NCBI GenBank assembly: GCA_009694375.1
Contig: SHVB01000009.1
Location: forward strand, 1 to 64,000
Length of the DNA stretch: 64,000 nt
Direction: 5' to 3'
Source of the DNA: Acidimicrobiia bacterium
GTDB taxonomy: Bacteria; Actinomycetota; Acidimicrobiia; Acidimicrobiales; VFJN01
Shown: positions 1-64,000 of the stretch, piece after piece
How positions within the stretch are numbered: the first letter of the stretch is position 1
Layout of the letters: the number at the start of each line of letters is the position of its first letter
The notes under the pieces: model-generated
What the model was told of the DNA's origin: nothing
Database searches by the model: none
What the model saw: only the letters and a program-made list of their open reading frames with translations
Translations under genes and position numbers: made by a program

Positions 1-144
1 GTCGTGGCCGTTGGTGTCGTGGCCGTTGGTGTCGTGGCCGTTGGTGTCGTGGCCGTTGGTGTCGTGGCCGTTGGTGTCGTGGCCGTTGGTGTCGTGGCCG
101 TTGGTGTCGTGGCCGTTGGTGTCGTGGCCGTTGGTGTCGTGGCC
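1..144. repeat. Perfect 15-bp tandem repeat array, cut by the window edge
   Basis: Nine identical copies of a 15-bp unit (gtcgtggccgttggt) run head to tail from base 1 to 135, followed by a 9-base partial copy. No base differs between copies, so the array is either young or kept homogeneous. It continues beyond the left edge. The unit length is a multiple of three, so any reading frame through it stays open. On the minus strand the frame gives the pentapeptide Thr-Asn-Gly-His-Asp; on the plus strand the frames give Val/Ala/Gly-type repeats. There are no unique spacers, so it is not a CRISPR array. Confidence 0.97.
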
Positions 145-213
145 TACGTCGTGCGCAGGATGCTCCGAATGGACTGGGCCCCGAGGCTCCTCGACGGCAG
201 GTCGCTGGTACAT
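1..213 (-). CDS. Possible partial ORF with THR-ASN-GLY-HIS-ASP pentapeptide repeats
   Basis: On the minus strand an open frame enters the 15-bp array in the register that reads as a Gly-His-Asp-Thr-Asn repeat and runs off the left edge. An ATG at 213-211 gives a non-repetitive lead (about 23 residues, MYQRPAVEEP...) before the repeats. The same frame is open back to the stop codon of the copolymerase gene at 313-315, so a longer N-terminus starting at GTG 300-298 is possible. I see no convincing ribosome binding site for either start. His and Asp alternation could bind metal, but that is a guess. It may equally be non-coding, because all frames through the array are open. Confidence 0.3.
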   Translation of the reverse strand, partial: MYQRPAVEEPRGPVHSEHPAHDVGHDTNGHDTNGHDTNGHDTNGHDTNGHDTNGHDTNGHDTNGHDTNGHD

Positions 214-312
214 CCACCAGCGGGCACCAGCCGTCGATGGCTTAACCCGATCTTTCGGGTCGACTAGGGATGGGCTAGGGACGGGGTGCGGAACTGTCAC
301 AGGATTCTGCCA

Positions 313-1941
313 TCACGTTCTCAGGTTGCCGCGATTCACAAGCGCAATGCCGAACGGGTCAACGCCGCCCAACTCAAGGCGATCAGCGGCCAGGTTTGCG
401 TCGCTCTTGTTGGCTTGACCGATTTCGATCGCCCAGAGCACATGGCGAGTAGACCATGCCATGATCGTCGCGCTGGGGTCCTCGAGGAGTGCAGGTCCGG
501 CGATGACGACGAGGTCGATCCCGCTGGCGGCCAGGGCATCGAGAAGCGGGGGAAGCCCATCGAGAGACAGTTCTGCCCCCGTTTCCCCCGGCGGGACGAT
601 ATAGAGGTTGGGAATCGCACGGGTCCCGAGCCGGGTGAGAATATTGCTAGTCAACTCGCCCGATTGGGCATCGGCGAGCAGTTCGGGGAACGTAGAAACC
701 TGACCGGCCACGGGGCTTAGTTCGCCATAGCCCAAGGTGCTCAACCTGTCGCCGCCCTCGCCGCCGCCCTCGTTATCAAGCGGGTTTGCGTGAAGGAACC
801 AACGCTGGCGGGGAACCGTACCGATGAGGGCCACCGATACCCCGAGACCGGCCAGACCCACGGCGAAGTTGGCCGCCACGGCGTCCTGGGTTACATCGGA
901 TGGACTCGTAACCATGATCGCTTTGGGCAGCCGGTCGGTGGAAATACTCGTGGCGGCGAGCGATCGGAACGCTATTCCCCATGCCGAGTCTGGGGGCGCA
1001 AATTGCTCTTGGAGCCGCCGAGGTATGTGTGGGATGGCCTGGAGAAGGCTTGCCCGGAGAATCCCTGGAGCCGACCGTGCCTCGGTGATTGTGGCATCGA
1101 GGCGGTCCATCCCGAAGGGGATCGCCAAGGCCAGCAGCAGGCCGATAGCCAGGATTTCCACGAGGGGAATGAGCGGCGACGGCGGCGGCGGGGTGATCCG
1201 TGCGGTGGACCGGCGCTGGACCACCGTGGTGTATGAGCCGGGAGCGGTGGACTGGGTAGCCGCCGAACCAAAGGAGACCTGCCGGCGCTGGATTTCGTTG
1301 AGAATGGTGTTTCGCTCGTACAAGAGCAGGGTTGCTTCGTTGGTGGCGGTGGAACTGGATACAGGGGCAAGCGCATCCCCATCCGCCACTCGGGGCAACT
1401 GTTTGAGCCCCAACTTCGCCATGGTTCCTTCCACAGACTGAAGTCGCCCGGTGAGTCGCCTGATCACAAGGATCTGGATTCCCTGCAGTTCGTTAGCCGC
1501 GTCAGCTACAGATTTGCTCCGGCCGTCTTGGTAGGCCTTGATGTAATCGTTGATCACGTTGGCGGCCACGTCGGGCTGAGACCCGGACACGGTCAGGATC
1601 ATGAGCGTGCGGTCTTCGCTGAGTTTGCCGATGAGTACGACCTCTTCGGCGAGGTCATCGGGCAGGTCTGCCGCCCTAAGGGTCGCTTCTTTTACTTCAA
1701 GCGAGTTCGCGAGTTCGTTTTGTCCCTGAAGGAGTACCGGGGGCACGCTGTCAGTGGTGCTGGGGTCCTCTTCGGTGCGGGCGGGGATGAGTACGTCAGC
1801 GCTAGTGGTGAAAATATCCGGCGCCTCCACGATGTCCCGGCTGGCGAGATAACCAGCCATCACAATCGGAACAACCAAAAGAATCACCAACGGGACCGCC
1901 CAATGACGACGCAGTGATCCTCGCAGTTCCTTGACGTTCAC
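313..1941 (-). CDS. Wzz-like polysaccharide copolymerase with degenerate kinase-like domain
   Basis: The protein has the layout of a chain-length determinant (polysaccharide copolymerase). A short cytoplasmic N-terminus is followed by one membrane segment (around WAVPLVILLVVPIVMAG). A long external helical domain comes next, then a second membrane segment (around PLVEILAIGLLLALAI), and finally a cytoplasmic domain of about 270 residues shaped like a bacterial tyrosine autokinase. That last domain looks inactive: the Walker A region reads TSPSDVTQDAVAANF without the Gly-Lys-Thr/Ser, and the A-prime strand lacks its Asp. I chose the GTG at 1941 because AAGGGGGG lies 8 bases upstream; the frame is open to a TTG at 2040. 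Its likely role is control of glycan length or export for the adjacent locus. It has two paralogues near the other end of the window. Confidence 0.8.
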   Translation of the reverse strand: MNVKELRGSLRRHWAVPLVILLVVPIVMAGYLASRDIVEAPDIFTTSADVLIPARTEEDPSTTDSVPPVLLQGQNELANSLEVKEATLRAADLPDDLAEEVVLIGKLSEDRTLMILTVSGSQPDVAANVINDYIKAYQDGRSKSVADAANELQGIQILVIRRLTGRLQSVEGTMAKLGLKQLPRVADGDALAPVSSSTATNEATLLLYERNTILNEIQRRQVSFGSAATQSTAPGSYTTVVQRRSTARITPPPPSPLIPLVEILAIGLLLALAIPFGMDRLDATITEARSAPGILRASLLQAIPHIPRRLQEQFAPPDSAWGIAFRSLAATSISTDRLPKAIMVTSPSDVTQDAVAANFAVGLAGLGVSVALIGTVPRQRWFLHANPLDNEGGGEGGDRLSTLGYGELSPVAGQVSTFPELLADAQSGELTSNILTRLGTRAIPNLYIVPPGETGAELSLDGLPPLLDALAASGIDLVVIAGPALLEDPSATIMAWSTRHVLWAIEIGQANKSDANLAADRLELGGVDPFGIALVNRGNLRT

Positions 1942-2188
1942 CCGGCTCGCCCCCCTTGAATCGCTTGGTATTGCCTCAACGCCTCCGCTAATCCCACTTA
2001 CGGCGACTAGACGAAGGACATTACTACTCTCTGTGGTCAAATGGAAGTCCGGGAAATTTTCGACGGCTGTTTGAGGGTCTCCAGCACCCCGATCATCCGC
2101 GATTGTTCCCGGAACTAGGTCTAATGTACCCCTTTGGTGGCCCGTTGTCTCTCCGCATCACCGCGCAACCGCTTCCAAGCACGGGCCG
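1942..2188. promoter_or_regulatory. Divergent intergenic region with a 7-bp inverted repeat
   Basis: This stretch separates the minus-strand copolymerase gene from the plus-strand glycosyltransferase gene and must hold promoters for both. Bases 2049-2055 (ccgggaa) and 2106-2112 (ttcccgg) form an inverted repeat about 50 bases apart, and the flanking bases extend the match (agt on one side, aact on the other). The spacing would allow two operator half-sites or a looped structure. I could not find a -35/-10 pair with standard spacing on either strand. Confidence 0.35.
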
Positions 2189-4213
2189 GTGGCATACTCC
2201 CCGACGATGGCAGGGAACAAGGTGGACGATCCGCACGGTGGCGGTGACCGGCAGGCGGATGCCGACGCTTCGGGTGTGGAGTTGCAGCACTGGCGTGATC
2301 TGGCCGCCGAACGCGATGCAGCATTACGGCTACTCGCTGGTCGCCCGCTGGTCCGAATGGCGTTGGGACTAGACCGTCGCCTGGCTCCCGCGGGCCGTCG
2401 CGTTCACTCCTGGTATTCCCGGGGCCAGACAGGCCTCCGCCACGGCCAACTTTCCTCAATGGCGATCGGCAGTCGATTCCTCCGACGGCGCCGCTCGGCT
2501 GCTCTGGCCACTGAGATGGCCCGGTTGAAGGAACCGGAGACGGGCCCGTCGGTGTCGGTGGTCGTTATCGATGACGGGAGAGACGGGTCATGGCGGATGG
2601 CCACTGGCCTGACGATGGAGGTTGTGGCGGTCAGCGATGCTGCCTCAACGGGCGACGACAATGGCGATGTCCGGGTGGTGGCGGGTGCCCAAGGGATCAC
2701 GGCTGCGCTGGCTCAGGGGGCTTCGGCGGCTACTGGCGATGTCCTTTGTTTTGCGCCCTGGCCCATGCAGGCTGTTGCACCGGGCTGGTTGGCCCACCTC
2801 GCAGGGGCGATAGGGGGCGACGTGGTGGCGGCAACGCCCACGATCGTGCACCCGGCCCGCCGGGGATGGCAGGCCACCGAATATGACCAACTGGTCCGAT
2901 CCGAGGGATTTGATCTGGTCCTTGAGCCGTCGGGGGTGCCGTCGGTTCTGGCGCGTCGGGCGGGTGTGGAGGTTGATGTGCAGCGGCCACCGACGCCGGT
3001 CGATGCCGCCCCCCTGCATTGCTTGGTAGTAGACCGACGGGCCTACCTGGCGGCTGGAGGTCTGCTGTCGACCGACGACGACGCCGCCGCCGTAGATTTA
3101 TGCGTTCGCCTTCGTAGTCGGGGTGGGAGCATCCTGCACGTACCAACAGCCGTGGTCTACGACCAGCGCCCCGTGGCATCACGGGACGCACTCCATCGCC
3201 CCATCGACCCGCGCAGCCGTGGCTGGCACGAAGTAGTTGACCGGCATGGATCAAGCCTGATGCATTCTGCTCGATCCGAGCCCGACCCGCGAACGCAACG
3301 GTGGGTCATAACCACCGCCGTGCCATCGGCCCGGGTGGCGGCCAGATGGGGCGACTGGCACCTCGCGCAGGGCCTCGCCGAGGCGCTACGCCGGCTCGGC
3401 CAAGACGTGGTGGTGCAGACACATGATCAGGCCGACTCACTGGCCGCCCGAGTCCGCGACATCCATCTCGTGATACACGGGCTGGCGTCGGTACGCCGCA
3501 CCCCGGGTCAGCGCCACATTCTGTGGGTGGTAAGCCATCCTGAGTCTTTTGAGCTCGACACCGGCGATGCCGCCGACCTCATATTGGTGGCATCGTCCCG
3601 CTTCGCCGAGGACCTACGAGCCCGCTCGAATACGCCGGTGGAGGTAGTTCTTCAGGGCACCGATCCTGAGCGCTTCCAGCGGCGCCCGGCTGTTCCTGAG
3701 CACGAGCACCCCGTAACGGTGGTGGCCAAGACCCGTAACGTGCGCCGGCGGGTGGTTGTCGACGCTCTGGCGGCGGGGATTCGTCCCGCGATCTACGGAA
3801 GCGGGTGGCGGCATTTGGTGGACCCCGCGCTCGTGGTGGCAGACCATGTGGACAATGACTTGCTACCCGTCGTCTACAGCAGCGCGGGCGTGGTGCTGAA
3901 CGACCATTGGGACACGATGCGCTCCTGGGGATTCGTGTCCAACCGGATCTTCGACGTGTTGGCCTGTGGAGTTCCGATCATCTCCGACCGCCTTCCCGAA
4001 ATCCAGGAGCTGTTCGGGGCGGCCGTGCCCACCTACGAGACGAGTGCAGACCTTGGCGACCTAGTGCGCAAGGCGTTGGCGGATCCCGATGCCGCCCGAT
4101 TGCGGGCAGAGGGTGGTCGCCAGATCGTTCTGGCCCATCACACCTTTGACCATCGAGCACAGCAGATTGTGGAGATGGTGGAACGCCACGGCTTAGGAAC
4201 CACCGCGAGGTGA
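2189..4213 (+). CDS. Two-domain glycosyltransferase (degenerate GT2 plus GT4)
   Basis: A 674-residue protein opens the plus-strand glycan operon. Residues about 110-345 resemble a GT2 (A-fold) enzyme: SVSVVVIDDG near the start, and a late segment CLVVDRRAYLAAGG typical of the region after the catalytic site. The usual Asp-x-Asp is not obvious, so this half may be degenerate. Residues about 365-674 form a GT-B fold like family GT4, ending with the donor-binding segment LACGVPIISDRLPEIQELFG. The start is a GTG; an in-frame ATG lies 18 bases downstream and neither has a strong Shine-Dalgarno sequence. It probably adds a sugar to a lipid-linked glycan at the inner face of the membrane. Acceptor and sugar cannot be read from the sequence. 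Confidence 0.8.
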   Translation: MAYSPTMAGNKVDDPHGGGDRQADADASGVELQHWRDLAAERDAALRLLAGRPLVRMALGLDRRLAPAGRRVHSWYSRGQTGLRHGQLSSMAIGSRFLRRRRSAALATEMARLKEPETGPSVSVVVIDDGRDGSWRMATGLTMEVVAVSDAASTGDDNGDVRVVAGAQGITAALAQGASAATGDVLCFAPWPMQAVAPGWLAHLAGAIGGDVVAATPTIVHPARRGWQATEYDQLVRSEGFDLVLEPSGVPSVLARRAGVEVDVQRPPTPVDAAPLHCLVVDRRAYLAAGGLLSTDDDAAAVDLCVRLRSRGGSILHVPTAVVYDQRPVASRDALHRPIDPRSRGWHEVVDRHGSSLMHSARSEPDPRTQRWVITTAVPSARVAARWGDWHLAQGLAEALRRLGQDVVVQTHDQADSLAARVRDIHLVIHGLASVRRTPGQRHILWVVSHPESFELDTGDAADLILVASSRFAEDLRARSNTPVEVVLQGTDPERFQRRPAVPEHEHPVTVVAKTRNVRRRVVVDALAAGIRPAIYGSGWRHLVDPALVVADHVDNDLLPVVYSSAGVVLNDHWDTMRSWGFVSNRIFDVLACGVPIISDRLPEIQELFGAAVPTYETSADLGDLVRKALADPDAARLRAEGGRQIVLAHHTFDHRAQQIVEMVERHGLGTTAR

Positions 4214-4363
4214 TGCCCATGGGAGCAGATCCATCACTAGCCTCTAGCATCGGCGGCGGGTATAACTCACATCCGCCTACGGGAACCGCGATCGTCGATC
4301 CCCGCTGTTTAGGCGGGTAACCGGCGAAAGAACATTCCAACGAGAGCTAGAGGACGGTGCACA

Positions 4364-5440
4364 ATGAGCGATGATCCCCGACCGCCTGAATCCTCAGAGA
4401 ACATCGACTCGCTAGGGGCAGCTCCTACTCGGATGGTGGGCGGCTTGGGCAAGTCGCAATCGGCCAGAGTGCGCGGGAAACTGGGGCGGCAAGGTTCTGG
4501 CTCAGGGGGTCGATCAACGATCCGGAACATAGCGATCGTAGTCGTGCTGCTGATTGGCCTCGCCTTCGTGCCAGCGGTGTTTTCGAGCCTGAAAAAGACC
4601 CCAAGCAACATGGTGGGCATTAGCTACGGCGGAGGCCCGCTGGAGGCGGCTCGCTTCCAGCGGGTGGTACCGCCGAGTAGCAAGTTGTTTTTCAACGGCC
4701 TCTTCGATCCTCTCTACCTCTATCCCGCTGACACGCAGACCTACATCGTTTCGAAGTCGCCCACCCAAGGCGCGGTGAAAGGAGTGGATTCGATCAGCTC
4801 CCCGTCCCGTGATCGGGTGAAGATCGACTACCAGATCGCGGTGTACTTCAAATTGAATATCGATCGCCTGCAGGCGTTCCACGAGCAACTAGGTCTGCAG
4901 TTCCAGGCCTACACGTCCGCCGGATGGAATCGGCTCATCCAGGACACGTTCCGGCAACAGATCGAGAACACCCTGCAGGAAAACACCCGACGCTTTGACG
5001 TGTCGCAAATTTATGGCAACGCCGCCGATCTTGTGGCAATCCAGACCGACGTTGAGAAGCAACTCAGCGAACGCCTGACGGGGGCCTTAGGGCAGGCGTT
5101 CTTCTGCGGTCCCGTCTATGGGCGAGGCCAGGCATGCACACCTCCGACCTTCATCATCAAAGCGGTGGAGATACCCGAGGATGTGGCGGCGGCCTATCAA
5201 GAGAACGAAACCTCCTTGATCAAGGTGAAGACCAACGAGAACGAGATTGCCCAGCGGGAGGCCCAGTCGAGGTCGATTTTGGCGTTGAACGAAGGGTTAT
5301 CTCAAGGCGGCATGAACTACGTCTTGTTGCGCGGCATTGAATCCGGCAAGATCAATTTCTGGGTGTTGCCCTCCGACAGCGGCGTGACCCTGGAGGCTCC
5401 CAACTCCTCGGGGGAGACTCCGAACACGGGAGCGAAGTAG
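4364..5440 (+). CDS. SPFH/band-7 domain membrane protein
   Basis: A 358-residue protein with a charged, low-complexity N-terminus of about 50 residues and one membrane segment (IAIVVVLLIGLAFVPAVF). A band-7/SPFH domain follows, recognisable by the strand pattern around DRVKIDYQIAVYFKL and the helical run with RQQIENTLQE. A further helix (QENETSLIKVKTNENEIAQREAQSR) is typical of the oligomerising part of prohibitin/stomatin-like proteins. Such proteins form ring or cage assemblies on the membrane and organise partner proteins. GAGGA sits 9 bases before the ATG. The next gene begins 10 bases after its stop, and an ABC exporter follows, so it may scaffold the export machinery. That link is inference from position. 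Confidence 0.85.
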   Translation: MSDDPRPPESSENIDSLGAAPTRMVGGLGKSQSARVRGKLGRQGSGSGGRSTIRNIAIVVVLLIGLAFVPAVFSSLKKTPSNMVGISYGGGPLEAARFQRVVPPSSKLFFNGLFDPLYLYPADTQTYIVSKSPTQGAVKGVDSISSPSRDRVKIDYQIAVYFKLNIDRLQAFHEQLGLQFQAYTSAGWNRLIQDTFRQQIENTLQENTRRFDVSQIYGNAADLVAIQTDVEKQLSERLTGALGQAFFCGPVYGRGQACTPPTFIIKAVEIPEDVAAAYQENETSLIKVKTNENEIAQREAQSRSILALNEGLSQGGMNYVLLRGIESGKINFWVLPSDSGVTLEAPNSSGETPNTGAK

Positions 5441-5449
5441 GTTCGCCGC

Positions 5450-5920
5450 ATGGATTATGTGATGGTGCCCGTACCCGAAGACCTCGTTGTCGACGTGATG
5501 CAGCACGTTGCGAGGCTGGTGGCCCAGGCGTCGGCCGTTGCCTGGGACGATGACGCCGCCGCCAGCCTCTTCGACAGTGTTGACGAAGCGAGCCGGTCGC
5601 TCTTGGCAATGGTGGCCCGTCATGTGGTGGCCAACAAGGACCTGAGCGAGGACGACGCCGCCTCATCCCTCGAGTTGTCCGGGCGGGAGGTTCGCTCGAT
5701 CGTTCGAGACCTTGGAGAGACTGCCAAGACGGAGAAACGGGGGCCGATTGTTGCCATCCGGGAGGTCCCCACGGTCCTTCGGAACGGTCGCTCGGTGGAG
5801 CGGCGCTTGTTGGTGATGGACCCGCAGATTGCTCGGGTGATCCGCTCCCGTGGGCGTCCCGGTTCTGCAGATCTCGGTGCTGAAGCGGTGAGCGAACCCG
5901 CCACGGACCTGCCCGAGTGA
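5450..5920 (+). CDS. Small protein of unknown function, VPVP family (copy 1)
   Basis: A 156-residue soluble protein that I do not recognise. It starts MDYVMVPVPEDLVVDVM and continues with an alpha-helical middle. The C-terminal third contains LLVMDPQIARVIRSRG. A second protein in this window (17244-17675, minus) shares the start (MEFILVPVPAEHVLAVM), the helical layout and the end (SMPRQFALIIRGEI), so the two form a family. The middle (SEDDAASSLELSGREVRSIV) has the look of a helix-turn-helix, but I would not call it a DNA-binding protein on that alone. It sits between the SPFH gene and the ABC permease gene, sharing 4 bases with the latter, so it is probably translated with the exporter. Confidence 0.75.
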   Translation: MDYVMVPVPEDLVVDVMQHVARLVAQASAVAWDDDAAASLFDSVDEASRSLLAMVARHVVANKDLSEDDAASSLELSGREVRSIVRDLGETAKTEKRGPIVAIREVPTVLRNGRSVERRLLVMDPQIARVIRSRGRPGSADLGAEAVSEPATDLPE

Positions 5921-6780
5921 GCATGAGTACCGACGAGGTCTACCGCTCCCGGAGCGGTGTCGTGCATGTGTTCGAGCCCAACGACCGATCCCTGCCTCGC
6001 CTTCGACCGTACCTCCTCGACTTGGTCGATCGGCGCGCCTTCATCAAAGAGCTGGCTGGCGCAGAGGTGCGAGGCCAGCGCACTAACACAGCAGTCGGCG
6101 AACTTTGGACCCTTGTCGACCCGATCTTCCAGGCGTGTATCTACCTGTTCTTGTACACGGTCATCCGCGGCTCGGATCAGACATCGAGTGGCTTCGTAAC
6201 CACCATCATTGGGTGTGTGTTCCTCTTCAACTTTACCCGTATCTCAATCGGTGATGGCGGTCGAGCCGTGGTGAGGAATAAAGGGTTGGTCTTGAACGCA
6301 GTTTTCCCGCGCGCCCTGTTGCCTGTCTCCGAGGTCTATAAAGGTTTTCTCGCCACGCTTCCCGCTCTGGCTCTCTACTCCATCGTGTTCGTGGTTTTCG
6401 GAGCACCGATCACGACGGCACTCTTGGTCATCCCGTTGTTGTTGCTCATCCAGACCGTGCTGAATCTGGGGTTCGCCCTCTTGCTGTGCACCGCCACGGT
6501 GTTCTTTGAGGATGTAGCGAATCTGGTGGCTTATCTGCTGCGGATCCTGATGTTTACCACCCCCGTGATCTACCCGGTCTCCATGCTGAGCCCCACTCTT
6601 CAAGGAATCCTGAGTTGGAATCCCTTCTTTGCCCTCTTTACGGCGTATCAGTCGGTCATCAGTGGGCAGATGCCTTCGTTCGGGCTCATCGTTCAGAGCG
6701 TGGCCTGGGCGCTCGTTTGTCTCGTCATCGGGGCTTGGGTGTTTCTTCGAAATGAGCGGTCCTTTGGCCTCCGCCTCTGA
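5917..6780 (+). CDS. ABC-2 type polysaccharide export permease (Wzm/TagG-like)
   Basis: A 287-residue integral membrane protein with about six hydrophobic segments. The cytoplasmic N-terminal helix region (FIKELAGAEVRGQRTNTAVGELWTLVDPIF) is characteristic of the O-antigen and teichoic-acid exporter permeases. It would form the membrane channel with the ATPase encoded next and move lipid-linked glycans out of the cytoplasm. The GTG start overlaps the previous stop (GTGA); an in-frame ATG lies 6 bases later. The downstream ATPase start lies 29 bases inside its 3' end, so the two are translationally coupled. Kinship to Wzm, RfbA or TagG is clear at family level only; the exported substrate is not determined by the sequence. 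Confidence 0.92.
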   Translation: MSMSTDEVYRSRSGVVHVFEPNDRSLPRLRPYLLDLVDRRAFIKELAGAEVRGQRTNTAVGELWTLVDPIFQACIYLFLYTVIRGSDQTSSGFVTTIIGCVFLFNFTRISIGDGGRAVVRNKGLVLNAVFPRALLPVSEVYKGFLATLPALALYSIVFVVFGAPITTALLVIPLLLLIQTVLNLGFALLLCTATVFFEDVANLVAYLLRILMFTTPVIYPVSMLSPTLQGILSWNPFFALFTAYQSVISGQMPSFGLIVQSVAWALVCLVIGAWVFLRNERSFGLRL

Positions 6781-7564
6781 ACCCCACCAGGTATCGCCTT
6801 TGGCCATCGAGGTGGATAACCTTCATGCGTCGTACTACCTGCGGGTGGGTCGAGCGGCTGGCTGGTGGGGCCTGCGGGGCATCCTGAAGCGGGACGGCTC
6901 GGGATGGCGAGAGGTACCTGCGTTGCAGGGAGTCTCTTTTGACGTACCGCATGGGACGGTTCTGGGAATCATCGGCCGGAACGGAGCGGGTAAGTCTACG
7001 CTGCTGCGAGCGCTATCGGGGATCCTGACCCCGAGCACAGGGCGTGTCGTTGTGCGGGGTCGTGTCTCCCCTCTGTTGTCGGTGGGTTTGGGCATGCAGG
7101 GTGATCTAACCGGACGAGAGAACATCCGGATGGGTGCTCTGGCTCAAGGCCACGAGGCCCATGATCTGCCGCGCCTCGAATCGTTGATCGCCGATTTCGC
7201 CGAACTTGGCGAATACGTGGATTACCCCTTCCGTACCTACTCGGCGGGAATGCGGTCCCGCCTTGGCTTCGCGGTGGCCGCCCACCTCGATCCCGATGTT
7301 CTCCTGATCGATGAAGCCCTCGCAGGCGGCGATGTAAGGTTCAAAAAAAAGACAGAGGAGAAGATGTTTGAGTTGTGCGGGGACGGACGAACCATCGTCG
7401 TCGTCACCCACACGCTGGTTTTCGTCCGAGCGATGGCCACCACGGCGCTGTGGCTTCACCAGGGCAAGGTGGTGGAATACGGCGATCCCGACGACGTCGT
7501 AGATGCCTACATGCGGTACTGCCGGATCACTGATGATGGGCTAGCCACCCTCGATGACGACTGA
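6752..7564 (+). CDS. ABC transporter ATPase for polysaccharide export (Wzt/TagH-like)
   Basis: The protein has all nucleotide-binding motifs: Walker A GRNGAGKST (about residues 74-82), the signature YSAGMRSRL, Walker B VLLIDEALAGGD and the switch His in VVVTHT. The N-terminal insertion before Walker A (YYLRVGRAAGWWGLRGILK) is typical of the polysaccharide exporter ATPases. At 270 residues it ends shortly after the ATPase fold. It therefore lacks the C-terminal carbohydrate-binding domain of Wzt proteins that recognise a capped chain end, and resembles RfbB/TagH short types. I chose the ATG at 6752; the frame is open further upstream, but only inside the permease gene. Its stop overlaps the next gene by 11 bases. 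Confidence 0.93.
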   Translation: MSGPLASASEPHQVSPLAIEVDNLHASYYLRVGRAAGWWGLRGILKRDGSGWREVPALQGVSFDVPHGTVLGIIGRNGAGKSTLLRALSGILTPSTGRVVVRGRVSPLLSVGLGMQGDLTGRENIRMGALAQGHEAHDLPRLESLIADFAELGEYVDYPFRTYSAGMRSRLGFAVAAHLDPDVLLIDEALAGGDVRFKKKTEEKMFELCGDGRTIVVVTHTLVFVRAMATTALWLHQGKVVEYGDPDDVVDAYMRYCRITDDGLATLDDD

Positions 7565-8384
7565 CCTGCCGGCCCGGTTCTCTTACCTGTATGCCCGCAC
7601 CCGCTATCGGTGGCGCTCTTCTCCGTCGGGCGCGCCGCTGGTGGTGTTTTCTATGGCTAAGACAGGATCGTCAGCCGTGGCGGCCGCCCTTAGGGATGCC
7701 CATCGAGGGCCGGTACACCATGTGCACGACCTCGACCCAGAGTTTCTCGCTCGCGAAGAACGCGAGTACCGGTGGGATGGCCGGCCGTGGCGGATCTGGG
7801 ACGCGCAACGACTGCTGCGCCGGCCGCCTAGCCCGGCGCAGCCGTGGCGGGTGGTATCGATCATCCGGGATCCGATTGCCCAGACGATGTCGGCCTTCTT
7901 TCAGCCGGGCCAGCGCCGGGGGTACCTCCATGGGGAGGCCACGGTGGGGTCTCTGCAGGAGCGGTTTGGCGACCGACTCGACCACCTGCCCCTCCGTTGG
8001 TTCGAGAACCAGGTCCTTCCCGGGCTTGGGATCGACGTATTCGCCACGCCCTTCGACCATCAGCGGGGGTACCAGGTCATCTCCACCCCTGCGGTGAGCC
8101 TCCTCCTGCTGCGCTGCGAGGACTTGGCCGTGGCCCCTGTCGCCCTCGGTGAGTTTCTCGGGAGCGCGGATCCCATCGCGGTGCCGAGAGTCAACGTTGG
8201 ATCGGAGAAAGGGTATGCCGAGGTGTACGAGAGCTTCCGGGCCTCCGTGCGTCCCACCGCCAGCCAATTGGATCGCGCCTACCGGTCCCGGGCGGTTCAG
8301 CATTTCTATAAAACCGAGGAGATCGCCCGATTTCGGGCCCACTGGACCGTTCCTTCGCCGATGGGTGACGAGTTAGGTCGGTAG
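7554..8384 (+). CDS. Sulfotransferase-like P-loop protein (capsule-synthesis type)
   Basis: A 276-residue protein with the sulfotransferase 5'-phosphosulfate loop SMAKTGSSAVAAAL (about residues 33-46) and a 3'-phosphate segment IIRDPIAQTMSAFF (about 103-116). Both are spaced as in PAPS-dependent enzymes. It shares further motifs with the gene at 12133-12960 (an HDLDP/HTLDP segment and a Trp-x-Glu near residue 160), so the two are paralogues. They resemble the putative capsular-polysaccharide-synthesis group of sulfotransferase-fold proteins. It starts inside the ABC ATPase gene and would be co-translated. Sulfation of the exported glycan is the natural inference; a non-sulfo transfer by the same fold cannot be excluded. 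Confidence 0.75.
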   Translation: MTTDLPARFSYLYARTRYRWRSSPSGAPLVVFSMAKTGSSAVAAALRDAHRGPVHHVHDLDPEFLAREEREYRWDGRPWRIWDAQRLLRRPPSPAQPWRVVSIIRDPIAQTMSAFFQPGQRRGYLHGEATVGSLQERFGDRLDHLPLRWFENQVLPGLGIDVFATPFDHQRGYQVISTPAVSLLLLRCEDLAVAPVALGEFLGSADPIAVPRVNVGSEKGYAEVYESFRASVRPTASQLDRAYRSRAVQHFYKTEEIARFRAHWTVPSPMGDELGR

Positions 8385-8393
8385 TCTCTCCGG

Positions 8394-11300
8394 ATGCAGT
8401 TGATCGTGCTGGGTATGCACCGGTCTGGCACGTCCAGCGTGACCCGGCTCTTAAATCTTGCTGGTGCCTATTTCGGGGCCGAGGGGATTGCCACCGAGAC
8501 CAACGATGAGAACCCCAAAGGGTTCTGGGAACGACGCGACGCCCGGGCCGTATGCGACGGATTGCTCCACGGCGGCGGCTTCGATTGGTGGCAGATCGCT
8601 GATTTCGATCTCGACCGCATCCCCGAGGACGTCCGCCGGGAACAACTGGCGGCCTTTAGCCGAATCGTTCTCGAACTGGATGAGCACCGACCGTGGGTGC
8701 TGAAGGAGCCCCGCCTAGCGCTCTTGCTGCCGCTGGTGCGGCCGCTCCTGGAGGCGCCGGTGTTCGTGTATGTGACGCGTGAGCCGCTGGAAATCGCCGA
8801 GTCGTTGCTGACCCGCAACGGGTTCCCGCTGCCGGTTGGCATCGCCCTGTGGGAGAGCTACACCATCCACGGGACCGCCGCGGTGGGCGACGATCCCCGG
8901 GTCGTGATTTCCTACGGCGACCTCATGCACGACCCCGTCGGCATCACGACCCACCTGGTGCAGGAACTCACCGCTCTCGGGGTCCCTTCGTTGCGGATGC
9001 CATCGGAATCTGAGGTGATGGAATTTATTACCCCGTCCCTCCATCGCCATCGCGAGACGGCGATCAGCCGATCGGAGTACCTGAACGAGACGCAGGGCGC
9101 GCTCGCCGGTGCTCTCGACAGTGGGGGATGGCTGGACGCCACCGCAACGCGGCCACTTTCGGCGGGAGCCGCCGCCACGTTGCGTGCGTTCGAGGAGAGA
9201 GAGGCGTTGGCGGTCGATCTGCGCGAGACGCTCCGTGAGATAGCGGCGGAACGGATTCGAGTTGCCGATGAACGGATTCGAGTTGCCGATGAACACCGCC
9301 GGGGGGTGAACGAACTCAACTCGCAACATCGCCTCGGGGTGAACGAACTCAACTCGCGGCACCGCCGGAGTGACGATGAGCTGGGGGAAGCGGCCCGCCG
9401 AATCGAGGCCGTCAAGGTTTCCGGAGCCGTCCGCCTCGGGGTTCGGATTTCATCGGTTCGTGAACGGGTAAAAGGGGGTGGAAACCGCGGCGTGGACGTT
9501 GCCATCCGGGGAGCGTTGGCCAGCATCCAGCGGGCCCGTGAGGCCCTGGTAGACCCCTCGGCGTCCATGGCCTCGACGGGTGGGTTTGGCTTGGGGGATC
9601 CCGCACCGCCGCTGGCGGAGTTGCAACGTCAGCGTGGGGTGGCTCGGGGGCGCGGTGAGCGGGCCAAGGTAGCGGTGGTGGCCTGGGATGTGGGGCACAA
9701 CCCGTTCGGCCGGGCCCATCTCCTCGCCGATCTTCTGCGAGAGAACTTCGAGGTTGAGATCTGGGGGGCACAGTTCGACCGGTACGGATCGGCGATTTGG
9801 CCCCCGCTCCGCGACACGACGATCCCGGTTCGGCGGTTTCCAGGGAGTTCGTTTCCCGAGTTCCTCGACACGCTGGATGATGTGGCCCGCCGCATCGACG
9901 CCGATGCCATCTTTGTGTCGAAACCAAGGCTTCCCTCGCTGGCGTTAGGGGCCATGGCCAAGGAGCTATGGAACCGCCCGCTGATCTTGGACGTTGACGA
10001 CTTTGAACTGTCGTTCTTCCAGGAGATCGATGGCGTTGATCTGGACGAGGTGTGGCGTCGCCGAGCAGAGCCCGACCTTTCCTTGCCCTTCGGGAACCTC
10101 TGGACCCGGGCGTGCGACTCGGTGGTGGGCCAGGCCGATCAGGTGACCGTGTCTAACCCCGAGCTGGCGGCCCGTTACGGGGGACTCATCGTGCCCCACG
10201 CCCGCGACGAGACCCTGTTCGATCCGCAGCGCTACGACCGTGACGCCTCGCGCCGCCGTCTCGGGCTCAAGGAGGGCGACCGACTGCTCCTGTTTGGCGG
10301 CACGCCCCGCAGCCATAAGGGCTTGCTCGAATTACTGGAAGCACTGGAGGCGCTGGGCGACGATCACCTGCGGCTGGGAGTATTTGCGACCCGGGAGTTA
10401 GATGACCTGCGGCCGCAGATCGGCAACCTCGACCGATGGATTCTCCCCCTGGTGGCCCCGGCGTTTCACGAGCTTCCGGCCGTGTTGGCGGCGGCTGATC
10501 TTTCCTGTGCCCTCCAGTCGCCCGGCCACGCTGTGTCGCAGTATCAGATGCCGGCCAAGGTCACCGACGCCATGGCCATGGCGGTGCCCTGTCTCGTGTC
10601 GGCGGTTCCTCCCTTGTCGTCTCTGATCGACAAGGACGTGGTGGAGGTCTACGACGGACAGGTGCCGCTCCACGAGCGGCTGCGCCAGATTTTTGATGAT
10701 GATGAGGCCAGCGCCGATCGAGCTCGTCGCTCCCGGGAGGTGTTCCTCGAATCGCACAGTTACGCCGCCGTGCGTCCCGCCCTCACGGCCACCATCAATC
10801 GTCTGGTGGAGGGGCCGTCGCAACCGGCCCCCGCGATGTCGGCGCTGGTCACCACGGTTCGACAGATCTTTCAACCGGAATCAGTGCTGCCGCGTAAGCC
10901 GATACGGGGGCCGGTCCCGGCCGGATCGACCTACGACCTCGTTATGTTCTGGAAGCAAAACGACACTGGCATTTACGGACGGCGCCAGGACATGTTCCTC
11001 AAGTATCTTGGCCAGTCCGGTCGCTTCAATACGATTGTCCACTTCGACCAGCCGGTGAGCACTCGGGCTCTCCTGGCCACGGCTCGGGCCAGCATCGGGT
11101 CGTCTGACCAGAACGGCCTCGTGCTGCGTCAGACCCTGAGCCGTCTCCTTCACCGAAGCGATGACGGGAAACTTCGCCAACGCACCTACCTCTACTCCCC
11201 GGGTCGGGTGTGGGGGGCGCTGGGGCTACCCCGTCGGGATCGATACGTCCGCTGGGTGCGCAGTGTGCTTGCGCACGAGGGAGTTGGTGGGAATGAGCGG

Positions 11301-12140
11301 CCGGTGCTGTGCTGGGTCTATCCCACCAATGCCTTCTTGCCGGAACTCATCGACGAGTTGCAGCCCGATGTGGTGTTGGCCGATGTCGTTGACGACAATC
11401 GCAGTTGGTACACCCCGGGTACTCCGATGTTTGACCAGATTGAGCGCAACTACGCGGAGGTCCTCGGACGCAGCGATGTGGTGTTGGCGAACTGTGTTCC
11501 GGTGGCCGACAGCATGGCGGCCTTCGCGTCCCCGGTGGAGGTCGTGGCGAATGCCTGTGAACTTCTCGACGGTAGCGGTAACCCTGAGCGGCCCGCCGCT
11601 CTGCGGGGCTTGTCCGGCCCGATCATCGGGTATGCCGGAAACCTGTCGGACCGCATCGACGTTGACCTCCTCCGAACGTTGGCCCGCACCCGACGAGACT
11701 GGACCTTCGTACTCCTTGGTTCGACCCACCGGGATCGAGCGGCCCTCGATCTGGACCGCGAACCGAACGTCTCCTTCCTCGGAACCAAGCGATACCAGGA
11801 AGCGCAGGACATCATTCGTCACTTCGATGTGGGTCTCATCCCTCACCTCGACAACGAGATGACCCGGTCGATGAACCCGCTCAAGGCCTTTGTGTACTGC
11901 TCTCTGGGGGTGCCGATCGTATCGACCCCGGTGGCTAACCTGGCGGAGATGCAGACCTTTCTCACCGTTGCCGAAGGCCCCGCGGAGTTTCTGCAGGCAA
12001 TTGAAAAGGCTCTCCTGATTCCTCGCTGCCTCCCAGATCGGCAGGCTCTCCGCCCGCACTCATGGGATGTGCGGATCGAGCGAGCCCTGCAACTGGTGGA
12101 CGACGTGGCCAGCGCGCGTCCGGAGCTGACCGGTGGTTGA
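8394..12140 (+). CDS. Giant fusion: sulfotransferase, coiled coil, two GT4 glycosyltransferase modules
   Basis: A 1248-residue cytoplasmic protein with no clear membrane segments. Residues 1-240 are a sulfotransferase-like domain: the 5'-phosphosulfate loop GMHRSGTSS lies at residues 7-15 and the 3'-phosphate segment is VTREPLEIAESLL. Residues about 270-335 form a charged coiled coil with internal duplications (ERIRVAD twice, GVNELNS twice). From about residue 424 (KVAVVAWDVGHNPFGRAHLL) to 800 there is a GT-B glycosyltransferase. From about 844 (YDLVMFWKQNDTGIYGRRQD) to the end there is a second, with the late motif FVYCSLGVPIVSTPVANLAEM. It follows the previous gene by 9 bases and overlaps the next. 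It would let one polypeptide add two sugars and modify one, held together by the coiled coil. Domain identities are family-level readings. Confidence 0.85.
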   Translation: MQLIVLGMHRSGTSSVTRLLNLAGAYFGAEGIATETNDENPKGFWERRDARAVCDGLLHGGGFDWWQIADFDLDRIPEDVRREQLAAFSRIVLELDEHRPWVLKEPRLALLLPLVRPLLEAPVFVYVTREPLEIAESLLTRNGFPLPVGIALWESYTIHGTAAVGDDPRVVISYGDLMHDPVGITTHLVQELTALGVPSLRMPSESEVMEFITPSLHRHRETAISRSEYLNETQGALAGALDSGGWLDATATRPLSAGAAATLRAFEEREALAVDLRETLREIAAERIRVADERIRVADEHRRGVNELNSQHRLGVNELNSRHRRSDDELGEAARRIEAVKVSGAVRLGVRISSVRERVKGGGNRGVDVAIRGALASIQRAREALVDPSASMASTGGFGLGDPAPPLAELQRQRGVARGRGERAKVAVVAWDVGHNPFGRAHLLADLLRENFEVEIWGAQFDRYGSAIWPPLRDTTIPVRRFPGSSFPEFLDTLDDVARRIDADAIFVSKPRLPSLALGAMAKELWNRPLILDVDDFELSFFQEIDGVDLDEVWRRRAEPDLSLPFGNLWTRACDSVVGQADQVTVSNPELAARYGGLIVPHARDETLFDPQRYDRDASRRRLGLKEGDRLLLFGGTPRSHKGLLELLEALEALGDDHLRLGVFATRELDDLRPQIGNLDRWILPLVAPAFHELPAVLAAADLSCALQSPGHAVSQYQMPAKVTDAMAMAVPCLVSAVPPLSSLIDKDVVEVYDGQVPLHERLRQIFDDDEASADRARRSREVFLESHSYAAVRPALTATINRLVEGPSQPAPAMSALVTTVRQIFQPESVLPRKPIRGPVPAGSTYDLVMFWKQNDTGIYGRRQDMFLKYLGQSGRFNTIVHFDQPVSTRALLATARASIGSSDQNGLVLRQTLSRLLHRSDDGKLRQRTYLYSPGRVWGALGLPRRDRYVRWVRSVLAHEGVGGNERPVLCWVYPTNAFLPELIDELQPDVVLADVVDDNRSWYTPGTPMFDQIERNYAEVLGRSDVVLANCVPVADSMAAFASPVEVVANACELLDGSGNPERPAALRGLSGPIIGYAGNLSDRIDVDLLRTLARTRRDWTFVLLGSTHRDRAALDLDREPNVSFLGTKRYQEAQDIIRHFDVGLIPHLDNEMTRSMNPLKAFVYCSLGVPIVSTPVANLAEMQTFLTVAEGPAEFLQAIEKALLIPRCLPDRQALRPHSWDVRIERALQLVDDVASARPELTGG
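9249..9368 (+). repeat. Tandem duplications (2 x 21 bp, 2 x 33 bp) inside the coiled-coil linker
   Basis: Within the 1248-residue fusion gene a 21-base unit is repeated exactly at 9249-9269 and 9270-9290, encoding a 7-residue heptad twice. A 33-base unit at 9303-9335 is repeated with a few changes at 9336-9368, encoding an 11-residue unit twice. Both keep the frame and lengthen the coiled coil by whole helical turns. They look like recent slippage or unequal recombination, and could vary in copy number between strains. Confidence 0.9.
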
Positions 12141-12960
12141 TCCGGCGGAGTATCCGGCCTTGAAGCGGTCCTTCTTCGAGCAGTGGGATCGGGAGACCAC
12201 GCAGGTGAATGTGGTGTTTGCGCAGGGCAAGACGGGAACCAGCAGCATCGCCGCGGGGCTGAAGCGGGCGGGGTTTCGTCCGGTGTTCCAGGTACACACG
12301 CTGGATCCAACGAAGTTGAGCAAGACGGAGGCTGAGTATAGCGGCCGACGGGACGACTCTTATCCCCGCCATGTTTGGGAGGCCCAGTGGTTGGGCGCTC
12401 ATGGCCCCACTGAGCAGCACCCGTGGCGGTTGGTTGCTTCGGTGCGCGACCCGATTGCCCGGGTGGTGTCCAGGTTTTTCCAACAGAAGAACGCTTTTCA
12501 GGAGTTGTATGACGACCTCAACGCGGCGGCGTTGGTGGTTGACCTGTCGGAGCAGTTCCATCAACAGAAATCAGCTCTTGGTATCGGATATGACTGGTGC
12601 GAAGCCGAGTTGGGGCCGATTTTGGGGCAGAGCGTCTACGACGTTCCGTTCGATCCGTCAGTGGGTTGCGGCACGATTGCGTCCGATCACATTCACTCTT
12701 TGCTGCTCCGGCGGGAGAGTCTGGACAAGGCTCCCGAGGCGCTGCGGGCACACTTTGGTCGGCCAGTAGAGCTCACGCTCGAAAACGTGGCTACCACCAA
12801 GGGATACGGCGGTCTGTATCGCTCGGTTTTGGATCGGTTTCGGCCCTCTCCGGATTATGTGGCCCAGGTGTATGAGACACGCCAGTCCCGGCATTTTTAT
12901 TCCCCCGCCGAACTCGATGGGTTCCGACAATGGTGGACCAGGCCGGTCGGGCCGGCGTGA
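12133..12960 (+). CDS. Sulfotransferase-like P-loop protein, paralogue of the 7.5-kb gene
   Basis: A 275-residue protein with the 5'-phosphosulfate loop FAQGKTGTSSIAAGL (about residues 29-43) and the 3'-phosphate segment SVRDPIARVVSRFF. Between them is a HTLDP motif matching the HDLDP motif of the protein at 7554-8384, and the shared Trp-x-Glu segment follows later. The GTG start lies inside the 3' end of the giant fusion gene, 8 bases of which are shared, which indicates coupled translation. Two paralogues flanking the giant fusion suggest duplication within the locus and then specialisation for different acceptor positions. The acceptor is unknown. Confidence 0.75.
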   Translation: MVDPAEYPALKRSFFEQWDRETTQVNVVFAQGKTGTSSIAAGLKRAGFRPVFQVHTLDPTKLSKTEAEYSGRRDDSYPRHVWEAQWLGAHGPTEQHPWRLVASVRDPIARVVSRFFQQKNAFQELYDDLNAAALVVDLSEQFHQQKSALGIGYDWCEAELGPILGQSVYDVPFDPSVGCGTIASDHIHSLLLRRESLDKAPEALRAHFGRPVELTLENVATTKGYGGLYRSVLDRFRPSPDYVAQVYETRQSRHFYSPAELDGFRQWWTRPVGPA

Positions 12961-13014
12961 CCACAGCAGGGTCGTCTCACAACTCAGACGGCGAAGTCGG
13001 GTACCCTGCCCGGC

Positions 13015-14943
13015 GTGGGAAATGAACACCGACTGGTCGTGACAGCCGACCCGGCTTCTCCCGGTTCGATCCATCGGGCCGTCGCAGCCATCGTGGGTAG
13101 CGGGACGGTCTTCCTTGGTCCGGGCGAGCACGTAGTGGACTCAACCATCGAACTCCCCAGTGGGGTGTCGTTGGTGGGCGCCGGTGCTGCATCGACCACC
13201 ATCACGCTGGCTCCCGGTTCAAGTTGTCATGTATTCACCAACGACGACCATGCCAAGGGCAACGAGGCTATTGAACTGCGTGGCTTCACCCTTGAGGGCA
13301 ACATGCGCACGCAGCCGCGCCCAGTGGATCTGAAAGGAATCACTTTCGCCTGTGGCGGCTATTTCAAACGGGTGAAACATCTGGTGGTGCAGGACGTCGT
13401 GGCGCGTGGGATCCGCCAGACGGCTTTTCACTTCAACCACTGCAAGCACGTGATGATCGAGCGCCTAGAGGCAAACGAACTCGGGTGGAGCGGTGTGTCC
13501 ACCTCCGGTACCGACGACATCGTGCTCCGGAGCGTGGTGGTGACGAACTCCGGTCTCGATGTACGTCACTCGGGGATTCATCTCGATGGCGGCACCGGCG
13601 CCTATGTGGATGCCGTTATCGACACCTGCACCGGTAATGGGATCATGCTCGACTCAAAGTTTTCTCCCTTGAGTGATGTGGTGGTTCGAGGCGTGGCTCG
13701 GCGCTCGATGCGCGGTCTTTCGCTCAGCGGTGATCACGAGAAGGCATTGACCAACGTATGCGTGTCGGGGGATTACTCCGATAACCGGGAGGTCGGCGTA
13801 CTGGTATCGAACGCCTCGAACGTGTTCCTGGTTGGTACCACCATTGCGTCGAACGGCATTGCGGGGATCGTGATCCAAGGAAAAAGCGGGTCTCCCCACT
13901 GTGTGGTGGCGAGCAGCCACATCACGGGAAGCCCCGATCTTGTCGTGGAGCGCGACGGCAATCACGTTGCCTATGTGACCGAAACGGTCGAGATTCCAAC
14001 GCTGGCCTCGGTGGAGCCGCTTGCCACCGGCGCGACTACTACTTCGGGTGTGAGCGCCGCGAAGTCCGGCGTCTCAGCGCCCTCTCCGATTCGCCAAATT
14101 CGCTCCCGGCTGGGTCGTGCGAAAGCCCGGGCGTTGGGGTCGAAACCGGCAGTGGCCCCCACCGGGAAGCCGGCAGCCTCCCCAGCGACGGCGGCGAAGC
14201 CTGGTGTTCCCGACGACGACTCCTTCGATGGCATCTGCAATGTGTGTGGGACGCATCAGGCCTTTATCCGTCGCAATGCATCGTTGCGGGAGGGCTACCG
14301 GTGCGTGCCGTGTAAGGCATCTTTGCGTTACCGCGGCCAGGCCGACGCCATCTTGCGCAGTTATGCCCATCACGGTGCCACCACGATCACCGAACTCGTC
14401 CAGGAGCCTGAGTTCGCGGCGCTGTCATTCTGGGAGCCGGGGGTGCTCGGGCCATTCCGGCAGCACTTCACCACGATGCCGCGTTATGTGATGTCGGACT
14501 ACTGGCCCGATGTGGCCCCTGGTGATACGCGCGATGGCGTGCGCTGCGAGGACCTGATGGCGCTGACCTTTGCCGACAACTCCTACGACCTAGTGGTCAC
14601 CTCCGACATCTTTGAGCACGTTCGCCATCCCTTCGATGGCTTTGCCGAGGTACACCGCGTGCTCCGGCCGGGGGGCCGACACATCTTCAGCATCCCCGTG
14701 CAAGAGCCCTGGCGGGCGGTCACCGTGGCGCGAGTGGATACCAGCGGTGCCGATGATGTGAATATCCTGGAACCCCGCTATCACCTCGGACCGGGCAACA
14801 GCCAACACATCGTCTACAACGACTTCGGGCGGGATCTTGTCGACGGACTGGCAACGGCGGGATTCGATACGACGGTTATTCGGTTTGAGTCCTCGAGTGC
14901 AGAGGCATCGCGTTTGCTGACGTTCTGCTGCACGAAGCGCTGA
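13015..14943 (+). CDS. Fusion of parallel beta-helix domain, zinc ribbon and class I methyltransferase
   Basis: A 642-residue protein with no signal peptide. Residues about 1-330 show the short repeating strands of a right-handed parallel beta-helix, opening with a pectate-lyase-type entry (GTVFLGPGEHVVDSTIELPSGVSLVGAG, split over residues 27-54). An Ala/Pro/Lys-rich linker (about 350-400) leads to four cysteines, in CNVCGTH and CVPCKAS, that would form a zinc ribbon. The rest is a SAM-dependent methyltransferase of the type-11 kind, with FADNSYDLVVTSDIFEHV and HRVLRPGGRHIFSIP. Motif I is hard to see, so SAM binding deserves a check. The beta-helix would grip a polysaccharide while the C-terminal domain methylates it; that is inference. 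The stop overlaps the next start (TGATG). Confidence 0.8.
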   Translation: MGNEHRLVVTADPASPGSIHRAVAAIVGSGTVFLGPGEHVVDSTIELPSGVSLVGAGAASTTITLAPGSSCHVFTNDDHAKGNEAIELRGFTLEGNMRTQPRPVDLKGITFACGGYFKRVKHLVVQDVVARGIRQTAFHFNHCKHVMIERLEANELGWSGVSTSGTDDIVLRSVVVTNSGLDVRHSGIHLDGGTGAYVDAVIDTCTGNGIMLDSKFSPLSDVVVRGVARRSMRGLSLSGDHEKALTNVCVSGDYSDNREVGVLVSNASNVFLVGTTIASNGIAGIVIQGKSGSPHCVVASSHITGSPDLVVERDGNHVAYVTETVEIPTLASVEPLATGATTTSGVSAAKSGVSAPSPIRQIRSRLGRAKARALGSKPAVAPTGKPAASPATAAKPGVPDDDSFDGICNVCGTHQAFIRRNASLREGYRCVPCKASLRYRGQADAILRSYAHHGATTITELVQEPEFAALSFWEPGVLGPFRQHFTTMPRYVMSDYWPDVAPGDTRDGVRCEDLMALTFADNSYDLVVTSDIFEHVRHPFDGFAEVHRVLRPGGRHIFSIPVQEPWRAVTVARVDTSGADDVNILEPRYHLGPGNSQHIVYNDFGRDLVDGLATAGFDTTVIRFESSSAEASRLLTFCCTKR

Positions 14944-15677
14944 TGAGCGACCCTGACCGCTTCTTTTTTGTGCATCTACAGAAGACGGGTGGCACAGCCC
15001 TTTTCCAACGGTTGCGTGAAAGCTTCGGGGTCGAGGTCGTCTATCCGACGCTGGCGGACCAGGGCAACGTCGCCGCCGTGATCGATGTTGAGCACCTGGT
15101 AGATCAGTTTCGTCTTCACGGAAACGATTTCCGGGTGATTACCGGCCACTTCCCGTTGTGTGCCGCCGAGGTGCTGGGGGTGCCATTCACCACCTTTACG
15201 GTGCTGCGAGATCCCGTAGAGCGAACGCTGTCGTTGCTTCGGCGCCGCCAGGCCTCTGATGAGCGCTTTCGAGGCCGCGACCTACTCGACATCTATGCCG
15301 ACGCTGATCTCCGGGTCATCATCGACAACCACATGGTGAAGATGCTCTCTCTCACCGCGGCCGAGATGGGTCGAATACCCCTGACCCAGCCTGTCACGTT
15401 CGATGATGAGCGACTTGAAGCGGCGAAGCGCAGTCTTGAGCGCATCGATGTGGTGGGTCTACAGGAGCAGTTCGATACCTTTTGTGGAAACCTGGAATCG
15501 AGTTTTGGCTGGAATCTCGGTCCGCCACGTTTTGCCAACCGCACCTCATCAGCGCCGGTGCCTGACGAGTTACGGGAGCGGATCACGACTGACAACCGCG
15601 CCGACATCGCTCTCTATCGGTTTGCCGTCGGGCTGGTCAACGAGCGGGACCCGGGGCCCGGTGCCGTCGATGAGTGA
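14943..15677 (+). CDS. Sulfotransferase family 2-like protein
   Basis: A 244-residue protein with VHLQKTGGTALFQRL at residues 10-24, the 5'-phosphosulfate loop seen in heparan and chondroitin-type (family 2) sulfotransferases, and the 3'-phosphate segment VLRDPVERTLSLLR near residue 85. The Arg-Asp-Pro and Ser needed for PAPS binding are present. It shares this layout and close wording with the minus-strand gene at 16474-17247 (IHLMKTGGTTLMRNL, ILRDPVERTISLLR), so these two are paralogues. Its ATG overlaps the stop of the beta-helix/methyltransferase gene, and the next gene starts 8 bases inside its 3' end. Sulfation of a sugar hydroxyl is the likely reaction. Confidence 0.85.
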   Translation: MSDPDRFFFVHLQKTGGTALFQRLRESFGVEVVYPTLADQGNVAAVIDVEHLVDQFRLHGNDFRVITGHFPLCAAEVLGVPFTTFTVLRDPVERTLSLLRRRQASDERFRGRDLLDIYADADLRVIIDNHMVKMLSLTAAEMGRIPLTQPVTFDDERLEAAKRSLERIDVVGLQEQFDTFCGNLESSFGWNLGPPRFANRTSSAPVPDELRERITTDNRADIALYRFAVGLVNERDPGPGAVDE

Positions 15678-16491
15678 GCCCAAGATCGTGATCACCGGCA
15701 CCGGCCGGGCCGGGACCACCCTGCTCGTACAGCTGCTGGACGATCTCGGGCTGGACACGGGTTTAGCGGAGGGAAAGCTCTCTGCCTACCGGCCAAGGGC
15801 CCGGGCGGGTCTGGAGAGCCGCGTCGACGATCCCGAGGCCCCCACGGTGGTAAAGGACATGACCCTGGGTTTCCGGATCCGTGCACTTCTGGAGGGGGGA
15901 GCGGTGGAGTTCGGCCACGTGATTATTCCCGACCGCCGGATGGATGTGGCCGTCGCCAGTCGCATTCGTGCGGCTAGTTATGGACGGCGCCCATTTCGGC
16001 AAGGTGGATTGACGGGAACGCTGCGCGCGACTGAACAGGAACGCCTCCTTATCTCAGCGAGAGCGGAGATTCTCGCCGTACTGGCCGAGTTCGATGTGCC
16101 CTATACAATCCTTGAGTTTCCTCGATTCGCCTTTGACGCGGCCTATTTTCACGACGCGCTGGGGTCGATTCTCCCCGGTGTCAGTCTGTCCGATGTGCAG
16201 TTGTCGCTCGACCGGTGTGTGCGGCCGGAAATGATCCACGAGAGCGTGCTGGGGAGGCGTGAAAGGTGGCGCACTCGTGCCACCACCGCATGGATGGTGG
16301 TCTATTGGTTTCCCGCCGCCCGGGTGCGGGGGTGGATCAACCCGAAGCGCGAGCAGAGGAAAATGCTCGCTTCTGTTGGCGCAGCCAAGCGCCAAGAGGC
16401 GCTGCTGATCCAGGCGGAGCGACGGGCTGGTCGATTTCCGGGGCCGGCCCATGACCCGCGAGACACTCACGGATCAACCCCCCCGACGTGA
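15670..16491 (+). CDS. P-loop sulfotransferase-like protein
   Basis: A 273-residue protein beginning KIVITGTGRAGTTLLVQLL (residues 5-23), a clear 5'-phosphosulfate-type loop. The expected 3'-phosphate region is less canonical (VIIPDRRMDVAVASRIR, about residues 82-98), so PAPS use is less certain than for its neighbours. I chose the ATG at 15670 because the fold begins there; the frame is open for 267 bases upstream but that lies within the previous gene. The 3' end overlaps the convergent gene at 16474 by 18 bases, so no terminator fits between them. Confidence 0.72.
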   Translation: MSEPKIVITGTGRAGTTLLVQLLDDLGLDTGLAEGKLSAYRPRARAGLESRVDDPEAPTVVKDMTLGFRIRALLEGGAVEFGHVIIPDRRMDVAVASRIRAASYGRRPFRQGGLTGTLRATEQERLLISARAEILAVLAEFDVPYTILEFPRFAFDAAYFHDALGSILPGVSLSDVQLSLDRCVRPEMIHESVLGRRERWRTRATTAWMVVYWFPAARVRGWINPKREQRKMLASVGAAKRQEALLIQAERRAGRFPGPAHDPRDTHGSTPPT

Positions 16492-17247
16492 CTTCACCAG
16501 TGCTTTGGCATACGCATAGAATTCAACATCGATGGCGTTGTCGGCGGCGATTCGACGACGCAGGTCTGGATCGACGGGTTCGATGTCGGACTCGGGCGTG
16601 GCGTTCTTCCTGGCACCCCGAACGATTTGCCATCCGAATCGTTCCTGGGTTTCCCGCAGGAACTCCTGGAAGTTCTCCATTACCCCTACGACGTCGATTT
16701 GAGCCAGGTTTGTCTTGGCCAGTTCCAATCGGGACTGGGTTACCTCGATCACGTCCATATAGGTCTGTGGGTTATCGGCGGTGGTCATCGAGAAGATCTT
16801 CGTCTGATGGTTTTGGATGAGCGGACCAAACACGAGCGGCTCGTCATAGACCGCCTCCAGGGTGCGCGCCGCCCTCGGCCGCAACCCGCTGGCGTTCTCC
16901 CAGGGCTGGTTACGTTTGAACTGGCGGAGGAGGGAAATCGTTCGCTCAACCGGATCGCGAAGGATCGTGACGGTAAGGAAATCGCGTCCAAGTATTTCGT
17001 GCACCACATATGGGAAGTGGCCAGCAAGCACCCGGATGTGGGCCCATCGCTCGTCTGAGATGGTGAGCAGGTACCGCACGGAGAGGTGGTGCTGGATATC
17101 TAACTGGCCATCTTCGTGGCGAATGTCAAGATCCCGGTACGGGTAGATCTCCTCGAGCGCAAACGTCTCGCGGAGGTTGCGCATCAAGGTAGTGCCACCC
17201 GTTTTCATCAGATGAATAAACAGCACTGGTGATGTATCGGCGGTCAT
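16474..17247 (-). CDS. Sulfotransferase family 2-like protein (minus-strand paralogue)
   Basis: A 257-residue protein with FIHLMKTGGTTLMRNL (about residues 10-25) and ILRDPVERTISLLRQF as the two PAPS-binding segments. It is the closest paralogue in the window of the gene at 14943-15677, on the opposite strand. It is the second gene of a two-gene minus-strand operon: its ATG overlaps the stop of the small VPVP-family gene upstream (ATGA). Together the pair suggests that the small protein is a regulator or partner tied to glycan sulfation. The reaction is inferred to be sulfate transfer from PAPS to a sugar; the acceptor is unknown. Confidence 0.85.
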   Translation of the reverse strand: MTADTSPVLFIHLMKTGGTTLMRNLRETFALEEIYPYRDLDIRHEDGQLDIQHHLSVRYLLTISDERWAHIRVLAGHFPYVVHEILGRDFLTVTILRDPVERTISLLRQFKRNQPWENASGLRPRAARTLEAVYDEPLVFGPLIQNHQTKIFSMTTADNPQTYMDVIEVTQSRLELAKTNLAQIDVVGVMENFQEFLRETQERFGWQIVRGARKNATPESDIEPVDPDLRRRIAADNAIDVEFYAYAKALVKSRRGG

Positions 17248-17675
17248 GTAGACGCCTGGCGCCGGATCTCGCCTCGGATGATGAGGGCGAACTGTCGTGG
17301 CATCGACAGGTGGACAATCTGTCCGGTATTTCCGCTTACCCCCACCGCGGTTTCAGTGGTCACCTCTATCAGTTCTCGATCCGAGTCCAGAACACTTTGA
17401 TTGAGATTGGCAATCGCCTCGAGCAGGTCGTTGGTCGTGAGGTTGCGGTCACCGGCGAGATCCAGGAGTCGGATCGGCTGATTTTTGATAGCGGCTTCGG
17501 CGATCGCGCCGAGCCAAAATCGAAGCTCGGGATCGGCCTTGACTAGGAGAGAAACCAACGAGCGGAAATCGCCGATGGGTCGAAAGCGCTCTTCGGCGGT
17601 CTCCGCTCGAAAGAGCACCCACTTCATGACCGCAAGGACGTGTTCGGCAGGAACCGGTACTAGAATGAACTCCAT
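17244..17675 (-). CDS. Small protein of unknown function, VPVP family (copy 2)
   Basis: A 143-residue protein starting MEFILVPVPAEHVLAVM, matching the start of the protein at 5450-5920 (MDYVMVPVPEDLVVDVM). The two proteins also share the helix-rich middle, a loop with LTTNDLLEAIANLNQSV (against LSGREVRSIVRDL in copy 1), and a last segment with RQFALIIRGEI (against PQIARVIRSRG). There is no signal peptide or membrane segment. AGGA sits about 8 bases before the ATG. It heads a small operon with a sulfotransferase and shares 4 bases with it. I cannot assign a function; the repeated association with glycan export or sulfation genes is the only clue. Confidence 0.75.
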   Translation of the reverse strand: MEFILVPVPAEHVLAVMKWVLFRAETAEERFRPIGDFRSLVSLLVKADPELRFWLGAIAEAAIKNQPIRLLDLAGDRNLTTNDLLEAIANLNQSVLDSDRELIEVTTETAVGVSGNTGQIVHLSMPRQFALIIRGEIRRQAST

Positions 17676-17810
17676 GGTGTGTTCCTGTTTTCAGGTAGAA
17701 GGATCAGTCGACGAGGACTAGGATCTCGTGCTCAGTCATGGTCTGGCGCAGTGCTGAAGTTGATTTCCTCGCTAGGGTACGCATTTCCTGAGTAAGAGGG
17801 GGTCGCTGGG

Positions 17811-20800
17811 ATGTTTCCGCTCTGGGAGGTGGCGATAGCGCCAGTCCTTGCTGCCGGTCAATCACGGAGGGTGGTAGAGATCGGCGCCGAGCGCGGCGAG
17901 ACCACCGCGCTCATCCTGGATTTGCTGGGTCCCGACGCCGAACTCCACATCATCGATCCGGCGCCAGCCTTCGATCCCTCTGAGCACGAAAAGGCCTTCG
18001 CCGGGCGCTACCACTTCCATCGCCAGATAAGTCACGACGTACTGCCGGGGCTTCCGCCGATGGATGCGGCCCTCGTGGACGGAGACCACAACTGGTTCAC
18101 CGTGTACCACGAGCTCAAGATGCTCTCGGAGGTCTCTCGGTCCGCTGGTCAGCCGCTACCGCTGATCTTCGTTCATGATGTGGGGTGGCCGTATGGCCGA
18201 CGCGACTTGTACTACAACCCCGAACAGGTGCCAGAGGAGTTCCGTCAACCCTGGGCTCGGGGGGGGATGCGGCCAGGAATAGCGACATTGCGAAAGCAGG
18301 GTGGCGTGAACCCAACGATGTGCAACGCCAAGGTGGAGGGCGGACCCCGCAATGGGGTGATGACGGCGGTCGATGACTTTATTGCCGAGCACGATCGTCC
18401 GGTACGGCTGGTGGTGATTCCGATCTACTTCGGTTTGGCGATCCTGGTAGACGACGATCGCTTGGCCGAGCATCCTGAGATCGCCCGGGAACTCGACCGA
18501 CTGGAGGGGGAAGAAGGTTTACGACCACTTCTGGAGATTGCCGAGTCGACCCGTCTGCGTGCACTTGGCCGCACGCACACCACCCAGATACGAGCCCAGG
18601 ACAAGCTCACTCGCTCGGCCAACCGTTATCTCGAACTCATGAAGGGGGCGCTTCTCGATGAGCATTATCTCGAGAATGAGATTCGCCTGAAGTATTTGGC
18701 TCGGTGTTTGCGCACCGGGGCAAAGGTCGAAGCAGATCGCCTACGCGATCCGGTCCGGGCGCAGCCCGGTGTGTACCAGCGCATCCTGCGCCGGCGGCGC
18801 GCCGGTTCGGCAATTTCTGGCGAGGGTGCCAATGGGTTTTTGCCGTATGCGCCCATGGGGCGTGTGCGGTTGGACCATCTTGAAGATTGTCTCGATGCGG
18901 TGCGGGCCGAGGCGGTTCCCGGCGATTTGGTGGAGTGCGGCACGGGCCGGGGGGGCGGCGCTATTTTCCTACGGGCCTATTTGGAGGCTCACGAACTTGC
19001 CGCCCGCAAGGTGTGGGTAGCCGATGAGTTCCGAGCGTCTCCGTCGCCGCTGCGCGCCGCAGGCACTGTCGATGAGGACCTAACGGAATTCCAGGGCGAC
19101 CTCAACCTCGTACGAGATGGCTTCGAGCGTTTCGACTTGCTCGACGATCGGGTGTGCTTCCTGCAGGGACCGCTCAGGGCCGCCGCGTCGTTTGTCGATA
19201 TCGGTGATATTGCATTGTTGCGCCTGGGAAGTGGTATTGGCGAGAACGCTGGTGCCGTTTTGGAGGCGCTCTACCCTCGCCTGTCGCTGGGAGCCCGCGT
19301 GGTCGTTGACGACTACACGGACCCGGCCTGTGCTCGTGCCGTCACGGCCTACCGGGTGGACCGGGAAATCGACGCTCCCCTCGAGGTCGTCGACTGGGTG
19401 GCCGTCTCGTGGCGTAAAACCGAACGCGTCGATGACGACCAGGCCACCTCGGCGGCGGCCAAGATGGCATCGCTGGGTCTGCCCCTCGCTCTGCCCGCGC
19501 CGGAGGGGGCGATCGATCTCACGGTGGTGGTGGTCTTCTACAACATGAAGCGGGAGGCCGCCCGCACCCTTCGTTCCCTCTCGCGCGCTTATCAAGAGGA
19601 TCTGGAGGAGGTTCGGTACGAGGTCATCGTGGTTGAAAATGGATCATTCCCCGACCAGCGGTTGGGGAATGATTTCGTTGCTGATTTTGGCCCCGAGTTT
19701 CGTTATATCGACCTCGGAGACGAGGCACGGCCCTCTCCGTCATATGCCCTCAACGTTGGCATTCGAGCCGGCCTCGGTGAGGCCTTTGCGCTCATGATCG
19801 ACGGAGCCCACGTGCTCACCCCCAGCGTGCTGCGATTTGGCTTGGATGGCCTGCGAATCTACGAGCCCGCCATCGTGGCTACGCAGCAGTGGTATGTGGG
19901 TCCGGGGCAACAGGGCGAAGCAATGCGGCGCGGCTACGACCAGGCAGCAGAAGACCGGCTCTTCAAACGGATCGGTTGGCCGGAAGCGGGGTATCGCCTG
20001 TTTGAGATCGGCCACTTCGTCGGTGGCCGTGACTGGCTGGATGGCATGTGGGAAAGCAACTGCCTATTCGCGCCGAGGCGACAAATCGAACAGGTAGGCG
20101 GCTTCGATGAGAACTTCGACATGGCCGGCGGCGGATTCGCCAACCTAGACCTCTACGAGCGCCTGGGGTCCTCTCCTGAGGTAACGGTGGCGACGATTAT
20201 CGGGGAGGGGTCCTTCCATCAGGTCCACGGGGGGGTGAGTACGAATCAACCGGATTCCGATGAGCGTCGAGCACGGGTGTTCGGGTACGGCGAGCATTTT
20301 GCCGACCTTCGCGGTCGCGGCTTTCGTGGTCCCGGAAAGCCGCTCCATTACGTCGGACGGGTCGGATCACCCTACGCCGCGCGCAGCCGTTCCCGCCGTC
20401 TTAGCGGGGAGCTGTTTGGCCGCGGGGCTGGTGCTCCAGAGCCGGATGGCCTGCCGACGTCACCGACTCTCGTGCCCGAAGATCTGCGATGGAGCTTCAT
20501 CGAGGCCGTCTGGGGGAGCATGGCCTGGGATGAGACGACGTGGCTGGGGCGACCGTTAACTAGCGCCCCTACTGACCTCTTCGCCTATCAGCAGTTGATC
20601 ACGTCCCTGCGGCCCGACTGGGTCATCGAAACTGGCACGGGTAGCGGGGGTCGGGCACTTTTCTTAGCGTCGGTGTGTGAACTCATTGGGCACGGCCGAG
20701 TGGTCTCGATCGGCGAGCAACCTTCCGACGATCTTCCGGTTCACTCACTGCTCACCTACATCGATGCCGTACCCGCCCTGGAGTCAACCGTGGCGCAGGT

Positions 20801-21095
20801 GCGGGAACTGGTGGGGAAGGACCCCCATGGTTTGGTGTTGGTCGGGAGCGGCGCCCATCGGAACACGACGGAGCAGGAGTTTGAGGCCTACGCCCCATTC
20901 GTGTCGGTGGGGTCGTACGCCATCGTCACCGACACCGCGGTCAATGGGAATCCGGTGTGGGCGGGCTTTGGCCCCGGGCCCTTTGAAGCGGTGAAGCTGA
21001 TTTTGGGGCGTCACGGTAACTTCGCCATAGATTACGAGCCGGAGCGGTACTCCCTGACGTTCAACCCGGGCGGATTCCTCAAGCGGATCCGATGA
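17811..21095 (+). CDS. Four-domain fusion: methyltransferase, TylF-like, GT2 and CmcI-like domains
   Basis: A 1094-residue protein. Residues about 1-250 look like a class I methyltransferase of the type-24 kind (VVEIGAERGETTALILDLL, then ALVDGDHNWF). Residues about 345-555 resemble TylF/macrocin O-methyltransferase (GDLVECGTGRGGGAIFLRAY, DEFRASPSP, VVDDYTDPA). Residues about 566-870 are a GT2 glycosyltransferase (DLTVVVVFYN, VIVVENGS, later GGFDENFDMAGGGFANLDLY). Its metal site reads Asp-Gly-Ala instead of Asp-x-Asp, so catalysis is uncertain. Residues about 920-1094 resemble the cephalosporin-hydroxylase/CmcI methyltransferase-like family (WVIETGTGSGGRALFLASV). AAGAGGGGG lies about 8 bases before the ATG. 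The last four bases overlap the next gene. A single protein that glycosylates and O-methylates a repeat unit is the simplest reading. Confidence 0.82.
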   Translation: MFPLWEVAIAPVLAAGQSRRVVEIGAERGETTALILDLLGPDAELHIIDPAPAFDPSEHEKAFAGRYHFHRQISHDVLPGLPPMDAALVDGDHNWFTVYHELKMLSEVSRSAGQPLPLIFVHDVGWPYGRRDLYYNPEQVPEEFRQPWARGGMRPGIATLRKQGGVNPTMCNAKVEGGPRNGVMTAVDDFIAEHDRPVRLVVIPIYFGLAILVDDDRLAEHPEIARELDRLEGEEGLRPLLEIAESTRLRALGRTHTTQIRAQDKLTRSANRYLELMKGALLDEHYLENEIRLKYLARCLRTGAKVEADRLRDPVRAQPGVYQRILRRRRAGSAISGEGANGFLPYAPMGRVRLDHLEDCLDAVRAEAVPGDLVECGTGRGGGAIFLRAYLEAHELAARKVWVADEFRASPSPLRAAGTVDEDLTEFQGDLNLVRDGFERFDLLDDRVCFLQGPLRAAASFVDIGDIALLRLGSGIGENAGAVLEALYPRLSLGARVVVDDYTDPACARAVTAYRVDREIDAPLEVVDWVAVSWRKTERVDDDQATSAAAKMASLGLPLALPAPEGAIDLTVVVVFYNMKREAARTLRSLSRAYQEDLEEVRYEVIVVENGSFPDQRLGNDFVADFGPEFRYIDLGDEARPSPSYALNVGIRAGLGEAFALMIDGAHVLTPSVLRFGLDGLRIYEPAIVATQQWYVGPGQQGEAMRRGYDQAAEDRLFKRIGWPEAGYRLFEIGHFVGGRDWLDGMWESNCLFAPRRQIEQVGGFDENFDMAGGGFANLDLYERLGSSPEVTVATIIGEGSFHQVHGGVSTNQPDSDERRARVFGYGEHFADLRGRGFRGPGKPLHYVGRVGSPYAARSRSRRLSGELFGRGAGAPEPDGLPTSPTLVPEDLRWSFIEAVWGSMAWDETTWLGRPLTSAPTDLFAYQQLITSLRPDWVIETGTGSGGRALFLASVCELIGHGRVVSIGEQPSDDLPVHSLLTYIDAVPALESTVAQVRELVGKDPHGLVLVGSGAHRNTTEQEFEAYAPFVSVGSYAIVTDTAVNGNPVWAGFGPGPFEAVKLILGRHGNFAIDYEPERYSLTFNPGGFLKRIR

Positions 21096-21652
21096 AAATT
21101 TTCTGCGTGGGCCTGAACAAGACAGGGACGCGGTCGCTGCACGATGCCCTGCAGGTCTTGGGCTTTCGAAGCGTCCACTGGGGAGGGCCGAATCTGCCGA
21201 CGGCCGTGCAGCGGGGGCCAGAGATTCGGGCGGCGGTCGAGCAGTCGCTGGCGGCGGGCCGACCGCTGCTCGAGGGGCTTGAGGACGCCGATGCCTACTC
21301 CGATATTCACGCGCTGAATACGAACTTCGACGTGCTCGATAGTCAATACCCCGCCAGTAAGTTTATTCTCACGGTGCGCCCCATCGAGGAGTGGCTCGCC
21401 AGTCGAGAGATGCACGTGAAGGCGAATCAGGCGATGCAATCTAGCGGTGAATACAACGGTACGTTCTTGGAGGTAGATCTCATCGGGTGGCGAACCGAAG
21501 CACTCGAACACGAATCCCGGGTTCGGTCCTATTTCGCTGCCCGTCCCGCAGATCTGCTGGTATTCGATGTCACCGCCGGCGATGGGTGGGATCAACTGTG
21601 TCCGTTCCTCGGTGTCGCCATTCCATCTGATCCGTTTCCGTTCCGGCGATGA
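21092..21652 (+). CDS. Sulfotransferase family protein (Sulfotransfer_4-like)
   Basis: A short (186-residue) protein beginning MKIFCVGLNKTGTRSLHDAL, the start of a compact sulfotransferase group in which the 5'-phosphosulfate loop is at the very N-terminus. The 3'-phosphate region reads FILTVRPIEEWLASR, with Arg and Ser in place. The family usually runs to 200-250 residues, so this one is compact but not visibly truncated: it keeps a C-terminal segment with LLVFDVTAGDGWDQLCPFLG, which normally ends the fold. It overlaps the preceding and following genes by 4 bases each, so it belongs to one transcript with the four-domain fusion and the membrane protein. Confidence 0.83.
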   Translation: MKIFCVGLNKTGTRSLHDALQVLGFRSVHWGGPNLPTAVQRGPEIRAAVEQSLAAGRPLLEGLEDADAYSDIHALNTNFDVLDSQYPASKFILTVRPIEEWLASREMHVKANQAMQSSGEYNGTFLEVDLIGWRTEALEHESRVRSYFAARPADLLVFDVTAGDGWDQLCPFLGVAIPSDPFPFRR

Positions 21653-23244
21653 CTGAGTTGACCGCTTCTCACCACGGCTCGCTCCATAGAGGGCTCAAGC
21701 CGTTCGCTTGGGTGCGGATTGTGGCGATCGGAACGGCGATGTTTTTGGCCGCCCTGGCGACGCGCAAAGGCCCAGGACTATCGGTTGACTCGGTGAACTA
21801 TCTGTCGGCGGGGATCAACATCGCGAACGGCGATGACTGGGTGGCCGTCAGCGGTCAGGCGCTCACGATCTTCCCCCCGGGACTCCCACTACTGGCGGCG
21901 CTAGGGGAGGTGGGAGGGATCGGGGCTCAAATGATGCTGCGGATCGTATCGATCGTGTCGTTTGGTCTGATCGTGGGGCTGGGCAGTCGCCTGTTGCAGC
22001 GGGTGGTTCCTCATCGGGGGGTGGAACTCGGAGCCACCGCCATGCTGGCGGTATCTCCGGTGTTGCTGGGAGTGGCCACGATGGCCTGGTCCGAGCCCCC
22101 GTTTATTGTCGTGACCCTTATCTTTCTCTTCGTGCTGGGCGACATATGGGAGCGCGGCGCTCTCACTGCCACTGACGTGCTGCGACTAGCCGGCCTTTGT
22201 TGGATGGCGTTCATTCTCCGTTATGCGGGAACGGCATTGATCGCGGCGGCTGGAGTTTCGATGCTGGCCGCTATCCGTCCCTTGGATCGACGAGTGCTGA
22301 CGCGCATCGCTGCCTTCGGGGTGGTGAGCATGTCGTTTCCCATCTTGTGGATCCTACGAAACTACGGTGCCGACGGAACCTATATGGGACGCCGTTCCCC
22401 ATCGCCGGATTCGATTCGGGTGGTGGCCGCTCGCACGGGGGCCGTCTTCGGCGATTGGGCGGTTCCAATGTTCGACCCATCCACGCGCGTCCTGACTGTG
22501 ATCGGCATCGTGGGAGTGGGGCTCATCATGGTCGGGGTGGGGTGGGTGCTTCGGTCGGACTGCGACGAAACAACTGGAGGAGTGCAGCGCGGGCAGCTGC
22601 TGGCGTGTACGACCTTCGCCATCGTCTATGTGAGTTACTTGACCCTGGCGTCGGTGGCTACCTCGTTCGAACCCACAAACTCTCGTTATCTGTCGCCGGT
22701 ATACGTTCCCGGCCTCGCTCTCGCTTCTGCCGGGCTGGCGGCCCTCCTAAACCGCCATGCCGGACGCCGGTGGTCAGTGGCCGTTGGTTGTGCGGCGGTG
22801 CTGTTCTGGGCGGGCCCTGTAATCACGACGATCGGTAACGTTCGAGATGGGTTTACCAACGGGATTGGGTACAACGCCGACGCCAGTACCCAATCTGAAC
22901 TGTCCGTCGTGGCCGCCGAAATCTTGAGCAGGGAGGCGCCGGTCAACGTGTTCAGTAACGAGGTGAGCCGACTCTGGGCGGGCGCCCGCCTGCAGCCCAT
23001 CAAGTGGGCGCCGCGGGATAGTGGTTATCGGGGCGCGCCCGCAGTGGGGGAACTCGATGCATTTGTGGACGACGTCCTTTGCAGTCCTCAAGCGACCTAC
23101 CTGGTCTATTACCTCTTTGGGAACGACCGGGTGGTTCCGTTGCGAGAGATTCGAGCCGTGGTCGATCTGGAGCGAGTGGCGGTCGTCGATGATGGCGTGA
23201 TTTTCAGGGTTCGCTCAAAGGGTACGCAAGAGTGCGCTGTCTGA
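21649..23244 (+). CDS. Polytopic membrane protein, GT-C glycosyltransferase-like
   Basis: A 531-residue protein with about ten hydrophobic segments followed by a C-terminal soluble part of roughly 120 residues. The first external loop contains GPGLSVDSVNYLSAG and later FPPGLPLLAALG. An acidic residue in the first loop and a Pro-rich second motif are typical of GT-C enzymes (PMT/ArnT-like), which take sugar from a polyprenyl phosphate donor on the outer face. I cannot identify the donor. It closes the plus-strand operon and ends 7 bases from the convergent methyltransferase gene. It could instead be an uncharacterised membrane protein with a related topology. Confidence 0.7.
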   Translation: MTELTASHHGSLHRGLKPFAWVRIVAIGTAMFLAALATRKGPGLSVDSVNYLSAGINIANGDDWVAVSGQALTIFPPGLPLLAALGEVGGIGAQMMLRIVSIVSFGLIVGLGSRLLQRVVPHRGVELGATAMLAVSPVLLGVATMAWSEPPFIVVTLIFLFVLGDIWERGALTATDVLRLAGLCWMAFILRYAGTALIAAAGVSMLAAIRPLDRRVLTRIAAFGVVSMSFPILWILRNYGADGTYMGRRSPSPDSIRVVAARTGAVFGDWAVPMFDPSTRVLTVIGIVGVGLIMVGVGWVLRSDCDETTGGVQRGQLLACTTFAIVYVSYLTLASVATSFEPTNSRYLSPVYVPGLALASAGLAALLNRHAGRRWSVAVGCAAVLFWAGPVITTIGNVRDGFTNGIGYNADASTQSELSVVAAEILSREAPVNVFSNEVSRLWAGARLQPIKWAPRDSGYRGAPAVGELDAFVDDVLCSPQATYLVYYLFGNDRVVPLREIRAVVDLERVAVVDDGVIFRVRSKGTQECAV

Positions 23245-23251
23245 GCGTTGG

Positions 23252-23992
23252 TCACAACCGACGCTCAGCGATGGCAATCAGCGATACACCAATGGGTAGT
23301 CCTCGCCGTGCCGCGATCCTCCGCTCCGAGCGAAGCACGCCGGTCAAGATTCGGTTGAGCAGTGATGGGGGCATTGAGAAGTCTGATTCCGGCTCGACGA
23401 CCGGCGCGTGGATTCGTTGCGCAAGGCGGCTAACGGCCACCGGCGGCAACAAGATCGTGTTGAAGTAGGAAGCGTGCCGCACCTCTAACCCGGCCTGTTG
23501 GATGGCCCCCAGGAGAACTCGGCGGGTGTACCGGCGGCGGTGGCCGTTGGCGCGATCATGGTCGCTCCACAACCACGACAATGCCGGGACCGTCACCGCC
23601 ACAGTTCCGCCAGGCCGTACCGATCTTCGGAGCGCAACGAGTGCCCCCACATCGTCATCAAGATGTTCGATGACGTCGAACGCCGTGGCCAGGGTCAAGG
23701 TGCCCTCAGTGGGTATGGCGTGGGGGATCTGCCCGTGGGCAACTTCGAACTGACCGAAGGTGGAGCGGCAATGCTCCACTGCCAGTTGGTCGCCTTCGAT
23801 GCCGGTCACCTGGCCGAAGGTGGCGAGCATCGGCAGCATTCCTCCCGTCCCACATCCCACATCGACGATGGTGTTGCCGGTGGTGGTTGGCAGATGTTGA
23901 CTGAGGGTGGAGTGGATGATGGCCCGACGCCCCACGAACCACCAGTGGTTGGTCTCTAGCTGTGCATGTTCGTCGTAGAGCGCCCGGTCCAT
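23252..23992 (-). CDS. Class I SAM-dependent methyltransferase
   Basis: A 246-residue protein with a clear motif I VDVGCGTGGMLPML (about residues 44-57), motif II acidic residue in VTGIEGDQLAVEHC, and ATAFDVIEHLDDD followed by SVRPGGTVAVTVP. This is the layout of type-11/12 methyltransferases. The N-terminal DEHAQLETNHWWFVGRR segment is typical of those that sit in polysaccharide loci and modify sugars or lipid carriers. It follows the GT2 gene on the same strand with a 2-base gap, so both share a transcript. The substrate cannot be read from the sequence. Confidence 0.9.
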   Translation of the reverse strand: MDRALYDEHAQLETNHWWFVGRRAIIHSTLSQHLPTTTGNTIVDVGCGTGGMLPMLATFGQVTGIEGDQLAVEHCRSTFGQFEVAHGQIPHAIPTEGTLTLATAFDVIEHLDDDVGALVALRRSVRPGGTVAVTVPALSWLWSDHDRANGHRRRYTRRVLLGAIQQAGLEVRHASYFNTILLPPVAVSRLAQRIHAPVVEPESDFSMPPSLLNRILTGVLRSERRIAARRGLPIGVSLIAIAERRL

Positions 23993-23994
23993 GG

Positions 23995-25131
23995 TTAGGA
24001 CGAACCGGCCGAATGGTTGCTTGTCTCAGCTACGAGGTAGTTCGGTCGCATTTTCGTCTCGTCGTAGACCCGAGCGAGGTACTCGCCGAGGATCCCAAGC
24101 ATCATGAGTTGCATGCCGCCAAGGGTAAGGATCACTGCGATGATGGAGGTCCATCCCTCGGGTACACCGCCGAACCAAACGCGAAAGGCCAGGGCAACTC
24201 CGATGTAAACGCACCCCGCCAGGGCGGCCAAGATACCGAGCCAAGAGGCCAGCCGCAGGGGCAGGGTAGAGAAGGACAACAGCCCATCGAAGGCGAGGCG
24301 GAAGAGGCGGCGCGTCGTGTACTTCGGTGTGCCAGCGTTGCGGGCCTCGCGGTCGTACTCCAGCCCGATCTGCTGGTAACCGACCCAACTTCGCAGTCCT
24401 CGTAGGAACCGGTTGTGCTCGGGGAGGGCGAGCAACTCATCAACAACCACCCGGTCGAGGAGGGCAAAATCGCCACTGTCGAGCGGGACGTCGATATTCG
24501 CGAGGCGGCGGTAGACCCGGTAGAACGTGCGATAGGCCAGACGTTTGACGAGACCTTCCTGACGGGTGCGCCGCACGGCGTAGACGACGTGGTTGCCCGC
24601 CCGCCAGTGTTCCAACATTTGCTCCAAAAGTTCTGGGGGATCCTGCAGGTCGGCATCCACAAAGCACACGGTTTGGCCCTGGGCGCTTGCCATCCCGGCG
24701 GTGAGGGCGGCCTGGTGTCCGAAATTCCGTGACAGCCGAATGCCCCGAACGCGAGGGTCGATGGCCCCGAGTCGAAGAATCTCCGACCAGGTGGCATCCG
24801 TGCTCCCATCGTCCACGATGACCATCTCCCCGGTGCCCGCTGCATCAAGCACTGGAGCCACGCGTGCCCAGAGGGCGTCCAGATTCTCTTGCTCATTGAA
24901 GGCAGGGACAACGATGCTTACGAGGATGGCTCGGGCTGTTTCTTGGGTCGAGGTGCCCATGAGTTTATGGAGTTCTGCGGTGGAGAAGGCGCCGGCCTGG
25001 GCAGCCTCGTTGGCGGTCAGACGGCCCCGCAGCACTGCGCCCGCCGCCAGGGACAGGGCCACCTGCTGGGCCACCGGACCTTCGGCAACCAACTTCTTCA
25101 GTTCCCGGAGTTCCTCGATATCGTCAGCCAT
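23995..25131 (-). CDS. GT2 polyprenyl-phosphate sugar transferase with C-terminal membrane segments
   Basis: A 378-residue protein. After a helical lead of about 70 residues comes SIVVPAFNEQENLDALW, the acidic VIVDDGSTDATW, and VCFVDADLQDPPELLEQM, the metal-binding Asp-x-Asp of DPM1/GtrB-type enzymes. Two membrane segments (LASWLGILAALAGCVYIGVAL and TSIIAVILTLGGMQLMMLGIL) follow near the end, with EYLARVYDETKMRPNYLV closing the fold. This is the family that makes polyprenyl-phosphate-linked hexoses for outside-acting GT-C enzymes, two candidates for which lie in the window. I chose the ATG at 25131: a -10-like TAGAAT sits 7 bases upstream and there is no Shine-Dalgarno sequence, as in leaderless genes. 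The frame is open to 25440 but without supporting signals. Confidence 0.92.
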   Translation of the reverse strand: MADDIEELRELKKLVAEGPVAQQVALSLAAGAVLRGRLTANEAAQAGAFSTAELHKLMGTSTQETARAILVSIVVPAFNEQENLDALWARVAPVLDAAGTGEMVIVDDGSTDATWSEILRLGAIDPRVRGIRLSRNFGHQAALTAGMASAQGQTVCFVDADLQDPPELLEQMLEHWRAGNHVVYAVRRTRQEGLVKRLAYRTFYRVYRRLANIDVPLDSGDFALLDRVVVDELLALPEHNRFLRGLRSWVGYQQIGLEYDREARNAGTPKYTTRRLFRLAFDGLLSFSTLPLRLASWLGILAALAGCVYIGVALAFRVWFGGVPEGWTSIIAVILTLGGMQLMMLGILGEYLARVYDETKMRPNYLVAETSNHSAGSS

Positions 25132-25138
25132 GGTTCGG

Positions 25139-25144
25139 ATTCTA
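25139..25144 (-). promoter_or_regulatory. Leaderless-type -10 element for the GT2 gene
   Basis: On the minus strand TAGAAT lies 7 bases before the ATG at 25131, with no Shine-Dalgarno sequence between them. In actinobacteria such spacing typically means that transcription begins at the start codon. The element also lies within a short inverted repeat (GGTTC / GAACC). Confidence 0.5.
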
Positions 25145-25198
25145 GAACCGCCGGCAGACGGGGGTGCTGATGAGCAGACGCACCTTGTCGCGTCCCAC

Positions 25199-25241
25199 CG
25201 GTTGGGTTTCGCCCGACACCACGTAGGGGGAGACCCAACCG
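25199..25241 (-). terminator. Long imperfect hairpin between two glycan operons
   Basis: Bases 25199-25207 and 25233-25241 are perfectly complementary over 9 bp. The stem continues inward after one mismatch with TC/GA, another mismatch and CCC/GGG, leaving an 11-base loop. It lies downstream of the methyltransferase gene ending at 25329 and upstream of the GT2 promoter, where a terminator is expected. No U-run follows on either strand, so it could also be an RNA stability element. Confidence 0.45.
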
Positions 25242-25328
25242 AAGGGGCCAGAGTCAGAATATGGGCAACCGATCGGCGGGGTAGGAGCCGGTGCTTGTTC
25301 AGCGCAGCGGTCCTCGAACGGTGAACCG

Positions 25329-25913
25329 TTACGTTCCGGTCACCGCAAAGGCGAACTGACCATTTTGGATCATTAGGAGCCGGGCGGTTCCGCTCTCGGC
25401 TAGTTCGTCCACCGCCTGCTTTACTCCACCATCCCACCAACCCCCCTCGCCGTAGTCGTCGCCAGTAACGAGGCCGCCCGGTTTGGTCTTGGCCAGTGAG
25501 AGGCGCAGATCCTGGACTACAAAGTCGTAGGTGTGGTTTCCATCGATGTACACCCAGTCCAGCGACGCATCGGGGAGCGCCCCGAGTATCTCCGCTGATT
25601 CGCCTCGGTGGATGATGATCTGCCCGCGGTTGATCTCCGGCCCAAACCGGCTCAGAACACTCATGTGGCGCTCATCCATCTCGCTCTGTCCGCCCTCGGA
25701 GCGTCCCCCGTACATCGCGCGCTCATACTCGGGTGCGGGGTTGTAGATCCATGGATCGATGAGGTGGAGTTGTCGCGGCGCCACCGTCTCGAGGATGACC
25801 TGGGAGAAGTCCCCGAGGTGTACCCCGATTTCGGCTCCCACTGATTCCGGGGGCAGCATCTCGAGCAGGAAGCGCCGTCGCTGGGAATTGGTGGGCGGTA
25901 TGGGTTGCGGCAT
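25329..25913 (-). CDS. Class I methyltransferase (type 24-like)
   Basis: A 194-residue protein with motif I VGAEIGVHLGDFSQVIL, the conserved HLIDPW segment and WVYIDGNHTYDFVVQDL, then GGLVTGDDYGEGGWWDGGV. This set is characteristic of the small type-24 methyltransferases frequent in polysaccharide loci, which methylate sugar hydroxyls. It is the last gene of the minus-strand operon that begins with the GT4 gene at 30253, 9 bases after the exostosin-like gene. The N-terminal domain of the four-domain fusion at 17811 belongs to the same broad type. The acceptor is unknown. Confidence 0.88.
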   Translation of the reverse strand: MPQPIPPTNSQRRRFLLEMLPPESVGAEIGVHLGDFSQVILETVAPRQLHLIDPWIYNPAPEYERAMYGGRSEGGQSEMDERHMSVLSRFGPEINRGQIIIHRGESAEILGALPDASLDWVYIDGNHTYDFVVQDLRLSLAKTKPGGLVTGDDYGEGGWWDGGVKQAVDELAESGTARLLMIQNGQFAFAVTGT

Positions 25914-25922
25914 GGGTGCTAG

Positions 25923-26606
25923 TTACCGTCTCGATGAGGGGCTGATAAGTGTCTGGTACTCCAGGAAGAGTTGGTAGTTCTCCTCCACGATGTCCTCGCG
26001 GTACTGGTACTGGTGTTGGTGCTCTCGAAGCTCGACACGATATCCGATACCTCGTTCTAGGCTATTGCGCCCAGTGTCCTGTCGATCGGCAACGATCGGT
26101 ATCGATCGGCACATGATTGCCTCAAAGAAGCGAATACTCCAGGGCAGATCACCGGCTGGACAGAGGGCGAATTCGCTGTGACGGAGTGTCTCGAAATAGG
26201 AGGGGTTGAAGTAGCCCCGCTCATGTTCGGCTCGATCGCGTGGCACGAAGACCGAATGGCTGTTTCCGGTGTGATCGAAGCTCCCCAGAGGCGTGTGCTG
26301 TTCGTGACCGTCGCTGATCAGCAGGTGGGAACGCTCGGTGAAGTGGTCACGAGCAAAGTCGAGGATCCAACGGCGGTTGTCGTAGGTGTCGGCACGATAA
26401 AGGCCACCCATGAAGCAATAATCATGGATCTTGTCGTTCGGCATTTCGCTCACGGCCTCCACAAATGACCGCGGGAATAGGAGCCGCGTAGCCACCGTGC
26501 GCTCGTCGATCGCAGGGCACGGGAGCCCCTCTTCTTCATACGCCATTCGGATCAGGAGCACGGCCCGTGGCCCCCCCGGTATGAGAACGATCGGCGGGGT
26601 GGTCAT
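25923..26606 (-). CDS. Exostosin-like (GT47-type) protein
   Basis: A 227-residue protein. The segment SHSVFVPRDRAEHERGYFNPS is followed by SEFALCPAGDLPWSIRFFEAI and then IPIVADRQDTG, matching the exostosin pattern FxLCPxG...SxRxxEA...IPVI. Exostosins and plant GT47 enzymes transfer glucuronic acid, arabinose or galactose with a GT-B fold. This protein covers only the C-terminal, nucleotide-sugar-binding half and is short for the family, so the N-terminal half may be supplied by another protein or reduced. I chose the ATG at 26606, which overlaps the preceding stop (ATGA); the frame is open to 26699. Confidence 0.75.
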   Translation of the reverse strand: MTTPPIVLIPGGPRAVLLIRMAYEEEGLPCPAIDERTVATRLLFPRSFVEAVSEMPNDKIHDYCFMGGLYRADTYDNRRWILDFARDHFTERSHLLISDGHEQHTPLGSFDHTGNSHSVFVPRDRAEHERGYFNPSYFETLRHSEFALCPAGDLPWSIRFFEAIMCRSIPIVADRQDTGRNSLERGIGYRVELREHQHQYQYREDIVEENYQLFLEYQTLISPSSRR

Positions 26607-27385
26607 GCATTCCCCATATGGTCGGCAAGATCGTAGCCAAACAGACTGGTACACGCCTCTTGCACCGAGGAGCGGGTCAGCAGGAGTTCGAGAAGCCACG
26701 GCGATACCGGGTGTTGTTGGAAGCGTGTCATGAGCAGGTGGGTGGGACTGGGGGTGGGGTCCGAAGAGAAGCTACTTCCGCCACCGTAGGAGGAGACCTC
26801 GGAAACGGCGTCGAGGTTGATGAATCCGAGTTGCTCGGCCAGCGCATCTCGATAGGCCGGGTCCTCTACAAAGCGGTTGAAGCTGATCACCACCTTGGCC
26901 GGAAGTTGTTGGGTGTGGTCGAGTGCTTCGGCGCAGTAGGTATCGAGCAGGTCGACAAATCCTTCGTCCACTGGAAAAAGCTCGGGGCGCGACTGGGCGG
27001 CGGCGAGCCGGGAGGACAGTGTATTGAGTGGATCCCGAAGAATGAGCACGCTGGTGGCCTCCGCGATCCCCGCCGTGCGCACGGCGAACGAGAGTGAACA
27101 GTCCTCAATGCTAAAGATCGCCGACCGTTGGGGTTGGGCGGCCCGCCGGAAATCATTCGGCCCAAGGGTGCCCAGCTCGAAGCGACGGGAGTGAAGACGG
27201 CCACAGTTGTTGTAGAACGCCACCCCGGCCGCAGGATCGACAAACCCATCGCAGAATTGACGATGGAGCCCATCGGTGATGGGGGGGTCTTTTGTCACTC
27301 CGCCGTGGTTGGCGTAGAGCCAGTTCGCGATGAGGTGGTTCCCGCTCCTCTTCAGCCCCCATACGAAGGTGCTTCGGTTGGTCAT
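26603..27385 (-). CDS. Sulfotransferase-like P-loop protein
   Basis: A 260-residue protein beginning with a loop FVWGLKRSGNHLIANWL (about residues 7-23), close to the sulfotransferase 5'-phosphosulfate loop but with Lys-Arg-Ser-Gly-Asn. A later segment VLILRDPLNTLSSRLA matches the 3'-phosphate-binding strand with its Arg-Asp-Pro and Ser. It is therefore the eighth sulfotransferase-like domain in the window, though divergent from the others. GGAG lies 4 bases before the ATG at 27385; the frame is open to 27445 within the preceding gene. Position, between a membrane protein and an exostosin-like gene, supports a role in modifying the same glycan. Confidence 0.75.
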   Translation of the reverse strand: MTNRSTFVWGLKRSGNHLIANWLYANHGGVTKDPPITDGLHRQFCDGFVDPAAGVAFYNNCGRLHSRRFELGTLGPNDFRRAAQPQRSAIFSIEDCSLSFAVRTAGIAEATSVLILRDPLNTLSSRLAAAQSRPELFPVDEGFVDLLDTYCAEALDHTQQLPAKVVISFNRFVEDPAYRDALAEQLGFINLDAVSEVSSYGGGSSFSSDPTPSPTHLLMTRFQQHPVSPWLLELLLTRSSVQEACTSLFGYDLADHMGNA

Positions 27386-27401
27386 CGGCTCCGACTGCTC
27401 G

Positions 27402-29057
27402 TCATCGACATAGGGTGAAGGTCTTGTTGGGCTCCAATGGGGCAAACCTCACCTCAAGGCTGGGCGACTCTACCGAAAGAGTTTGGCCGAAATCCGGAAG
27501 GTAAAGGTTCTGCCCAGGGGAAACTTTCCCTTCCTGCGTGAGAGCCACCTGAAGCGGGCTGATGATGCCGAGGGTCTCGCCCTTGACAAGGGAGAGGTTG
27601 AGTGGCCTCGACTGGGTTTTGCACTCGCCGTCCGCAAAGGGTTGGTCAATTTGTATGAGCCCCAGCATCAGTTGAATGGTTGCGCGGTTCTGTGGTTTGA
27701 GGTCTCCTCTGGGTGGGAGAAACCCCTGATCGCGCATGTCGAGTAAAAACCCAACGGTCACTTCCTTGAAGTCGAATTCGCTGTTCAACGGCCGGACCCA
27801 TCTCGGTACTTGTTTCGCCTGTGGGCTCATGGCGATCCCAGTCATCACCTTCCGCTCATAGTCGAAGATCGCCCTGTCGGGATAGGGGAATCCGAGTATG
27901 TGGTCGAACGCTCTGATGTTGCCAGGAAAGCCGGCCAGAAACAGGAGGACAACGGCGACGGTCGTCGGCCGCCACCGCCTCGCTACGGCATCTCCGGCGA
28001 CGGCCAGGGCCGGTAGCGCGCACACGGCTCCCGTGTAGAGGTAGCGACTGGATTGCGCTAGTTCGATACCTGCAAAAGAGCGACCCACTGCTAATAGTGC
28101 GAAGAACAGCGGGACAAAGATCAGTAGCGCACCCGGCACGCATACGGTGCGTCGTAGGTCTTCGAGGGAGGTGGATGTGACAAGTAGGCCCAGGCCACCG
28201 ACGAGCAACAAGGCGAGGAGAATGGCCACTACTGGTAGGTGGCCAAGGGCCTTGCCCGTGCCCAAGAGTCCCTCGCTCATCCAAGTCAAGACGACGCGTG
28301 GGGCGGGCGGGTTGGGGCGATCTCGTAACCCAAAAAAGTGGTTCCAGGTTAGGTAGGTGAGCGCCGCAGGGCCTGTTTGCAGCAGGGCGTAGCGCCATCC
28401 TCGCCGGGCGAGGCTGACCAGGCCCACGGGAACGAGCAGCAACAGGCCGAGGCCGGAGCACATGCAGGCGGCTATTCCGGCCAGCACTGCGAGGGCGTCT
28501 CGTCGTCTGAGAGGGCCATCGTGATCGACCAGAATGAGTTGGATCAGCACGAACAATATCGACCCGAGGTTGGTGATCTGAAAGACCCAGATGATGTTAG
28601 ATCCGCCGTGACCGAAGAGGACCAGTGTGGCGGCGGCGGCGCTGGCGATCCATGGGCCAACTCCGGCTCGCCGCATGATGATGCGAAGTAACAGCGCGAC
28701 CCCCAGGTGCAGTGTCACGAGAAGCATGTGATAGGGGATGAAATTCAGTCCGAACATGTTGAACATCAGCCGGAAGATCACCACTGGGATGGGGATCGGG
28801 TGGACGTCGAATGGTGCCATCACACTCCGGAGGCTGCCGCCGTCGCGTGAGACGAGCATCGCCCAGTCGTCGCGGAAGAACCAATAGTTGGGGCCGATCT
28901 CGAAGACCAGCCACCACCACGAAATGAGCAGGTAGGCGATGAAGAGCCCGAGGGCGATGCGGGCGCCGGTGTTTGATTGGCGCGGGGGGGAGGATCCAAC
29001 ATCCCCGGTCTCGTCAGCGTCCACGATGTTCATCTCGGATTGCGGGGGGACGGGCAT
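27402..29057 (-). CDS. Polytopic membrane protein, GT-C-like
   Basis: A 551-residue protein with about ten membrane segments after a 30-residue cytoplasmic lead. The first external loop carries NYWFFRDDWAMLVSRDGG, with the paired acidic residues found in the catalytic loop of GT-C enzymes. A loop after the next region has DVHPIPIPVVIFRLMFNMFG. The C-terminal 130 residues are soluble and may lie outside the cell. GAGGA precedes the ATG by about 6 bases. Sequence family is uncertain, since GT-C enzymes share topology more than sequence. With the GT2 polyprenyl-phosphate sugar transferase nearby, transfer of a lipid-linked sugar outside the membrane is plausible. Confidence 0.7.
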   Translation of the reverse strand: MPVPPQSEMNIVDADETGDVGSSPPRQSNTGARIALGLFIAYLLISWWWLVFEIGPNYWFFRDDWAMLVSRDGGSLRSVMAPFDVHPIPIPVVIFRLMFNMFGLNFIPYHMLLVTLHLGVALLLRIIMRRAGVGPWIASAAAATLVLFGHGGSNIIWVFQITNLGSILFVLIQLILVDHDGPLRRRDALAVLAGIAACMCSGLGLLLLVPVGLVSLARRGWRYALLQTGPAALTYLTWNHFFGLRDRPNPPAPRVVLTWMSEGLLGTGKALGHLPVVAILLALLLVGGLGLLVTSTSLEDLRRTVCVPGALLIFVPLFFALLAVGRSFAGIELAQSSRYLYTGAVCALPALAVAGDAVARRWRPTTVAVVLLFLAGFPGNIRAFDHILGFPYPDRAIFDYERKVMTGIAMSPQAKQVPRWVRPLNSEFDFKEVTVGFLLDMRDQGFLPPRGDLKPQNRATIQLMLGLIQIDQPFADGECKTQSRPLNLSLVKGETLGIISPLQVALTQEGKVSPGQNLYLPDFGQTLSVESPSLEVRFAPLEPNKTFTLCR

Positions 29058-29113
29058 TGAGAGTCCTCGGTGGTGTTTCCCAGCTGATTGGGTGGACCGA
29101 ACCAGAATGAACG

Positions 29114-30253
29114 CTACCGCGGCAGGGCTGAGCGCAGTTCGTTGTATCGGCTGGTGTACAGAGTGGCGGTGATCGCGGTGGTGAAGCCCGCAACACGAGG
29201 GGTGGCTGCCAGGCTCATGGCGTGCAGCCGATCCGGATCCATGATCAATCCCACCACGGCTGAAGCCAGAGCCGTGGAGTCGCCTAGGGGCACGATCACG
29301 CCAGTAACGCCGTCTTCAACCACATCCCCAATGGCCCCAAGACGGAAGGTGGCGACCGGGCAGCCGGTCATTTGCGCTTCGATGGCGACCCCAGGGATCC
29401 CTTCGGCCCGGCTGGTAATCAAGACCAGGTCAACACCGCCAAAGACCATCTCCGGGTCATCTCGATGGCCGAGGAGGGTCACTGAATCCTCAATCCCGCA
29501 AGCTTTGATGCGAGCTAGCAGCGCCGACCGGCGAGGGCCGTCGCCGGCCACCACGAGGTGAGCCGGGTGACCCTGGCGATGGATTTCAGCCAGGACATCA
29601 ATGGCGAGTTCGGGATGCTTCTGGTCTACCAGGTGCCCCACAAATCCCAGCAGCGGTAGATCCTCGCTGATGCCGATTTGGTGTCGGAGGGTGGCCGAGG
29701 CTGTGGTGCGGTCAACGGCGGCAAATCGGCTGGGCTCACGCGCATTTCCGATCGTCCACACCGGCCCGGGGTAGCCCAGGTTGCGCATCTCGGTCTCCAT
29801 GCCGGGGGTCAAGGTGACTACTCCGTCGAACTGGCGGGCGATCAGGGCCCAGATGGCGAGACGGATGCGACCCCATCGTTCCAGTGGGAGCCCGAGGATT
29901 CTTTGCCAAACCCGCACGGTGCCCGGTGAGGACCCCGCCACGGCCACCACGATCGCCGCCCACCCGCCGTGGGCGAGCACGACGTCGGCTGGGTTGTGTT
30001 TTAGCAGGCGCCGCAGGGCCCACGTTCCCTGCACGAAGGCTCGGATTCCGAGGCGGGTGGTTGGGACCAACGGAGGTAGCCTCGATATTTCTCCTCCGTC
30101 GGTGGCCTGGGTAATGGCCACGACCTCGTTGCGGTCGCCGAGCGCATCGCTGGCCAACGCCAACTCGAGTGCGAACACCTCGGCCCCTCGACGGTGGGAC
30201 CGTGTCACCACATGGAGCACCCGTAGGCCGTTCTGGACCGCTGGGGTTGCCAT
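29114..30253 (-). CDS. GT4 family glycosyltransferase
   Basis: A 379-residue GT-B enzyme with the standard family-GT4 features. The N-terminal nucleotide-binding start LRVLHVVTRSHRRGAEVFAL is followed by a second Rossmann half with DLPLLGFVGHLVDQKHPELA and HLVVAGDGPRRSAL. The donor-binding segment reads ITSRAEGIPGVAIEAQMTGCP with the Glu-x7-Glu spacing. It is the first gene of a five-gene minus-strand operon (GT4, GT-C-like, sulfotransferase-like, exostosin-like, methyltransferase). A TAGAAT sequence lies 20 bases before the ATG and may be its -10 element. The retaining mechanism is expected from the family; sugar and acceptor are unknown. Confidence 0.93.
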   Translation of the reverse strand: MATPAVQNGLRVLHVVTRSHRRGAEVFALELALASDALGDRNEVVAITQATDGGEISRLPPLVPTTRLGIRAFVQGTWALRRLLKHNPADVVLAHGGWAAIVVAVAGSSPGTVRVWQRILGLPLERWGRIRLAIWALIARQFDGVVTLTPGMETEMRNLGYPGPVWTIGNAREPSRFAAVDRTTASATLRHQIGISEDLPLLGFVGHLVDQKHPELAIDVLAEIHRQGHPAHLVVAGDGPRRSALLARIKACGIEDSVTLLGHRDDPEMVFGGVDLVLITSRAEGIPGVAIEAQMTGCPVATFRLGAIGDVVEDGVTGVIVPLGDSTALASAVVGLIMDPDRLHAMSLAATPRVAGFTTAITATLYTSRYNELRSALPR

Positions 30254-30308
30254 GGGTTCCGCTTCTATCGCGTATTCTAAGCGGGTTGGCTGGTTTAGGA
30301 GCGCGCTT

Positions 30309-30342
30309 GTGACCGCGAGGGTCTTTCGACCCCCGCGGTCAC
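30309..30342 (-). terminator. Strong hairpin downstream of the LPRTG protein gene
   Basis: A 34-base near-perfect hairpin (GTGACCGCG paired with CGCGGTCAC, then GGGTC with GACCC around a 4-base TTTC loop, with one bulged position on each side). It lies 16 bases past the stop of the LPRTG gene and upstream of the GT4 gene, so it separates two transcription units. There is no U-run, so this may be a Rho-dependent or stem-only terminator. Confidence 0.55.
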
Positions 30343-30357
30343 GGAACCACGGGCTGG

Positions 30358-31290
30358 TTAGCGCACCGATGACGCTCGCCGCGTGCGAGAGTTATCAGCG
30401 GTTAGGGCGAGGTAGCCCACATCGAGCAGACCAAGCGCTAGGAGGACCAGGTACAGGTTGGACGTGCCACTGCCAGTGCGGGGCAACGCAGCCACCTCAG
30501 CATCATCAGTAGTGCCCTTGACGGTTGCCGGAGGACCAGCGGTGGTGGGCACAAGCGCCTGAAGCGTGGTGGTCGTGGCGATCGGCGCTACGCCAATCTG
30601 GTCGTTCAGGATCAGTTCTTCATCAGGGGGGTAGCAAATCATCTTGAGTAGCCCAGTTACAATTGGGGTTTCGCTGAGGATTTGGTTGGGTGTGAAGACG
30701 ATGGGTTCACCGGGGGCAGCGGTGCGGGTATACGGGAAGCTTTGCGGGCCAATGGTAAATCCGACCGCGACCGACCCGTCACCGAGCTGAACGGTGACCG
30801 TGTCGGTGAGGATGGCCGTCTCTCCGACAGCTCCTTCGGTGGGACTTATGGCACCGCCGCCGGTGACAACCAATTCTGTGTAGCCCGTCTCAACCGCAAC
30901 CTCCGTCAGGTTTTTCGGTAGGACGAAGTTGAAGGTGAAGGTCATATCGAAGTCATCGCCCTGCGCCGGCGAGGGCTCCACAGCGTCAGACAGAATTGTG
31001 GTAGGGAGTAGGAACTGACCTGCGGCTGGTGCCGGGGGGCTCGGCAGGATGCCCCCAAGGATGGCCTTGCTACCAGCATCCGCACCTTCGCAGAGGTAGT
31101 CTGCTTGTAGGTTCCCTGCCGTGAGGTACTTACCTTCTTGCCCACCGGGAGGGCTACCGGCGGAGGTGGAGGAGGGGCCAAGCGTGACCATGGCCAGTCC
31201 GGCGGCGGCGAAAATGCCTAGGTGGGCCAGCAGGCGCCGGCGGCGCCTGCCTACCTTTGGCCCTTGTTCGGGTTGCTTGTTCTCGTGCAT
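30358..31290 (-). CDS. Secreted cell-wall-anchored protein with LPRTG sorting signal
   Basis: A 310-residue exported protein. A positively charged start (KVGRRRRRLLAHLG) and a hydrophobic stretch (IFAAAGLAMVTLG) form a signal peptide, with cleavage likely near Ser-Ala-Gly around residue 45. The middle is a beta-rich region of about 210 residues that I do not recognise. The end has LPRTG at about residue 269, then a 20-residue hydrophobic segment and an Arg-rich tail, the arrangement of a sortase substrate. AGGAG sits 8 bases before the ATG. No sortase gene is in the window. It would sit on the cell surface. Several Cys residues (two at least) could form a disulfide. I cannot assign a more exact role. 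Confidence 0.85.
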   Translation of the reverse strand: MHENKQPEQGPKVGRRRRRLLAHLGIFAAAGLAMVTLGPSSTSAGSPPGGQEGKYLTAGNLQADYLCEGADAGSKAILGGILPSPPAPAAGQFLLPTTILSDAVEPSPAQGDDFDMTFTFNFVLPKNLTEVAVETGYTELVVTGGGAISPTEGAVGETAILTDTVTVQLGDGSVAVGFTIGPQSFPYTRTAAPGEPIVFTPNQILSETPIVTGLLKMICYPPDEELILNDQIGVAPIATTTTLQALVPTTAGPPATVKGTTDDAEVAALPRTGSGTSNLYLVLLALGLLDVGYLALTADNSRTRRASSVR

Positions 31291-31614
31291 ATCGGGCTAA
31301 CTCCTCAGGTTCGGTTGAATGGAATACGGGTAGAGGTGGGCTCGGAGACCAGCCAAGGTGCCGGCCTTCGGAAATCCGGGTCGCCAGAGACTGGAGCACT
31401 CGTCGTGCAGCGTGTTTCCGAAAGACTCATAGTTTCCCCCGTGTTTCCTAGCCCACCCCACAGCAACCGATTCCTTACCTGGCTTCTGCTTCCCACGGTG
31501 CACTAGTCCCTATTACCCAGAAAACTTACCATGGTGGGTCAAGGTTTGCCGCGCAGAGTGGCGGGTTGAGTTGCGCTGAGCAGTTACGTCGTGGCGTGGC
31601 GCACCGGAGGCGGC
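31291..31614. promoter_or_regulatory. 324-base gap with a long possible leader for the LPRTG gene
   Basis: No gene fits here. It must hold the promoter of the LPRTG protein gene and the end of the GT4 gene at 31615. On the minus strand the motif GGAAAC occurs three times within about 40 bases near 31410-31455, two of them as GGAAACAC. This resembles repeated binding sites, but I cannot name a regulator. I tested the stretch by eye against c-di-GMP and c-di-AMP riboswitch consensus features and saw no match. Confidence 0.3.
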
Positions 31615-32838
31615 TTACCGGAGGGTGAGGGCCTGGCGCACCGTCCGTACCTGGTGGTCCCAGGACCATTGGGTTGCCACGCTGTGTCCGGCGGCGGCGA
31701 TACGTCTGCGTTGTTCGGGATCGTCTGCCAAGGTTTGCAGCGCCCGGGAGAGGTCGGCGGTATCGCCGGGCACGAAGAAGACGGCGTGGCGGCCGTTATC
31801 AAGGCGATTGGTGAGTTGGCGCACGTTCGGGGCGACCACCGCAAGCCCAGCGGCGAGGTACTCGGCTAGTTTGAGCGGAGAGTAATGGAATGGTTCGTCG
31901 GGACGACCCAGCACCACCCCGATGTCCATCGCGGCGAGTAGCGCCGGTAATTCGTGGTGGGGAACGAGCCCGGTAAAGCGCACATGGACGCCCAATTCCT
32001 GCGCCAAGTGTTCAATCCGTGTCCGCTCGGGGCCATCCCCCACGAGGAGTAAACTCACCCCCGTCAAGGGGGCCACTGAGCGTACCAGGTCATCGATGGC
32101 GTGAAATGGCCGGAAGCTGCCCGCCCATCCAATGACTACCTCGTCGCCCACTCCGGCGGACCTTCGGGCGGCGGCGCGGTCGATGGGCGGTGCGAACAGA
32201 TCGAGGTCCACCCCGGTGGGTGTGATGATCAGGCGGTCCTCGGCGACCCCGAGGCGGGCGACTTCCTCAGCTACTACTTCGGAGCCGCACGCCACCAGCG
32301 TGGCGTGTCGTAGGGCTGGATGTTCGCCTCGCCGCTCTAGCCAGGTGCCCCACCCCGGTCGGCGCACGTTCCACTGCTCCGCTTGCCAGACAAGTAGGGC
32401 GGGCACGAAGAGCACTGATGGCACCTGTAGGCGATCGGCGAGGGTGAGTCCGGCGGAGTGAAACAGTTCATGGCGCTGCCATACGAACTCGATCGTGCCT
32501 TCCTCCTCCGTCCATGGTCCGCGCTCGTCGGGGCGGAATCGGCGGGCTCGCAGTGCCTCACGTCCGTCTTTCAGGATAGTTTTGACTACCGGGGGCAGAG
32601 CTTGCCGGGCTCGACGATGGCCGGAAGGGGGGGATGCCTGCGCGTCGGTGGCTCGACGGCGCACCTCGTCGATATCGAGTACTCCCTGGGGGGTTACGAT
32701 CCAGGCCCTGCCCAACTCACGTTGGGCTGCGCTGGCCCAACCACAGGTGCTGATCCACCCGGCGACCGGCCCTGTTTGGCCTGAAGTAGTTGTGGGAAGC
32801 ACGAAAATAGCTGCGCTTGGCTGCGGTTGGACGCCCAT
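31615..32838 (-). CDS. GT4 family glycosyltransferase
   Basis: A GT-B enzyme of 407 residues from the ATG at 32838 (the frame is open to 32952, but the extra 38 residues are Pro/Arg-rich and precede the fold). The acceptor half starts AAIFVLPTTTSGQTGPVAG. The donor half has VIGWAGSFRPFHAIDDLV, LLLVGDGPERTRIE and the late motif FHYSPLKLAEYLAAGLAVVAPNV with its conserved Glu. The C-terminus (ALQTLADDPEQRRRIAAAG) is typical of GT4. It is alone on its transcript, facing away from the secreted phosphatase gene. Start choice is uncertain because no strong Shine-Dalgarno sequence is seen at either ATG. Confidence 0.88.
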   Translation of the reverse strand: MGVQPQPSAAIFVLPTTTSGQTGPVAGWISTCGWASAAQRELGRAWIVTPQGVLDIDEVRRRATDAQASPPSGHRRARQALPPVVKTILKDGREALRARRFRPDERGPWTEEEGTIEFVWQRHELFHSAGLTLADRLQVPSVLFVPALLVWQAEQWNVRRPGWGTWLERRGEHPALRHATLVACGSEVVAEEVARLGVAEDRLIITPTGVDLDLFAPPIDRAAARRSAGVGDEVVIGWAGSFRPFHAIDDLVRSVAPLTGVSLLLVGDGPERTRIEHLAQELGVHVRFTGLVPHHELPALLAAMDIGVVLGRPDEPFHYSPLKLAEYLAAGLAVVAPNVRQLTNRLDNGRHAVFFVPGDTADLSRALQTLADDPEQRRRIAAAGHSVATQWSWDHQVRTVRQALTLR

Positions 32839-33029
32839 CACTTGGGAGAGTAGCGATACCGGAGAGTTCGGGAGCGGACGCGGCCCATGGCGGGCGGGGG
32901 GGGGAAGAGCCATGCGGCCGGCAGCGCTGGGCGGAGGACGGCCGGGGGTCATGTATGGACGGCATTGCCTAAACGCCCTCAGTGGGGGAATGATAGGGGA
33001 TCGGGAACGCCACTAGTCCTGCCTAAGCA

Positions 33030-36000
33030 GTGATGTGGTCTGACAGACTTGGGTGGGGATTTGTGCGGAAAATAGGGACAGGACTCGTGGCACTGCTGGT
33101 GATGGCGATGGTCGTTCCCTCTTTGGCAAGTCCGGCTGGGGCCACGGTAGGTGGTACCGGGTTGGGGTTTGATGGTGTGTCGCAGTACGCGAAGTTGGGG
33201 GTGGCGACTGATTTGAGGTCGTCGGTGTTTACGGTGGAGTTGTGGTTTCGCCGAACGGGTACGGGGGTGGCGACGTCGACGGGTTTGGGGGGTTTGCCGT
33301 CGGTGATCCCCTTGATCACCAAGGGCCGGTCCCAGAGCGAATCGGCGGCGGCGGATATCAACTATTTCCTGGGTATTAACGCCACGACGGGGGCGTTGGT
33401 GGCGGATTTTGAGGAGGCGCAGACGGCGGCGGGTGGGGTGACGCCGGGGGCGAATCATCCGGCGTCGGGTACCACGGCGATCCCGGCGGATGGTGTGTGG
33501 CATCACGCGGCGGGGACGTATGACGGTTCGTCGTGGTCTTTGTATTTGGATGGGGTGAAGGAAGCGGGCTTGTTCGTGGGGGTGCCGGCGAACGCGGAGA
33601 CGAGCGCGGTGGCGGCGGTGGGCTCGGCGTTGCAGACAACGGGGAACCCGGCGGGGTTCTTCGCCGGTGACGTGGATGAGGTGCGGGTTTGGGCGACGGC
33701 GCGTACACAGGCGGAGATTTCCTCTGCCAAAGACGCGGACCTCGTGGGATCCCCGAGTGGGTTGTTGGGGGTATGGCACATCAACGAGGGCTATGGCACC
33801 CAGCTGGGAGACCAATCCGTCAGCAACCTTTCCGGCACCACGGTCAATAGCCCGACGTGGGTTACCGGCGCACAAAATCCCGAGGGCAACGTATCTCCCA
33901 CCGTCGCCACCTTGGTGACGCCGGCGAATGCTTCCAACGGGGTTGGCCTGGCGCCCACGCTGTCGGTCGCCGTGGCGGACCCGAACGACGACACGGTGAT
34001 CGTCACCTACCTGGGACGACCACTCGCTAGTGGTCCATTCCTCCCGATCATGTTTCATACCGGTGTGTCCTCAGGCACCACCGACTCGACGGTTTGGTCG
34101 GCCCTGGCGGTGGGCCAGAGCTACGAGTGGTACGCGGTGGTTAGCGACGGGTTCCTCTCGACCACGAGCCCGACGTGGACCTTCCACACCGCGCCGGGGT
34201 CCGACCCGATCTTCATCGGGGCCGGCGATATTGCGGGCTGCAACGAGGACATGGACGCTGCCACTGCGGCGATTTTGAGCGGGATCGATGGGACCGTGTG
34301 GACATCGGGTGACAATGTGTATCCGTCGGGCCTGGCCGAGGACTTTGCGAACTGCTACGACCCGGTGTGGGGGGGCAGTATCAAGGCCCGCACCCGTCCC
34401 GTTCCTGGTAACCACGACTGGGGCGACAACTCGACCTCAGGGAGCCTCAGCGGCTACCAGGGCTACTTCGGCGCCAACGCCACTGATGCGAATGGAAAGA
34501 GCTACTACAGTTACGACATCGCCTTGAGCAACTGGCACATCGTGAACCTTGATACCGAGTGCGAATTGGTGACCCCCAATGTTGCCGACGGGTGCGCGGC
34601 GGGATCCCCGCAGGAAACATGGCTGAAGGCCGATCTGGCCAGCAACAGCAGCAAGAACGTCATCGCGATATGGCACCAGCCGTTGTTTAGCTCGGGTGGC
34701 ACGCGCTACACCGCGTTACAAGCGATGTACACGGATCTTTATGAAGCCGGCGTTGACGTCATTTTACAGGGCCATGATCACGTCTATGAGAGAATTGCTC
34801 CGACGAAGCCGGATGGTACCGCCGATAGCGACTACGGCATCCGGCAGTTTACCGTTGGCACCGGAGGGGCTGCGGGTTCCAATTGTGGGGTCCCGATTCT
34901 CACGCAGGAGGTGTGCAAGAGCCGCACCAACGGGGTACTGAAGCTCACCCTCCACGAGACCGGCTACGACTGGGCCTTCCTGGCCACGACGGACAGTTCC
35001 TTTGAGGATTCGGGGACGGGTACCGTCCATAGCGCTCCGGCGGCCCCGGCGGCTGCCCAGATTGGTGCCGCCACTGGTGGGATTGCGTCCGCCACGGTGA
35101 CGTGGACTGCGCCCACTCCTAACGGTGGCCCACCGATCACCGGCTATGTGGTTACGCCGTACCTCGGAACGACCGCCCAAACACCGACCGTGGTGGGGCT
35201 GGTGACCTCGGCGGCGGTGACTGGTCTCACCAGTTGGTACCCTTACACCTTCAAGGTGGCGGCCACCAACGAGTTCGGAGTCGGCGCCCCGTCGTCGGCC
35301 TCTAATTCGGTTATTCCCACGGGACCGCTAGTGGCGCCCGGTGCACCCACCATTGGTATCGCAACGGCCACGAGCACCAAGGCCACTGTGAACTGGACGG
35401 CGCCGATCTCCAACGGTGGCTCCGCTATTACGGGCTATGTGGTTACGCCCTACATCGGCACCACCGCTCAAACCCCCAAGAGTGTGGGCGTGGTGACATC
35501 CTTGGTGCTCACGGGCCTCGCCAATGGCACCACCTACAGCTTCACGGTGGCCGCCAAGAATGCGCTCGGAACCGGTGCCACCTCAGCTACAAGTAACGCT
35601 GTGACCCCGGCCGCCGTGCCGTCGGCTCCCACCGGCGTCGTTGCCGCACCCGGCCTTGCGACGGCCACGACCGGTTCGCTCCTGGTCTCCTTCACCCCGG
35701 GGGCATCGAACGGCAGCGCGATCCTCACTTACGTGGCCACCTGCACCTCCACGCAAAGAGGGGTTGCCGCGGTGAATGCCACCGGAACCACTTCGCCGAT
35801 CACGGTTTCCGGTGCCGCTACCTCGAAGAAGTTCACCTGCCGGGTGACGGCGACCAACTCCATCGGCACCAGTGCGGCTTCCGCCGCCAGCGCGCAGGTG
35901 ATCGTAGGTTCGCCTGCCTCCCCCAGCGCGGTCACCGGTGTAAAGGTGGCTTCGGGCCAACTGCGGGTGACCTTCACCCCGGGGGCATCGAATGGCAGTT

Positions 36001-36188
36001 CGATTACCAGTTACAAGGTGACATGCACGTCGAGTAATGCCGGCGTTAGCGGGAATGCCACGGGTACGGTTTCGCCGATCACGGTCACCGGCCTTACCGC
36101 TAACAAGACCTATACCTGCAGGGTCACCGCCACCAACGCCCGCGGCGTCGGCCTGGCTTCGGTGGCCTCATTGGCCGTGGTCGCCTAA
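33030..36188 (+). CDS. Secreted LamG / metallophosphoesterase / fibronectin-III protein
   Basis: A 1052-residue exported protein with a signal peptide (IGTGLVALLVMAMVVPSLASPAGA). Residues about 42-240 form a LamG/concanavalin-like domain. About 290-385 is an Ig- or FN3-like region. About 390-660 is a calcineurin-type metallophosphoesterase with all motifs: GAGDI, SGDNVYPSG, GNHDWGD, WHQPLFSSGG and GHDHVYER. Residues about 672-1052 are four fibronectin type III repeats in two matched pairs. Known purple-acid-phosphatase-like secreted proteins have similar order. It would hydrolyse phosphate esters outside the cell or at a polysaccharide surface. The LamG part uses G- and T-ending codons, unlike the C-rich usage of the rest, which suggests a domain acquired or shuffled separately. 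GTG and ATG starts are adjacent. Confidence 0.88.
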   Translation: MMWSDRLGWGFVRKIGTGLVALLVMAMVVPSLASPAGATVGGTGLGFDGVSQYAKLGVATDLRSSVFTVELWFRRTGTGVATSTGLGGLPSVIPLITKGRSQSESAAADINYFLGINATTGALVADFEEAQTAAGGVTPGANHPASGTTAIPADGVWHHAAGTYDGSSWSLYLDGVKEAGLFVGVPANAETSAVAAVGSALQTTGNPAGFFAGDVDEVRVWATARTQAEISSAKDADLVGSPSGLLGVWHINEGYGTQLGDQSVSNLSGTTVNSPTWVTGAQNPEGNVSPTVATLVTPANASNGVGLAPTLSVAVADPNDDTVIVTYLGRPLASGPFLPIMFHTGVSSGTTDSTVWSALAVGQSYEWYAVVSDGFLSTTSPTWTFHTAPGSDPIFIGAGDIAGCNEDMDAATAAILSGIDGTVWTSGDNVYPSGLAEDFANCYDPVWGGSIKARTRPVPGNHDWGDNSTSGSLSGYQGYFGANATDANGKSYYSYDIALSNWHIVNLDTECELVTPNVADGCAAGSPQETWLKADLASNSSKNVIAIWHQPLFSSGGTRYTALQAMYTDLYEAGVDVILQGHDHVYERIAPTKPDGTADSDYGIRQFTVGTGGAAGSNCGVPILTQEVCKSRTNGVLKLTLHETGYDWAFLATTDSSFEDSGTGTVHSAPAAPAAAQIGAATGGIASATVTWTAPTPNGGPPITGYVVTPYLGTTAQTPTVVGLVTSAAVTGLTSWYPYTFKVAATNEFGVGAPSSASNSVIPTGPLVAPGAPTIGIATATSTKATVNWTAPISNGGSAITGYVVTPYIGTTAQTPKSVGVVTSLVLTGLANGTTYSFTVAAKNALGTGATSATSNAVTPAAVPSAPTGVVAAPGLATATTGSLLVSFTPGASNGSAILTYVATCTSTQRGVAAVNATGTTSPITVSGAATSKKFTCRVTATNSIGTSAASAASAQVIVGSPASPSAVTGVKVASGQLRVTFTPGASNGSSITSYKVTCTSSNAGVSGNATGTVSPITVTGLTANKTYTCRVTATNARGVGLASVASLAVVA

Positions 36189-36248
36189 CGGCGCGAATCC
36201 TCGCGGCGGGAAGGGTGTCGGTATGGCCGCTGAACTGGGCCTTCATGG

Positions 36249-36322
36249 TGGAGCGGGTGACGAGAATCGAACTCGCGTTCTCAGCTTGGGAAGCTGATGT
36301 TCTGCCTCTGAACTACACCCGC
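36249..36322 (-). tRNA. tRNA-Gly (anticodon CCC)
   Basis: On the minus strand a 74-base cloverleaf folds with acceptor GCGGGTG paired to CACCCGC, a T-arm containing GTTCGATTC, and an anticodon stem TCAGC/GCTGA around the loop TTCCCAA, which places CCC at positions 34-36. The 3' CCA is encoded. It would read GGG glycine codons. It lies alone between the phosphatase gene and dcd. Confidence 0.96.
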
Positions 36323-36538
36323 AGGAAGGTCGAACGGCACTCGGGAACGGGTGCCGGGTTTGATGCGGCATCAGAATCCGGGTGGCTTGTCGACCGGCCT
36401 ACAGATCTTAGGCTGGTCCGGGCCTGGCGGTGAACGGCCAGTCCACCCTGAGCGCTTGGGGCTCTGGTGGCGGAGATCGGGTTCCGGTCTTCGCCACCAG
36501 AGTGGCGCGCTGGCCGGGCTAAGTTCCTCGGCGTGATC

Positions 36539-37102
36539 ATGTCTGACCGCTCCATCCGTGAGGCCATTGCGGCCGGACGGATCCAACTGGACCCCTTCGA
36601 TCCAGACCTCGTGCAGCCGGCCTCGGTGGACATGCGCCTCGACCGCTATTTCCGGGTGTTCCTGAACCACACGATGCCCGTCATCGACGTCAAGAAGAAC
36701 CTCGAAGAATTGACCCAACTCATCGAAATCCCCGAAGACCAGGCCTTCGTGCTGCATCCAGGTGAGTTTGTCCTGGGCAGCACCCTGGAGCGCCTCGGGT
36801 TGCCGGACGATCTCGTCGGTCGGGTGGAGGGGAAGAGTTCGCTTGGGCGTCTCGGCCTTCTCGTGCACGCCACCGCCGGCTTTGTCGACGCGGGCTTCTC
36901 GGGCCACATCACCCTCGAATTGTCGAACGTTGCGAATCTTCCGATCACCCTCTATCCCGGCATGAAGGTGGGTCAGATCAGCTTTCTCACCATGACCACT
37001 CCGGCCGATGTGCCCTACGGCAGCGGGAACCTCGGATCGAAGTACCAGGGCCAGCGTGGCCCCACTCCCTCCCGTTACTGGGAGAACTTTACCGATTCCT
37101 GA
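36539..37102 (+). CDS. dcd: dCTP deaminase, probably bifunctional (dUMP-forming)
   Basis: A 187-residue enzyme that deaminates dCTP and, in the bifunctional type, also cleaves the dUTP product to dUMP. It begins [20 protein letters not shown] and has the trimer/nucleotide motif [21 protein letters not shown] and the Glu of [19 protein letters not shown]. The C-terminal [13 protein letters not shown] closes over the nucleotide. The wording of the last third is very close to the mycobacterial-type bifunctional enzyme; whether the dUTPase activity is present was not tested. I chose the ATG at 36539 because the family starts there. Its 3' end overlaps the convergent response-regulator gene by 28 bases. 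Confidence 0.95.
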
Positions 37103-37584
37103 TCTGGCTCCGGCCTATTGATTTCGTCACGGCGGTGTTGGGCCCGATCTTTCTGGGGGCGGGCAATCACATTGGCGATCTCAGCCAGCAACTCATCGAG
37201 GTGGAACGGGTGCACCAGAAATGCATCGGCGCCGGACTCGAAGCTAAAGGAGCGGTTCTTGGCACTGGCGGTGCACAGCACGACCCGAGCCGAACTCACC
37301 CGAGGGTCTTCGCTCCCGCGGATCAGTGCGAGCAAGTTGAGGCTCGAACCTCCGCTGCCGCCCTTGCTCGCCATGTCGAGTACCACACAACGCGGGAGGG
37401 TTTGAGAGATCTGGCGAAGAGCCGCGTCGAAGGTGGTGGCACCGGCGGCCTGGTAGCCCGCCCTAGCAATCATGCGCTGGAGGAGGGCGCAGGCCGCGGC
37501 GTTGTCGTTGGCAACGAGGACCGGCGCAGGACCGCGGCGATCCGGAAGGGATTTGGCGCGGCGGCGAAGGACTAGGCCCGCCAC
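37075..37584 (-). CDS. Degenerate response-regulator receiver protein
   Basis: A 169-residue protein with one receiver domain and no output domain. The phosphoacceptor Asp is kept (CVVLDMAS) and a Thr follows in VLCTAS. The conserved Lys of the active site is replaced by His (FLVHPFH), and the N-terminal acidic pair reads Asn-Asp (VANDNA). Phosphorylation-linked switching is therefore doubtful. The GTG start follows two bases after the stop of the Fe-S oxidoreductase gene upstream, so it is part of that transcript. The 3' end overlaps dcd. It may act as a stand-alone protein interaction module. Confidence 0.8.
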
Positions 37585-37586
37585 GG

Positions 37587-39794
37587 TCAGTCTTCGATGG
37601 CCTGGAGGCGCCCGGAGCCGAGGTGTTCATCCGCGGCTTCGAGGGCGGCGAGCAGGTGCATTGAGATGTCGGCGACCTGCACCGTGTTTTCGGCCCCGGC
37701 GCCCTTCACCCCGTCGTCGAGCATGATGTAGCAGAAGGGGCAAGCAGTGGCCACCTTCGTGGCCCCGGTGGCGATGAGTTCCTCGGCCCGTTCGTCGTTG
37801 ATCTTCTTGCCCACGCTTTCCTCCATCCACATGCGTGCCCCGCCGGCTCCGCAGCACATGCCCGTAGTGCCGTTACGGCCAGCCTCCACGATTTCGATGC
37901 CCCCCAGGCTACCAATGACCTTGCGCGGCGAGAGATAGACGTCGTTGTGGCGGCCGAGATAACACGAGTCGTGGTAGACGACTCGCTCCTCCAGCCGGGC
38001 ATTGGTCATATCGAGCTGGCCCGTGTCGATGAGTTGTTCGAGGAGTTGGCTGTGGTGGATGACCTCGAAGTGCCCACCGAGCTGGGGGTATTCGTTCAGC
38101 AGCGTGTTGAAGCAGTGGGGGCACTGCGTGATGATCTTCTTTACCCCCATCGTGTTCAACTGCTCGATGGTGGCCGTCGCCAGCATTTGGAAGATGTATT
38201 CGTTGCCGGATCGTCGGGCAGGGTCGCCGGTGCAGGTCTCGGAAGGGCCGAGGATGCCGAAGTCGACCTTGGCCCGCTGCAGCAGTTTGGCCATGGCGAT
38301 GGTGACCTTTTGGTTCTTGTCGTCGAACGATCCAGCGCACCCCACCCAGTAGAGGTACTCGTGGGCGAACGGATCGCCCGGATCCACGATGTCGACCCCA
38401 TCCACTTTGCTCGTCCAGGTGGCGCGGTCGCTCTGCGACAGGCCCCATGGGTTCCCCGAATTTTCCATGGCGCGGTAGGCGTTGCCGAGCTCGGTCGGGA
38501 AGTTCGACTCCATGAGCGAGAGATAGCGCCGCATGTCGAGGATCTTGTCGAGGATCTCGATGTTGACCGGACAGATCTCATCACAGGCCTTGCACGAGGT
38601 GCAGGCCCACACCTCCTCGGGGGTGATCCGTTCGAACATGCTGCTGGAACTGACCGTGATTTCGGCGTCCACGCCGAGGGGAGGCGAAACGGCGGGAGTG
38701 CCGGTGCGGGCCATCACCTCACCGGTTTTGAGTACGATTTCCCGGGGGTCGAGTGACTTGCCGGTGGCATGCGCCGGGCATACGGCCGTGCAGCGGCCAC
38801 ACATGGTGCAGGCGTCGGTATCGAGCAGTTGTTTCCAGGTGAAGTCTTCGATGGTGGCGGCCCCGAAGCTCTCAAGTTCGGTCTCCATGAGGTTGGGCAT
38901 CGGCCTCATGGCACCTTTGGGGCGCTCACGATCCTTTAGGTACATGTTGAGCGGTGACGTGAAGATATGGCGCAGCATGGTGATCGGGAGGATCGCTAGG
39001 AACAGGAAGAAACTGACGACGTGGGCCACCCACCAGATCTGGTGGGTGCCGGCGAGGTTGTTGCCGTCGGCGATCAGGCCCGACAGCGGGTAGCCGATGA
39101 AGGAAGCTGTTTCGAACGAGGGCCTACCCATCAGGGCGATACGCCAGGCCTCGGCCCCGAATCCGGTGACCGCGATAGCCAACAGCGTGCCGAGGACCAC
39201 GGCGTGCTCTGGCTTGGTTTTGATGCGGATCCGGTACGGCCGTTGGATGTAGCGACGGACGATGGCCCACACCACTCCGATGAGGAACGTCATGCCGGCG
39301 AAGTCACCGATGGCGGCGTAAGCCTGATAGACGCCACCGTGCAGGAATTTGGCCGACTCGGGCATTTGATGGTTGATCTCCAGCACCGTGGTGACGGCGA
39401 GCAGGATCAGGAAGGAGAAGTAGATGAGGCTGTGCATGATTCCCGCCGCCGGATCACGCAGGAGCGTTTTCATGTACACGCCGGCTCGGAAGTCCTTCAT
39501 GCGGCGGCCGACGTTTTTCCGGGTGGTGCGGCGGTCGTCGGGGGCACCACGCTCCCAGTTGCGCACTCGTTGGCTGAACAGCACGGCCCCACAGATGAAC
39601 ATCACGGGTATCGCGGTGTAAAAGACCAACTTCCATGCGCTCGGAATGTTGGCGAATACCTCCCGCTGCACATCGCTGTCGTCATGCCATTGGAACACGG
39701 TGGCGGTGACGCCGGAGAGGGCCGTGACGGCGGCGATCATGAGACCGATTCCGATGACGGCCTGTTGAGGCTTGGCGGGGGACTTCACCCCCAA
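37587..39794 (-). CDS. Heterodisulfide-reductase-like Fe-S membrane oxidoreductase
   Basis: A 735-residue protein. Six membrane segments in the first 290 residues resemble a respiratory cytochrome-b/NarI-type anchor. Two [4Fe-4S] motifs follow (CTMCGRCTAVCP and CTSCKACDEICP). Two Cys-rich CCG-type domains come last (VGCAGS...CTGDPARRSG...CPHCFN and HDSCYLGRHND...CCGAGGARMW...CPFCYIM). This is the organisation of HdrD-type Fe-S oxidoreductases fused to their membrane subunit, widespread in actinobacteria. It would move electrons between a membrane quinone pool and a soluble donor, partner unknown. The start is taken at TTG 39794; a GTG two codons later is an alternative. Upstream lies a cyclic-nucleotide-binding protein gene. 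Confidence 0.9.
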   Translation of the reverse strand: MGVKSPAKPQQAVIGIGLMIAAVTALSGVTATVFQWHDDSDVQREVFANIPSAWKLVFYTAIPVMFICGAVLFSQRVRNWERGAPDDRRTTRKNVGRRMKDFRAGVYMKTLLRDPAAGIMHSLIYFSFLILLAVTTVLEINHQMPESAKFLHGGVYQAYAAIGDFAGMTFLIGVVWAIVRRYIQRPYRIRIKTKPEHAVVLGTLLAIAVTGFGAEAWRIALMGRPSFETASFIGYPLSGLIADGNNLAGTHQIWWVAHVVSFFLFLAILPITMLRHIFTSPLNMYLKDRERPKGAMRPMPNLMETELESFGAATIEDFTWKQLLDTDACTMCGRCTAVCPAHATGKSLDPREIVLKTGEVMARTGTPAVSPPLGVDAEITVSSSSMFERITPEEVWACTSCKACDEICPVNIEILDKILDMRRYLSLMESNFPTELGNAYRAMENSGNPWGLSQSDRATWTSKVDGVDIVDPGDPFAHEYLYWVGCAGSFDDKNQKVTIAMAKLLQRAKVDFGILGPSETCTGDPARRSGNEYIFQMLATATIEQLNTMGVKKIITQCPHCFNTLLNEYPQLGGHFEVIHHSQLLEQLIDTGQLDMTNARLEERVVYHDSCYLGRHNDVYLSPRKVIGSLGGIEIVEAGRNGTTGMCCGAGGARMWMEESVGKKINDERAEELIATGATKVATACPFCYIMLDDGVKGAGAENTVQVADISMHLLAALEAADEHLGSGRLQAIED

Positions 39795-39837
39795 AACGTA
39801 TCGCTTCGGGCTCGTCGGTTCCGAATGGCGCAGGTCC

Positions 39838-40260
39838 TCAGTCGTAGGTCTGTGAGTCGAGGTCGCGGATGCGGGTAGCCAGCGACTTCAGCAGTTTGTG
39901 GGCAATGGGTCCCACGTCGTCCACGAGCGAGGCGAACTCCCGTGCTCCCAGCACGAGGACCTCAAGATCGGTGGTGGCTCTCACCGTGGCCGTGCGGGGG
40001 CCGTGGTCCAGGATCGCCAACTCGCCGACGCACGCCCCAGACGTGAGGGTGGCCACGACGATGCCGTTACGTTCCACGTCCGCAGTGCCCTCCAAGATCA
40101 CGAACGCTTCTCGCCCAGAGGCCCCCTGCTCGCAGAGGACCTTGCCTTGGGGCAGGGTGAGTTGATCGGAGGCCCGCTCCACCGCTTCCAGTTCTTTTCT
40201 CGAGCAGTTCGAGAAGAGTGACACTGAGGCCAAGTGGTCCAGGTGGGTGGAACGAGTCAT
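39838..40260 (-). CDS. Cyclic nucleotide-binding domain protein
   Basis: A 140-residue protein made up of one cyclic nucleotide-binding domain (cap family). The hallmarks are LPQGKVLCEQGASGREAFVI at the start of the beta-roll, and CVGELAILDHGPRTATVRA, the phosphate-binding cassette with its Glu and Arg. There is no DNA-binding helix-turn-helix at the C-terminus, so it is a sensor or partner module rather than a Crp-like regulator. I chose the ATG at 40260; the frame is open to 40464. It precedes the Fe-S oxidoreductase gene by 43 bases. Confidence 0.9.
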   Translation of the reverse strand: MTRSTHLDHLASVSLFSNCSRKELEAVERASDQLTLPQGKVLCEQGASGREAFVILEGTADVERNGIVVATLTSGACVGELAILDHGPRTATVRATTDLEVLVLGAREFASLVDDVGPIAHKLLKSLATRIRDLDSQTYD

Positions 40261-40493
40261 GCCTGCAGCATAGGCAGGCGATCGGATATTCGGGGCTGCG
40301 TGACCCGACCGGACGGTCAAACGCTTCACGGTGGCGAAACAGGTGTGAAACGTTGGATTCCCAGGCTTGTCCCGGCGGAGGTCGCCCGTATTCGATGGCC
40401 AGCGGGGCACCCGGGCGGGATGGGCTAGATGCGCACATACGTCGCCTGCGCCGCCGGTTGGCACCCCTCCCGCTTGCTATCCGCAGGTTGATG

Positions 40494-41132
40494 TCAGATT
40501 TGGGCGGCGACGGTGCTGAGCCGACCGATGGCCGTGCGCACGATGCTGTCGAGGAGCGCCTTGTCGGTGGGTCGGGTGCCGTCTAGCCGCACCAGACCTA
40601 CGAGGTCGCCGTCTCGGATGAGGATGAGATCGGTCTCCTGGATGGGGCCGGTTTTGGGCTCAAACTCGAAACGAATCCCCAAGGTCCGGTCGGATAAGAC
40701 GCCGAAGTCCAGGGCGGCGGACCTCACGCTCACGCCGTCCGGAAGGACCAGTTCGCGGCAATTCTCGGCCACATTGATGAGGGTCTGTTCGATCGCGGAC
40801 CCTTGGTCCGGGAAGTAGGCCACGGCGTTGCTGAGGTGGCTGGGGGCTGCGGCGAAGTCAGCCGAGGCGGATGCCTTTGGCTTGAGCTTGGTGAGCGCAT
40901 CGTCACAGGGACTGCCCGGCACTACCTCTGTGTTGATGGGCAGGGGCGTGGCATCCGCCACCCACCCGGTGGGTAGATCTTCCACCGTGAGCAGGGCGCT
41001 CTGGAGAAGTGGGTCGGTCACGGGAACGGGATCGGGTTTGGTGGCCTCTCGGTCGCTCTGACACGCCGTCAGGGCGAGGGACACTCCGATGCCGAGGGTC
41101 ATCATGGCTCGAATCGTGATGTGTTCACCCAT
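40494..41132 (-). CDS. Lipoprotein of unknown function
   Basis: A 212-residue protein with a lipoprotein signal: a hydrophobic stretch ([13 protein letters not shown]) followed by the lipobox LTAC, so Cys24 would carry the lipid. The mature part opens with an acidic/Pro-rich linker and then [12 protein letters not shown] and later [20 protein letters not shown]. The two mature Cys residues fit a disulfide. The shape is reminiscent of sensor domains of some actinobacterial lipoproteins and Ser/Thr kinase ectodomains, but I cannot name the family. The start overlaps the 3' end of the phosphoglycerate mutase gene by 8 bases. It would sit on the outer face of the membrane. Confidence 0.75.
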
Positions 41133-41958
41133 GGTATTCCCCCACAGTCCGTTGTTGATTTCCTAGTCTTTCACTTACCTCAGGACCATCGGGTGAAGGA
41201 CCTTCGGCTTGCCGCGCCACGGCCGCCGCCGCCGCTCTGATCTCCTCGGCGCTGCGCAGGTACCGATCCTCTACCGGCATGGCGACGAGCGGGGTGAGAT
41301 CGTGGCCCAGGTCGTATACGAGGGGTTCGCCAGTGGGGATGTTCACTTCGACGATGGCCGCGGGGCTGATGCGGTCGAGGTGCAGCACCAACGCCCGCAG
41401 GCTATTTCCGTGGGCGCCGACGAGCACGGTGTGCCCGGCGCGGAGGTCGGGCACGATGGCTTCTTCCCAGTAGGCAGCGATGCGAGTTACTACATCGGCG
41501 AGGCACTCGGTGAGCGGGCGGCGATCGGGTGGGATCGACCCATAGCGCTCGTCCCCGTTGGGGTTGAACTGGTTGTCCGCGGTGATGGCGGGTGGCGGGA
41601 TGTCGTAGCTACGGCGCCACACCTTCACCTGATCGGCCCCGAAGCGTTGGGTAGTTTCGGCCTTGTTGCGACCGGTGAGGTCGCCGTAATGGCGTTCGTT
41701 GAGCCGCCAGTCGCGCCGCACCGGAATCCAGGATCGGCCCTGGGCCAACAGGGCGATCTCGGTGGTGCGGATGGCCCGGGTCTGTAGCGAGGTGTGCACG
41801 ACATCAGGGGCTACCCCGGCTTCGGCCATCCGGCGCCCCCCGGCGGCGGCCTGGTCCTCGCCCAGTGGGGTGAGCGCAGCATCCCACCATCCGGTGAAGA
41901 GATTTAGTTTGTTCCACTCGCTCTCGCCATGGCGGAGCAACACCAACCGGTAGGTCAT
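41125..41958 (-). CDS. gpmA: 2,3-bisphosphoglycerate-dependent phosphoglycerate mutase
   Basis: A 277-residue glycolytic enzyme interconverting 3- and 2-phosphoglycerate. It begins [20 protein letters not shown] with the catalytic phosphohistidine in the Arg-His-Gly motif. It has [16 protein letters not shown] and the second His in [12 protein letters not shown]. The family usually ends near residue 250; here about 30 charged residues extend the C-terminus. I chose the ATG at 41958 because the fold begins there; upstream sequence in frame is unrelated and runs toward the divergent dnaK promoter. Confidence 0.95.
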
Positions 41959-42061
41959 GCCTGGAGCGTACGTGTCCGTCGGGCGGATGGGGAGCACACG
42001 CCCGGGGAGCGGCCCCACGCAGCCGCGCCCCGTGCGCCGCTGATCCCCGGCGGACCCAAAG

Positions 42062-42090
42062 TTGCTAATGGGTGACTCAGGTTCTATAGT
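42062..42090 (+). promoter_or_regulatory. dnaK operon promoter (sigma-70 type)
   Basis: TTGCTA at 42062-42067 and TATAGT at 42085-42090 are separated by exactly 17 bases, a good housekeeping -35/-10 pair, 43 bases before the dnaK ATG. Two ACTCA half-sites in the same orientation lie near the -10 (within tgactcagg at about 42073 and cgactcact at about 42098). They resemble one half of the HspR operator (ACTCAAG) but do not form its inverted repeat. Confidence 0.7.
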
Positions 42091-42132
42091 GACGAACGAC
42101 TCACTTCTGTAGCACCTCCTGGAGGACCCCCC

Positions 42133-43962
42133 ATGCCCAAAGCTGTCGGTATCGATCTCGGCACTACCAACTCCGTCGTTTCGGTCCTCGAGGCCGGCGA
42201 TCCCGTGGTTATCCCCAACTCGGAGGGGTCTCGCACAACTCCTTCGGTGGTGGCCTTCTCCAAGGGTGGCGAGGTGCTGATGGGAGAGGTGGCCAAGCGC
42301 CAGGCCATCACCAATCCGGATCGCACCATTCGATCCGTGAAGCGTCATATGGGCACGAGTTGGACCACTGAGATCGACGGCAAGAAGTACACCGCCCAGG
42401 AGATCAGTGCCCGCACTTTGATGAAACTAAAGCGGGATGCCGAGGCCTACCTGGGCGACACCGTCACGCAGGCCGTCATCACCGTGCCCGCCTACTTCGA
42501 CGATGCCCAGCGCACCGCCACCAAGGAAGCTGGCCAGATTGCCGGTCTGGAAGTGCTGCGCATCATCAACGAGCCGACCGCCGCCGCCTTGGCTTACGGG
42601 TTGGACAAAGAGGGCGACGCCGACCAGACGATTTTGGTGTTCGACCTGGGGGGCGGCACCTTCGATGTGTCGATCCTGGAGATCGGTGACGGCGTGTTCG
42701 AGGTGAAGAGCACCCACGGCGACACCCAGTTGGGCGGCGACGACTGGGACCAGAAGGTCATCGACTGGTTGGTTGAGCAGTTTCGCGCCGCCCACGGCGT
42801 GGATCTGGCCAAAGACAATATGGCCACTCAGCGCCTCAAGGAGGCCGCCGAGAAGGCCAAGATCGAGCTGAGTCAGGTGCAGAGCACGCAGATCAATCTG
42901 CCCTTCATCACGGCCACCGCCGATGGTCCCCTTCACCTCGACGTGCAACTCACCCGGGCCAAGTTCCAGGACCTCACCGCCGATCTTCTCGAGCGATGCA
43001 GCACGCCGTTCGGCCAGGCCATCAAGGACGCTGGCCTCACCAAAGACCAGATCGACCACGTGATTCTCGTGGGTGGCTCCACGCGCATGCCAGCCGTGGC
43101 GGAAATGGTGAACAGCCTCACCGGCAAGGAGCCCAATAAGAGCGTGAACCCCGATGAGGTGGTGGCGATCGGGGCGGCGGTCCAGGCGGGCGTGCTCAAG
43201 GGTGAGGTCAAGGATGTGTTACTGCTCGATGTCACTCCGCTATCGCTCGGCATCGAGACAAAAGGTGGCGTGATGACGAAACTCATCGAGCGCAACACCA
43301 CCATCCCCACCCGCCGAACCGAAGTATTCACCACCGCGGAAGACATGCAGCCATCGGTGGAGATTCATGTGTTGCAGGGTGAGCGCGAGATGTCGCAGTT
43401 CAACAAGACGCTCGGCAAGTTCCAGCTCGTAGACCTGCCCCCTGCCCCGCGAGGCATGCCTCAGATCGAGGTCACCTTCGACATCGATGCCAACGGCATC
43501 GTGCACGTGTCCGCCAAGGACCGAGCCACCAACAAAGAGCAGTCGATGACCATCACGGGCCAGTCGAGCCTGGATAAAGACGCCATCAATCAGATGGTGA
43601 AAGACGCCGAGGCCCACGCCGAAGAAGACCGGCTCCGAAGGGAGGAGGCGGAGGTGCGGAATAACGCCGACACCCTCGTGTACCAAACCGAGAAGCTGCT
43701 CAAGGAACAGGGCGACAAGATCGAGGGTGAGGAGAAGTCCACCGTTGAGGGCCACCTCGCCGCCCTCAAGAGTGCCATCAGCGGCACCGACAACGACGCC
43801 ATCAAGACCGCCACGGAGGCGCTTGCGACCTCGTCGCAGGGTTTCACCCAGAAGCTCTACGACGCCGCCGCGGCGGCTGATCGCGACGGGGGCGGCGCTG
43901 AGCATCCTTCCGATGACGACGTAGTTGATGCCGAGATCGTCGACGACGAGCCGCAGTCCTAG
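42133..43962 (+). CDS. dnaK: Hsp70 chaperone DnaK
   Basis: A 609-residue ATP-dependent chaperone. It starts [15 protein letters not shown] (phosphate loop 1 of the Hsp70 ATPase domain), has [20 protein letters not shown] (phosphate 2) and [19 protein letters not shown], and a substrate-binding beta-domain followed by a helical lid. The tail ends in acidic residues ([14 protein letters not shown]). GGAGGA lies 6 bases before the ATG. It is the first gene of dnaK-grpE-dnaJ-hspR, the standard actinobacterial arrangement in which HspR represses the operon. Confidence 0.98.
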
Positions 43963-43967
43963 CGGCG

Positions 43968-44480
43968 ATGGAACCCGTTGACGAGGTGTTCGTGGAGGGT
44001 GACGCGATGGAGGACGACTCCCCGACAACGCTGGCCGAGGAGCTCTCGGTGGAGTCCCTGGTGGGCAACCTCGAGACCGTCACCATCGAGCGCAATCAGT
44101 TCCGTGACGCTTATCAGCGGGCGGCGGCCGATTTCGACAACTTCCGCAAGAACACGCAGCGACGGCAAGACGACGAGCTCGCGCGGGCGTTGGGGGGCTT
44201 CGTGGAACGCCTCTTGCCGGTGCTCGATGCCTGCGATGGCGCCCTTGCTCATGGCGGAGGCGAGGCCGCCCCGATCATGGCGGCGCTCCTAGCCGCCTTG
44301 GAGAAGGAGGGGTTGGCGCGGGTAGACCCGCTCGGCGAGGTATTCGATCCCACGGTGGCCGAGGCGGTCGTGCACGAACCGGGCGACGGGGGCGAGCACG
44401 TGGTGGCCGAGGTGATGAGGGCGGGCTATATCTGGCAGGGTCGTGTACTGCGTCCCGCCATGGTCAAGGTAACGGACTAG
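43968..44480 (+). CDS. grpE: Nucleotide exchange factor GrpE
   Basis: A 170-residue partner of DnaK that releases ADP. The N-terminal acidic stretch leads into a long helix (about residues 35-85). The conserved RAAADFDNFRKNTQRRQDDE segment marks the GrpE core, and a small beta-domain ends VAEVMRAGYIWQGRVLRPAMVKV. The ATG is 5 bases after the dnaK stop, so it is translated from the same message. Confidence 0.96.
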   Translation: MEPVDEVFVEGDAMEDDSPTTLAEELSVESLVGNLETVTIERNQFRDAYQRAAADFDNFRKNTQRRQDDELARALGGFVERLLPVLDACDGALAHGGGEAAPIMAALLAALEKEGLARVDPLGEVFDPTVAEAVVHEPGDGGEHVVAEVMRAGYIWQGRVLRPAMVKVTD

Positions 44481-44489
44481 AGATTCCCG

Positions 44490-45611
44490 ATGGCTCCCCC
44501 GCGCGAGTGGTTCGATAAGGATTACTACCGCGTGCTCGGTGTGGCGGCCACGGCATCGACCAAAGAGCTCAAGAGCGCCTACCGGGCGTTGTCTCGGAAA
44601 TATCACCCGGATGCCAACCCGGGCGATGCCAGTGCCGAGGAGCGTTTCAAAGAGGTGTCGGCGGCTTACGACGTGGTGGGCACACCGGACAAGCGCGCGG
44701 AGTACGACGAGGTGCGCCGGCTCGGACCGACCCCCTCGGGGTTCCCGGGCGGGGGCGGCGGATCGCGTGGGTTTCCCAACGGCGGGGGTGACCTCGGCGA
44801 CGTACTGGGAGGACTGTTCGGGGGGAGGGGCCGAGGGGGTGGGCGCGGTGCTCGCGGTGGTGGTCCCCACCGGGGTCAAGATTTGGAGACTGAGTTGCAC
44901 CTTGCCTTCGAAGATGCCGCCGCCGGTGTAACCACCGCGGTGCATCTCACCAGTGAGGCCGTGTGCCATGACTGCCATGGCTCCGCCGCCAAACCCGGCA
45001 CAGCAGCCCATCCCTGCGGCAGTTGTGGAGGCCAAGGGGTGGTGTCGGACAACCAGGGCTTATTCTCATTTTCCACTCCATGCGCGGCTTGCGCAGGACG
45101 AGGGGTAACCATCGACGACCCGTGTCCCGCCTGTCGGGGCACGGGGGTGGAGCGCCGTCCTCGAGAAGTGAAGCTCCGAGTGCCGGCCGGTGTTGACGAG
45201 GGCCAGCGCATCCGCGTCAAGGGACGGGGGGGGCCGGGCCGTAACGGTGGCCCGCCTGGGGATCTCTACGTGGTTGCCCGCGTGGCTCGGCACCCGCTGT
45301 TTCAGCGCAAGGGCATCGATCTCACCATCTCCGTGCCGGTTACCTTTCCCGAGGCGGTCCTCGGCGCCGACATTGCGGTGCCCACCCTCGCCGGCCCCCC
45401 AGTGACCATCCGCGTGCCCGCCGGCACGCGCTCGGGCCGCACGTTCCGGGCCAAGGGTAAGGGTGTGGGCACCCCCAAGGGCGCCGGGGATCTCCTCGTC
45501 ACCGTGGAGGTGGCGGTCCCGTCCAAACTTTCGAGCGCAGAGCGCAAAGCACTCGAAGCCTTTCGAGCGGCTTCTGACGGGGCTTCCCCTCGTGAGCACC
45601 TGGGGGTCTGA
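44490..45611 (+). CDS. dnaJ: Co-chaperone DnaJ
   Basis: A 373-residue Hsp40. The J domain (about residues 1-75) has DYYRVLGVAATASTKELKSAYRAL and the essential HPD in YHPDANPGD. A Gly/Phe-rich stretch follows. The four zinc-binding CxxCxGxG repeats are all present (CHDCHGSA, CGSCGGQG, CAACAGRG, CPACRGTG). The substrate-binding C-domain ends at EHLGV. It starts 9 bases after grpE and is followed by hspR, 5 bases later. Confidence 0.97.
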   Translation: MAPPREWFDKDYYRVLGVAATASTKELKSAYRALSRKYHPDANPGDASAEERFKEVSAAYDVVGTPDKRAEYDEVRRLGPTPSGFPGGGGGSRGFPNGGGDLGDVLGGLFGGRGRGGGRGARGGGPHRGQDLETELHLAFEDAAAGVTTAVHLTSEAVCHDCHGSAAKPGTAAHPCGSCGGQGVVSDNQGLFSFSTPCAACAGRGVTIDDPCPACRGTGVERRPREVKLRVPAGVDEGQRIRVKGRGGPGRNGGPPGDLYVVARVARHPLFQRKGIDLTISVPVTFPEAVLGADIAVPTLAGPPVTIRVPAGTRSGRTFRAKGKGVGTPKGAGDLLVTVEVAVPSKLSSAERKALEAFRAASDGASPREHLGV

Positions 45612-45616
45612 TCGCT

Positions 45617-45988
45617 ATGGCCACGCCTCCCGAACGAGCCGTCTACATCATCTCGGTCGCCGCCGAACTGTCGGGGCTGCACCCGCAGACGCTACGCATC
45701 TATGAACGCAAGGGCCTCGTGGATCCTGCTCGAACCGGCGGTGGGAGCCGTCGCTACAGCGACGCCGATATTCTGCTCCTCGGCCGGATCCAGGAACTTA
45801 CGAACGAAGGCTTGAACCTGGCGGGCGTGCAGCGGGTGCTTACCCTCGAGGCTGAACTAGCCGCCGCCCATCGGGCGCTGCAGGTGGAGCGGGAGCGAGC
45901 CGAGCAGGTGGTGGAACAGACTCACCGTCAGTACCGTCGCGACCTGGTGCCCCTGCATCAGTCGATGGTCGTGTTTCGGCGCGGTTGA
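45617..45988 (+). CDS. hspR: MerR-family heat-shock repressor HspR
   Basis: A 123-residue MerR-like DNA-binding protein. The winged helix contains YIISVAAELSGLHPQTLRIYERKG, followed by PARTGGGSRRYSDADILLLGRIQEL, and a coiled-coil dimerisation helix. In actinobacteria HspR binds operators before dnaK and represses the operon, with DnaK as co-repressor. The gene is the last of the operon. An RNA structure begins at its stop codon. Confidence 0.95.
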   Translation: MATPPERAVYIISVAAELSGLHPQTLRIYERKGLVDPARTGGGSRRYSDADILLLGRIQELTNEGLNLAGVQRVLTLEAELAAAHRALQVERERAEQVVEQTHRQYRRDLVPLHQSMVVFRRG

Positions 45989-46025
45989 TCAGCGGCGGAA
46001 ACGCCGGGAATCACCAGGGCTGATC
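45987..46025 (+). terminator. Branched inverted-repeat structure at the end of the dnaK operon
   Basis: A 7-bp inverted repeat (GATCAGC at 45987-45993 with GCTGATC at 46019-46025) encloses a second hairpin CGGCG-GAAA-CGCCG whose loop is a GNRA tetraloop. It begins on the hspR stop codon. This is suitable for a terminator or a stabilising 3' end. There is no run of U after it, so intrinsic termination is unproven. Confidence 0.5.
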
Positions 46026-46249
46026 GTGACGCCGGTGACGGTCGTAGCCAGCGCGCATTGAGCCGGGACGAGAACCGTTCCCGGGCGGCGAGATGCCTCC
46101 CGGTACTGCCGGCTTTGGAGTTGTGTCGGCATCTCGTGGCAACCGCTCAAGGTGGGCGCCGGATGTGCCGAACACCAGAGACAACAGTGCGCCATTGCGG
46201 AGCACACCTAGTCCTGACTCCACCCGCTTCACTTCCGAAAGAACCGACC

Positions 46250-47965
46250 ATGTCATCGTCTTTGCAGCCCCGGTCCGTCCACCCGCATGACCCCACGGGG
46301 ATATCCGGACAGCGCCCCCGGGGGAGGAGATGGCTGGCCGCCATTTGCTCAGTGGCGACGCTGGCGGCGGGGGTAGTTATCTTCCCGAACAGCGCCACCG
46401 CGACCTCAAGCGTTGCGGTGTCGGCCACCCAGGACAGCGCCATCAGCCAGGGCTCACCAAGCTCGAACTACAGCAGCCGTGCGCTCCGAGTGCGGGATTC
46501 GTCGGCGGACTGGCGGAGCCTGGTGCAGTTCGATCTCACTGGACTCTCCGGGCCGGCTTCGGTCTCGTTGCGCCTCACCGTGACCGACGCCAGTTACAAC
46601 GGCGGCTCGGTGTATGCGGGGTCGAGTACCACCTGGAACGAATCCACTGTCTCTTGGTCCACTGCCCCCACTCCGATGGGTTCGGCGTTGGCCCAAATCG
46701 GTGCGGTTGCCCTCGGTCAGGTCGTCGACGTGCGGCTCGGATCGGTGCCGGGCAACGGGCGCTACGTTTTCATCGTGGCGGCAGGAGCCGGTAACAGTGC
46801 GATGTACGCCAACAGCGAGTCCGCCACCGGCCCGGTGTTAGTCGTCACCCCCGCCACGACGCCGACACCGACATCGACGCCGACCACGGCGACGACGCCG
46901 ACCACGGCGACGACGCCGACCACGGCGACGACGCCGACCACGACTCCGGCCACGACAGCGACCACGGCTCCGGCCACGACGACGACCACGGCTCCGCCCC
47001 CCGCGCCCTCGGCTGTATCTACCGGGATCTGGGTCAATGCGTCCGAGATCGCCGCACGGCCCACGACCGGCCAGGCCTGGGACGCGATGAAGGCGGCCGC
47101 CCTGGCGTCGTGGGGGACGCCGACGATCGCGGACCAGGACAGCACCGACGACACGGACACCCTCGCCGGCGCCATCGTCGCCGTCCGCTTGAACGACGAT
47201 GCCCTGCGGTCCAAGGTGCGGGACCATCTTGCGGCCCTGGTGACGTCGCATCCGTACGACCGGGTGCTCAGCCTCGCTCGCCAGTTGCCGTCGTATGTGA
47301 TCGCCGCCGACCTGGTGGGACTCGAGCCGAGTGCCCGCCTGCGGTTCGAGGCGTTCCTGCGTGAGGCGATGTCGCACCAGATGGAAGGGCACTCCGGCGG
47401 GACCGACCTCCGGTCCACTGCCCGCCTGTCCCCAAACAACTGGGGCACGATGTCCCGGGCCGCCATGGCCGCGGCCGACGTGTACCTCGGCGATTTCACG
47501 GATCTCGCCGTGGTGGCCAACACCCAGCGGGCCTGGCTCGGCGAGTCCGTCCCCAATGAGCTGAGGTACACGTCGACCACCTGGCACTCGGGCTCGCAAA
47601 AGGTCGGCGTGAATCCAGTGGGCGCCGTGCGAGACGGCCACCCGCTCGACGGCGCGCAACCCGAGGACCAACGCCGGACCGGTGAGTACACGTGGCCCGC
47701 ACCGCAGGGGAGCTACCCGCACGAGGCGCTCCAGGGTGCCGTTCTCGCCTCGGTGATCTTGGACCGAGCGGGGGCCTTGCCGTTCGCCACCGGTGACAAT
47801 GCGCTCATCCGTGCCGAGGCATGGCTCTCCGGCCCCAATGCCAACCCCCCGTCGAGCGACGACCGGAACACGCCGTACATGCTGAATCGCTACGGCGCTT
47901 CCTTCGCCACCGGGTCGACCTCCGCGGCGAAGAACATCGCCTGGGCCGATTGGGCCTACGCCTGA
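46250..47965 (+). CDS. Secreted DNRLRE / alginate-lyase-like protein with Thr-Pro linker
   Basis: A 571-residue exported protein. A signal peptide (LAAICSVATLAAGVVIFPNSATA) leads to a DNRLRE/CBM96-type beta-sandwich (residues about 55-205), seen by ALRVRDSSADWRSLVQFDLTG and STTWNESTVSWSTAP. A Thr/Pro/Ala linker (about 205-255) includes three exact copies of an 18-base unit. The remaining residues (about 260-571) are mostly alpha-helical with WVNASEIAARPTTG and SLARQLPSYVIAADLVG, resembling the toroid of alginate-lyase or heparinase-like families. Catalytic residues are not certain. I chose the ATG at 46250, where the signal peptide begins. It would act on an extracellular polysaccharide, or bind it. 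Confidence 0.75.
   Translation: MSSSLQPRSVHPHDPTGISGQRPRGRRWLAAICSVATLAAGVVIFPNSATATSSVAVSATQDSAISQGSPSSNYSSRALRVRDSSADWRSLVQFDLTGLSGPASVSLRLTVTDASYNGGSVYAGSSTTWNESTVSWSTAPTPMGSALAQIGAVALGQVVDVRLGSVPGNGRYVFIVAAGAGNSAMYANSESATGPVLVVTPATTPTPTSTPTTATTPTTATTPTTATTPTTTPATTATTAPATTTTTAPPPAPSAVSTGIWVNASEIAARPTTGQAWDAMKAAALASWGTPTIADQDSTDDTDTLAGAIVAVRLNDDALRSKVRDHLAALVTSHPYDRVLSLARQLPSYVIAADLVGLEPSARLRFEAFLREAMSHQMEGHSGGTDLRSTARLSPNNWGTMSRAAMAAADVYLGDFTDLAVVANTQRAWLGESVPNELRYTSTTWHSGSQKVGVNPVGAVRDGHPLDGAQPEDQRRTGEYTWPAPQGSYPHEALQGAVLASVILDRAGALPFATGDNALIRAEAWLSGPNANPPSSDDRNTPYMLNRYGASFATGSTSAAKNIAWADWAYA
46881..46934 (+). repeat. Three exact 18-bp repeats in the Thr-Pro linker
   Basis: Units at 46881-46898, 46899-46916 and 46917-46934 (cgaccacggcgacgacgc) encode the hexapeptide Thr-Thr-Ala-Thr-Thr-Pro in tandem within a longer Thr/Pro linker. 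Such linkers are extended and often glycosylated. Exact copies suggest recent expansion and a possible length polymorphism. Confidence 0.88.
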
Positions 47966-48031
47966 ACCCAGGGTGCCACGCCTCAAGTAGTTGGTCGGAC
48001 GTCGGTAGCCGCTGGAGTAATTCTTACAGGC

Positions 48032-48510
48032 TCATTCGAATGATCGTGGCCTCCACGCGATCAGCAGCAGTGTGATGTAGGCACCGATCAGAACAGATGT
48101 GTCTGGACTCATGCTGAGGTAGTCGTGGATCGTGTCGGCCAGAAGGGCGACTGAGCCGGTGAGGTGCCGTACCAATCTCGGAATAGCGATGGATGGGCAG
48201 CGACGGTCAGCCCGAGGGTGCGGTACTCCTCGATCTCGGGTGGGGGCGTCTTCTCCGGGTGGTTGTTCACTGCCAGGACGACCTCAACACTCTGGATTCC
48301 CGCGTGGGTGCCGAGGCGCTCGACCACGGCAAGGGCCAGTTCAAGATCCTCCTTGGCGTTTACGGGCAGCACTACCGAGAGGTCCGGGGGGTGCGGGCTG
48401 GGGCTGCGCAAGCGAGCGAGGTTCGAAGCGAGGGCTTTGCGGTCGACGCGTTGTTCAGCCAAGGTCTCCTCCTTCATCGGGGGTGAGGGCGGGTTCGAGT
48501 GACGGGTCAC
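48032..48510 (-). pseudogene. Broken GT2-like gene: N-terminal part and a membrane C-terminus in another frame
   Basis: The minus-strand frame from 48510 reads a GT2-like start (DLSVVLPVNAKEDLELALAVVERLG ... VEVVLAVNNHPEKTPPPEIEEYRTLG) and stops at 48109 after a change of character near AAHPSLFRDWYG. A different minus frame is open across this region and ends at 48032. It reads RLVRHLTGSVALLADTIHDY and then a membrane-like MSPDTSVLIGAYITLLLIAW. Together they look like the two ends of one longer gene joined by an internal deletion or frameshift: the catalytic centre of a GT2 is missing. The 5' end overlaps the GT2 gene upstream. A short stand-alone protein is less likely. Confidence 0.6.
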
Positions 48511-49657
48511 CCGGTCGCCGAGTATCCCACTGGGTGATCCGCCGACCCGTTGCTACGTTGATGGCCGCCCGCAGGGCGGCCGCGTTGACCAGGCAGAAAT
48601 ACGCAGGGAGTTGCAGGATCTTGGCGCGAGCGATGGGACGATTCCGAGCCCCGAGGCCGATCGCACCAAGGGTGTAAACCGCCAGTTGCCCCAGTCCCAC
48701 CAGTCGATAGAGGGGGCCTTGCCGCCAGCAGGCTGCGCTGGCGATCGCCAGTATCGCGAGGGGTAGGACGACCAGCCGTCGCAGGATCTTGTGGCTGAGG
48801 AGCTGGACGGCGTAGGCGCCCGTGCGTCGGGGATCAAGCAGAGCTCGCCTGAGGATGACACCTCGGAATCCACGCGTCATCACCCGGACCTTGCGCTCGT
48901 ACTCGAGTCCGGCGGTAGCCGCCGGCGGCTCCCAGGCGACGGCTCCCTCGGCCAGAACCAGCCGGGCGCCACCGGCGACCACGCCAGTGGAGATGTAGAA
49001 GTCGTCGGTGACCCCGTCGGCCACCGGTCCGACGAACTGCTGCCGAACCGCGTAGAGCGCACCGGTGGCGGAGATCACGTTTCCCGCACTCGACTCGGCG
49101 CGCTTGAGCGCCCGGTCGAAATCCCAGTAGCGCCGTTCGCCGTGGGTTTGCCCCTGGGTGGAGGACCCCTCGCTGTAGCGTTGGTCCCCCGCCACGCCAC
49201 CCACCGATGAGTCCGCGAACGGTGCCAAGAGGTGGGTGAGGGCATCGGGTGTGAGTCGGCTGTTGGCATCGGTGAAGACGAGGATCTCGCCGTTGGCGGC
49301 GGCAATGGCAGCGTTGAGAGTTGGAGCCTTTCCGCTTCGCGGGAGATCGAGCACGACGGTGGGGCTCCCGCCGGCCTGGGTTGCCTCCGCCACCGTGTCG
49401 TCGGTTGAGCCATCGGAGGCCACCACGAGTTGAACCGTGTTCTCGCCATGGTCGAGGGCCAGGACGTCCCGGACCTTGTCGGCGATAGAGGCGGCTTCGT
49501 TGTGAGCCGCGATGATGATCGTGACATCGGGGGGGATCCACGTTGGGTCGGGCCGGAGGGGCCGGGGCTTCCAGCGCCCCCGGGCCAGCACCCAGGCGGG
49601 GAAACCCATGTAGGTCCAGGCGATGGCGGCCACGGCGGTCCAGAAGAGAGCGATCAC
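48455..49657 (-). CDS. GT2 glycosyltransferase with C-terminal membrane segments
   Basis: A 400-residue enzyme of the large cellulose-synthase-like GT2 branch. One N-terminal membrane helix (ALFWTAVAAIAWTYMGFPAWVL) precedes the catalytic domain, with VTIIIAAHNEAASIADKV, VVASDGSTDDTV, ILVFTDANSRLTPDAL, VTDDFYIST and KVRVMTRGF, and three or so membrane segments follow. Such enzymes add or polymerise hexose at the membrane. The ATG overlaps the preceding stop (ATGA), so it belongs to the overlapping minus-strand run from 54967. The end of the gene overlaps the start of the broken GT2 gene. Confidence 0.92.
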   Translation of the reverse strand: MIALFWTAVAAIAWTYMGFPAWVLARGRWKPRPLRPDPTWIPPDVTIIIAAHNEAASIADKVRDVLALDHGENTVQLVVASDGSTDDTVAEATQAGGSPTVVLDLPRSGKAPTLNAAIAAANGEILVFTDANSRLTPDALTHLLAPFADSSVGGVAGDQRYSEGSSTQGQTHGERRYWDFDRALKRAESSAGNVISATGALYAVRQQFVGPVADGVTDDFYISTGVVAGGARLVLAEGAVAWEPPAATAGLEYERKVRVMTRGFRGVILRRALLDPRRTGAYAVQLLSHKILRRLVVLPLAILAIASAACWRQGPLYRLVGLGQLAVYTLGAIGLGARNRPIARAKILQLPAYFCLVNAAALRAAINVATGRRITQWDTRRPGDPSLEPALTPDEGGDLG

Positions 49658-50916
49658 CGAGCCCCCGCCGCGCTCTGTCGAATCAAGTTGGCCAGCCGTT
49701 CAACATTTCGGCTGAGGTCGAACTCTCCTTGGACCATCTCGAGGCCACCGGCCACCAGGCGCTCAGCCAGGCCCGCTTCGTCACGGAGGCGGAGCACCGC
49801 GGCCGCGATCGCTCGGTGATCACCGGGGGGCGTGAGCAGACCCGATCGATCATGTTCGACGAGTTCAGGGATACCCGAGAGGCGGCTGGCGATCACCGGT
49901 ACTCCGCTAGCCATTGCCTCCATGAGCACCACCGGAATGCCCTCCCGCTTTCCCGCCGCAGTCGGCACGCTCGGGGCGATGAGCACATCGGCCTGGCCCA
50001 GATGGGAAGCCACAACGCGGCTGGGGCAGGGTCCGGCGAAGGTGACCACCTCGTCGAGTCCAAGGCTCTTAGCGTGGCGAACCAACAGATCGTGGTCGGG
50101 GCCGTCGCCAATAAAGGTGCACATGGAGAGGGCGCCGGCAGCATGGAGAAGTTGGCAGGCGTCGAGCAGATGACGCTGCCCCTTGACCTCGTGGAGCGTA
50201 CCGATGGAGACGAGATTCAGCTTTGCCGGAATACTCCGGAAGGGTCGGGGGGCAAAGGTATGGCTGTCCACCCCACATCGGATCACGTGGACGCGCTCGG
50301 CGAGCATCACACCGCAGTCTTGCAGTATTTCGTCGCGATTATCGTCAGAAATCGCCACGACAAACGCAGCTTCCCGGACCTTTAGAGGCAGCATCCTTCG
50401 GTCCACGTGCAGGTCCGAGCCATGGGCGGTGAAGCTATAGGGGATTCCCACCAAGCGATGGACGATCCAGCCAGCCACGGCTGGATGAGTGGCAAAGTGA
50501 CAATGCATGTGATCCACGCCGAGGTGATGCATCCGCTCTGCGGCGGCCACCACCTTGGGAAAGATGCCGAGTGCCCCCACCAGAAAGTTTGGGCTGCGCC
50601 ACGTTTCTCGAATCAAGGTAAGGAGACTCCCGAGGTACACCGCCGGTTTGGCCCGCAGGGTACGGAGGTTGCTGCGAAGGATCGCCACGCTCATAAATGG
50701 ATAGAACGTCGCCGCCTCGGTGACGGCGGCGGCAGATGCATGCACCACGGGTGCCTTCTCCCGAAGTAACGGGAATACCTCAACGTCGATACCGTGTTCG
50801 GGCAGCGCTAGCAGTTCGTTGAGTACGAACGTCTCCGTGAGTTTCGGGAAGCGCGACATGGTGATTGCAGCCACCGGGCGCGTCGCCGGAGAGCCGGTTT
50901 CGTCGGCGGGACTCAT
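49654..50916 (-). CDS. GT4 family glycosyltransferase
   Basis: A GT-B enzyme of 420 residues from the ATG at 50916, which overlaps the stop of the deacetylase gene (ATGA). The acceptor half includes RFPKLTETFVLNELLALPEHG, CHFATHPAVAGWIVHR and YSFTAHGSDLHVD. The donor half has LVSIGTLHEVKGQRHLLDA, CTFIGDGPDHDLL and GIPVVLMEAMASGVPVIASR, where the Glu binds the nucleotide sugar. Family-level mechanism is retaining transfer. Substrate unknown. It is followed on the same message by the GT2 gene. Confidence 0.93.
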   Translation of the reverse strand: MSPADETGSPATRPVAAITMSRFPKLTETFVLNELLALPEHGIDVEVFPLLREKAPVVHASAAAVTEAATFYPFMSVAILRSNLRTLRAKPAVYLGSLLTLIRETWRSPNFLVGALGIFPKVVAAAERMHHLGVDHMHCHFATHPAVAGWIVHRLVGIPYSFTAHGSDLHVDRRMLPLKVREAAFVVAISDDNRDEILQDCGVMLAERVHVIRCGVDSHTFAPRPFRSIPAKLNLVSIGTLHEVKGQRHLLDACQLLHAAGALSMCTFIGDGPDHDLLVRHAKSLGLDEVVTFAGPCPSRVVASHLGQADVLIAPSVPTAAGKREGIPVVLMEAMASGVPVIASRLSGIPELVEHDRSGLLTPPGDHRAIAAAVLRLRDEAGLAERLVAGGLEMVQGEFDLSRNVERLANLIRQSAAGAR

Positions 50917-51914
50917 GCGTCTCGATGGCCCCAGAGAGCCCCGGCGGCTGGCAGAAGTTGGGCTCTGAGGGCGGGGACGGTGGTGCGTCTCCCCACATTC
51001 ACCCGGCGCCATCGCCACTGGTCCGTGCCCGGCACTCGGTTGTGGCCACGGGTGGTTCCAAACGCCCCCACCAGTCCGGCGGCGCGCACTGCCTCCACGG
51101 CTACCGCGTTCACCTGTCCGGCGGGATAGGCAAACAGCGGCACGGCTTCGGGAATCTGATCGCGTAGATCGGCCCAGGAACCGGCTACTTCTTCATAGAC
51201 GGCTTCGACGGGCAGTTGGTTGAGCATGGCGTGTGTGCGTGAATGGGGGGCAAGGTCCAGTCCGTCGGCGGCTAATCGGCGAAGTTCGTTCCAGCCGGGC
51301 ACCGAGTTGGCGCTCAGTCCGCCGCCGAGGTCTGCCACGAGCCCATCCACCGTGGCGGCGGCCTCAGGAGCGGGCATAGTCTTGAGGGGCCCTCGAAGGT
51401 TACGAAAGGCTTCTGCCCGGGCGGGAGCATCACGGAGATCAAGGGGGCCAATCGGTGAGGACAACAGTTCCCGTGAGGCGGTTCGGTGGAGCGCGCTCCA
51501 GAGTTGATCCCACCAGAAGACCCCCGGCTGATCGGGAAAGCCGGTGGGCACGAAGGCCAAGCCGGGGAGGCCGAGAGACTTCAGGAGTGGCCAGATATGA
51601 CGCACAAGGTCGTCGGCGGCGTCGTCGAAGGTGAGTAGTACCGCTCCCGGCGGGAGCGGCGGTCCTCCGCCAACCGCCGCCACGACCTCGCTGGCTCGCA
51701 CCACCGGTCGGTGGTTGGCAATCCAGGTCACCTGGGTAGCAAAGTCCTCCGGGGTTGCGCTGAGCAGGCCGGGGTAGCGGTCGGGATGGCGGTCGGGATG
51801 GTCGATGCGGTGCCAGGTGAGGGCGATGAAGGTGCCCGGACGACGCGGAGCCCGTTCGAGCAGATTGATGACGGGCCGAGCGCATTCCAGGGCCGACGGG
51901 GCGAATCGCGCCAT
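50913..51914 (-). CDS. Polysaccharide deacetylase (NodB-type)
   Basis: A 333-residue protein that would remove acetyl groups from a hexosamine of a polysaccharide or precursor. The metal-binding motifs are present: LLTFDDAADDL (Asp-Asp of motif 1) and HSRTHAML (His-x3-His of motif 2). A strand with LFAYPAGQ follows. There is no signal peptide, so it may act on intracellular or lipid-linked intermediates. The start is ambiguous: ATG 51914 or a GTG at 51923 that overlaps the ATP-grasp stop (GTGA). It overlaps the following GT4 start. Confidence 0.88.
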   Translation of the reverse strand: MARFAPSALECARPVINLLERAPRRPGTFIALTWHRIDHPDRHPDRYPGLLSATPEDFATQVTWIANHRPVVRASEVVAAVGGGPPLPPGAVLLTFDDAADDLVRHIWPLLKSLGLPGLAFVPTGFPDQPGVFWWDQLWSALHRTASRELLSSPIGPLDLRDAPARAEAFRNLRGPLKTMPAPEAAATVDGLVADLGGGLSANSVPGWNELRRLAADGLDLAPHSRTHAMLNQLPVEAVYEEVAGSWADLRDQIPEAVPLFAYPAGQVNAVAVEAVRAAGLVGAFGTTRGHNRVPGTDQWRWRRVNVGRRTTVPALRAQLLPAAGALWGHRDA

Positions 51915-51919
51915 CGCGG

Positions 51920-53116
51920 TCACCGGCTCGACCGAGCCTTCCTGAGCAGATGCCGCACCGCCTGGCGAATGTCGGCCATGCTCGCCCCCGGATCGCGAAA
52001 CGTGACGACATCGTATCCGTCGCCCGGGAGCGGCAGCCGCATGGCGGCGGACAGCGCGCTCCAGCGCGAGGGTCGAGGACCGTCGACCAGGGGTGGCCCG
52101 CCCCGCATCACCGCCGCGATCCACATCATCTCAAGGCGTAGATCGCGCGACCGCACCCCCACCCGATAGGGAGCGGGTCCCATGAGCGGAGGCCGACCGA
52201 GGTGCACGGCAGCCGCCAGAGCGGGGAAGTCCACTCCGCTGCGGGTGGCGAGGGGCATTGATCCCCAGACCCGAGCGTTGATCTCCATGAGCGACGGACC
52301 ATGTTTGCCGACCTTAAACTCGACCATGGCGAGGCCCGTCCATTTGAGTTCGCCGAGCAACTGGGTGGACCATGCCAACAGATCGGGATCGAGCGCCTCG
52401 CTGACGCGAAGCGAGCTTGGACCGCCACCGATGGGGTACTCGCGGAGTCGCCGATGCTGAAAGGCCGCCAGCACCTTCCCCTGATCCAGGAGTAGTTCCA
52501 CCCCCACGCCGGCGCCGGAATGAAAACCCTGGACGATGATTCCACCCGGCATGTCCTCCTCGGCTCGGGTGAGCTGGTCCGGCCCATCGGCGATGGTCAC
52601 GTCGTGGCGCTGGAAGGACCCGTGGTCTTCTGTCACCGACCAGCGGGGTTTGAGGACGACCGGCCAGCCCAACTCCATCGCCGCCGTGCGCACCTCGGCG
52701 GAGGAGTTCGCGAGGCGGCTGTCGGGAACGGGTATGGCGAGGCGGCGGGCCGCCTCGACCGTGGCCCACTTATCGGAGGCCGCCTCGTAGTTTTCCGGCG
52801 GCGCCGCCGCCACCACGGCTGACCGGGGCAGCGACGCTCGTCGACAGAGCCGGAGCATCAGGTCGGTAATCGGGAATACGAGCTGGCACTGGTGCTCCCG
52901 AATCGCGGCGGTGATTTGCTGAGCAGCCAGATCGGGTACCTCGGCTGGATCGGCATGAACAAGCCGGGCGTAGGTGCTGCGAGAGTGAAGGCCCGGGGCG
53001 CTTCGGTGGGTAGCAGCCGCCACCACTCGCCATCCATCGGCGTGCAGTGCCCGGATCACGGCCACGGCGCTGCCCCGCTCGGTATCGGTGACCAGCGCCA
53101 CCGGTTGGCTATCCAT
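51920..53116 (-). CDS. ATP-grasp fold ligase-like protein
   Basis: A 398-residue protein with an N-terminal pre-ATP-grasp domain (ALVTDTERGSAVAVIRALHADG), ATP-grasp lysines in GWPVVLKPRW, and a metal-binding region with SLMEINARVWGSMPLA, where Glu and Asn bind Mg. A long stretch after this (VRSRDLRLEMMWIAAVMRGG) is typical of carbamoyl-phosphate-synthase-type ATP-grasp proteins found in polysaccharide and secondary loci. They join an acid to an amine or activate an acyl group. It lies between a kinase-like gene and a deacetylase gene, all overlapping. The substrate is not known. Confidence 0.88.
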   Translation of the reverse strand: MDSQPVALVTDTERGSAVAVIRALHADGWRVVAAATHRSAPGLHSRSTYARLVHADPAEVPDLAAQQITAAIREHQCQLVFPITDLMLRLCRRASLPRSAVVAAAPPENYEAASDKWATVEAARRLAIPVPDSRLANSSAEVRTAAMELGWPVVLKPRWSVTEDHGSFQRHDVTIADGPDQLTRAEEDMPGGIIVQGFHSGAGVGVELLLDQGKVLAAFQHRRLREYPIGGGPSSLRVSEALDPDLLAWSTQLLGELKWTGLAMVEFKVGKHGPSLMEINARVWGSMPLATRSGVDFPALAAAVHLGRPPLMGPAPYRVGVRSRDLRLEMMWIAAVMRGGPPLVDGPRPSRWSALSAAMRLPLPGDGYDVVTFRDPGASMADIRQAVRHLLRKARSSR

Positions 53117-53795
53117 CCCGCTGGTCTTTCACGAGCGTGAGCACGTCCTGGACGGTCCGATCGATCGGCTGTTCGACACTGACCCTCTCGAAGCGCGGCA
53201 CGACATCGGCGAGGGCCTCGTATTCGAGTTGGCGCATCGCCAAGACCTCCACCGTCCCCTCTCCTTTGCGGGCGTGGAGAACCTCCGCCGGGGCGTAGAG
53301 GTGGATGACGAGATCGGGGTACCGGAGTGCGTGGCGCAGAAACAATCCGTGGACCCGTCGATCCCAGGGGAGCTCGCGCATGGTCACGTCAGTGGCGTAG
53401 TAGTCGAGCCGGTAGTGGCGGTCGACCACCACGATTTCGCCCCGGTTGGTGCGCCATCGGACGGTTAGTTCCCGTTGTGACTCTTCGGCCAGACGGTTGG
53501 CCAGCCGCAGCGCCGCCCGGAGTTGGTCTGCGGGAGTTCGTGACTGGGGGCATTGGGCGATCGTCGACGCCAGCCGTGGGCCGCCCGCGTCGGTTGGCGC
53601 GCCGCGACGCCGCTTGAGCGCCAGAGCGAGACGGGTCGTGGGCAGCAACCGATCGGCGCTCCGCGCGCTAACGCCCATGTAGATCGATGATGCCCGAAGG
53701 CCTTCCCGCCGAAGTTCACCTACGACGGCGGCGCAAGCCGTAGATTTGCCAGCACCATCGGGCCCCACGAGAGCCACCAGCAGGCCACCTGTCAA
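53109..53795 (-). CDS. Thymidylate-kinase-like P-loop protein
   Basis: A 228-residue protein with the P-loop VALVGPDGAGKSTACAAV at its start (Walker A Gly-Ala-Gly-Lys-Ser). Later segments VVDRHYRLDYYATDVTMRELPW and VIHLYAPAEVLHARKGEG resemble the dNMP kinase nucleoside-binding and lid parts. The Arg-rich middle (TTRLALALKRRRGAP) is unlike tmk. A duplicate of the thymidylate kinase fold often occurs in polysaccharide clusters next to HPr-kinase-like genes, so it probably phosphorylates a different small molecule. The 3' end shares 8 bases with the ATP-grasp gene. Confidence 0.8.
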   Translation of the reverse strand: MTGGLLVALVGPDGAGKSTACAAVVGELRREGLRASSIYMGVSARSADRLLPTTRLALALKRRRGAPTDAGGPRLASTIAQCPQSRTPADQLRAALRLANRLAEESQRELTVRWRTNRGEIVVVDRHYRLDYYATDVTMRELPWDRRVHGLFLRHALRYPDLVIHLYAPAEVLHARKGEGTVEVLAMRQLEYEALADVVPRFERVSVEQPIDRTVQDVLTLVKDQRDG

Positions 53796-54967
53796 TGGAG
53801 GGCTTCTAGCAGGGCATCCGTGGAGGCTTCGATGGGAACCGGGTAGGGGTGCTCCACTCGGATCACCCGTTTCGTAGACAGGACCGCGCGCAGTCGGTCG
53901 GTCTCGAGGGCGTTGAGTTCCTCCAGCGAGACCCAGGGACGGCTCGGGAACGCAAACCTCGCCATGTTGAGGGCTTCAGCCAGCGGAGCACGCTCATGGG
54001 CCAGCGACGCGGCGGCTCGCAGAACGACGTCTTCCGCGTCGACCTCGTAGGCCCTAACGGCACTACCGCGCCCGACCGTGGCTAGCACGACGGTGTCGAG
54101 CGGCCCGCGGCCGGGGCCCTCCGGCGCATCGAACAGCGGTCCGGGCCGGACGTCTACGTGACGCTGGCGTTCCAGCATCACCAGCGCCCGCCGGAGGGCA
54201 TCCCCTCGCGAACCGATTCGGGTGGAGACTCCTTCGAGGGCTCGAACGGCCGTCCCGAAGGTGCGGAGCCGAGCTCGATCCTGGGGCTCTAGCCGATGGC
54301 GGTACTCAGGCAGAGAGGTGAGATGCCAGTCCCACAGGCGCACTGGTTCCCCCAGTCCGCCGACGGTGCGGCCATTGGGAGGTACATAGGCCCATTCATC
54401 GGCTACATACCTCGCTCCGCGGGCTACCGCCCCGAGAAGGAGCTCGGTCTTACCGCCCTTTGACCAACCCAGGACCAGTACGCCGTGTCCCTCGTGCTCG
54501 AATGCTGAGGCATGGAGGGCAAGACCGCCAGCGCGCACGGCGGCCACATTCAGAAGATGGGTGAGCAGTGGTGGGCGTCCGATGCCGTGCTCGCAGACGA
54601 TGTCGATGTAGTCGCCAGTGAGGCCCGGCAGGGGTAGGTTCATGGCGACGGGTCGTCCCCACCGTCCCCGAGTGAGCACAAAGTTCTCGTCATCGAACGC
54701 CGCCTCCCCGGCCCCGAGCGACCAGCCTCGATCTGGGGCCTGGACCTGGTCCGTATACCGAACCCGGAGGGCGGGAGTGCCCGAAGGGGATACCAGGGGG
54801 AGTCCGAGCGCGGCGGCCACGGCCGCCAGATCCGAGGCACCGGCGTTTTCAAACCGAACCCGGAGCCATCCATGGATATCGATATCGGTCACGGTCGATC
54901 CGTGAGTGGGACTGTCAGCGGCCAAGTTTCGCCCACACCGCTTCATGGAGAGTTGGCACGGCCGCAT
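53792..54967 (-). CDS. HPr-kinase-like P-loop protein
   Basis: A 391-residue protein whose central P-loop reads LVLGWSKGGKTELLLGAV, with a preceding strand HASAFEHEGHGV. This matches the HPr-kinase/phosphorylase-like group in exopolysaccharide loci, distinct from classical HprK. The following segment YVADEWAYVPPNGRTV would bind Mg. There is no HPr gene in the window. The gene starts the minus-strand operon. Start choice is uncertain: the first ATG at 54967 is given, and ATG 54946 and GTG 54892 are alternatives with no better ribosome binding site. It overlaps the next gene by 4 bases. Confidence 0.78.
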   Translation of the reverse strand: MRPCQLSMKRCGRNLAADSPTHGSTVTDIDIHGWLRVRFENAGASDLAAVAAALGLPLVSPSGTPALRVRYTDQVQAPDRGWSLGAGEAAFDDENFVLTRGRWGRPVAMNLPLPGLTGDYIDIVCEHGIGRPPLLTHLLNVAAVRAGGLALHASAFEHEGHGVLVLGWSKGGKTELLLGAVARGARYVADEWAYVPPNGRTVGGLGEPVRLWDWHLTSLPEYRHRLEPQDRARLRTFGTAVRALEGVSTRIGSRGDALRRALVMLERQRHVDVRPGPLFDAPEGPGRGPLDTVVLATVGRGSAVRAYEVDAEDVVLRAAASLAHERAPLAEALNMARFAFPSRPWVSLEELNALETDRLRAVLSTKRVIRVEHPYPVPIEASTDALLEALH

Positions 54968-55142
54968 GCGGAGCGCTTGTTTGCCGGTGATCTAACACCC
55001 TCGGAAACTTACCTCATCCTGGGAAAAAGTAATTAGGGGTTGATGATGAACAAATCTGTACTCGTGATGAACAAATCCTAGTAGTCTTATTGAGGGTGAA
55101 ATAAAATTGCGTGAAAGAATTCGCACGGGAGGCGGGAGAAAG
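54968..55142. promoter_or_regulatory. Divergent AT-rich regulatory region with a 12-bp direct repeat
   Basis: Between the two opposed operons the sequence turns AT-rich. The 12-base sequence gatgaacaaatc occurs at 55045-55056 and again at 55066-55077, exactly 21 bases apart, two turns of the helix, so a protein could bind both on one face. The run from 55082 to 55110 is AT-rich (tcttattgagggtgaaataaaatt) and could hold a -10 for the plus-strand operon, but I cannot name a full -35/-10 pair. Confidence 0.55.
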
Positions 55143-55700
55143 ATGCAAGGGCGAACACATCAGCGTCATGCCTACTGGGCAAGGGCGAGTTCGGCGCCGG
55201 TCCGGGCAAGTATTGCAATTCTCGTACTCCTAGGAGCCGTCTGGCTCGAAGGCATCGTAGTGGGGCTTTTGGTGGGGGTATCCGGGCTGAGTCTGGGTCT
55301 GCTCATGAGGGCAAGTCCCGCCGATACCTCGAGGCCGGTGGTCAGTCGTGCGCGGTTTGAACAGGAGCTCGAGCGAGCACGACGTCTTGGTCATTCCCTG
55401 GTTCTCCTGAGGATCCCCCTCGCAGGAGCGGTGGCGCACGCGCGGCTCTCCCACCCAGCCCAAGGCCTGTTGGCTACCCGTCGAATAGATCTCGTCTGGA
55501 TGGAGGGGAGCGATCTCTTCCTGACGTTGTGCGACACGCGTGACACAGGAGTGGATCTTGTCTTGGGTCGAATCGCTGAACTGGGGATAGATGTGCGCGA
55601 CGCTCGTTACTCTGTCTTCCCCGACTCGGCGATGACCTCCGGCGCAATGTGGCGAAGTATCGAAGAATCTTCGTCAAGGGAGATTCGTCGTGGGGCATGA
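55143..55700 (+). CDS. Membrane protein with degenerate GGDEF-like domain
   Basis: A 185-residue protein with one hairpin of membrane segments (VRASIAILVLLGAVWLEGI and VVGLLVGVSGLSLGLLM), then a cytoplasmic domain of about 115 residues. The latter starts SRARFEQELERARRLGHSLVLL, the usual start of a GGDEF fold, and ends YSVFPDSAMTSGAMWRSIEE, its typical end. The active site Gly-Gly-Asp/Glu-Glu-Phe is absent. It thus cannot make c-di-GMP but could bind a nucleotide or partner. The ATG at 55143 has GGGAG upstream; a TTG 36 bases earlier is an alternative. It precedes the sugar transferase by 21 bases and could regulate it. Confidence 0.75.
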   Translation: MQGRTHQRHAYWARASSAPVRASIAILVLLGAVWLEGIVVGLLVGVSGLSLGLLMRASPADTSRPVVSRARFEQELERARRLGHSLVLLRIPLAGAVAHARLSHPAQGLLATRRIDLVWMEGSDLFLTLCDTRDTGVDLVLGRIAELGIDVRDARYSVFPDSAMTSGAMWRSIEESSSREIRRGA

Positions 55701-55721
55701 GCATTCGTCGCTTGCCTGGGC

Positions 55722-56378
55722 ATGTTGAGCTCTCACGCCGAGCACAGTGCGCTGGTCATTCACCGGCGTGCCCATGGCCCTGTCGGATACCAACAGGTGA
55801 AGCGCGTGATGGATGTTGCGTTGGTTCTGTTGGTTTTCCCTCTGGTGCTTGTGGTGATACTGGTCTGCGCCCTTGTCGTACGGTTGGACTCTCCTGGGGG
55901 GGTTATCTTTTGGCAGATGCGCACGGGTCGGGATGGGAATCAATTCAAGCTCTACAAGTTCAGGTCGATGGTGCAGGATGCCGAGAACCTGAAGGCGGGG
56001 CTGGCCCATCTGAATGTGCTCCCCTTCCCCGACTTCAAGATCCCCGACGACCCCCGGGTTACCCGAGTCGGGCGATTTCTTCGGCAGACGAGTCTCGATG
56101 AACTCCCACAGCTTTGGAACGTGCTGCGCGGTGAGATGACGCTGGTGGGTCCGAGGCCAACGTCGTTCGGTGCGAACACATACGAACTTTGGCACACTCG
56201 ACGATTGGAGGTCCGCCCCGGCATTACTGGTCTCTGGCAGGTAACGGCCCGAAACGGTTCCACCTTTGATCAGCGGTTACGTCTTGACCTGGCCTACATC
56301 GAATCAGCCTCGCTGGGCACCGACCTGCGGATACTGGCCGCTACGGTGGGGGCGGTCTCTGGGCGCTCGGGCGAGTGA
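55722..56378 (+). CDS. Undecaprenyl-phosphate sugar phosphotransferase (initiating enzyme)
   Basis: A 218-residue protein of the bacterial sugar transferase family (WbaP/PglC-type catalytic part). One membrane hairpin follows [17 protein letters not shown]. The catalytic motif region [12 protein letters not shown], the [20 protein letters not shown] core and PRP in LVGPRPTS are all present, then [10 protein letters not shown] and DLAYIES. It would transfer a sugar phosphate from a UDP-sugar to undecaprenyl phosphate, the first step of glycan assembly. It lies between the degenerate-GGDEF gene and the VanZ-like gene. It is short and lacks the N-terminal membrane domain of WbaP. Confidence 0.95.
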
Positions 56379-56421
56379 ACCTCCGCGACCGTAGCGAGCC
56401 CCATAGCCCGAAGAGATAGCA

Positions 56422-56979
56422 GTGAACTCTCCCATGAGACGTGCCGGTCGGGGTTCGCTTTGGCAGAGTGGACGGGTGAAACAGCAGTTGGTGCGGATCT
56501 TGATGGTGGCTTTTGTCGCCGCCGTCGTGTTCTGTGTGGTCGGGCCGAGTCCTGGGCCGCAGTTCGACAGCGTGGCGTCGGGGCTCCGAGAGGTCAAAGC
56601 GGAGGCGCAGTCAGCAATGCCGTTTCGACTAGGGGCCGGTGTCCCCGGGAGAAGCATGATTGGCGCCGCCGGAAGGCTTGATGTTGGGGAATTGGCCAAC
56701 ATCATGATGTTCGTACCCTTCGGCGTGCTTTTTCCGGCCCGCTGGCCACGACGGCGCCGCTGGACGATCCCGGCGGCGGTGGTGCTCGCCCTAGCGATTG
56801 AGATCACGCAACTGGTGTTCCTGCCCTGGCGCACGCCGAGCATGGCTGACATTGGTTGGAACACCGTGGGGGCAGTCCTGGGCTTCGCGCTATGGATCAT
56901 TGTGATTGGCCCTTTCAGCCAACGACTGGGGGCGGGCCTGAGCGACGCTGGGCAAGGTGCCAGGCGACCTGGGCACTGA
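56422..56979 (+). CDS. VanZ-like membrane protein
   Basis: A 185-residue protein with four hydrophobic segments. The start IRM-like RILMVAFVAAVVFCVVG is followed by GELANIMMFVPFGVLFPARW, the VanZ-type central motif (Asn and Phe-Val-Pro-Phe-Gly), and WTIPAAVVLALAIEITQLVFLP, which contains the family Glu-x-x-Gln. The last segment MADIGWNTVGAVLGFALWII closes the fold. VanZ-like proteins are small membrane proteins with roles in cell-envelope stress or glycan acceptance that are poorly known. The gene ends 65 bases inside the convergent epimerase gene. Confidence 0.9.
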   Translation: MNSPMRRAGRGSLWQSGRVKQQLVRILMVAFVAAVVFCVVGPSPGPQFDSVASGLREVKAEAQSAMPFRLGAGVPGRSMIGAAGRLDVGELANIMMFVPFGVLFPARWPRRRRWTIPAAVVLALAIEITQLVFLPWRTPSMADIGWNTVGAVLGFALWIIVIGPFSQRLGAGLSDAGQGARRPGH

Positions 56980-57886
56980 GCCCATGGCTAAGAGAAGTTT
57001 GAGGGGACCACCCTAGGAGTTTGAGGGCCACGGTGCTGTCGCCACCGGTGCGGTGCACGTCACCCGGCTGCTCCGGCTGAAGATCGACCGAAACCGATCC
57101 CTCGACCGCCGTACCCACCATCTCGATCAGTTCTGACATGGTCACCGAACCACCAGCGCAGATGTTGATGACTTCTCCCGCGGGAAGCGGTTGACGGGAA
57201 GCCAGTAAGTTGGCGGCGACGACGTCACCCACATAGGTGAAGTCGCGCACGTGTGATCCGTCCCCGTAGAGAGGGAAGGGTTGCCCGTTCAGGGCTGCCT
57301 CGATCAGCCGGTGGGTAGCCATGTCGGGGCGCTGCCGGGGGCCGTAGACCGTAAAATACCGCAGCGACACGGTGGGAACGCCGTAATTGCTGGCGTAGAG
57401 ACGGCAAAGATGTTCGGCGGCGAGTTTCGTAACGCCGTAGGGGCTATGCGGATCGGTGGGTGAGGCTTCGCTGGTGGGGTACTGCTGGGCGTTTCCGTAC
57501 ACAGATGAACTGGAGGCGTACACAAACCGACGGAGAGGTAACCCCCGCGTCGCTTCGAGTAGTCGTTGGGTGACCAGCAGATTGCACGATTCGTATTCCG
57601 CAAAGCCCTCGGCCCAGGAGAGTCGGACGCCGGGTTGCGCGGCCTGATGGAACACCACCTCGACGTCTTCCAAGAGGGAAGCCAAATCGGTGGTACGAAG
57701 ATCAGCCTCGTGGAACTCAAAGGCTCCGCTCCGTCGGGCCTCGGCGAGGTTGGCTTCCTTAGTGGCGCGGTCGTAGTACGGCGTGAAGCAGTCGATGCCG
57801 CGAACGTGCCGACCATCGGCGAGGAGTGCTTCGACGAGGTGGGATCCGACAAAACCCGCCGCGCCGGTGACTAGTGCAACATCCAT
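56915..57886 (-). CDS. NAD-dependent nucleotide-sugar epimerase/dehydratase
   Basis: A 323-residue short-chain dehydrogenase/reductase of the extended type. The NAD loop is LVTGAAGFVGSHLVEAL. The catalytic Ser lies in VYASSSSVYGNA, and Tyr and Lys in PYGVTKLAAEHL. The substrate part continues with SLRYFTVYGPRQRPDMA and FTYVGDVV. Such proteins act on UDP- or dTDP-sugars as 4-epimerases, 4,6-dehydratases or UDP-glucuronate decarboxylases; which one cannot be told here. Its tail overlaps the VanZ-like gene on the other strand. Confidence 0.93.
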   Translation of the reverse strand: MDVALVTGAAGFVGSHLVEALLADGRHVRGIDCFTPYYDRATKEANLAEARRSGAFEFHEADLRTTDLASLLEDVEVVFHQAAQPGVRLSWAEGFAEYESCNLLVTQRLLEATRGLPLRRFVYASSSSVYGNAQQYPTSEASPTDPHSPYGVTKLAAEHLCRLYASNYGVPTVSLRYFTVYGPRQRPDMATHRLIEAALNGQPFPLYGDGSHVRDFTYVGDVVAANLLASRQPLPAGEVINICAGGSVTMSELIEMVGTAVEGSVSVDLQPEQPGDVHRTGGDSTVALKLLGWSPQTSLSHGLSAQVAWHLAQRRSGPPPVVG

Positions 57887-58091
57887 CGCACCTTATTTAT
57901 CAGAAGGGGAAGGTTTGTGCCCTGTGCAAGGTACGGGTGCGCCAAACGGCTCCGGGTGATCCTGGCGCTCCTGGGGGCCGGGCCGTAGCGTGGAGTTTCG
58001 TGCCTGTTCAGCCGCTCGCTCGAACCCCCCAATGTCGTACCGGGCTGGCCGGGACCTCATGCCACCCCTCGGGTCTCGATACCGAGTCGCG

Positions 58092-59603
58092 ATGACCAAT
58101 GAACGCGACGACTATGTTCCTGATCTCCATGCGCTTAGGAGGGTCGACTGGCGGTTTCTTCTCCCCAGCGTTGAGGTGCACCGGATTCTGGTGACCCAGC
58201 CCATGAGGCGTCGCTACGGCCCGGGGCTAGAGGTGGAAGGGGTGGAGGTCGGGGAGATTGCTGGTGTGGCCGACGTCGATGGCGCCAGCGCTGACGCGGT
58301 TGCCTCTCATCCCGATCCCATCGTGGTGGGCGAGTTGGTTCGTCGACGGCCCGATCTGCCGATCTACGTTGAACTTGGCCCCCGCCAGATCGTGGATCCT
58401 CGCTGGTGGATGCTGTTGCGCCGTCACCCCGGAACATGCTTTCTGGCCTTTCCAAACCATGAGCGGCGGCGGGCCTTCGTTCCGGTGGACGACCGTCGTG
58501 CGCTGGGCTGGTCCATCGCCAGCAAGGGGGGCATGGCGGCCAGCTTTGCTCGAATCGGCTGGGCTGACTCGGCGCTGGTTCGGGCGACCGTGGCGAAGGT
58601 TGCGCCTGCTCGAGCGGTGCTTCTGTCTCCCACCCCAGCGCTTCATTCGATCGGAGCGTGGTTGGAGGGGGAGGTGTTGCTTGGCGACGTGGAGAGGGTG
58701 CCAGCGTCCCACATCTTGGTAACCCCCCGATTCTCCACGTCACGCCATGTTGTGGTGCTGGCGGGGCGGGACGACCCCGAAGTGGTCGTCAAGACGACGC
58801 GACTGGCCGGATCGGGGGTGGACCATGAGGTGGCGGCGTTACGGGCATTGTGGGCCGCCACCAGGGGCCGTGACGTGGGTGCGCCGCGCGTGCTGAAACA
58901 CGCGACATGGGGCCGACGAAGGATCTTGGCCGAGACGGTGGTTGCCGGGACTCCGGTGACGGCCGCCTCGGCCGCTCAGCATCCGGAGGCCATCGCCACT
59001 GAAGTGACCTCGTGGATATTGGGGCTGCCGCGCGGTGGAATGACGGGCGGTGCTGAGCGCCTTTCGACCCTTCTGGACGGTCCACTGGCGCGGTTAGCGG
59101 TGGCGGGAGGGCCAGCCGAGGAACAGCTCGTGGAGGCCACTCGTGGCGCGGTGATCCACCTCGCCGAACGTGAACTCCCCGCCGTGTTTGAGCATGGCGA
59201 CGTGAGCGCACCCAACATTCTCCGCACTGGCGGTGGGCTGGCGCTCATCGACTGGGAGCTTTCCCAATCGGAGGGTCTCCCAGCCCACGACCTCTTCATA
59301 GCCCTCGGGTTTGTGGCGCGCTCCTCCAGCAATCTCGATGGCTCACGGGCGCTCGCGCACGCATTCCTGGGGGCTCCCCCCGGATGGGTCCATGCCCAGT
59401 TGCGGCGCTACCAGAGGGCTCTCGACCTCCCCGCCGAAGTGTTGCCAGCGATGTTTGTCTGCTGCTGGGCGCGGGTCGCAGCCGCCCATGCTGAGCGCGC
59501 TGCGGTAGGCGGGCTGGACCTCGCCTGGTGGAGAGCGCAGCCTGCGTCGACGCTCTGGCGTACCGCCATCGAGCGTCCCGCGTTGTTGTCATGGATGGGG
59601 TGA
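58092..59603 (+). CDS. Aminoglycoside-phosphotransferase-like kinase with an extra N-terminal domain
   Basis: A 503-residue protein (ATG 58092; an in-frame GTG at 57990 would add 34 residues). The C-terminal half has the phosphotransferase-fold kinase motifs: VVVKTT with the nucleotide-binding Lys, FEHGDVSAPNILRTGGG (His-Gly-Asp...Asn), and LIDWELSQ (metal-binding Asp). The N-terminal 200 residues form a separate domain that I do not recognise, with VEVHRILVTQPMRRRYGPG and VELGPRQIVDPRW. Fusion with such a kinase at a glycan locus suggests phosphorylation of a sugar or lipid precursor. Antibiotic resistance is not indicated by context. Confidence 0.8.
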   Translation: MTNERDDYVPDLHALRRVDWRFLLPSVEVHRILVTQPMRRRYGPGLEVEGVEVGEIAGVADVDGASADAVASHPDPIVVGELVRRRPDLPIYVELGPRQIVDPRWWMLLRRHPGTCFLAFPNHERRRAFVPVDDRRALGWSIASKGGMAASFARIGWADSALVRATVAKVAPARAVLLSPTPALHSIGAWLEGEVLLGDVERVPASHILVTPRFSTSRHVVVLAGRDDPEVVVKTTRLAGSGVDHEVAALRALWAATRGRDVGAPRVLKHATWGRRRILAETVVAGTPVTAASAAQHPEAIATEVTSWILGLPRGGMTGGAERLSTLLDGPLARLAVAGGPAEEQLVEATRGAVIHLAERELPAVFEHGDVSAPNILRTGGGLALIDWELSQSEGLPAHDLFIALGFVARSSSNLDGSRALAHAFLGAPPGWVHAQLRRYQRALDLPAEVLPAMFVCCWARVAAAHAERAAVGGLDLAWWRAQPASTLWRTAIERPALLSWMG

Positions 59604-59738
59604 ACAGGCGAGCATGATGGGCGGAGGCGGGCTGCTCCGGGCGAGCATCGGTGGTCGGGGGTAGTTCCCGGGTCGGCTCAGGCTTCTACACTGGGGCTTC
59701 GGCGGGGACCGGTATGTCAAGGGCGAGGAGGCAGGCGC

Positions 59739-60953
59739 GTGGAGCTAGGGGGGCTGATGCCGATTGCGCGACGGTATTGGGGCGTTTTTCTGGCAGTGGC
59801 TGTGTTGGCAGGTGGCATTGGGTATCTCGCCACCAGCCAGGCTGGGGTGAGCTACCAAGGGAAGGCCCGGGTTCTGGTGGGGCCGATCAATGGCGACAAG
59901 ACCACCCTCGACGCGGCAACGCAGTTGGCGCAGACCTACGCAGAGTTGGCCACAAGTCAGCCCCAACTCGATGCTGCCGCCGGTCGCCTGGGCCAAAAGA
60001 TCACGGGTGACGAGCTACGGGACTCGCTCGCAGTGACGGCCGATGAGGCCACTCGTCTGATCACGATCCGCTCCACGGCAGCGAACCCTGCGTTAGCGAA
60101 CAACATTGCCAACGAAGCGGCGGTGCAGTTGACCCTGATCTCGCCGCCGGACCCGAATGCCCCCGCCGGCGGAGTCTTGATTATTGATCGTTCGCTCCAG
60201 GCCGAGGCTCCTTCGCAGCCCTCCGCAATGGTTTTCGCCGCCGTCGCCGCTGTTTTCGGGGCCGTGTGTGCCTTGGCGATGGCCGCACTGCTCGTAGCGA
60301 CATCCAAGCGTGTGCGCACCGCGCCTCGGCTACGAGCAGTGACCGGGTGGGAGATGATCACGTCCGTGGCACCGCCGCTCAGCCTGGACTACCCCTTATC
60401 GGATCCGGGGAGGGCCGGCGATGACGCGTCGTTTCGGCGGATGTCGGCCTTTGTCGACCATCGGGTTCGATCCCAAGCGGGACGATCAATCGTGGTGGCG
60501 GGGGTGGGGGTGGGTGACGATGGGCCTGGTGTTGCGATCCAGTTGGCCGCCACCCTGGACCGCAGTGGGCACCGCGTTGTGTTGTTGCTCAGTGGCGGGA
60601 CCCCTGATTCTTCGGGAGTTCAGGCTCACCTCGGTGGGCTTGACGTGCAGGTTCGGTCCGTGAACTTGGCCGATCCCCTCAATCCAACAGTGGATCACGT
60701 GATGGCGCGTGAGATGCTGGCCACCTGCGACGGTGACGTGGTGGTGGTGGCCGCCGCGCCAGTGAACGAGTCGGGGGAGACCCTGGCGTGGGCAACGGTC
60801 GCTGATTCGGTAGTGGTCGTCGCATCCTTCGATCGGCTGATGGAGCGCGCGGCGCGTGATGCGGCCTCGGCGATGCGGATCGTGAACGCCAATGTTGATG
60901 GTGTGGTGCTCGTGGTGGAGAAGACCCGATGGCGCGCCTGGACGAGACGATAG
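59739..60953 (+). CDS. Polysaccharide copolymerase with degenerate kinase-like domain (second copy)
   Basis: A 404-residue Wzz/Wzc-like protein. Two membrane segments (ARRYWGVFLAVAVLAGGIGY and PSAMVFAAVAAVFGAVCALAM) flank an external helical domain (RVLVGPINGDKTTLDAAT), and a cytoplasmic P-loop-fold domain follows. Its Walker A region reads GVGDDGPGVAIQLAATL with no Gly-Lys-Ser/Thr, and the A-prime strand VVLLLSGGTP lacks Asp, so autokinase activity is unlikely. AGGAGG sits 7 bases before the GTG, an excellent ribosome binding site that fixes the start. Its external part shares LVGPINxxxxTLxAA-type wording with the gene at 62566-63918, so they are paralogues. Confidence 0.85.
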   Translation: MELGGLMPIARRYWGVFLAVAVLAGGIGYLATSQAGVSYQGKARVLVGPINGDKTTLDAATQLAQTYAELATSQPQLDAAAGRLGQKITGDELRDSLAVTADEATRLITIRSTAANPALANNIANEAAVQLTLISPPDPNAPAGGVLIIDRSLQAEAPSQPSAMVFAAVAAVFGAVCALAMAALLVATSKRVRTAPRLRAVTGWEMITSVAPPLSLDYPLSDPGRAGDDASFRRMSAFVDHRVRSQAGRSIVVAGVGVGDDGPGVAIQLAATLDRSGHRVVLLLSGGTPDSSGVQAHLGGLDVQVRSVNLADPLNPTVDHVMAREMLATCDGDVVVVAAAPVNESGETLAWATVADSVVVVASFDRLMERAARDAASAMRIVNANVDGVVLVVEKTRWRAWTRR

Positions 60954-61027
60954 GGTGCGGCGTCGGAACCAGCGCTGGGCCGGTCCGAACGCCAACCTGA
61001 CGGACATGGCGTCGGCAGCCAGTTTGG

Positions 61028-62566
61028 TTAGGGCACGGTGGACAACTGTCGAGTAGAGCTCAAATCCCTGCGCCTTTCCCCCGCCAGCACCCAGATGGTG
61101 GAGTTGGCCAAGCTCAGGATTGTCCAGAAGTAACGCTGGTACGAGAGATGGAGAAACACGGCGGTTAACATGTACGCAGCCAAGGCGAACAGGAGCGATG
61201 ATGCCAGTGCCGCCAGCTGGGGATCCCGGGTTCGCCAGTAACGTTGGAGGTTGGCCAACTGGTAGGCCGTAACTCCGACGGCACCCAGCAGCATGGCGAT
61301 CCCGAAGGCACCGAGGTCGGCCGCCACCTCCAGGTACATGTTGTGAGCCCGTCGGTTTTTGTCGAAGAACCTCAGGTTGAGCTCGTTCCCAGCCTTCTGC
61401 GAATAATCCACGAAGTAGCGGCCGGGCCCGACCCCGGTGAGGGGGTGGGCGACGAAGGTGTTCCACGCCGCCAGGTTTGAGGTAGCGCGCCCCACCACCG
61501 CCCCATCGGCTTTTGGCGTGTCAGAGTTGGATTGAGGCGAGCCGATCTCGGTGAGCGAACTGAGTCTGGTGACGTAGTCGGGCTGAAAATTGATTAGCGC
61601 AAGCCCGACGATACCTATGCCGAGGAGGGCATGTCGGAACCGGATGTACCCGCGCATGATGAGCATCACGAACATCACGCCGGCTGCGACCATTGCGCCT
61701 CGCGAGAACGTGAGCAACACTCCAATAAAGATCGCTATTCCGCAGCCGGCGGCCAAGATGCGCAGGCGGCGGTCTCGCTCGTACTTGGCCCGGAAGAAAG
61801 CGAGCGGTGCGGCCATAAGCAGAACCTGCGCGTAACGGTTTTGCTCCCCTATTGACCCACTGAGGCGCGGTCGCAGCACCGCCGTCCCTTGTTTTTCATC
61901 CACCTTGAAGCCCTGAGTGGTTACCTGGGCGAGCCCTCCGAAGTTGTTCTGGTAGGCGTGGGTTGCCTCCTGCACCAACGAGAGCGACCCAAGAAGGGCA
62001 CTGGCCAGAATGATGGCCCAAATAGCCCGTCGAACAGTGCCGGGGGTGCGCACCGAATTACTCACGAGCAGGTAGAGCAGGAGTCCCTCGATGAGGAAGT
62101 CGCCGATGGGTCGTACGGCGGGTCCGACTGCGGCGGATGTCGCTGCCGCCACCAACATGCTCACGAGGTAGCCAAGGAGGAAAGTCAGAGCCGACGTCAC
62201 CACGATCGGTTCGCGGCACACGATGACCCGGTGGAGCAAGGGGATGCAGAGGATAAGGACGAAGCAGCCCGCCAGTAGGGCCGGCGCTCCATGGAACTGG
62301 GCAGCTACGGCCAGCAGGTTGGCCCAAATGGCGAAGAAGAAAGCAAGGGTGGCGATCTCGGGGTGCCAGAGCGTGGCCAACACGAAGCCGACTGCGATGA
62401 GGCCAAGCACCAGCAGCCCCGGCCCCACCAGCAGGCCCACCAGCGTGGCCACCACCAGACCGAGAACGATTGCCGCCAGCTTTTTTGGTGATCCAGCATT
62501 CCGATCTGGCTCCCATTCCTCGAGGGCCTCGGCGTCCGCTGGTGTTGCCAAGGATGGTGTTGTCAT
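61028..62566 (-). CDS. O-antigen ligase / Wzy-type polymerase-like membrane protein
   Basis: A 512-residue protein with about eleven hydrophobic segments. The large external loop has AWNTFVAHPLTGVGPGRYFVDY and then RRAHNMYLEVAADLGAFG, the conserved His-Pro...Gly and His-Asn motifs of the WaaL/Wzy (O-antigen ligase) family. It would either ligate or polymerise lipid-linked repeat units on the outer face. The protein starts at an ATG that overlaps the stop of the copolymerase gene (TAATG), which favours a polymerase role, since copolymerases act with Wzy. No flippase is visible within the window. Confidence 0.9.
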   Translation of the reverse strand: MTTPSLATPADAEALEEWEPDRNAGSPKKLAAIVLGLVVATLVGLLVGPGLLVLGLIAVGFVLATLWHPEIATLAFFFAIWANLLAVAAQFHGAPALLAGCFVLILCIPLLHRVIVCREPIVVTSALTFLLGYLVSMLVAAATSAAVGPAVRPIGDFLIEGLLLYLLVSNSVRTPGTVRRAIWAIILASALLGSLSLVQEATHAYQNNFGGLAQVTTQGFKVDEKQGTAVLRPRLSGSIGEQNRYAQVLLMAAPLAFFRAKYERDRRLRILAAGCGIAIFIGVLLTFSRGAMVAAGVMFVMLIMRGYIRFRHALLGIGIVGLALINFQPDYVTRLSSLTEIGSPQSNSDTPKADGAVVGRATSNLAAWNTFVAHPLTGVGPGRYFVDYSQKAGNELNLRFFDKNRRAHNMYLEVAADLGAFGIAMLLGAVGVTAYQLANLQRYWRTRDPQLAALASSLLFALAAYMLTAVFLHLSYQRYFWTILSLANSTIWVLAGERRRDLSSTRQLSTVP

Positions 62567-63918
62567 TACGGGACCGCCGTGGGCTTGATCTCGTTGACGG
62601 CGTTGGAGGCAGGCGCGTGAGCACGGAGGGGCGACCAGCGTCGCTTGGTGCGCCTCGCATCCAGGAAGGTCCCAATGAGTCGGCCTTGGGCCCGGTGCAG
62701 ATTGCTGGTGCTCTCCTCCACTTCCTCCCGGCGCGAGCCTGCCTGTCGTGCGACAAGGACCGTGGCATCAGCGACCGATGCCCACACGAGGGCCGTCAGG
62801 GAACTCGGCGCTGGTCCGGTGTGGATCACTACGACATCGGCATGTTTCTGGAGGTCCTGCACCAATTTGTTCGCCTTGGTCGCATCCATCTTGCCCGAAT
62901 CCAGTGAGTTGAAGGGGGTGACAACGAGCAACTGCCGACCTCCTCGCAACGGGACCGAGGTGGGTTGTGAGGCCTCGCCGGTGGGGGTGGTGTTGAGCCC
63001 GAGAAGGGCAGCGATTTCCCCCCCCGAAGGATCTGTATCGGCCAGCACTACCCGCTCCCCGAGGTCCACCAGGTTGGCGGCGATGTTGGCGGCGATGTCT
63101 CCGGTACCGATGGTAGAGCTGGTTCCGGTGATGACGATTGTTCGGAGCGGTTCGTTGAGGTACTGAAGTATCGACAGGTTGGCGGCGGCCGTTTGAAACG
63201 AGATTGCCGTTTTGGAGTTGCTGATTCCGGAAACGACCAGCCGTGCCTCGGCCGTGGTGCCTTTGGCTTTGGGCCGTTGCGGTCCCAGTACGGCGAGTAC
63301 CGGTACGCCAGCCAATTCGGCCAGTTCGGTGGCGGAGCGGATCCGGCGACTGAGTTGCTCAGCCGCCAGCAGGAGGGCGGTCGCCCCGATGATGCCAGCG
63401 AGACCACCGAGCACCGTGATCACCTTTACCTTGGGGGCCAAAGCGGCCGCCGCCCTCGTCGCTGGCTCAACCACGGTGATCTGGCCCTCGGCCTTCACGT
63501 CTATGGCGGAGCTCTCACTGGCGGCAATGTCGGCGATCTGTGACGCGATCTGGTTGGCGACCTTGTCAGGGTTTGCGGAGTTTGAAGAAAGCACCGTGAT
63601 GTTCAACAGACGCGTGATCTCACTTCCGGAAGCCGTGGCGCTGATCACGTCAGTCGGATTTATCTTGAGCTTCGACCGGGCGGCCGCCAGGGTCGTCTCG
63701 CTCTGCACCAGTTCCGCGTAGGTGAGCACCAGTCTACCGGAAGCGCGGAGGATGTCTGAGGGGGCATTGATGGGGCCCACCAGCAACTGCGCGCGAGCCT
63801 CATAGGTGGGGGTGGTATTGAGGGCCACGTGGCGAGCCAGGCCTGCGCCGAAGACGGCGGCGATGAGCAGGATGTACCACGATCTTTTGAAGATCCAAGT
63901 GAGTTGACTCGGTTCCAC
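62566..63918 (-). CDS. Polysaccharide copolymerase with degenerate kinase-like domain (third copy)
   Basis: A 450-residue Wzz/CapB-type protein. Two membrane segments (about residues 14-30 and KVITVLGGLAGIIGATALLL) enclose the external domain, followed by a cytoplasmic domain with ITGTSSTIGTGDIAANIAANL. Compared with the usual Gly-Glu-Gly-Lys-Thr the lysine is missing (Gly-Thr-Gly-Asp-Ile). The A-prime strand VVLADTDPSGGE keeps its Asp. No Tyr-rich C-terminal tail is seen. GTG start at 63918 with AGGAG 5 bases before. It is co-transcribed with the WaaL/Wzy-like gene. It is probably the length regulator of that polymer. Confidence 0.88.
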   Translation of the reverse strand: MEPSQLTWIFKRSWYILLIAAVFGAGLARHVALNTTPTYEARAQLLVGPINAPSDILRASGRLVLTYAELVQSETTLAAARSKLKINPTDVISATASGSEITRLLNITVLSSNSANPDKVANQIASQIADIAASESSAIDVKAEGQITVVEPATRAAAALAPKVKVITVLGGLAGIIGATALLLAAEQLSRRIRSATELAELAGVPVLAVLGPQRPKAKGTTAEARLVVSGISNSKTAISFQTAAANLSILQYLNEPLRTIVITGTSSTIGTGDIAANIAANLVDLGERVVLADTDPSGGEIAALLGLNTTPTGEASQPTSVPLRGGRQLLVVTPFNSLDSGKMDATKANKLVQDLQKHADVVVIHTGPAPSSLTALVWASVADATVLVARQAGSRREEVEESTSNLHRAQGRLIGTFLDARRTKRRWSPLRAHAPASNAVNEIKPTAVP

Positions 63919-64000
63919 GCCGTCTCCTGAGGCTGTGAGAAATGCGCTAGTCGTTGGGGATGACTATCCGCATGTGAGAGATAGATCCTTACGATCCTTC

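Follow-up and report, generated by a model that had tools for sequence, protein, structure and literature searches.

A cluster of about 30 kilobases in the MAG of a member of a largely uncultured actinobacterial genus encodes eight sulfotransferase-like enzymes next to a sugar-chain exporter. The locus is likely to make an ABC-exported, O-methylated and multiply sulfated cell-surface glycan, as judged from its motifs, protein families and gene order. The actinobacterium may thus wear a coat of heavily sulfated polysaccharide, a type of product that has been proven in few bacterial groups.

Organization of the gene cluster

The cluster occupies part of a stretch of 64,000 nucleotides (the window) and consists of the following genes, which are referred to below by the lower coordinate:

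2189..4213, + strand: glycosyltransferase, GT4-like C-terminal domain (Pfam Glyco_trans_1_2, 2e-24)
4364..5440, + strand: SPFH/Band_7 membrane protein (Pfam Band_7, 2.4e-8)
5917..6780, + strand: Wzm, membrane subunit of an ABC-2 polysaccharide exporter (Pfam ABC2_membrane, 1.5e-12)
6629..7564, + strand: Wzt, ABC exporter ATPase (Pfam ABC_tran, 3.9e-20)
7554..8384, + strand: predicted sulfotransferase 1, NKWYS family (PF10364, 8.2e-22)
8394..12140, + strand: fusion of a predicted N-terminal sulfotransferase (about residues 1-230) with two GT4-type glycosyltransferase domains
12133..12960, + strand: predicted sulfotransferase 3, NKWYS paralogue of 7554 (PF10364, 1.4e-11)
13015..14943, + strand: fusion of a right-handed beta-helix (pectate-lyase/epimerase-like) with a SAM methyltransferase (Pfam Pect-lyase_RHGA_epim, 2.2e-6; Beta_helix, 3e-6; Methyltransf_11, 5.3e-12)
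14943..15677, + strand: predicted sulfotransferase 4, Sulfotransfer_2-like (own Pfam match weak, 0.06)
15670..16491, + strand: predicted sulfotransferase 5, divergent, Sulfotransfer_3-like (Pfam Sulfotransfer_3, 0.0017, under the cut-off)
16474..17247, - strand: predicted sulfotransferase 6, Sulfotransfer_2 family (PF03567, 1.9e-7, above the cut-off)
17811..21095, + strand: four-domain protein, Methyltransf_24 (3.3e-19), TylF-type O-methyltransferase (7.3e-52), GT2 (7.1e-5) and rhamnosyl O-methyltransferase, RMNT_CmcI (1.4e-38; all Pfam)
21092..21652, + strand: predicted sulfotransferase 7, Sulfotransfer_4 family (PF17784, 3e-28)
21649..23244, + strand: hydrophobic 531-aa protein, multi-pass membrane look by eye
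23252..23992, - strand: SAM methyltransferase (Pfam Methyltransf_23, 1e-14)
23995..25149, - strand: GT2 glycosyltransferase (Pfam Glycos_transf_2, 3.3e-32; start uncertain, the ORF extends to 25440)
25329..25913, - strand: Methyltransf_24 methyltransferase (Pfam, 2.2e-15)
25923..26609, - strand: Exostosin (GT47)-like glycosyltransferase domain protein (Pfam Exostosin_GT47, 1.5e-9; RXYLT1_C, 1.2e-6)
26603..27385, - strand: putative sulfotransferase 8, divergent, genus-restricted (motifs)
27402..29057, - strand: hydrophobic 551-aa protein, multi-pass membrane look by eye
29114..30253, - strand: GT4 glycosyltransferase (Pfam Glycos_transf_1, 2.1e-28)

Wzm/Wzt, glycosyltransferases and sulfotransferases are thus present together in one locus. 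This bears out the initial annotation, which had described sulfotransferases interleaved with glycosyltransferases, methyltransferases and a Wzm/Wzt exporter in an actinomycete-like organism; Pfam and NCBIfam matches agree and add that several of the methyltransferases are sugar O-methyltransferases. Wzt, whose true start is probably near 6760, lacks a long C-terminal carbohydrate-binding domain, and its NCBIfam matches are ATPases of teichoic-acid (1.5e-58) and galactan (1.5e-50) exporters, both under the equivalog cut-offs. Pfam searches returned no family for either hydrophobic protein (21649..23244 and 27402..29057). Just outside the cluster, positions 30358-31290 encode a secreted protein that ends in an LPxTG-like tail.

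Predicted sulfotransferase genes and their PAPS-site motifs

All eight reading frames exist and each carries both halves of a PAPS site, in line with the eight sulfotransferase-like domains that had been read initially, although the positions 16474 and 26603 given there belong to minus-strand genes running 17247..16474 and 27385..26603. The motif pairs are SMAKTGSS/RDPIAQTMS (7554), GMHRSGTSS/REPLEIAES (8394), AQGKTGTSS/RDPIARVVS (12133), HLQKTGGT/RDPVERTLS (14943), GTGRAGTT/RRMDVAVAS (15670), HLMKTGGT/RDPVERTIS (16474), GLNKTGTR/RPIEEWLAS (21092) and GLKRSGNH/RDPLNTLSS (26603). The PSB residue is Lys in 7554, 12133, 14943, 16474 and 21092, and Arg in 8394, 15670 and 26603. The 3'-phosphate motif Arg-x7-Ser stands at ordinary spacing in 8/8 proteins when the sequences are read and in 7/8 by an automatic pattern. 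A PSB Lys/Arg together with a PB Arg-x7-Ser are the residues that define sulfotransferases (PMC11625862).

The window has 138 ORFs with a length of 150 aa or more; a scan of these for both motifs picked out seven of the eight proteins and no others, and missed 8394 only on account of a flanking Tyr. Shuffled proteins are expected to yield 0.095 such hits per window, by which a chance origin of the motifs is rejected; the patterns were composed after the genes were known, and the scan is therefore a consistency check. The 15670 protein had been described as weak in the 3'-phosphate segment, a view that is overly pessimistic: R89 and S97 lie at canonical spacing and are conserved in two sister species, and a distant homologue in genome G079 retains PMRDLTEAATS with the Arg-x7-Ser conserved. 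That the loops belong to unrelated kinases or NTPases, with the sulfated product an artefact of motif reading, is very improbable, for while P-loop motifs by themselves are common, the Arg-x7-Ser accompanies them at ordinary spacing in every case against so low a chance expectation, and the matches obtained with Pfam, the PDB and profiles are to sulfotransferases, so that other P-loop families are largely refuted. Neither of the outcomes that the initial annotation had named as leaving a sulfated product unsupported, loss of PAPS-site residues in most of the eight or loops from a different P-loop family, was observed.

Family evidence differs between the eight proteins, which by sequence appear to span about five families. 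Against the Pfam cut-offs of PF03567, PF13469 and PF17784, a search that the initial annotation had proposed, 16474 and 21092 score above, 8394, 14943 and 15670 score below and 26603 has no match. The match of 16474 to a heparan sulfate 6-O-sulfotransferase (PDB 5t03, E 1.6e-6) covers its N- and C-terminal parts, with a similarity too weak for the substrate to be transferred; 21092 matches the sulfotransferase 9kf1 (2.2e-8). The N-terminal domain of 8394 reaches 5.9e-5 (23.9 bits, cut-off 27) with Sulfotransfer_3, its glycosyltransferase domains exceeding their cut-off, and hhalign gives 88.5% with an order-level Sulfotransfer_3 profile; for 15670 the value is 90.4%, spanning 208 columns. The two expected paralogue pairs are confirmed at about 38% (7554/12133) and 37-38% (14943/16474) identity, and the latter pair has in common a GHFP segment, which may hold the catalytic base. 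Most other hhalign comparisons among the small families of the cluster fell short of significance, owing to the shallow alignments. Profiles thus support 8394, 14943/16474, 15670 and 21092, and the predicted fold supports 7554. The putative sulfotransferase 26603 is assigned by its motifs, the one member of the eight with neither profile nor fold evidence: phmmer searches of the PDB yielded no meaningful match to it or to the 8394 N-terminal domain, and an AlphaFold model from the single sequence has a pLDDT of 34. An upstream TTG could extend this gene to 27445, and its orthologues among 118 genomes are confined to two genus-mates (G001 and G003), both with PSB and PB motifs.

NKWYS, most likely a sulfotransferase family

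The proteins 7554 and 12133 score 78.1 and 45 bits against PF10364 (curated cut-off 25.1), a family that Pfam names only “putative capsular polysaccharide synthesis”; no mention of NKWYS was found in the literature searched. Structure prediction, suggested by the initial annotation, was informative for 7554 and not for 26603. The AF2 model of 7554 is of moderate confidence (pTM 0.70, pLDDT 66), and its best 50 PDB matches by VIA-align are all PAPS sulfotransferases at middling Z scores of 6.7-8.4, including StaL (Z 8.4, rmsd 4.0, 172 aligned) and HS 3-OST (Z 7.0-7.7). Foldseek, with a best and insignificant E of 0.02, mixes sulfotransferases with other folds, and the fold call was weighted on the uniformity of the VIA-align rows instead. 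In the model, K36 lies in the expected strand-loop-helix and R105/S113 in the expected strand-turn-helix. Since the best 50 matches are only PAPS sulfotransferases, the NKWYS family most likely consists of sulfotransferases, a reading drawn from this one model. K36, R105 and S113 are kept in NKWYS proteins, and an invariant His58, a candidate catalytic base, sits in a VHxLxP context reminiscent of the KTHLP segment that is catalytic in known sulfotransferases.

PAPS supply

As noted initially, the window holds no PAPS synthesis gene, and none lies inside the cluster. A genome search for the genes, proposed at the same time, found all three: cysD-cysN-cysC lie on contig C3 of the same genome (the cluster is on C9), flanked by two CysQ-like PAP phosphatases, one of which matches PAP phosphatase at 7.2e-66. 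An organism without PAPS is thereby rejected. The CysH protein (L038:7048-7731) carries ENCCSAVK, GCQPC and ECGLHD, the CC/CxxC pattern of APS reductases, and aligns to 7lhr with the same cysteines, whereas the PAPS reductase 7rge has neither CC nor CxxC. With a CysH of the APS-reductase type, PAPS is not needed for assimilation and appears to be reserved for sulfation, as in Mycobacterium; a like split has been described for M. tuberculosis (PMC4373884).

Conservation within the genus

Of three genus-mates, two (G001 and G003) share the gene order of the cluster, and in both the left boundary gene (2189..4213) is syntenic; the Band_7 protein (4364..5440) belongs to the conserved cluster and is 88-94% identical to the copies of the sister species. 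The cluster is under purifying selection, with omega values of 0.14-0.35 for the testable sulfotransferases (0.16-0.24 for 7554). In G003, two of the eight genes are broken, one member of each paralogue pair: 12133 apparently by a stop/frameshift and 14943 apparently by a deletion. A block with the sulfotransferase-glycosyltransferase fusion and 12133 has recombined between species. The third genus-mate (G002) has no match for the NKWYS, Sulfotransfer_2, 26603 or 15670 genes, and the trait is therefore not universal in the genus. At the level of the genome, this cluster holds 8/11 recognised sulfotransferase genes, a concentration that a random distribution would hardly produce (rough expectation <1e-9).

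Proposed product and competing explanations

In the proposed pathway, glycosyltransferases (GT2, GT4 and GT47-like) would assemble a carrier-bound chain in the cytoplasm, and TylF/CmcI-type and Methyltransf_24-type enzymes would O-methylate its sugars. CysDN would make APS and CysC (APS kinase) would convert it to PAPS, from which the eight sulfotransferases would move sulfate onto different hydroxyls of the cluster's own glycan, each with its own position specificity; the by-product PAP would be cleared by the two CysQ-like phosphatases. Wzm/Wzt would export the finished chain, presumably a polymer. We infer a “heavily sulfated polysaccharide”, a term whose polymer nature and degree of sulfation reach beyond the sequence. 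The Exostosin-like, epimerase-like beta-helix and Sulfotransfer_2 domains are suggestive of a heparin-like product, but none is substrate-specific and such a product is not claimed. A fuller picture is conceivable, though somewhat doubtful as a whole: a glycosaminoglycan-like polysaccharide with position-specific sulfation and methylation, served by eight dedicated sulfotransferases from about five families, among which NKWYS would be a new PAPS sulfotransferase family, and with a sulfation pattern that diversifies between species by gene loss and recombination, as in O-antigen loci.

It is unlikely that the product is instead a glycolipid or short oligosaccharide that bears sulfate and methyl groups, comparable to the sulfated glycopeptidolipids of mycobacteria, with the ABC-2 exporter moving a lipid-linked oligosaccharide. 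The TylF and RMNT_CmcI domains resemble enzymes for methylated rhamnose on glycolipids and macrolides, no Wzx/Wzy was recognised within the cluster, and mycobacterial sulfotransferases act on glycolipids (PMC8205485). However, the cluster has many glycosyltransferases, the top matches of the exporter ATPase are polymer exporters, and no PKS/NRPS lipid-synthesis genes occur among the window genes scanned. Similarly unlikely is that several of the eight are non-sulfating proteins of the sulfotransferase fold, either pseudo-enzymes or enzymes with a different task, and that NKWYS proteins have some other part in capsule synthesis. The two decayed orthologues in G003, the vague name of NKWYS, the Ala that replaces the PB Ser in its viral relatives (REPCSHQIAGF) and the motif-based assignment of 26603 would fit this possibility, while PAPS-site residues in all eight, purifying selection on the testable genes and the retained K36, R105, S113 and His58 of NKWYS speak against it. 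Quite improbable is that the locus makes a sulfated protein glycan, carried by S-layer, anchored or other proteins that are secreted or surface-exposed: the LPxTG-like-tailed protein lies just beyond the cluster and the two family-less hydrophobic proteins are possible glycan transferases, but no oligosaccharyltransferase was identified in the cluster and Wzm/Wzt would be unneeded.

Relation to known sulfated polysaccharide systems

With an exported sulfated polysaccharide as the preferred reading, the locus would extend this trait to another lineage. Proven sulfated bacterial polysaccharides are few and have been called essentially cyanobacterial (PMC8205485, PMC13390465), with marine Vibrio and Cobetia as gammaproteobacterial cases (PMC11641403, PMC11766843). 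In the literature searched, nothing links sulfotransferases to Microthrix, and joint mentions of sulfotransferase and Acidimicrobiia are sparse, once each where present. A conserved locus of this kind would also supply carbohydrate sulfotransferases that probably differ in their position specificity, and it would provide the tentatively named family NKWYS with a likely function. Moreover, single sulfotransferase genes decay and recombine at the species level, which might make the sulfation pattern a surface-variation trait, e.g., against phages.

Related gene groups are also found elsewhere in the order, in families other than this one, where several Sulfotransfer_3/1 genes lie amid GT4 genes within 20 kb (four on G009:C46, two in the Pfam-scanned part of G015:C55); all are Sulfotransfer_3/1, with no NKWYS. 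The capsule loci of Vibrio sp. KMM 8419 (PMC11641403) and Cobetia marina KMM 1449 (PMC11766843) combine ABC export, glycosyltransferases and PAPS-dependent sulfotransferases, as here. However, those hosts are marine Gram-negative bacteria with chemically proven sulfated capsules and cysNDC within the locus, whereas the present cluster, known from its genes, belongs to an actinobacterial MAG, has many O-methyltransferases and draws on PAPS genes on a separate contig. The synechan cluster xss of Synechocystis PCC 6803 likewise has dedicated sulfotransferases of distinct families but uses Wzx/Wzy export, and its two sulfotransferase genes accompany about 2 sulfates per 8 sugars (PMC8205485). In the actinomycete Actinoplanes missouriensis, the polysaccharide cluster wps-1 encodes a predicted heparan-type sulfotransferase, a second sulfotransferase and a methyltransferase (PMC13390465); it is of the Wzx/Wzy type, and its sulfated product is predicted, too. 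What is new here is the number of sulfotransferases, eight in one locus compared with one to three in the published bacterial loci compared (three in Vibrio KMM 8419).

PAPS sites and sulfotransferase families

The source genome of the window is metagenome-assembled (2.58 Mb, 96% complete), and the window covers the first 64 kb of the 84-kb contig C9. The initial annotation placed it in an “actinomycete-like organism”, which is right at phylum level: among the database entries for the genus are “Actinomycetota bacterium Bin_57_4” and a bin that bears the label “Candidatus Microthrix parvicella RN1”. A finer placement is probably in the Acidimicrobiia. The eight sulfotransferase-like domains proposed there are confirmed, and both halves of the site for the sulfate donor PAPS were read in every sequence: the loop after the first strand carries Lys or Arg, and the 3'-phosphate segment is Arg-x7-Ser, in all eight genes. 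The loop Lys/Arg and the helix Ser are the residues that define sulfotransferases (PMC11625862). The initial annotation did not mention that two of the genes are read from the minus strand. Four exceed Pfam cut-offs: 16474 (Sulfotransfer_2), 21092 (Sulfotransfer_4), and the paralogues 7554 and 12133 (NKWYS, PF10364). Sulfotransfer_3 matches of 8394 and 15670 are sub-threshold, the Sulfotransfer_2 match of 14943 is faint, and no Pfam family was found for 26603. Searches against solved structures pair 16474 with heparan sulfate 6-O-sulfotransferase (E 1.6e-6) and 21092 likewise with sulfotransferases. The 3'-phosphate segment of 15670, previously called weak, is present (R89-x7-S97) and conserved in two sister species and in a 40%-identical homologue from another family of the order. 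Against a Sulfotransfer_3 profile made from 18 genes of the order, the alignment reaches 90% over 208 columns for 15670 and 88.5% for the N-terminal domain of 8394.

The only description of PF10364 is “putative capsular polysaccharide synthesis protein”, and its match spans the C-terminal part, with the P-loop outside the matched region. In an AlphaFold2 model of 7554 (five input sequences; pTM 0.70), K36 sits in the loop that joins strand 30-33 to helix 40-50; strand 98-104 is followed by a turn and a helix, where R105 and S113 are found. The best 50 solved structures found with VIA-align are all PAPS sulfotransferases, led by StaL (Z 8.4, rmsd 4.0, 172 aligned), with Teg12 at Z 8.0 and heparan 3-O-sulfotransferases at 7.0-7.7; these Z values are middling and Foldseek E-values not significant. 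Since this list is uniform and the motif positions fit, 7554 probably has a sulfotransferase fold, and the NKWYS family most likely consists of sulfotransferases, a model-based assignment useful beyond this locus. The family is rare (5 of 99 genomes in the order sample; 2 of 296 in the phylum sample). In remote viral members (26%) the loop (MGKVASQS) and the REP of the 3' segment are retained, whereas the Ser is replaced by Ala. By eye, the IMG/VR contigs L053 and L054 carry NKWYS relatives beside an epimerase-like and a possible NAD-synthase-like gene, and a further L054 protein has a P-loop like that of sulfotransferases (YPRSGSTYLR).

Cluster content and proposed product

The cluster extends from 2.2 to 30.3 kb of the window. 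Glycosyltransferases (GT2, GT4, GT47-like), methyltransferases and Wzm/Wzt are interleaved with the sulfotransferases, as first described and as their Pfam families bear out; the best ATPase matches are teichoic-acid and galactan exporter ATPases. One protein joins four domains (Methyltransf_24, TylF, GT2, rhamnosyl O-methyltransferase), and there are further methyltransferases. Other features of the window are:

5450-5920 (+), small protein without Pfam family
13015-14943, fusion of a right-handed, pectate-lyase/epimerase-like beta-helix with a methyltransferase
17244-17675 (-), small protein without Pfam family
25923-26609 (-), Exostosin/GT47-like with RXYLT1_C-like domain
30358-31290 (-), secreted protein with C-terminal LPxTG-like (LPRTG) tail and hydrophobic anchor
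48458-62566 (-), second, separate glycan gene group beyond dnaK/dnaJ: GT2, GT4, Wzy_C O-antigen ligase, ATP-grasp, epimerase

For the beta-helix domain, a role as uronic-acid epimerase or lyase acting on the glycan is possible. Domains of the Exostosin/GT47-like and RXYLT1_C-like type are best known from eukaryotic glycan synthesis. The only resemblance between the two small proteins is an N-terminal M-[DE]-[YF]-x-x-VPVP motif (BLASTP E 2.5), and 17244-17675 evolves unusually fast (omega 0.55-1.19, versus 0.14-0.35 for the sulfotransferases).

In the proposed mechanism, a glycan would be assembled in the cytoplasm and O-methylated, distinct enzymes would sulfate several positions with PAPS as donor, and Wzm/Wzt would export the finished product. 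The reading as a sulfated, methylated exported polysaccharide is supported. Established are the protein families and their motifs, the synteny, the selection and the presence of the donor pathway; what serves as acceptor, which position each enzyme modifies, how long the polymer is and how heavily it is sulfated, we infer. Its chief competitors, a sulfated glycolipid and a protein glycan, would employ the same enzymes on another carrier.

Donor supply

The initial annotation saw no PAPS synthesis gene in the window, which holds; cysD (2.8e-138), cysN (2.1e-169) and cysC (1.2e-67) are adjacent on contig C3. A CysQ-like gene flanks them on each side, and the one tested matches PAP phosphatase 5djf (7.2e-66). 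On contig C1, CysH adjoins a sulfite/nitrite-reductase-family gene and carries CC...CxxC...ECGLH, the pattern of APS reductases. If it is of this type, assimilation would take APS directly and APS kinase would serve sulfation. A split of this kind is described for M. tuberculosis, whose PAPS goes into sulfolipids (PMC4373884). The pathway found here would presumably supply the cluster.

Conservation and apparent turnover within the genus

Gene order is conserved in two genomes of the genus, G001 (contigs C194, C41) and G003 (C35, C40), at 66-99.6% protein identity; in a third, G002, no match was found for the NKWYS, Sulfotransfer_2, 26603 or 15670 genes. Omega is 0.14-0.35 for the testable sulfotransferases (excluding 26603, and 12133 in G001, which is too similar), and the genes are therefore held by selection. 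In G003 (L043/L044, C35 reversed), each paralogue pair has one defective member. A stop codon interrupts the 12133 orthologue in frame shortly before the P-loop, and a frameshift follows further on; the 14943 orthologue is missing the first ~99 codons, P-loop included. Draft-genome error may underlie this decay, but its three separate lesions make that less likely. Over 2.25-8.25 kb (2251-8250), the window shares 94% identity with G003 (C35) and 87% with G001 (C194); over 8.25-13.0 kb (8251-13000), the values flip to 85% and 98%, indicating a recombined block that contains the 8394 sulfotransferase-glycosyltransferase fusion and 12133. Together with the decay in G003, this suggests a turnover of sulfation genes resembling that of O-antigen genes.

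Comparison with known loci

In the whole genome, eleven sulfotransferase genes were identified: the eight of the cluster and others on contigs C32 (NKWYS) and C34 (Sulfotransfer_1 and _3). Sulfotransfer_3 genes are frequent in the order, occurring in 44 of 60 genomes with up to 13 matches. Dense loci exist in other genera as well, for example in G009:C46, where 20 kb hold four sulfotransferase genes and at least three glycosyltransferases; sulfotransferase-rich glycan loci therefore recur across the order. What stands out here is that several families are mixed and that the sulfotransferases number eight; among the published loci compared, there are three in the Vibrio KMM 8419 locus, two each in the synechan cluster and Actinoplanes wps-1, and one in the Pontiella cluster. 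The locus is a variant of an already known type.
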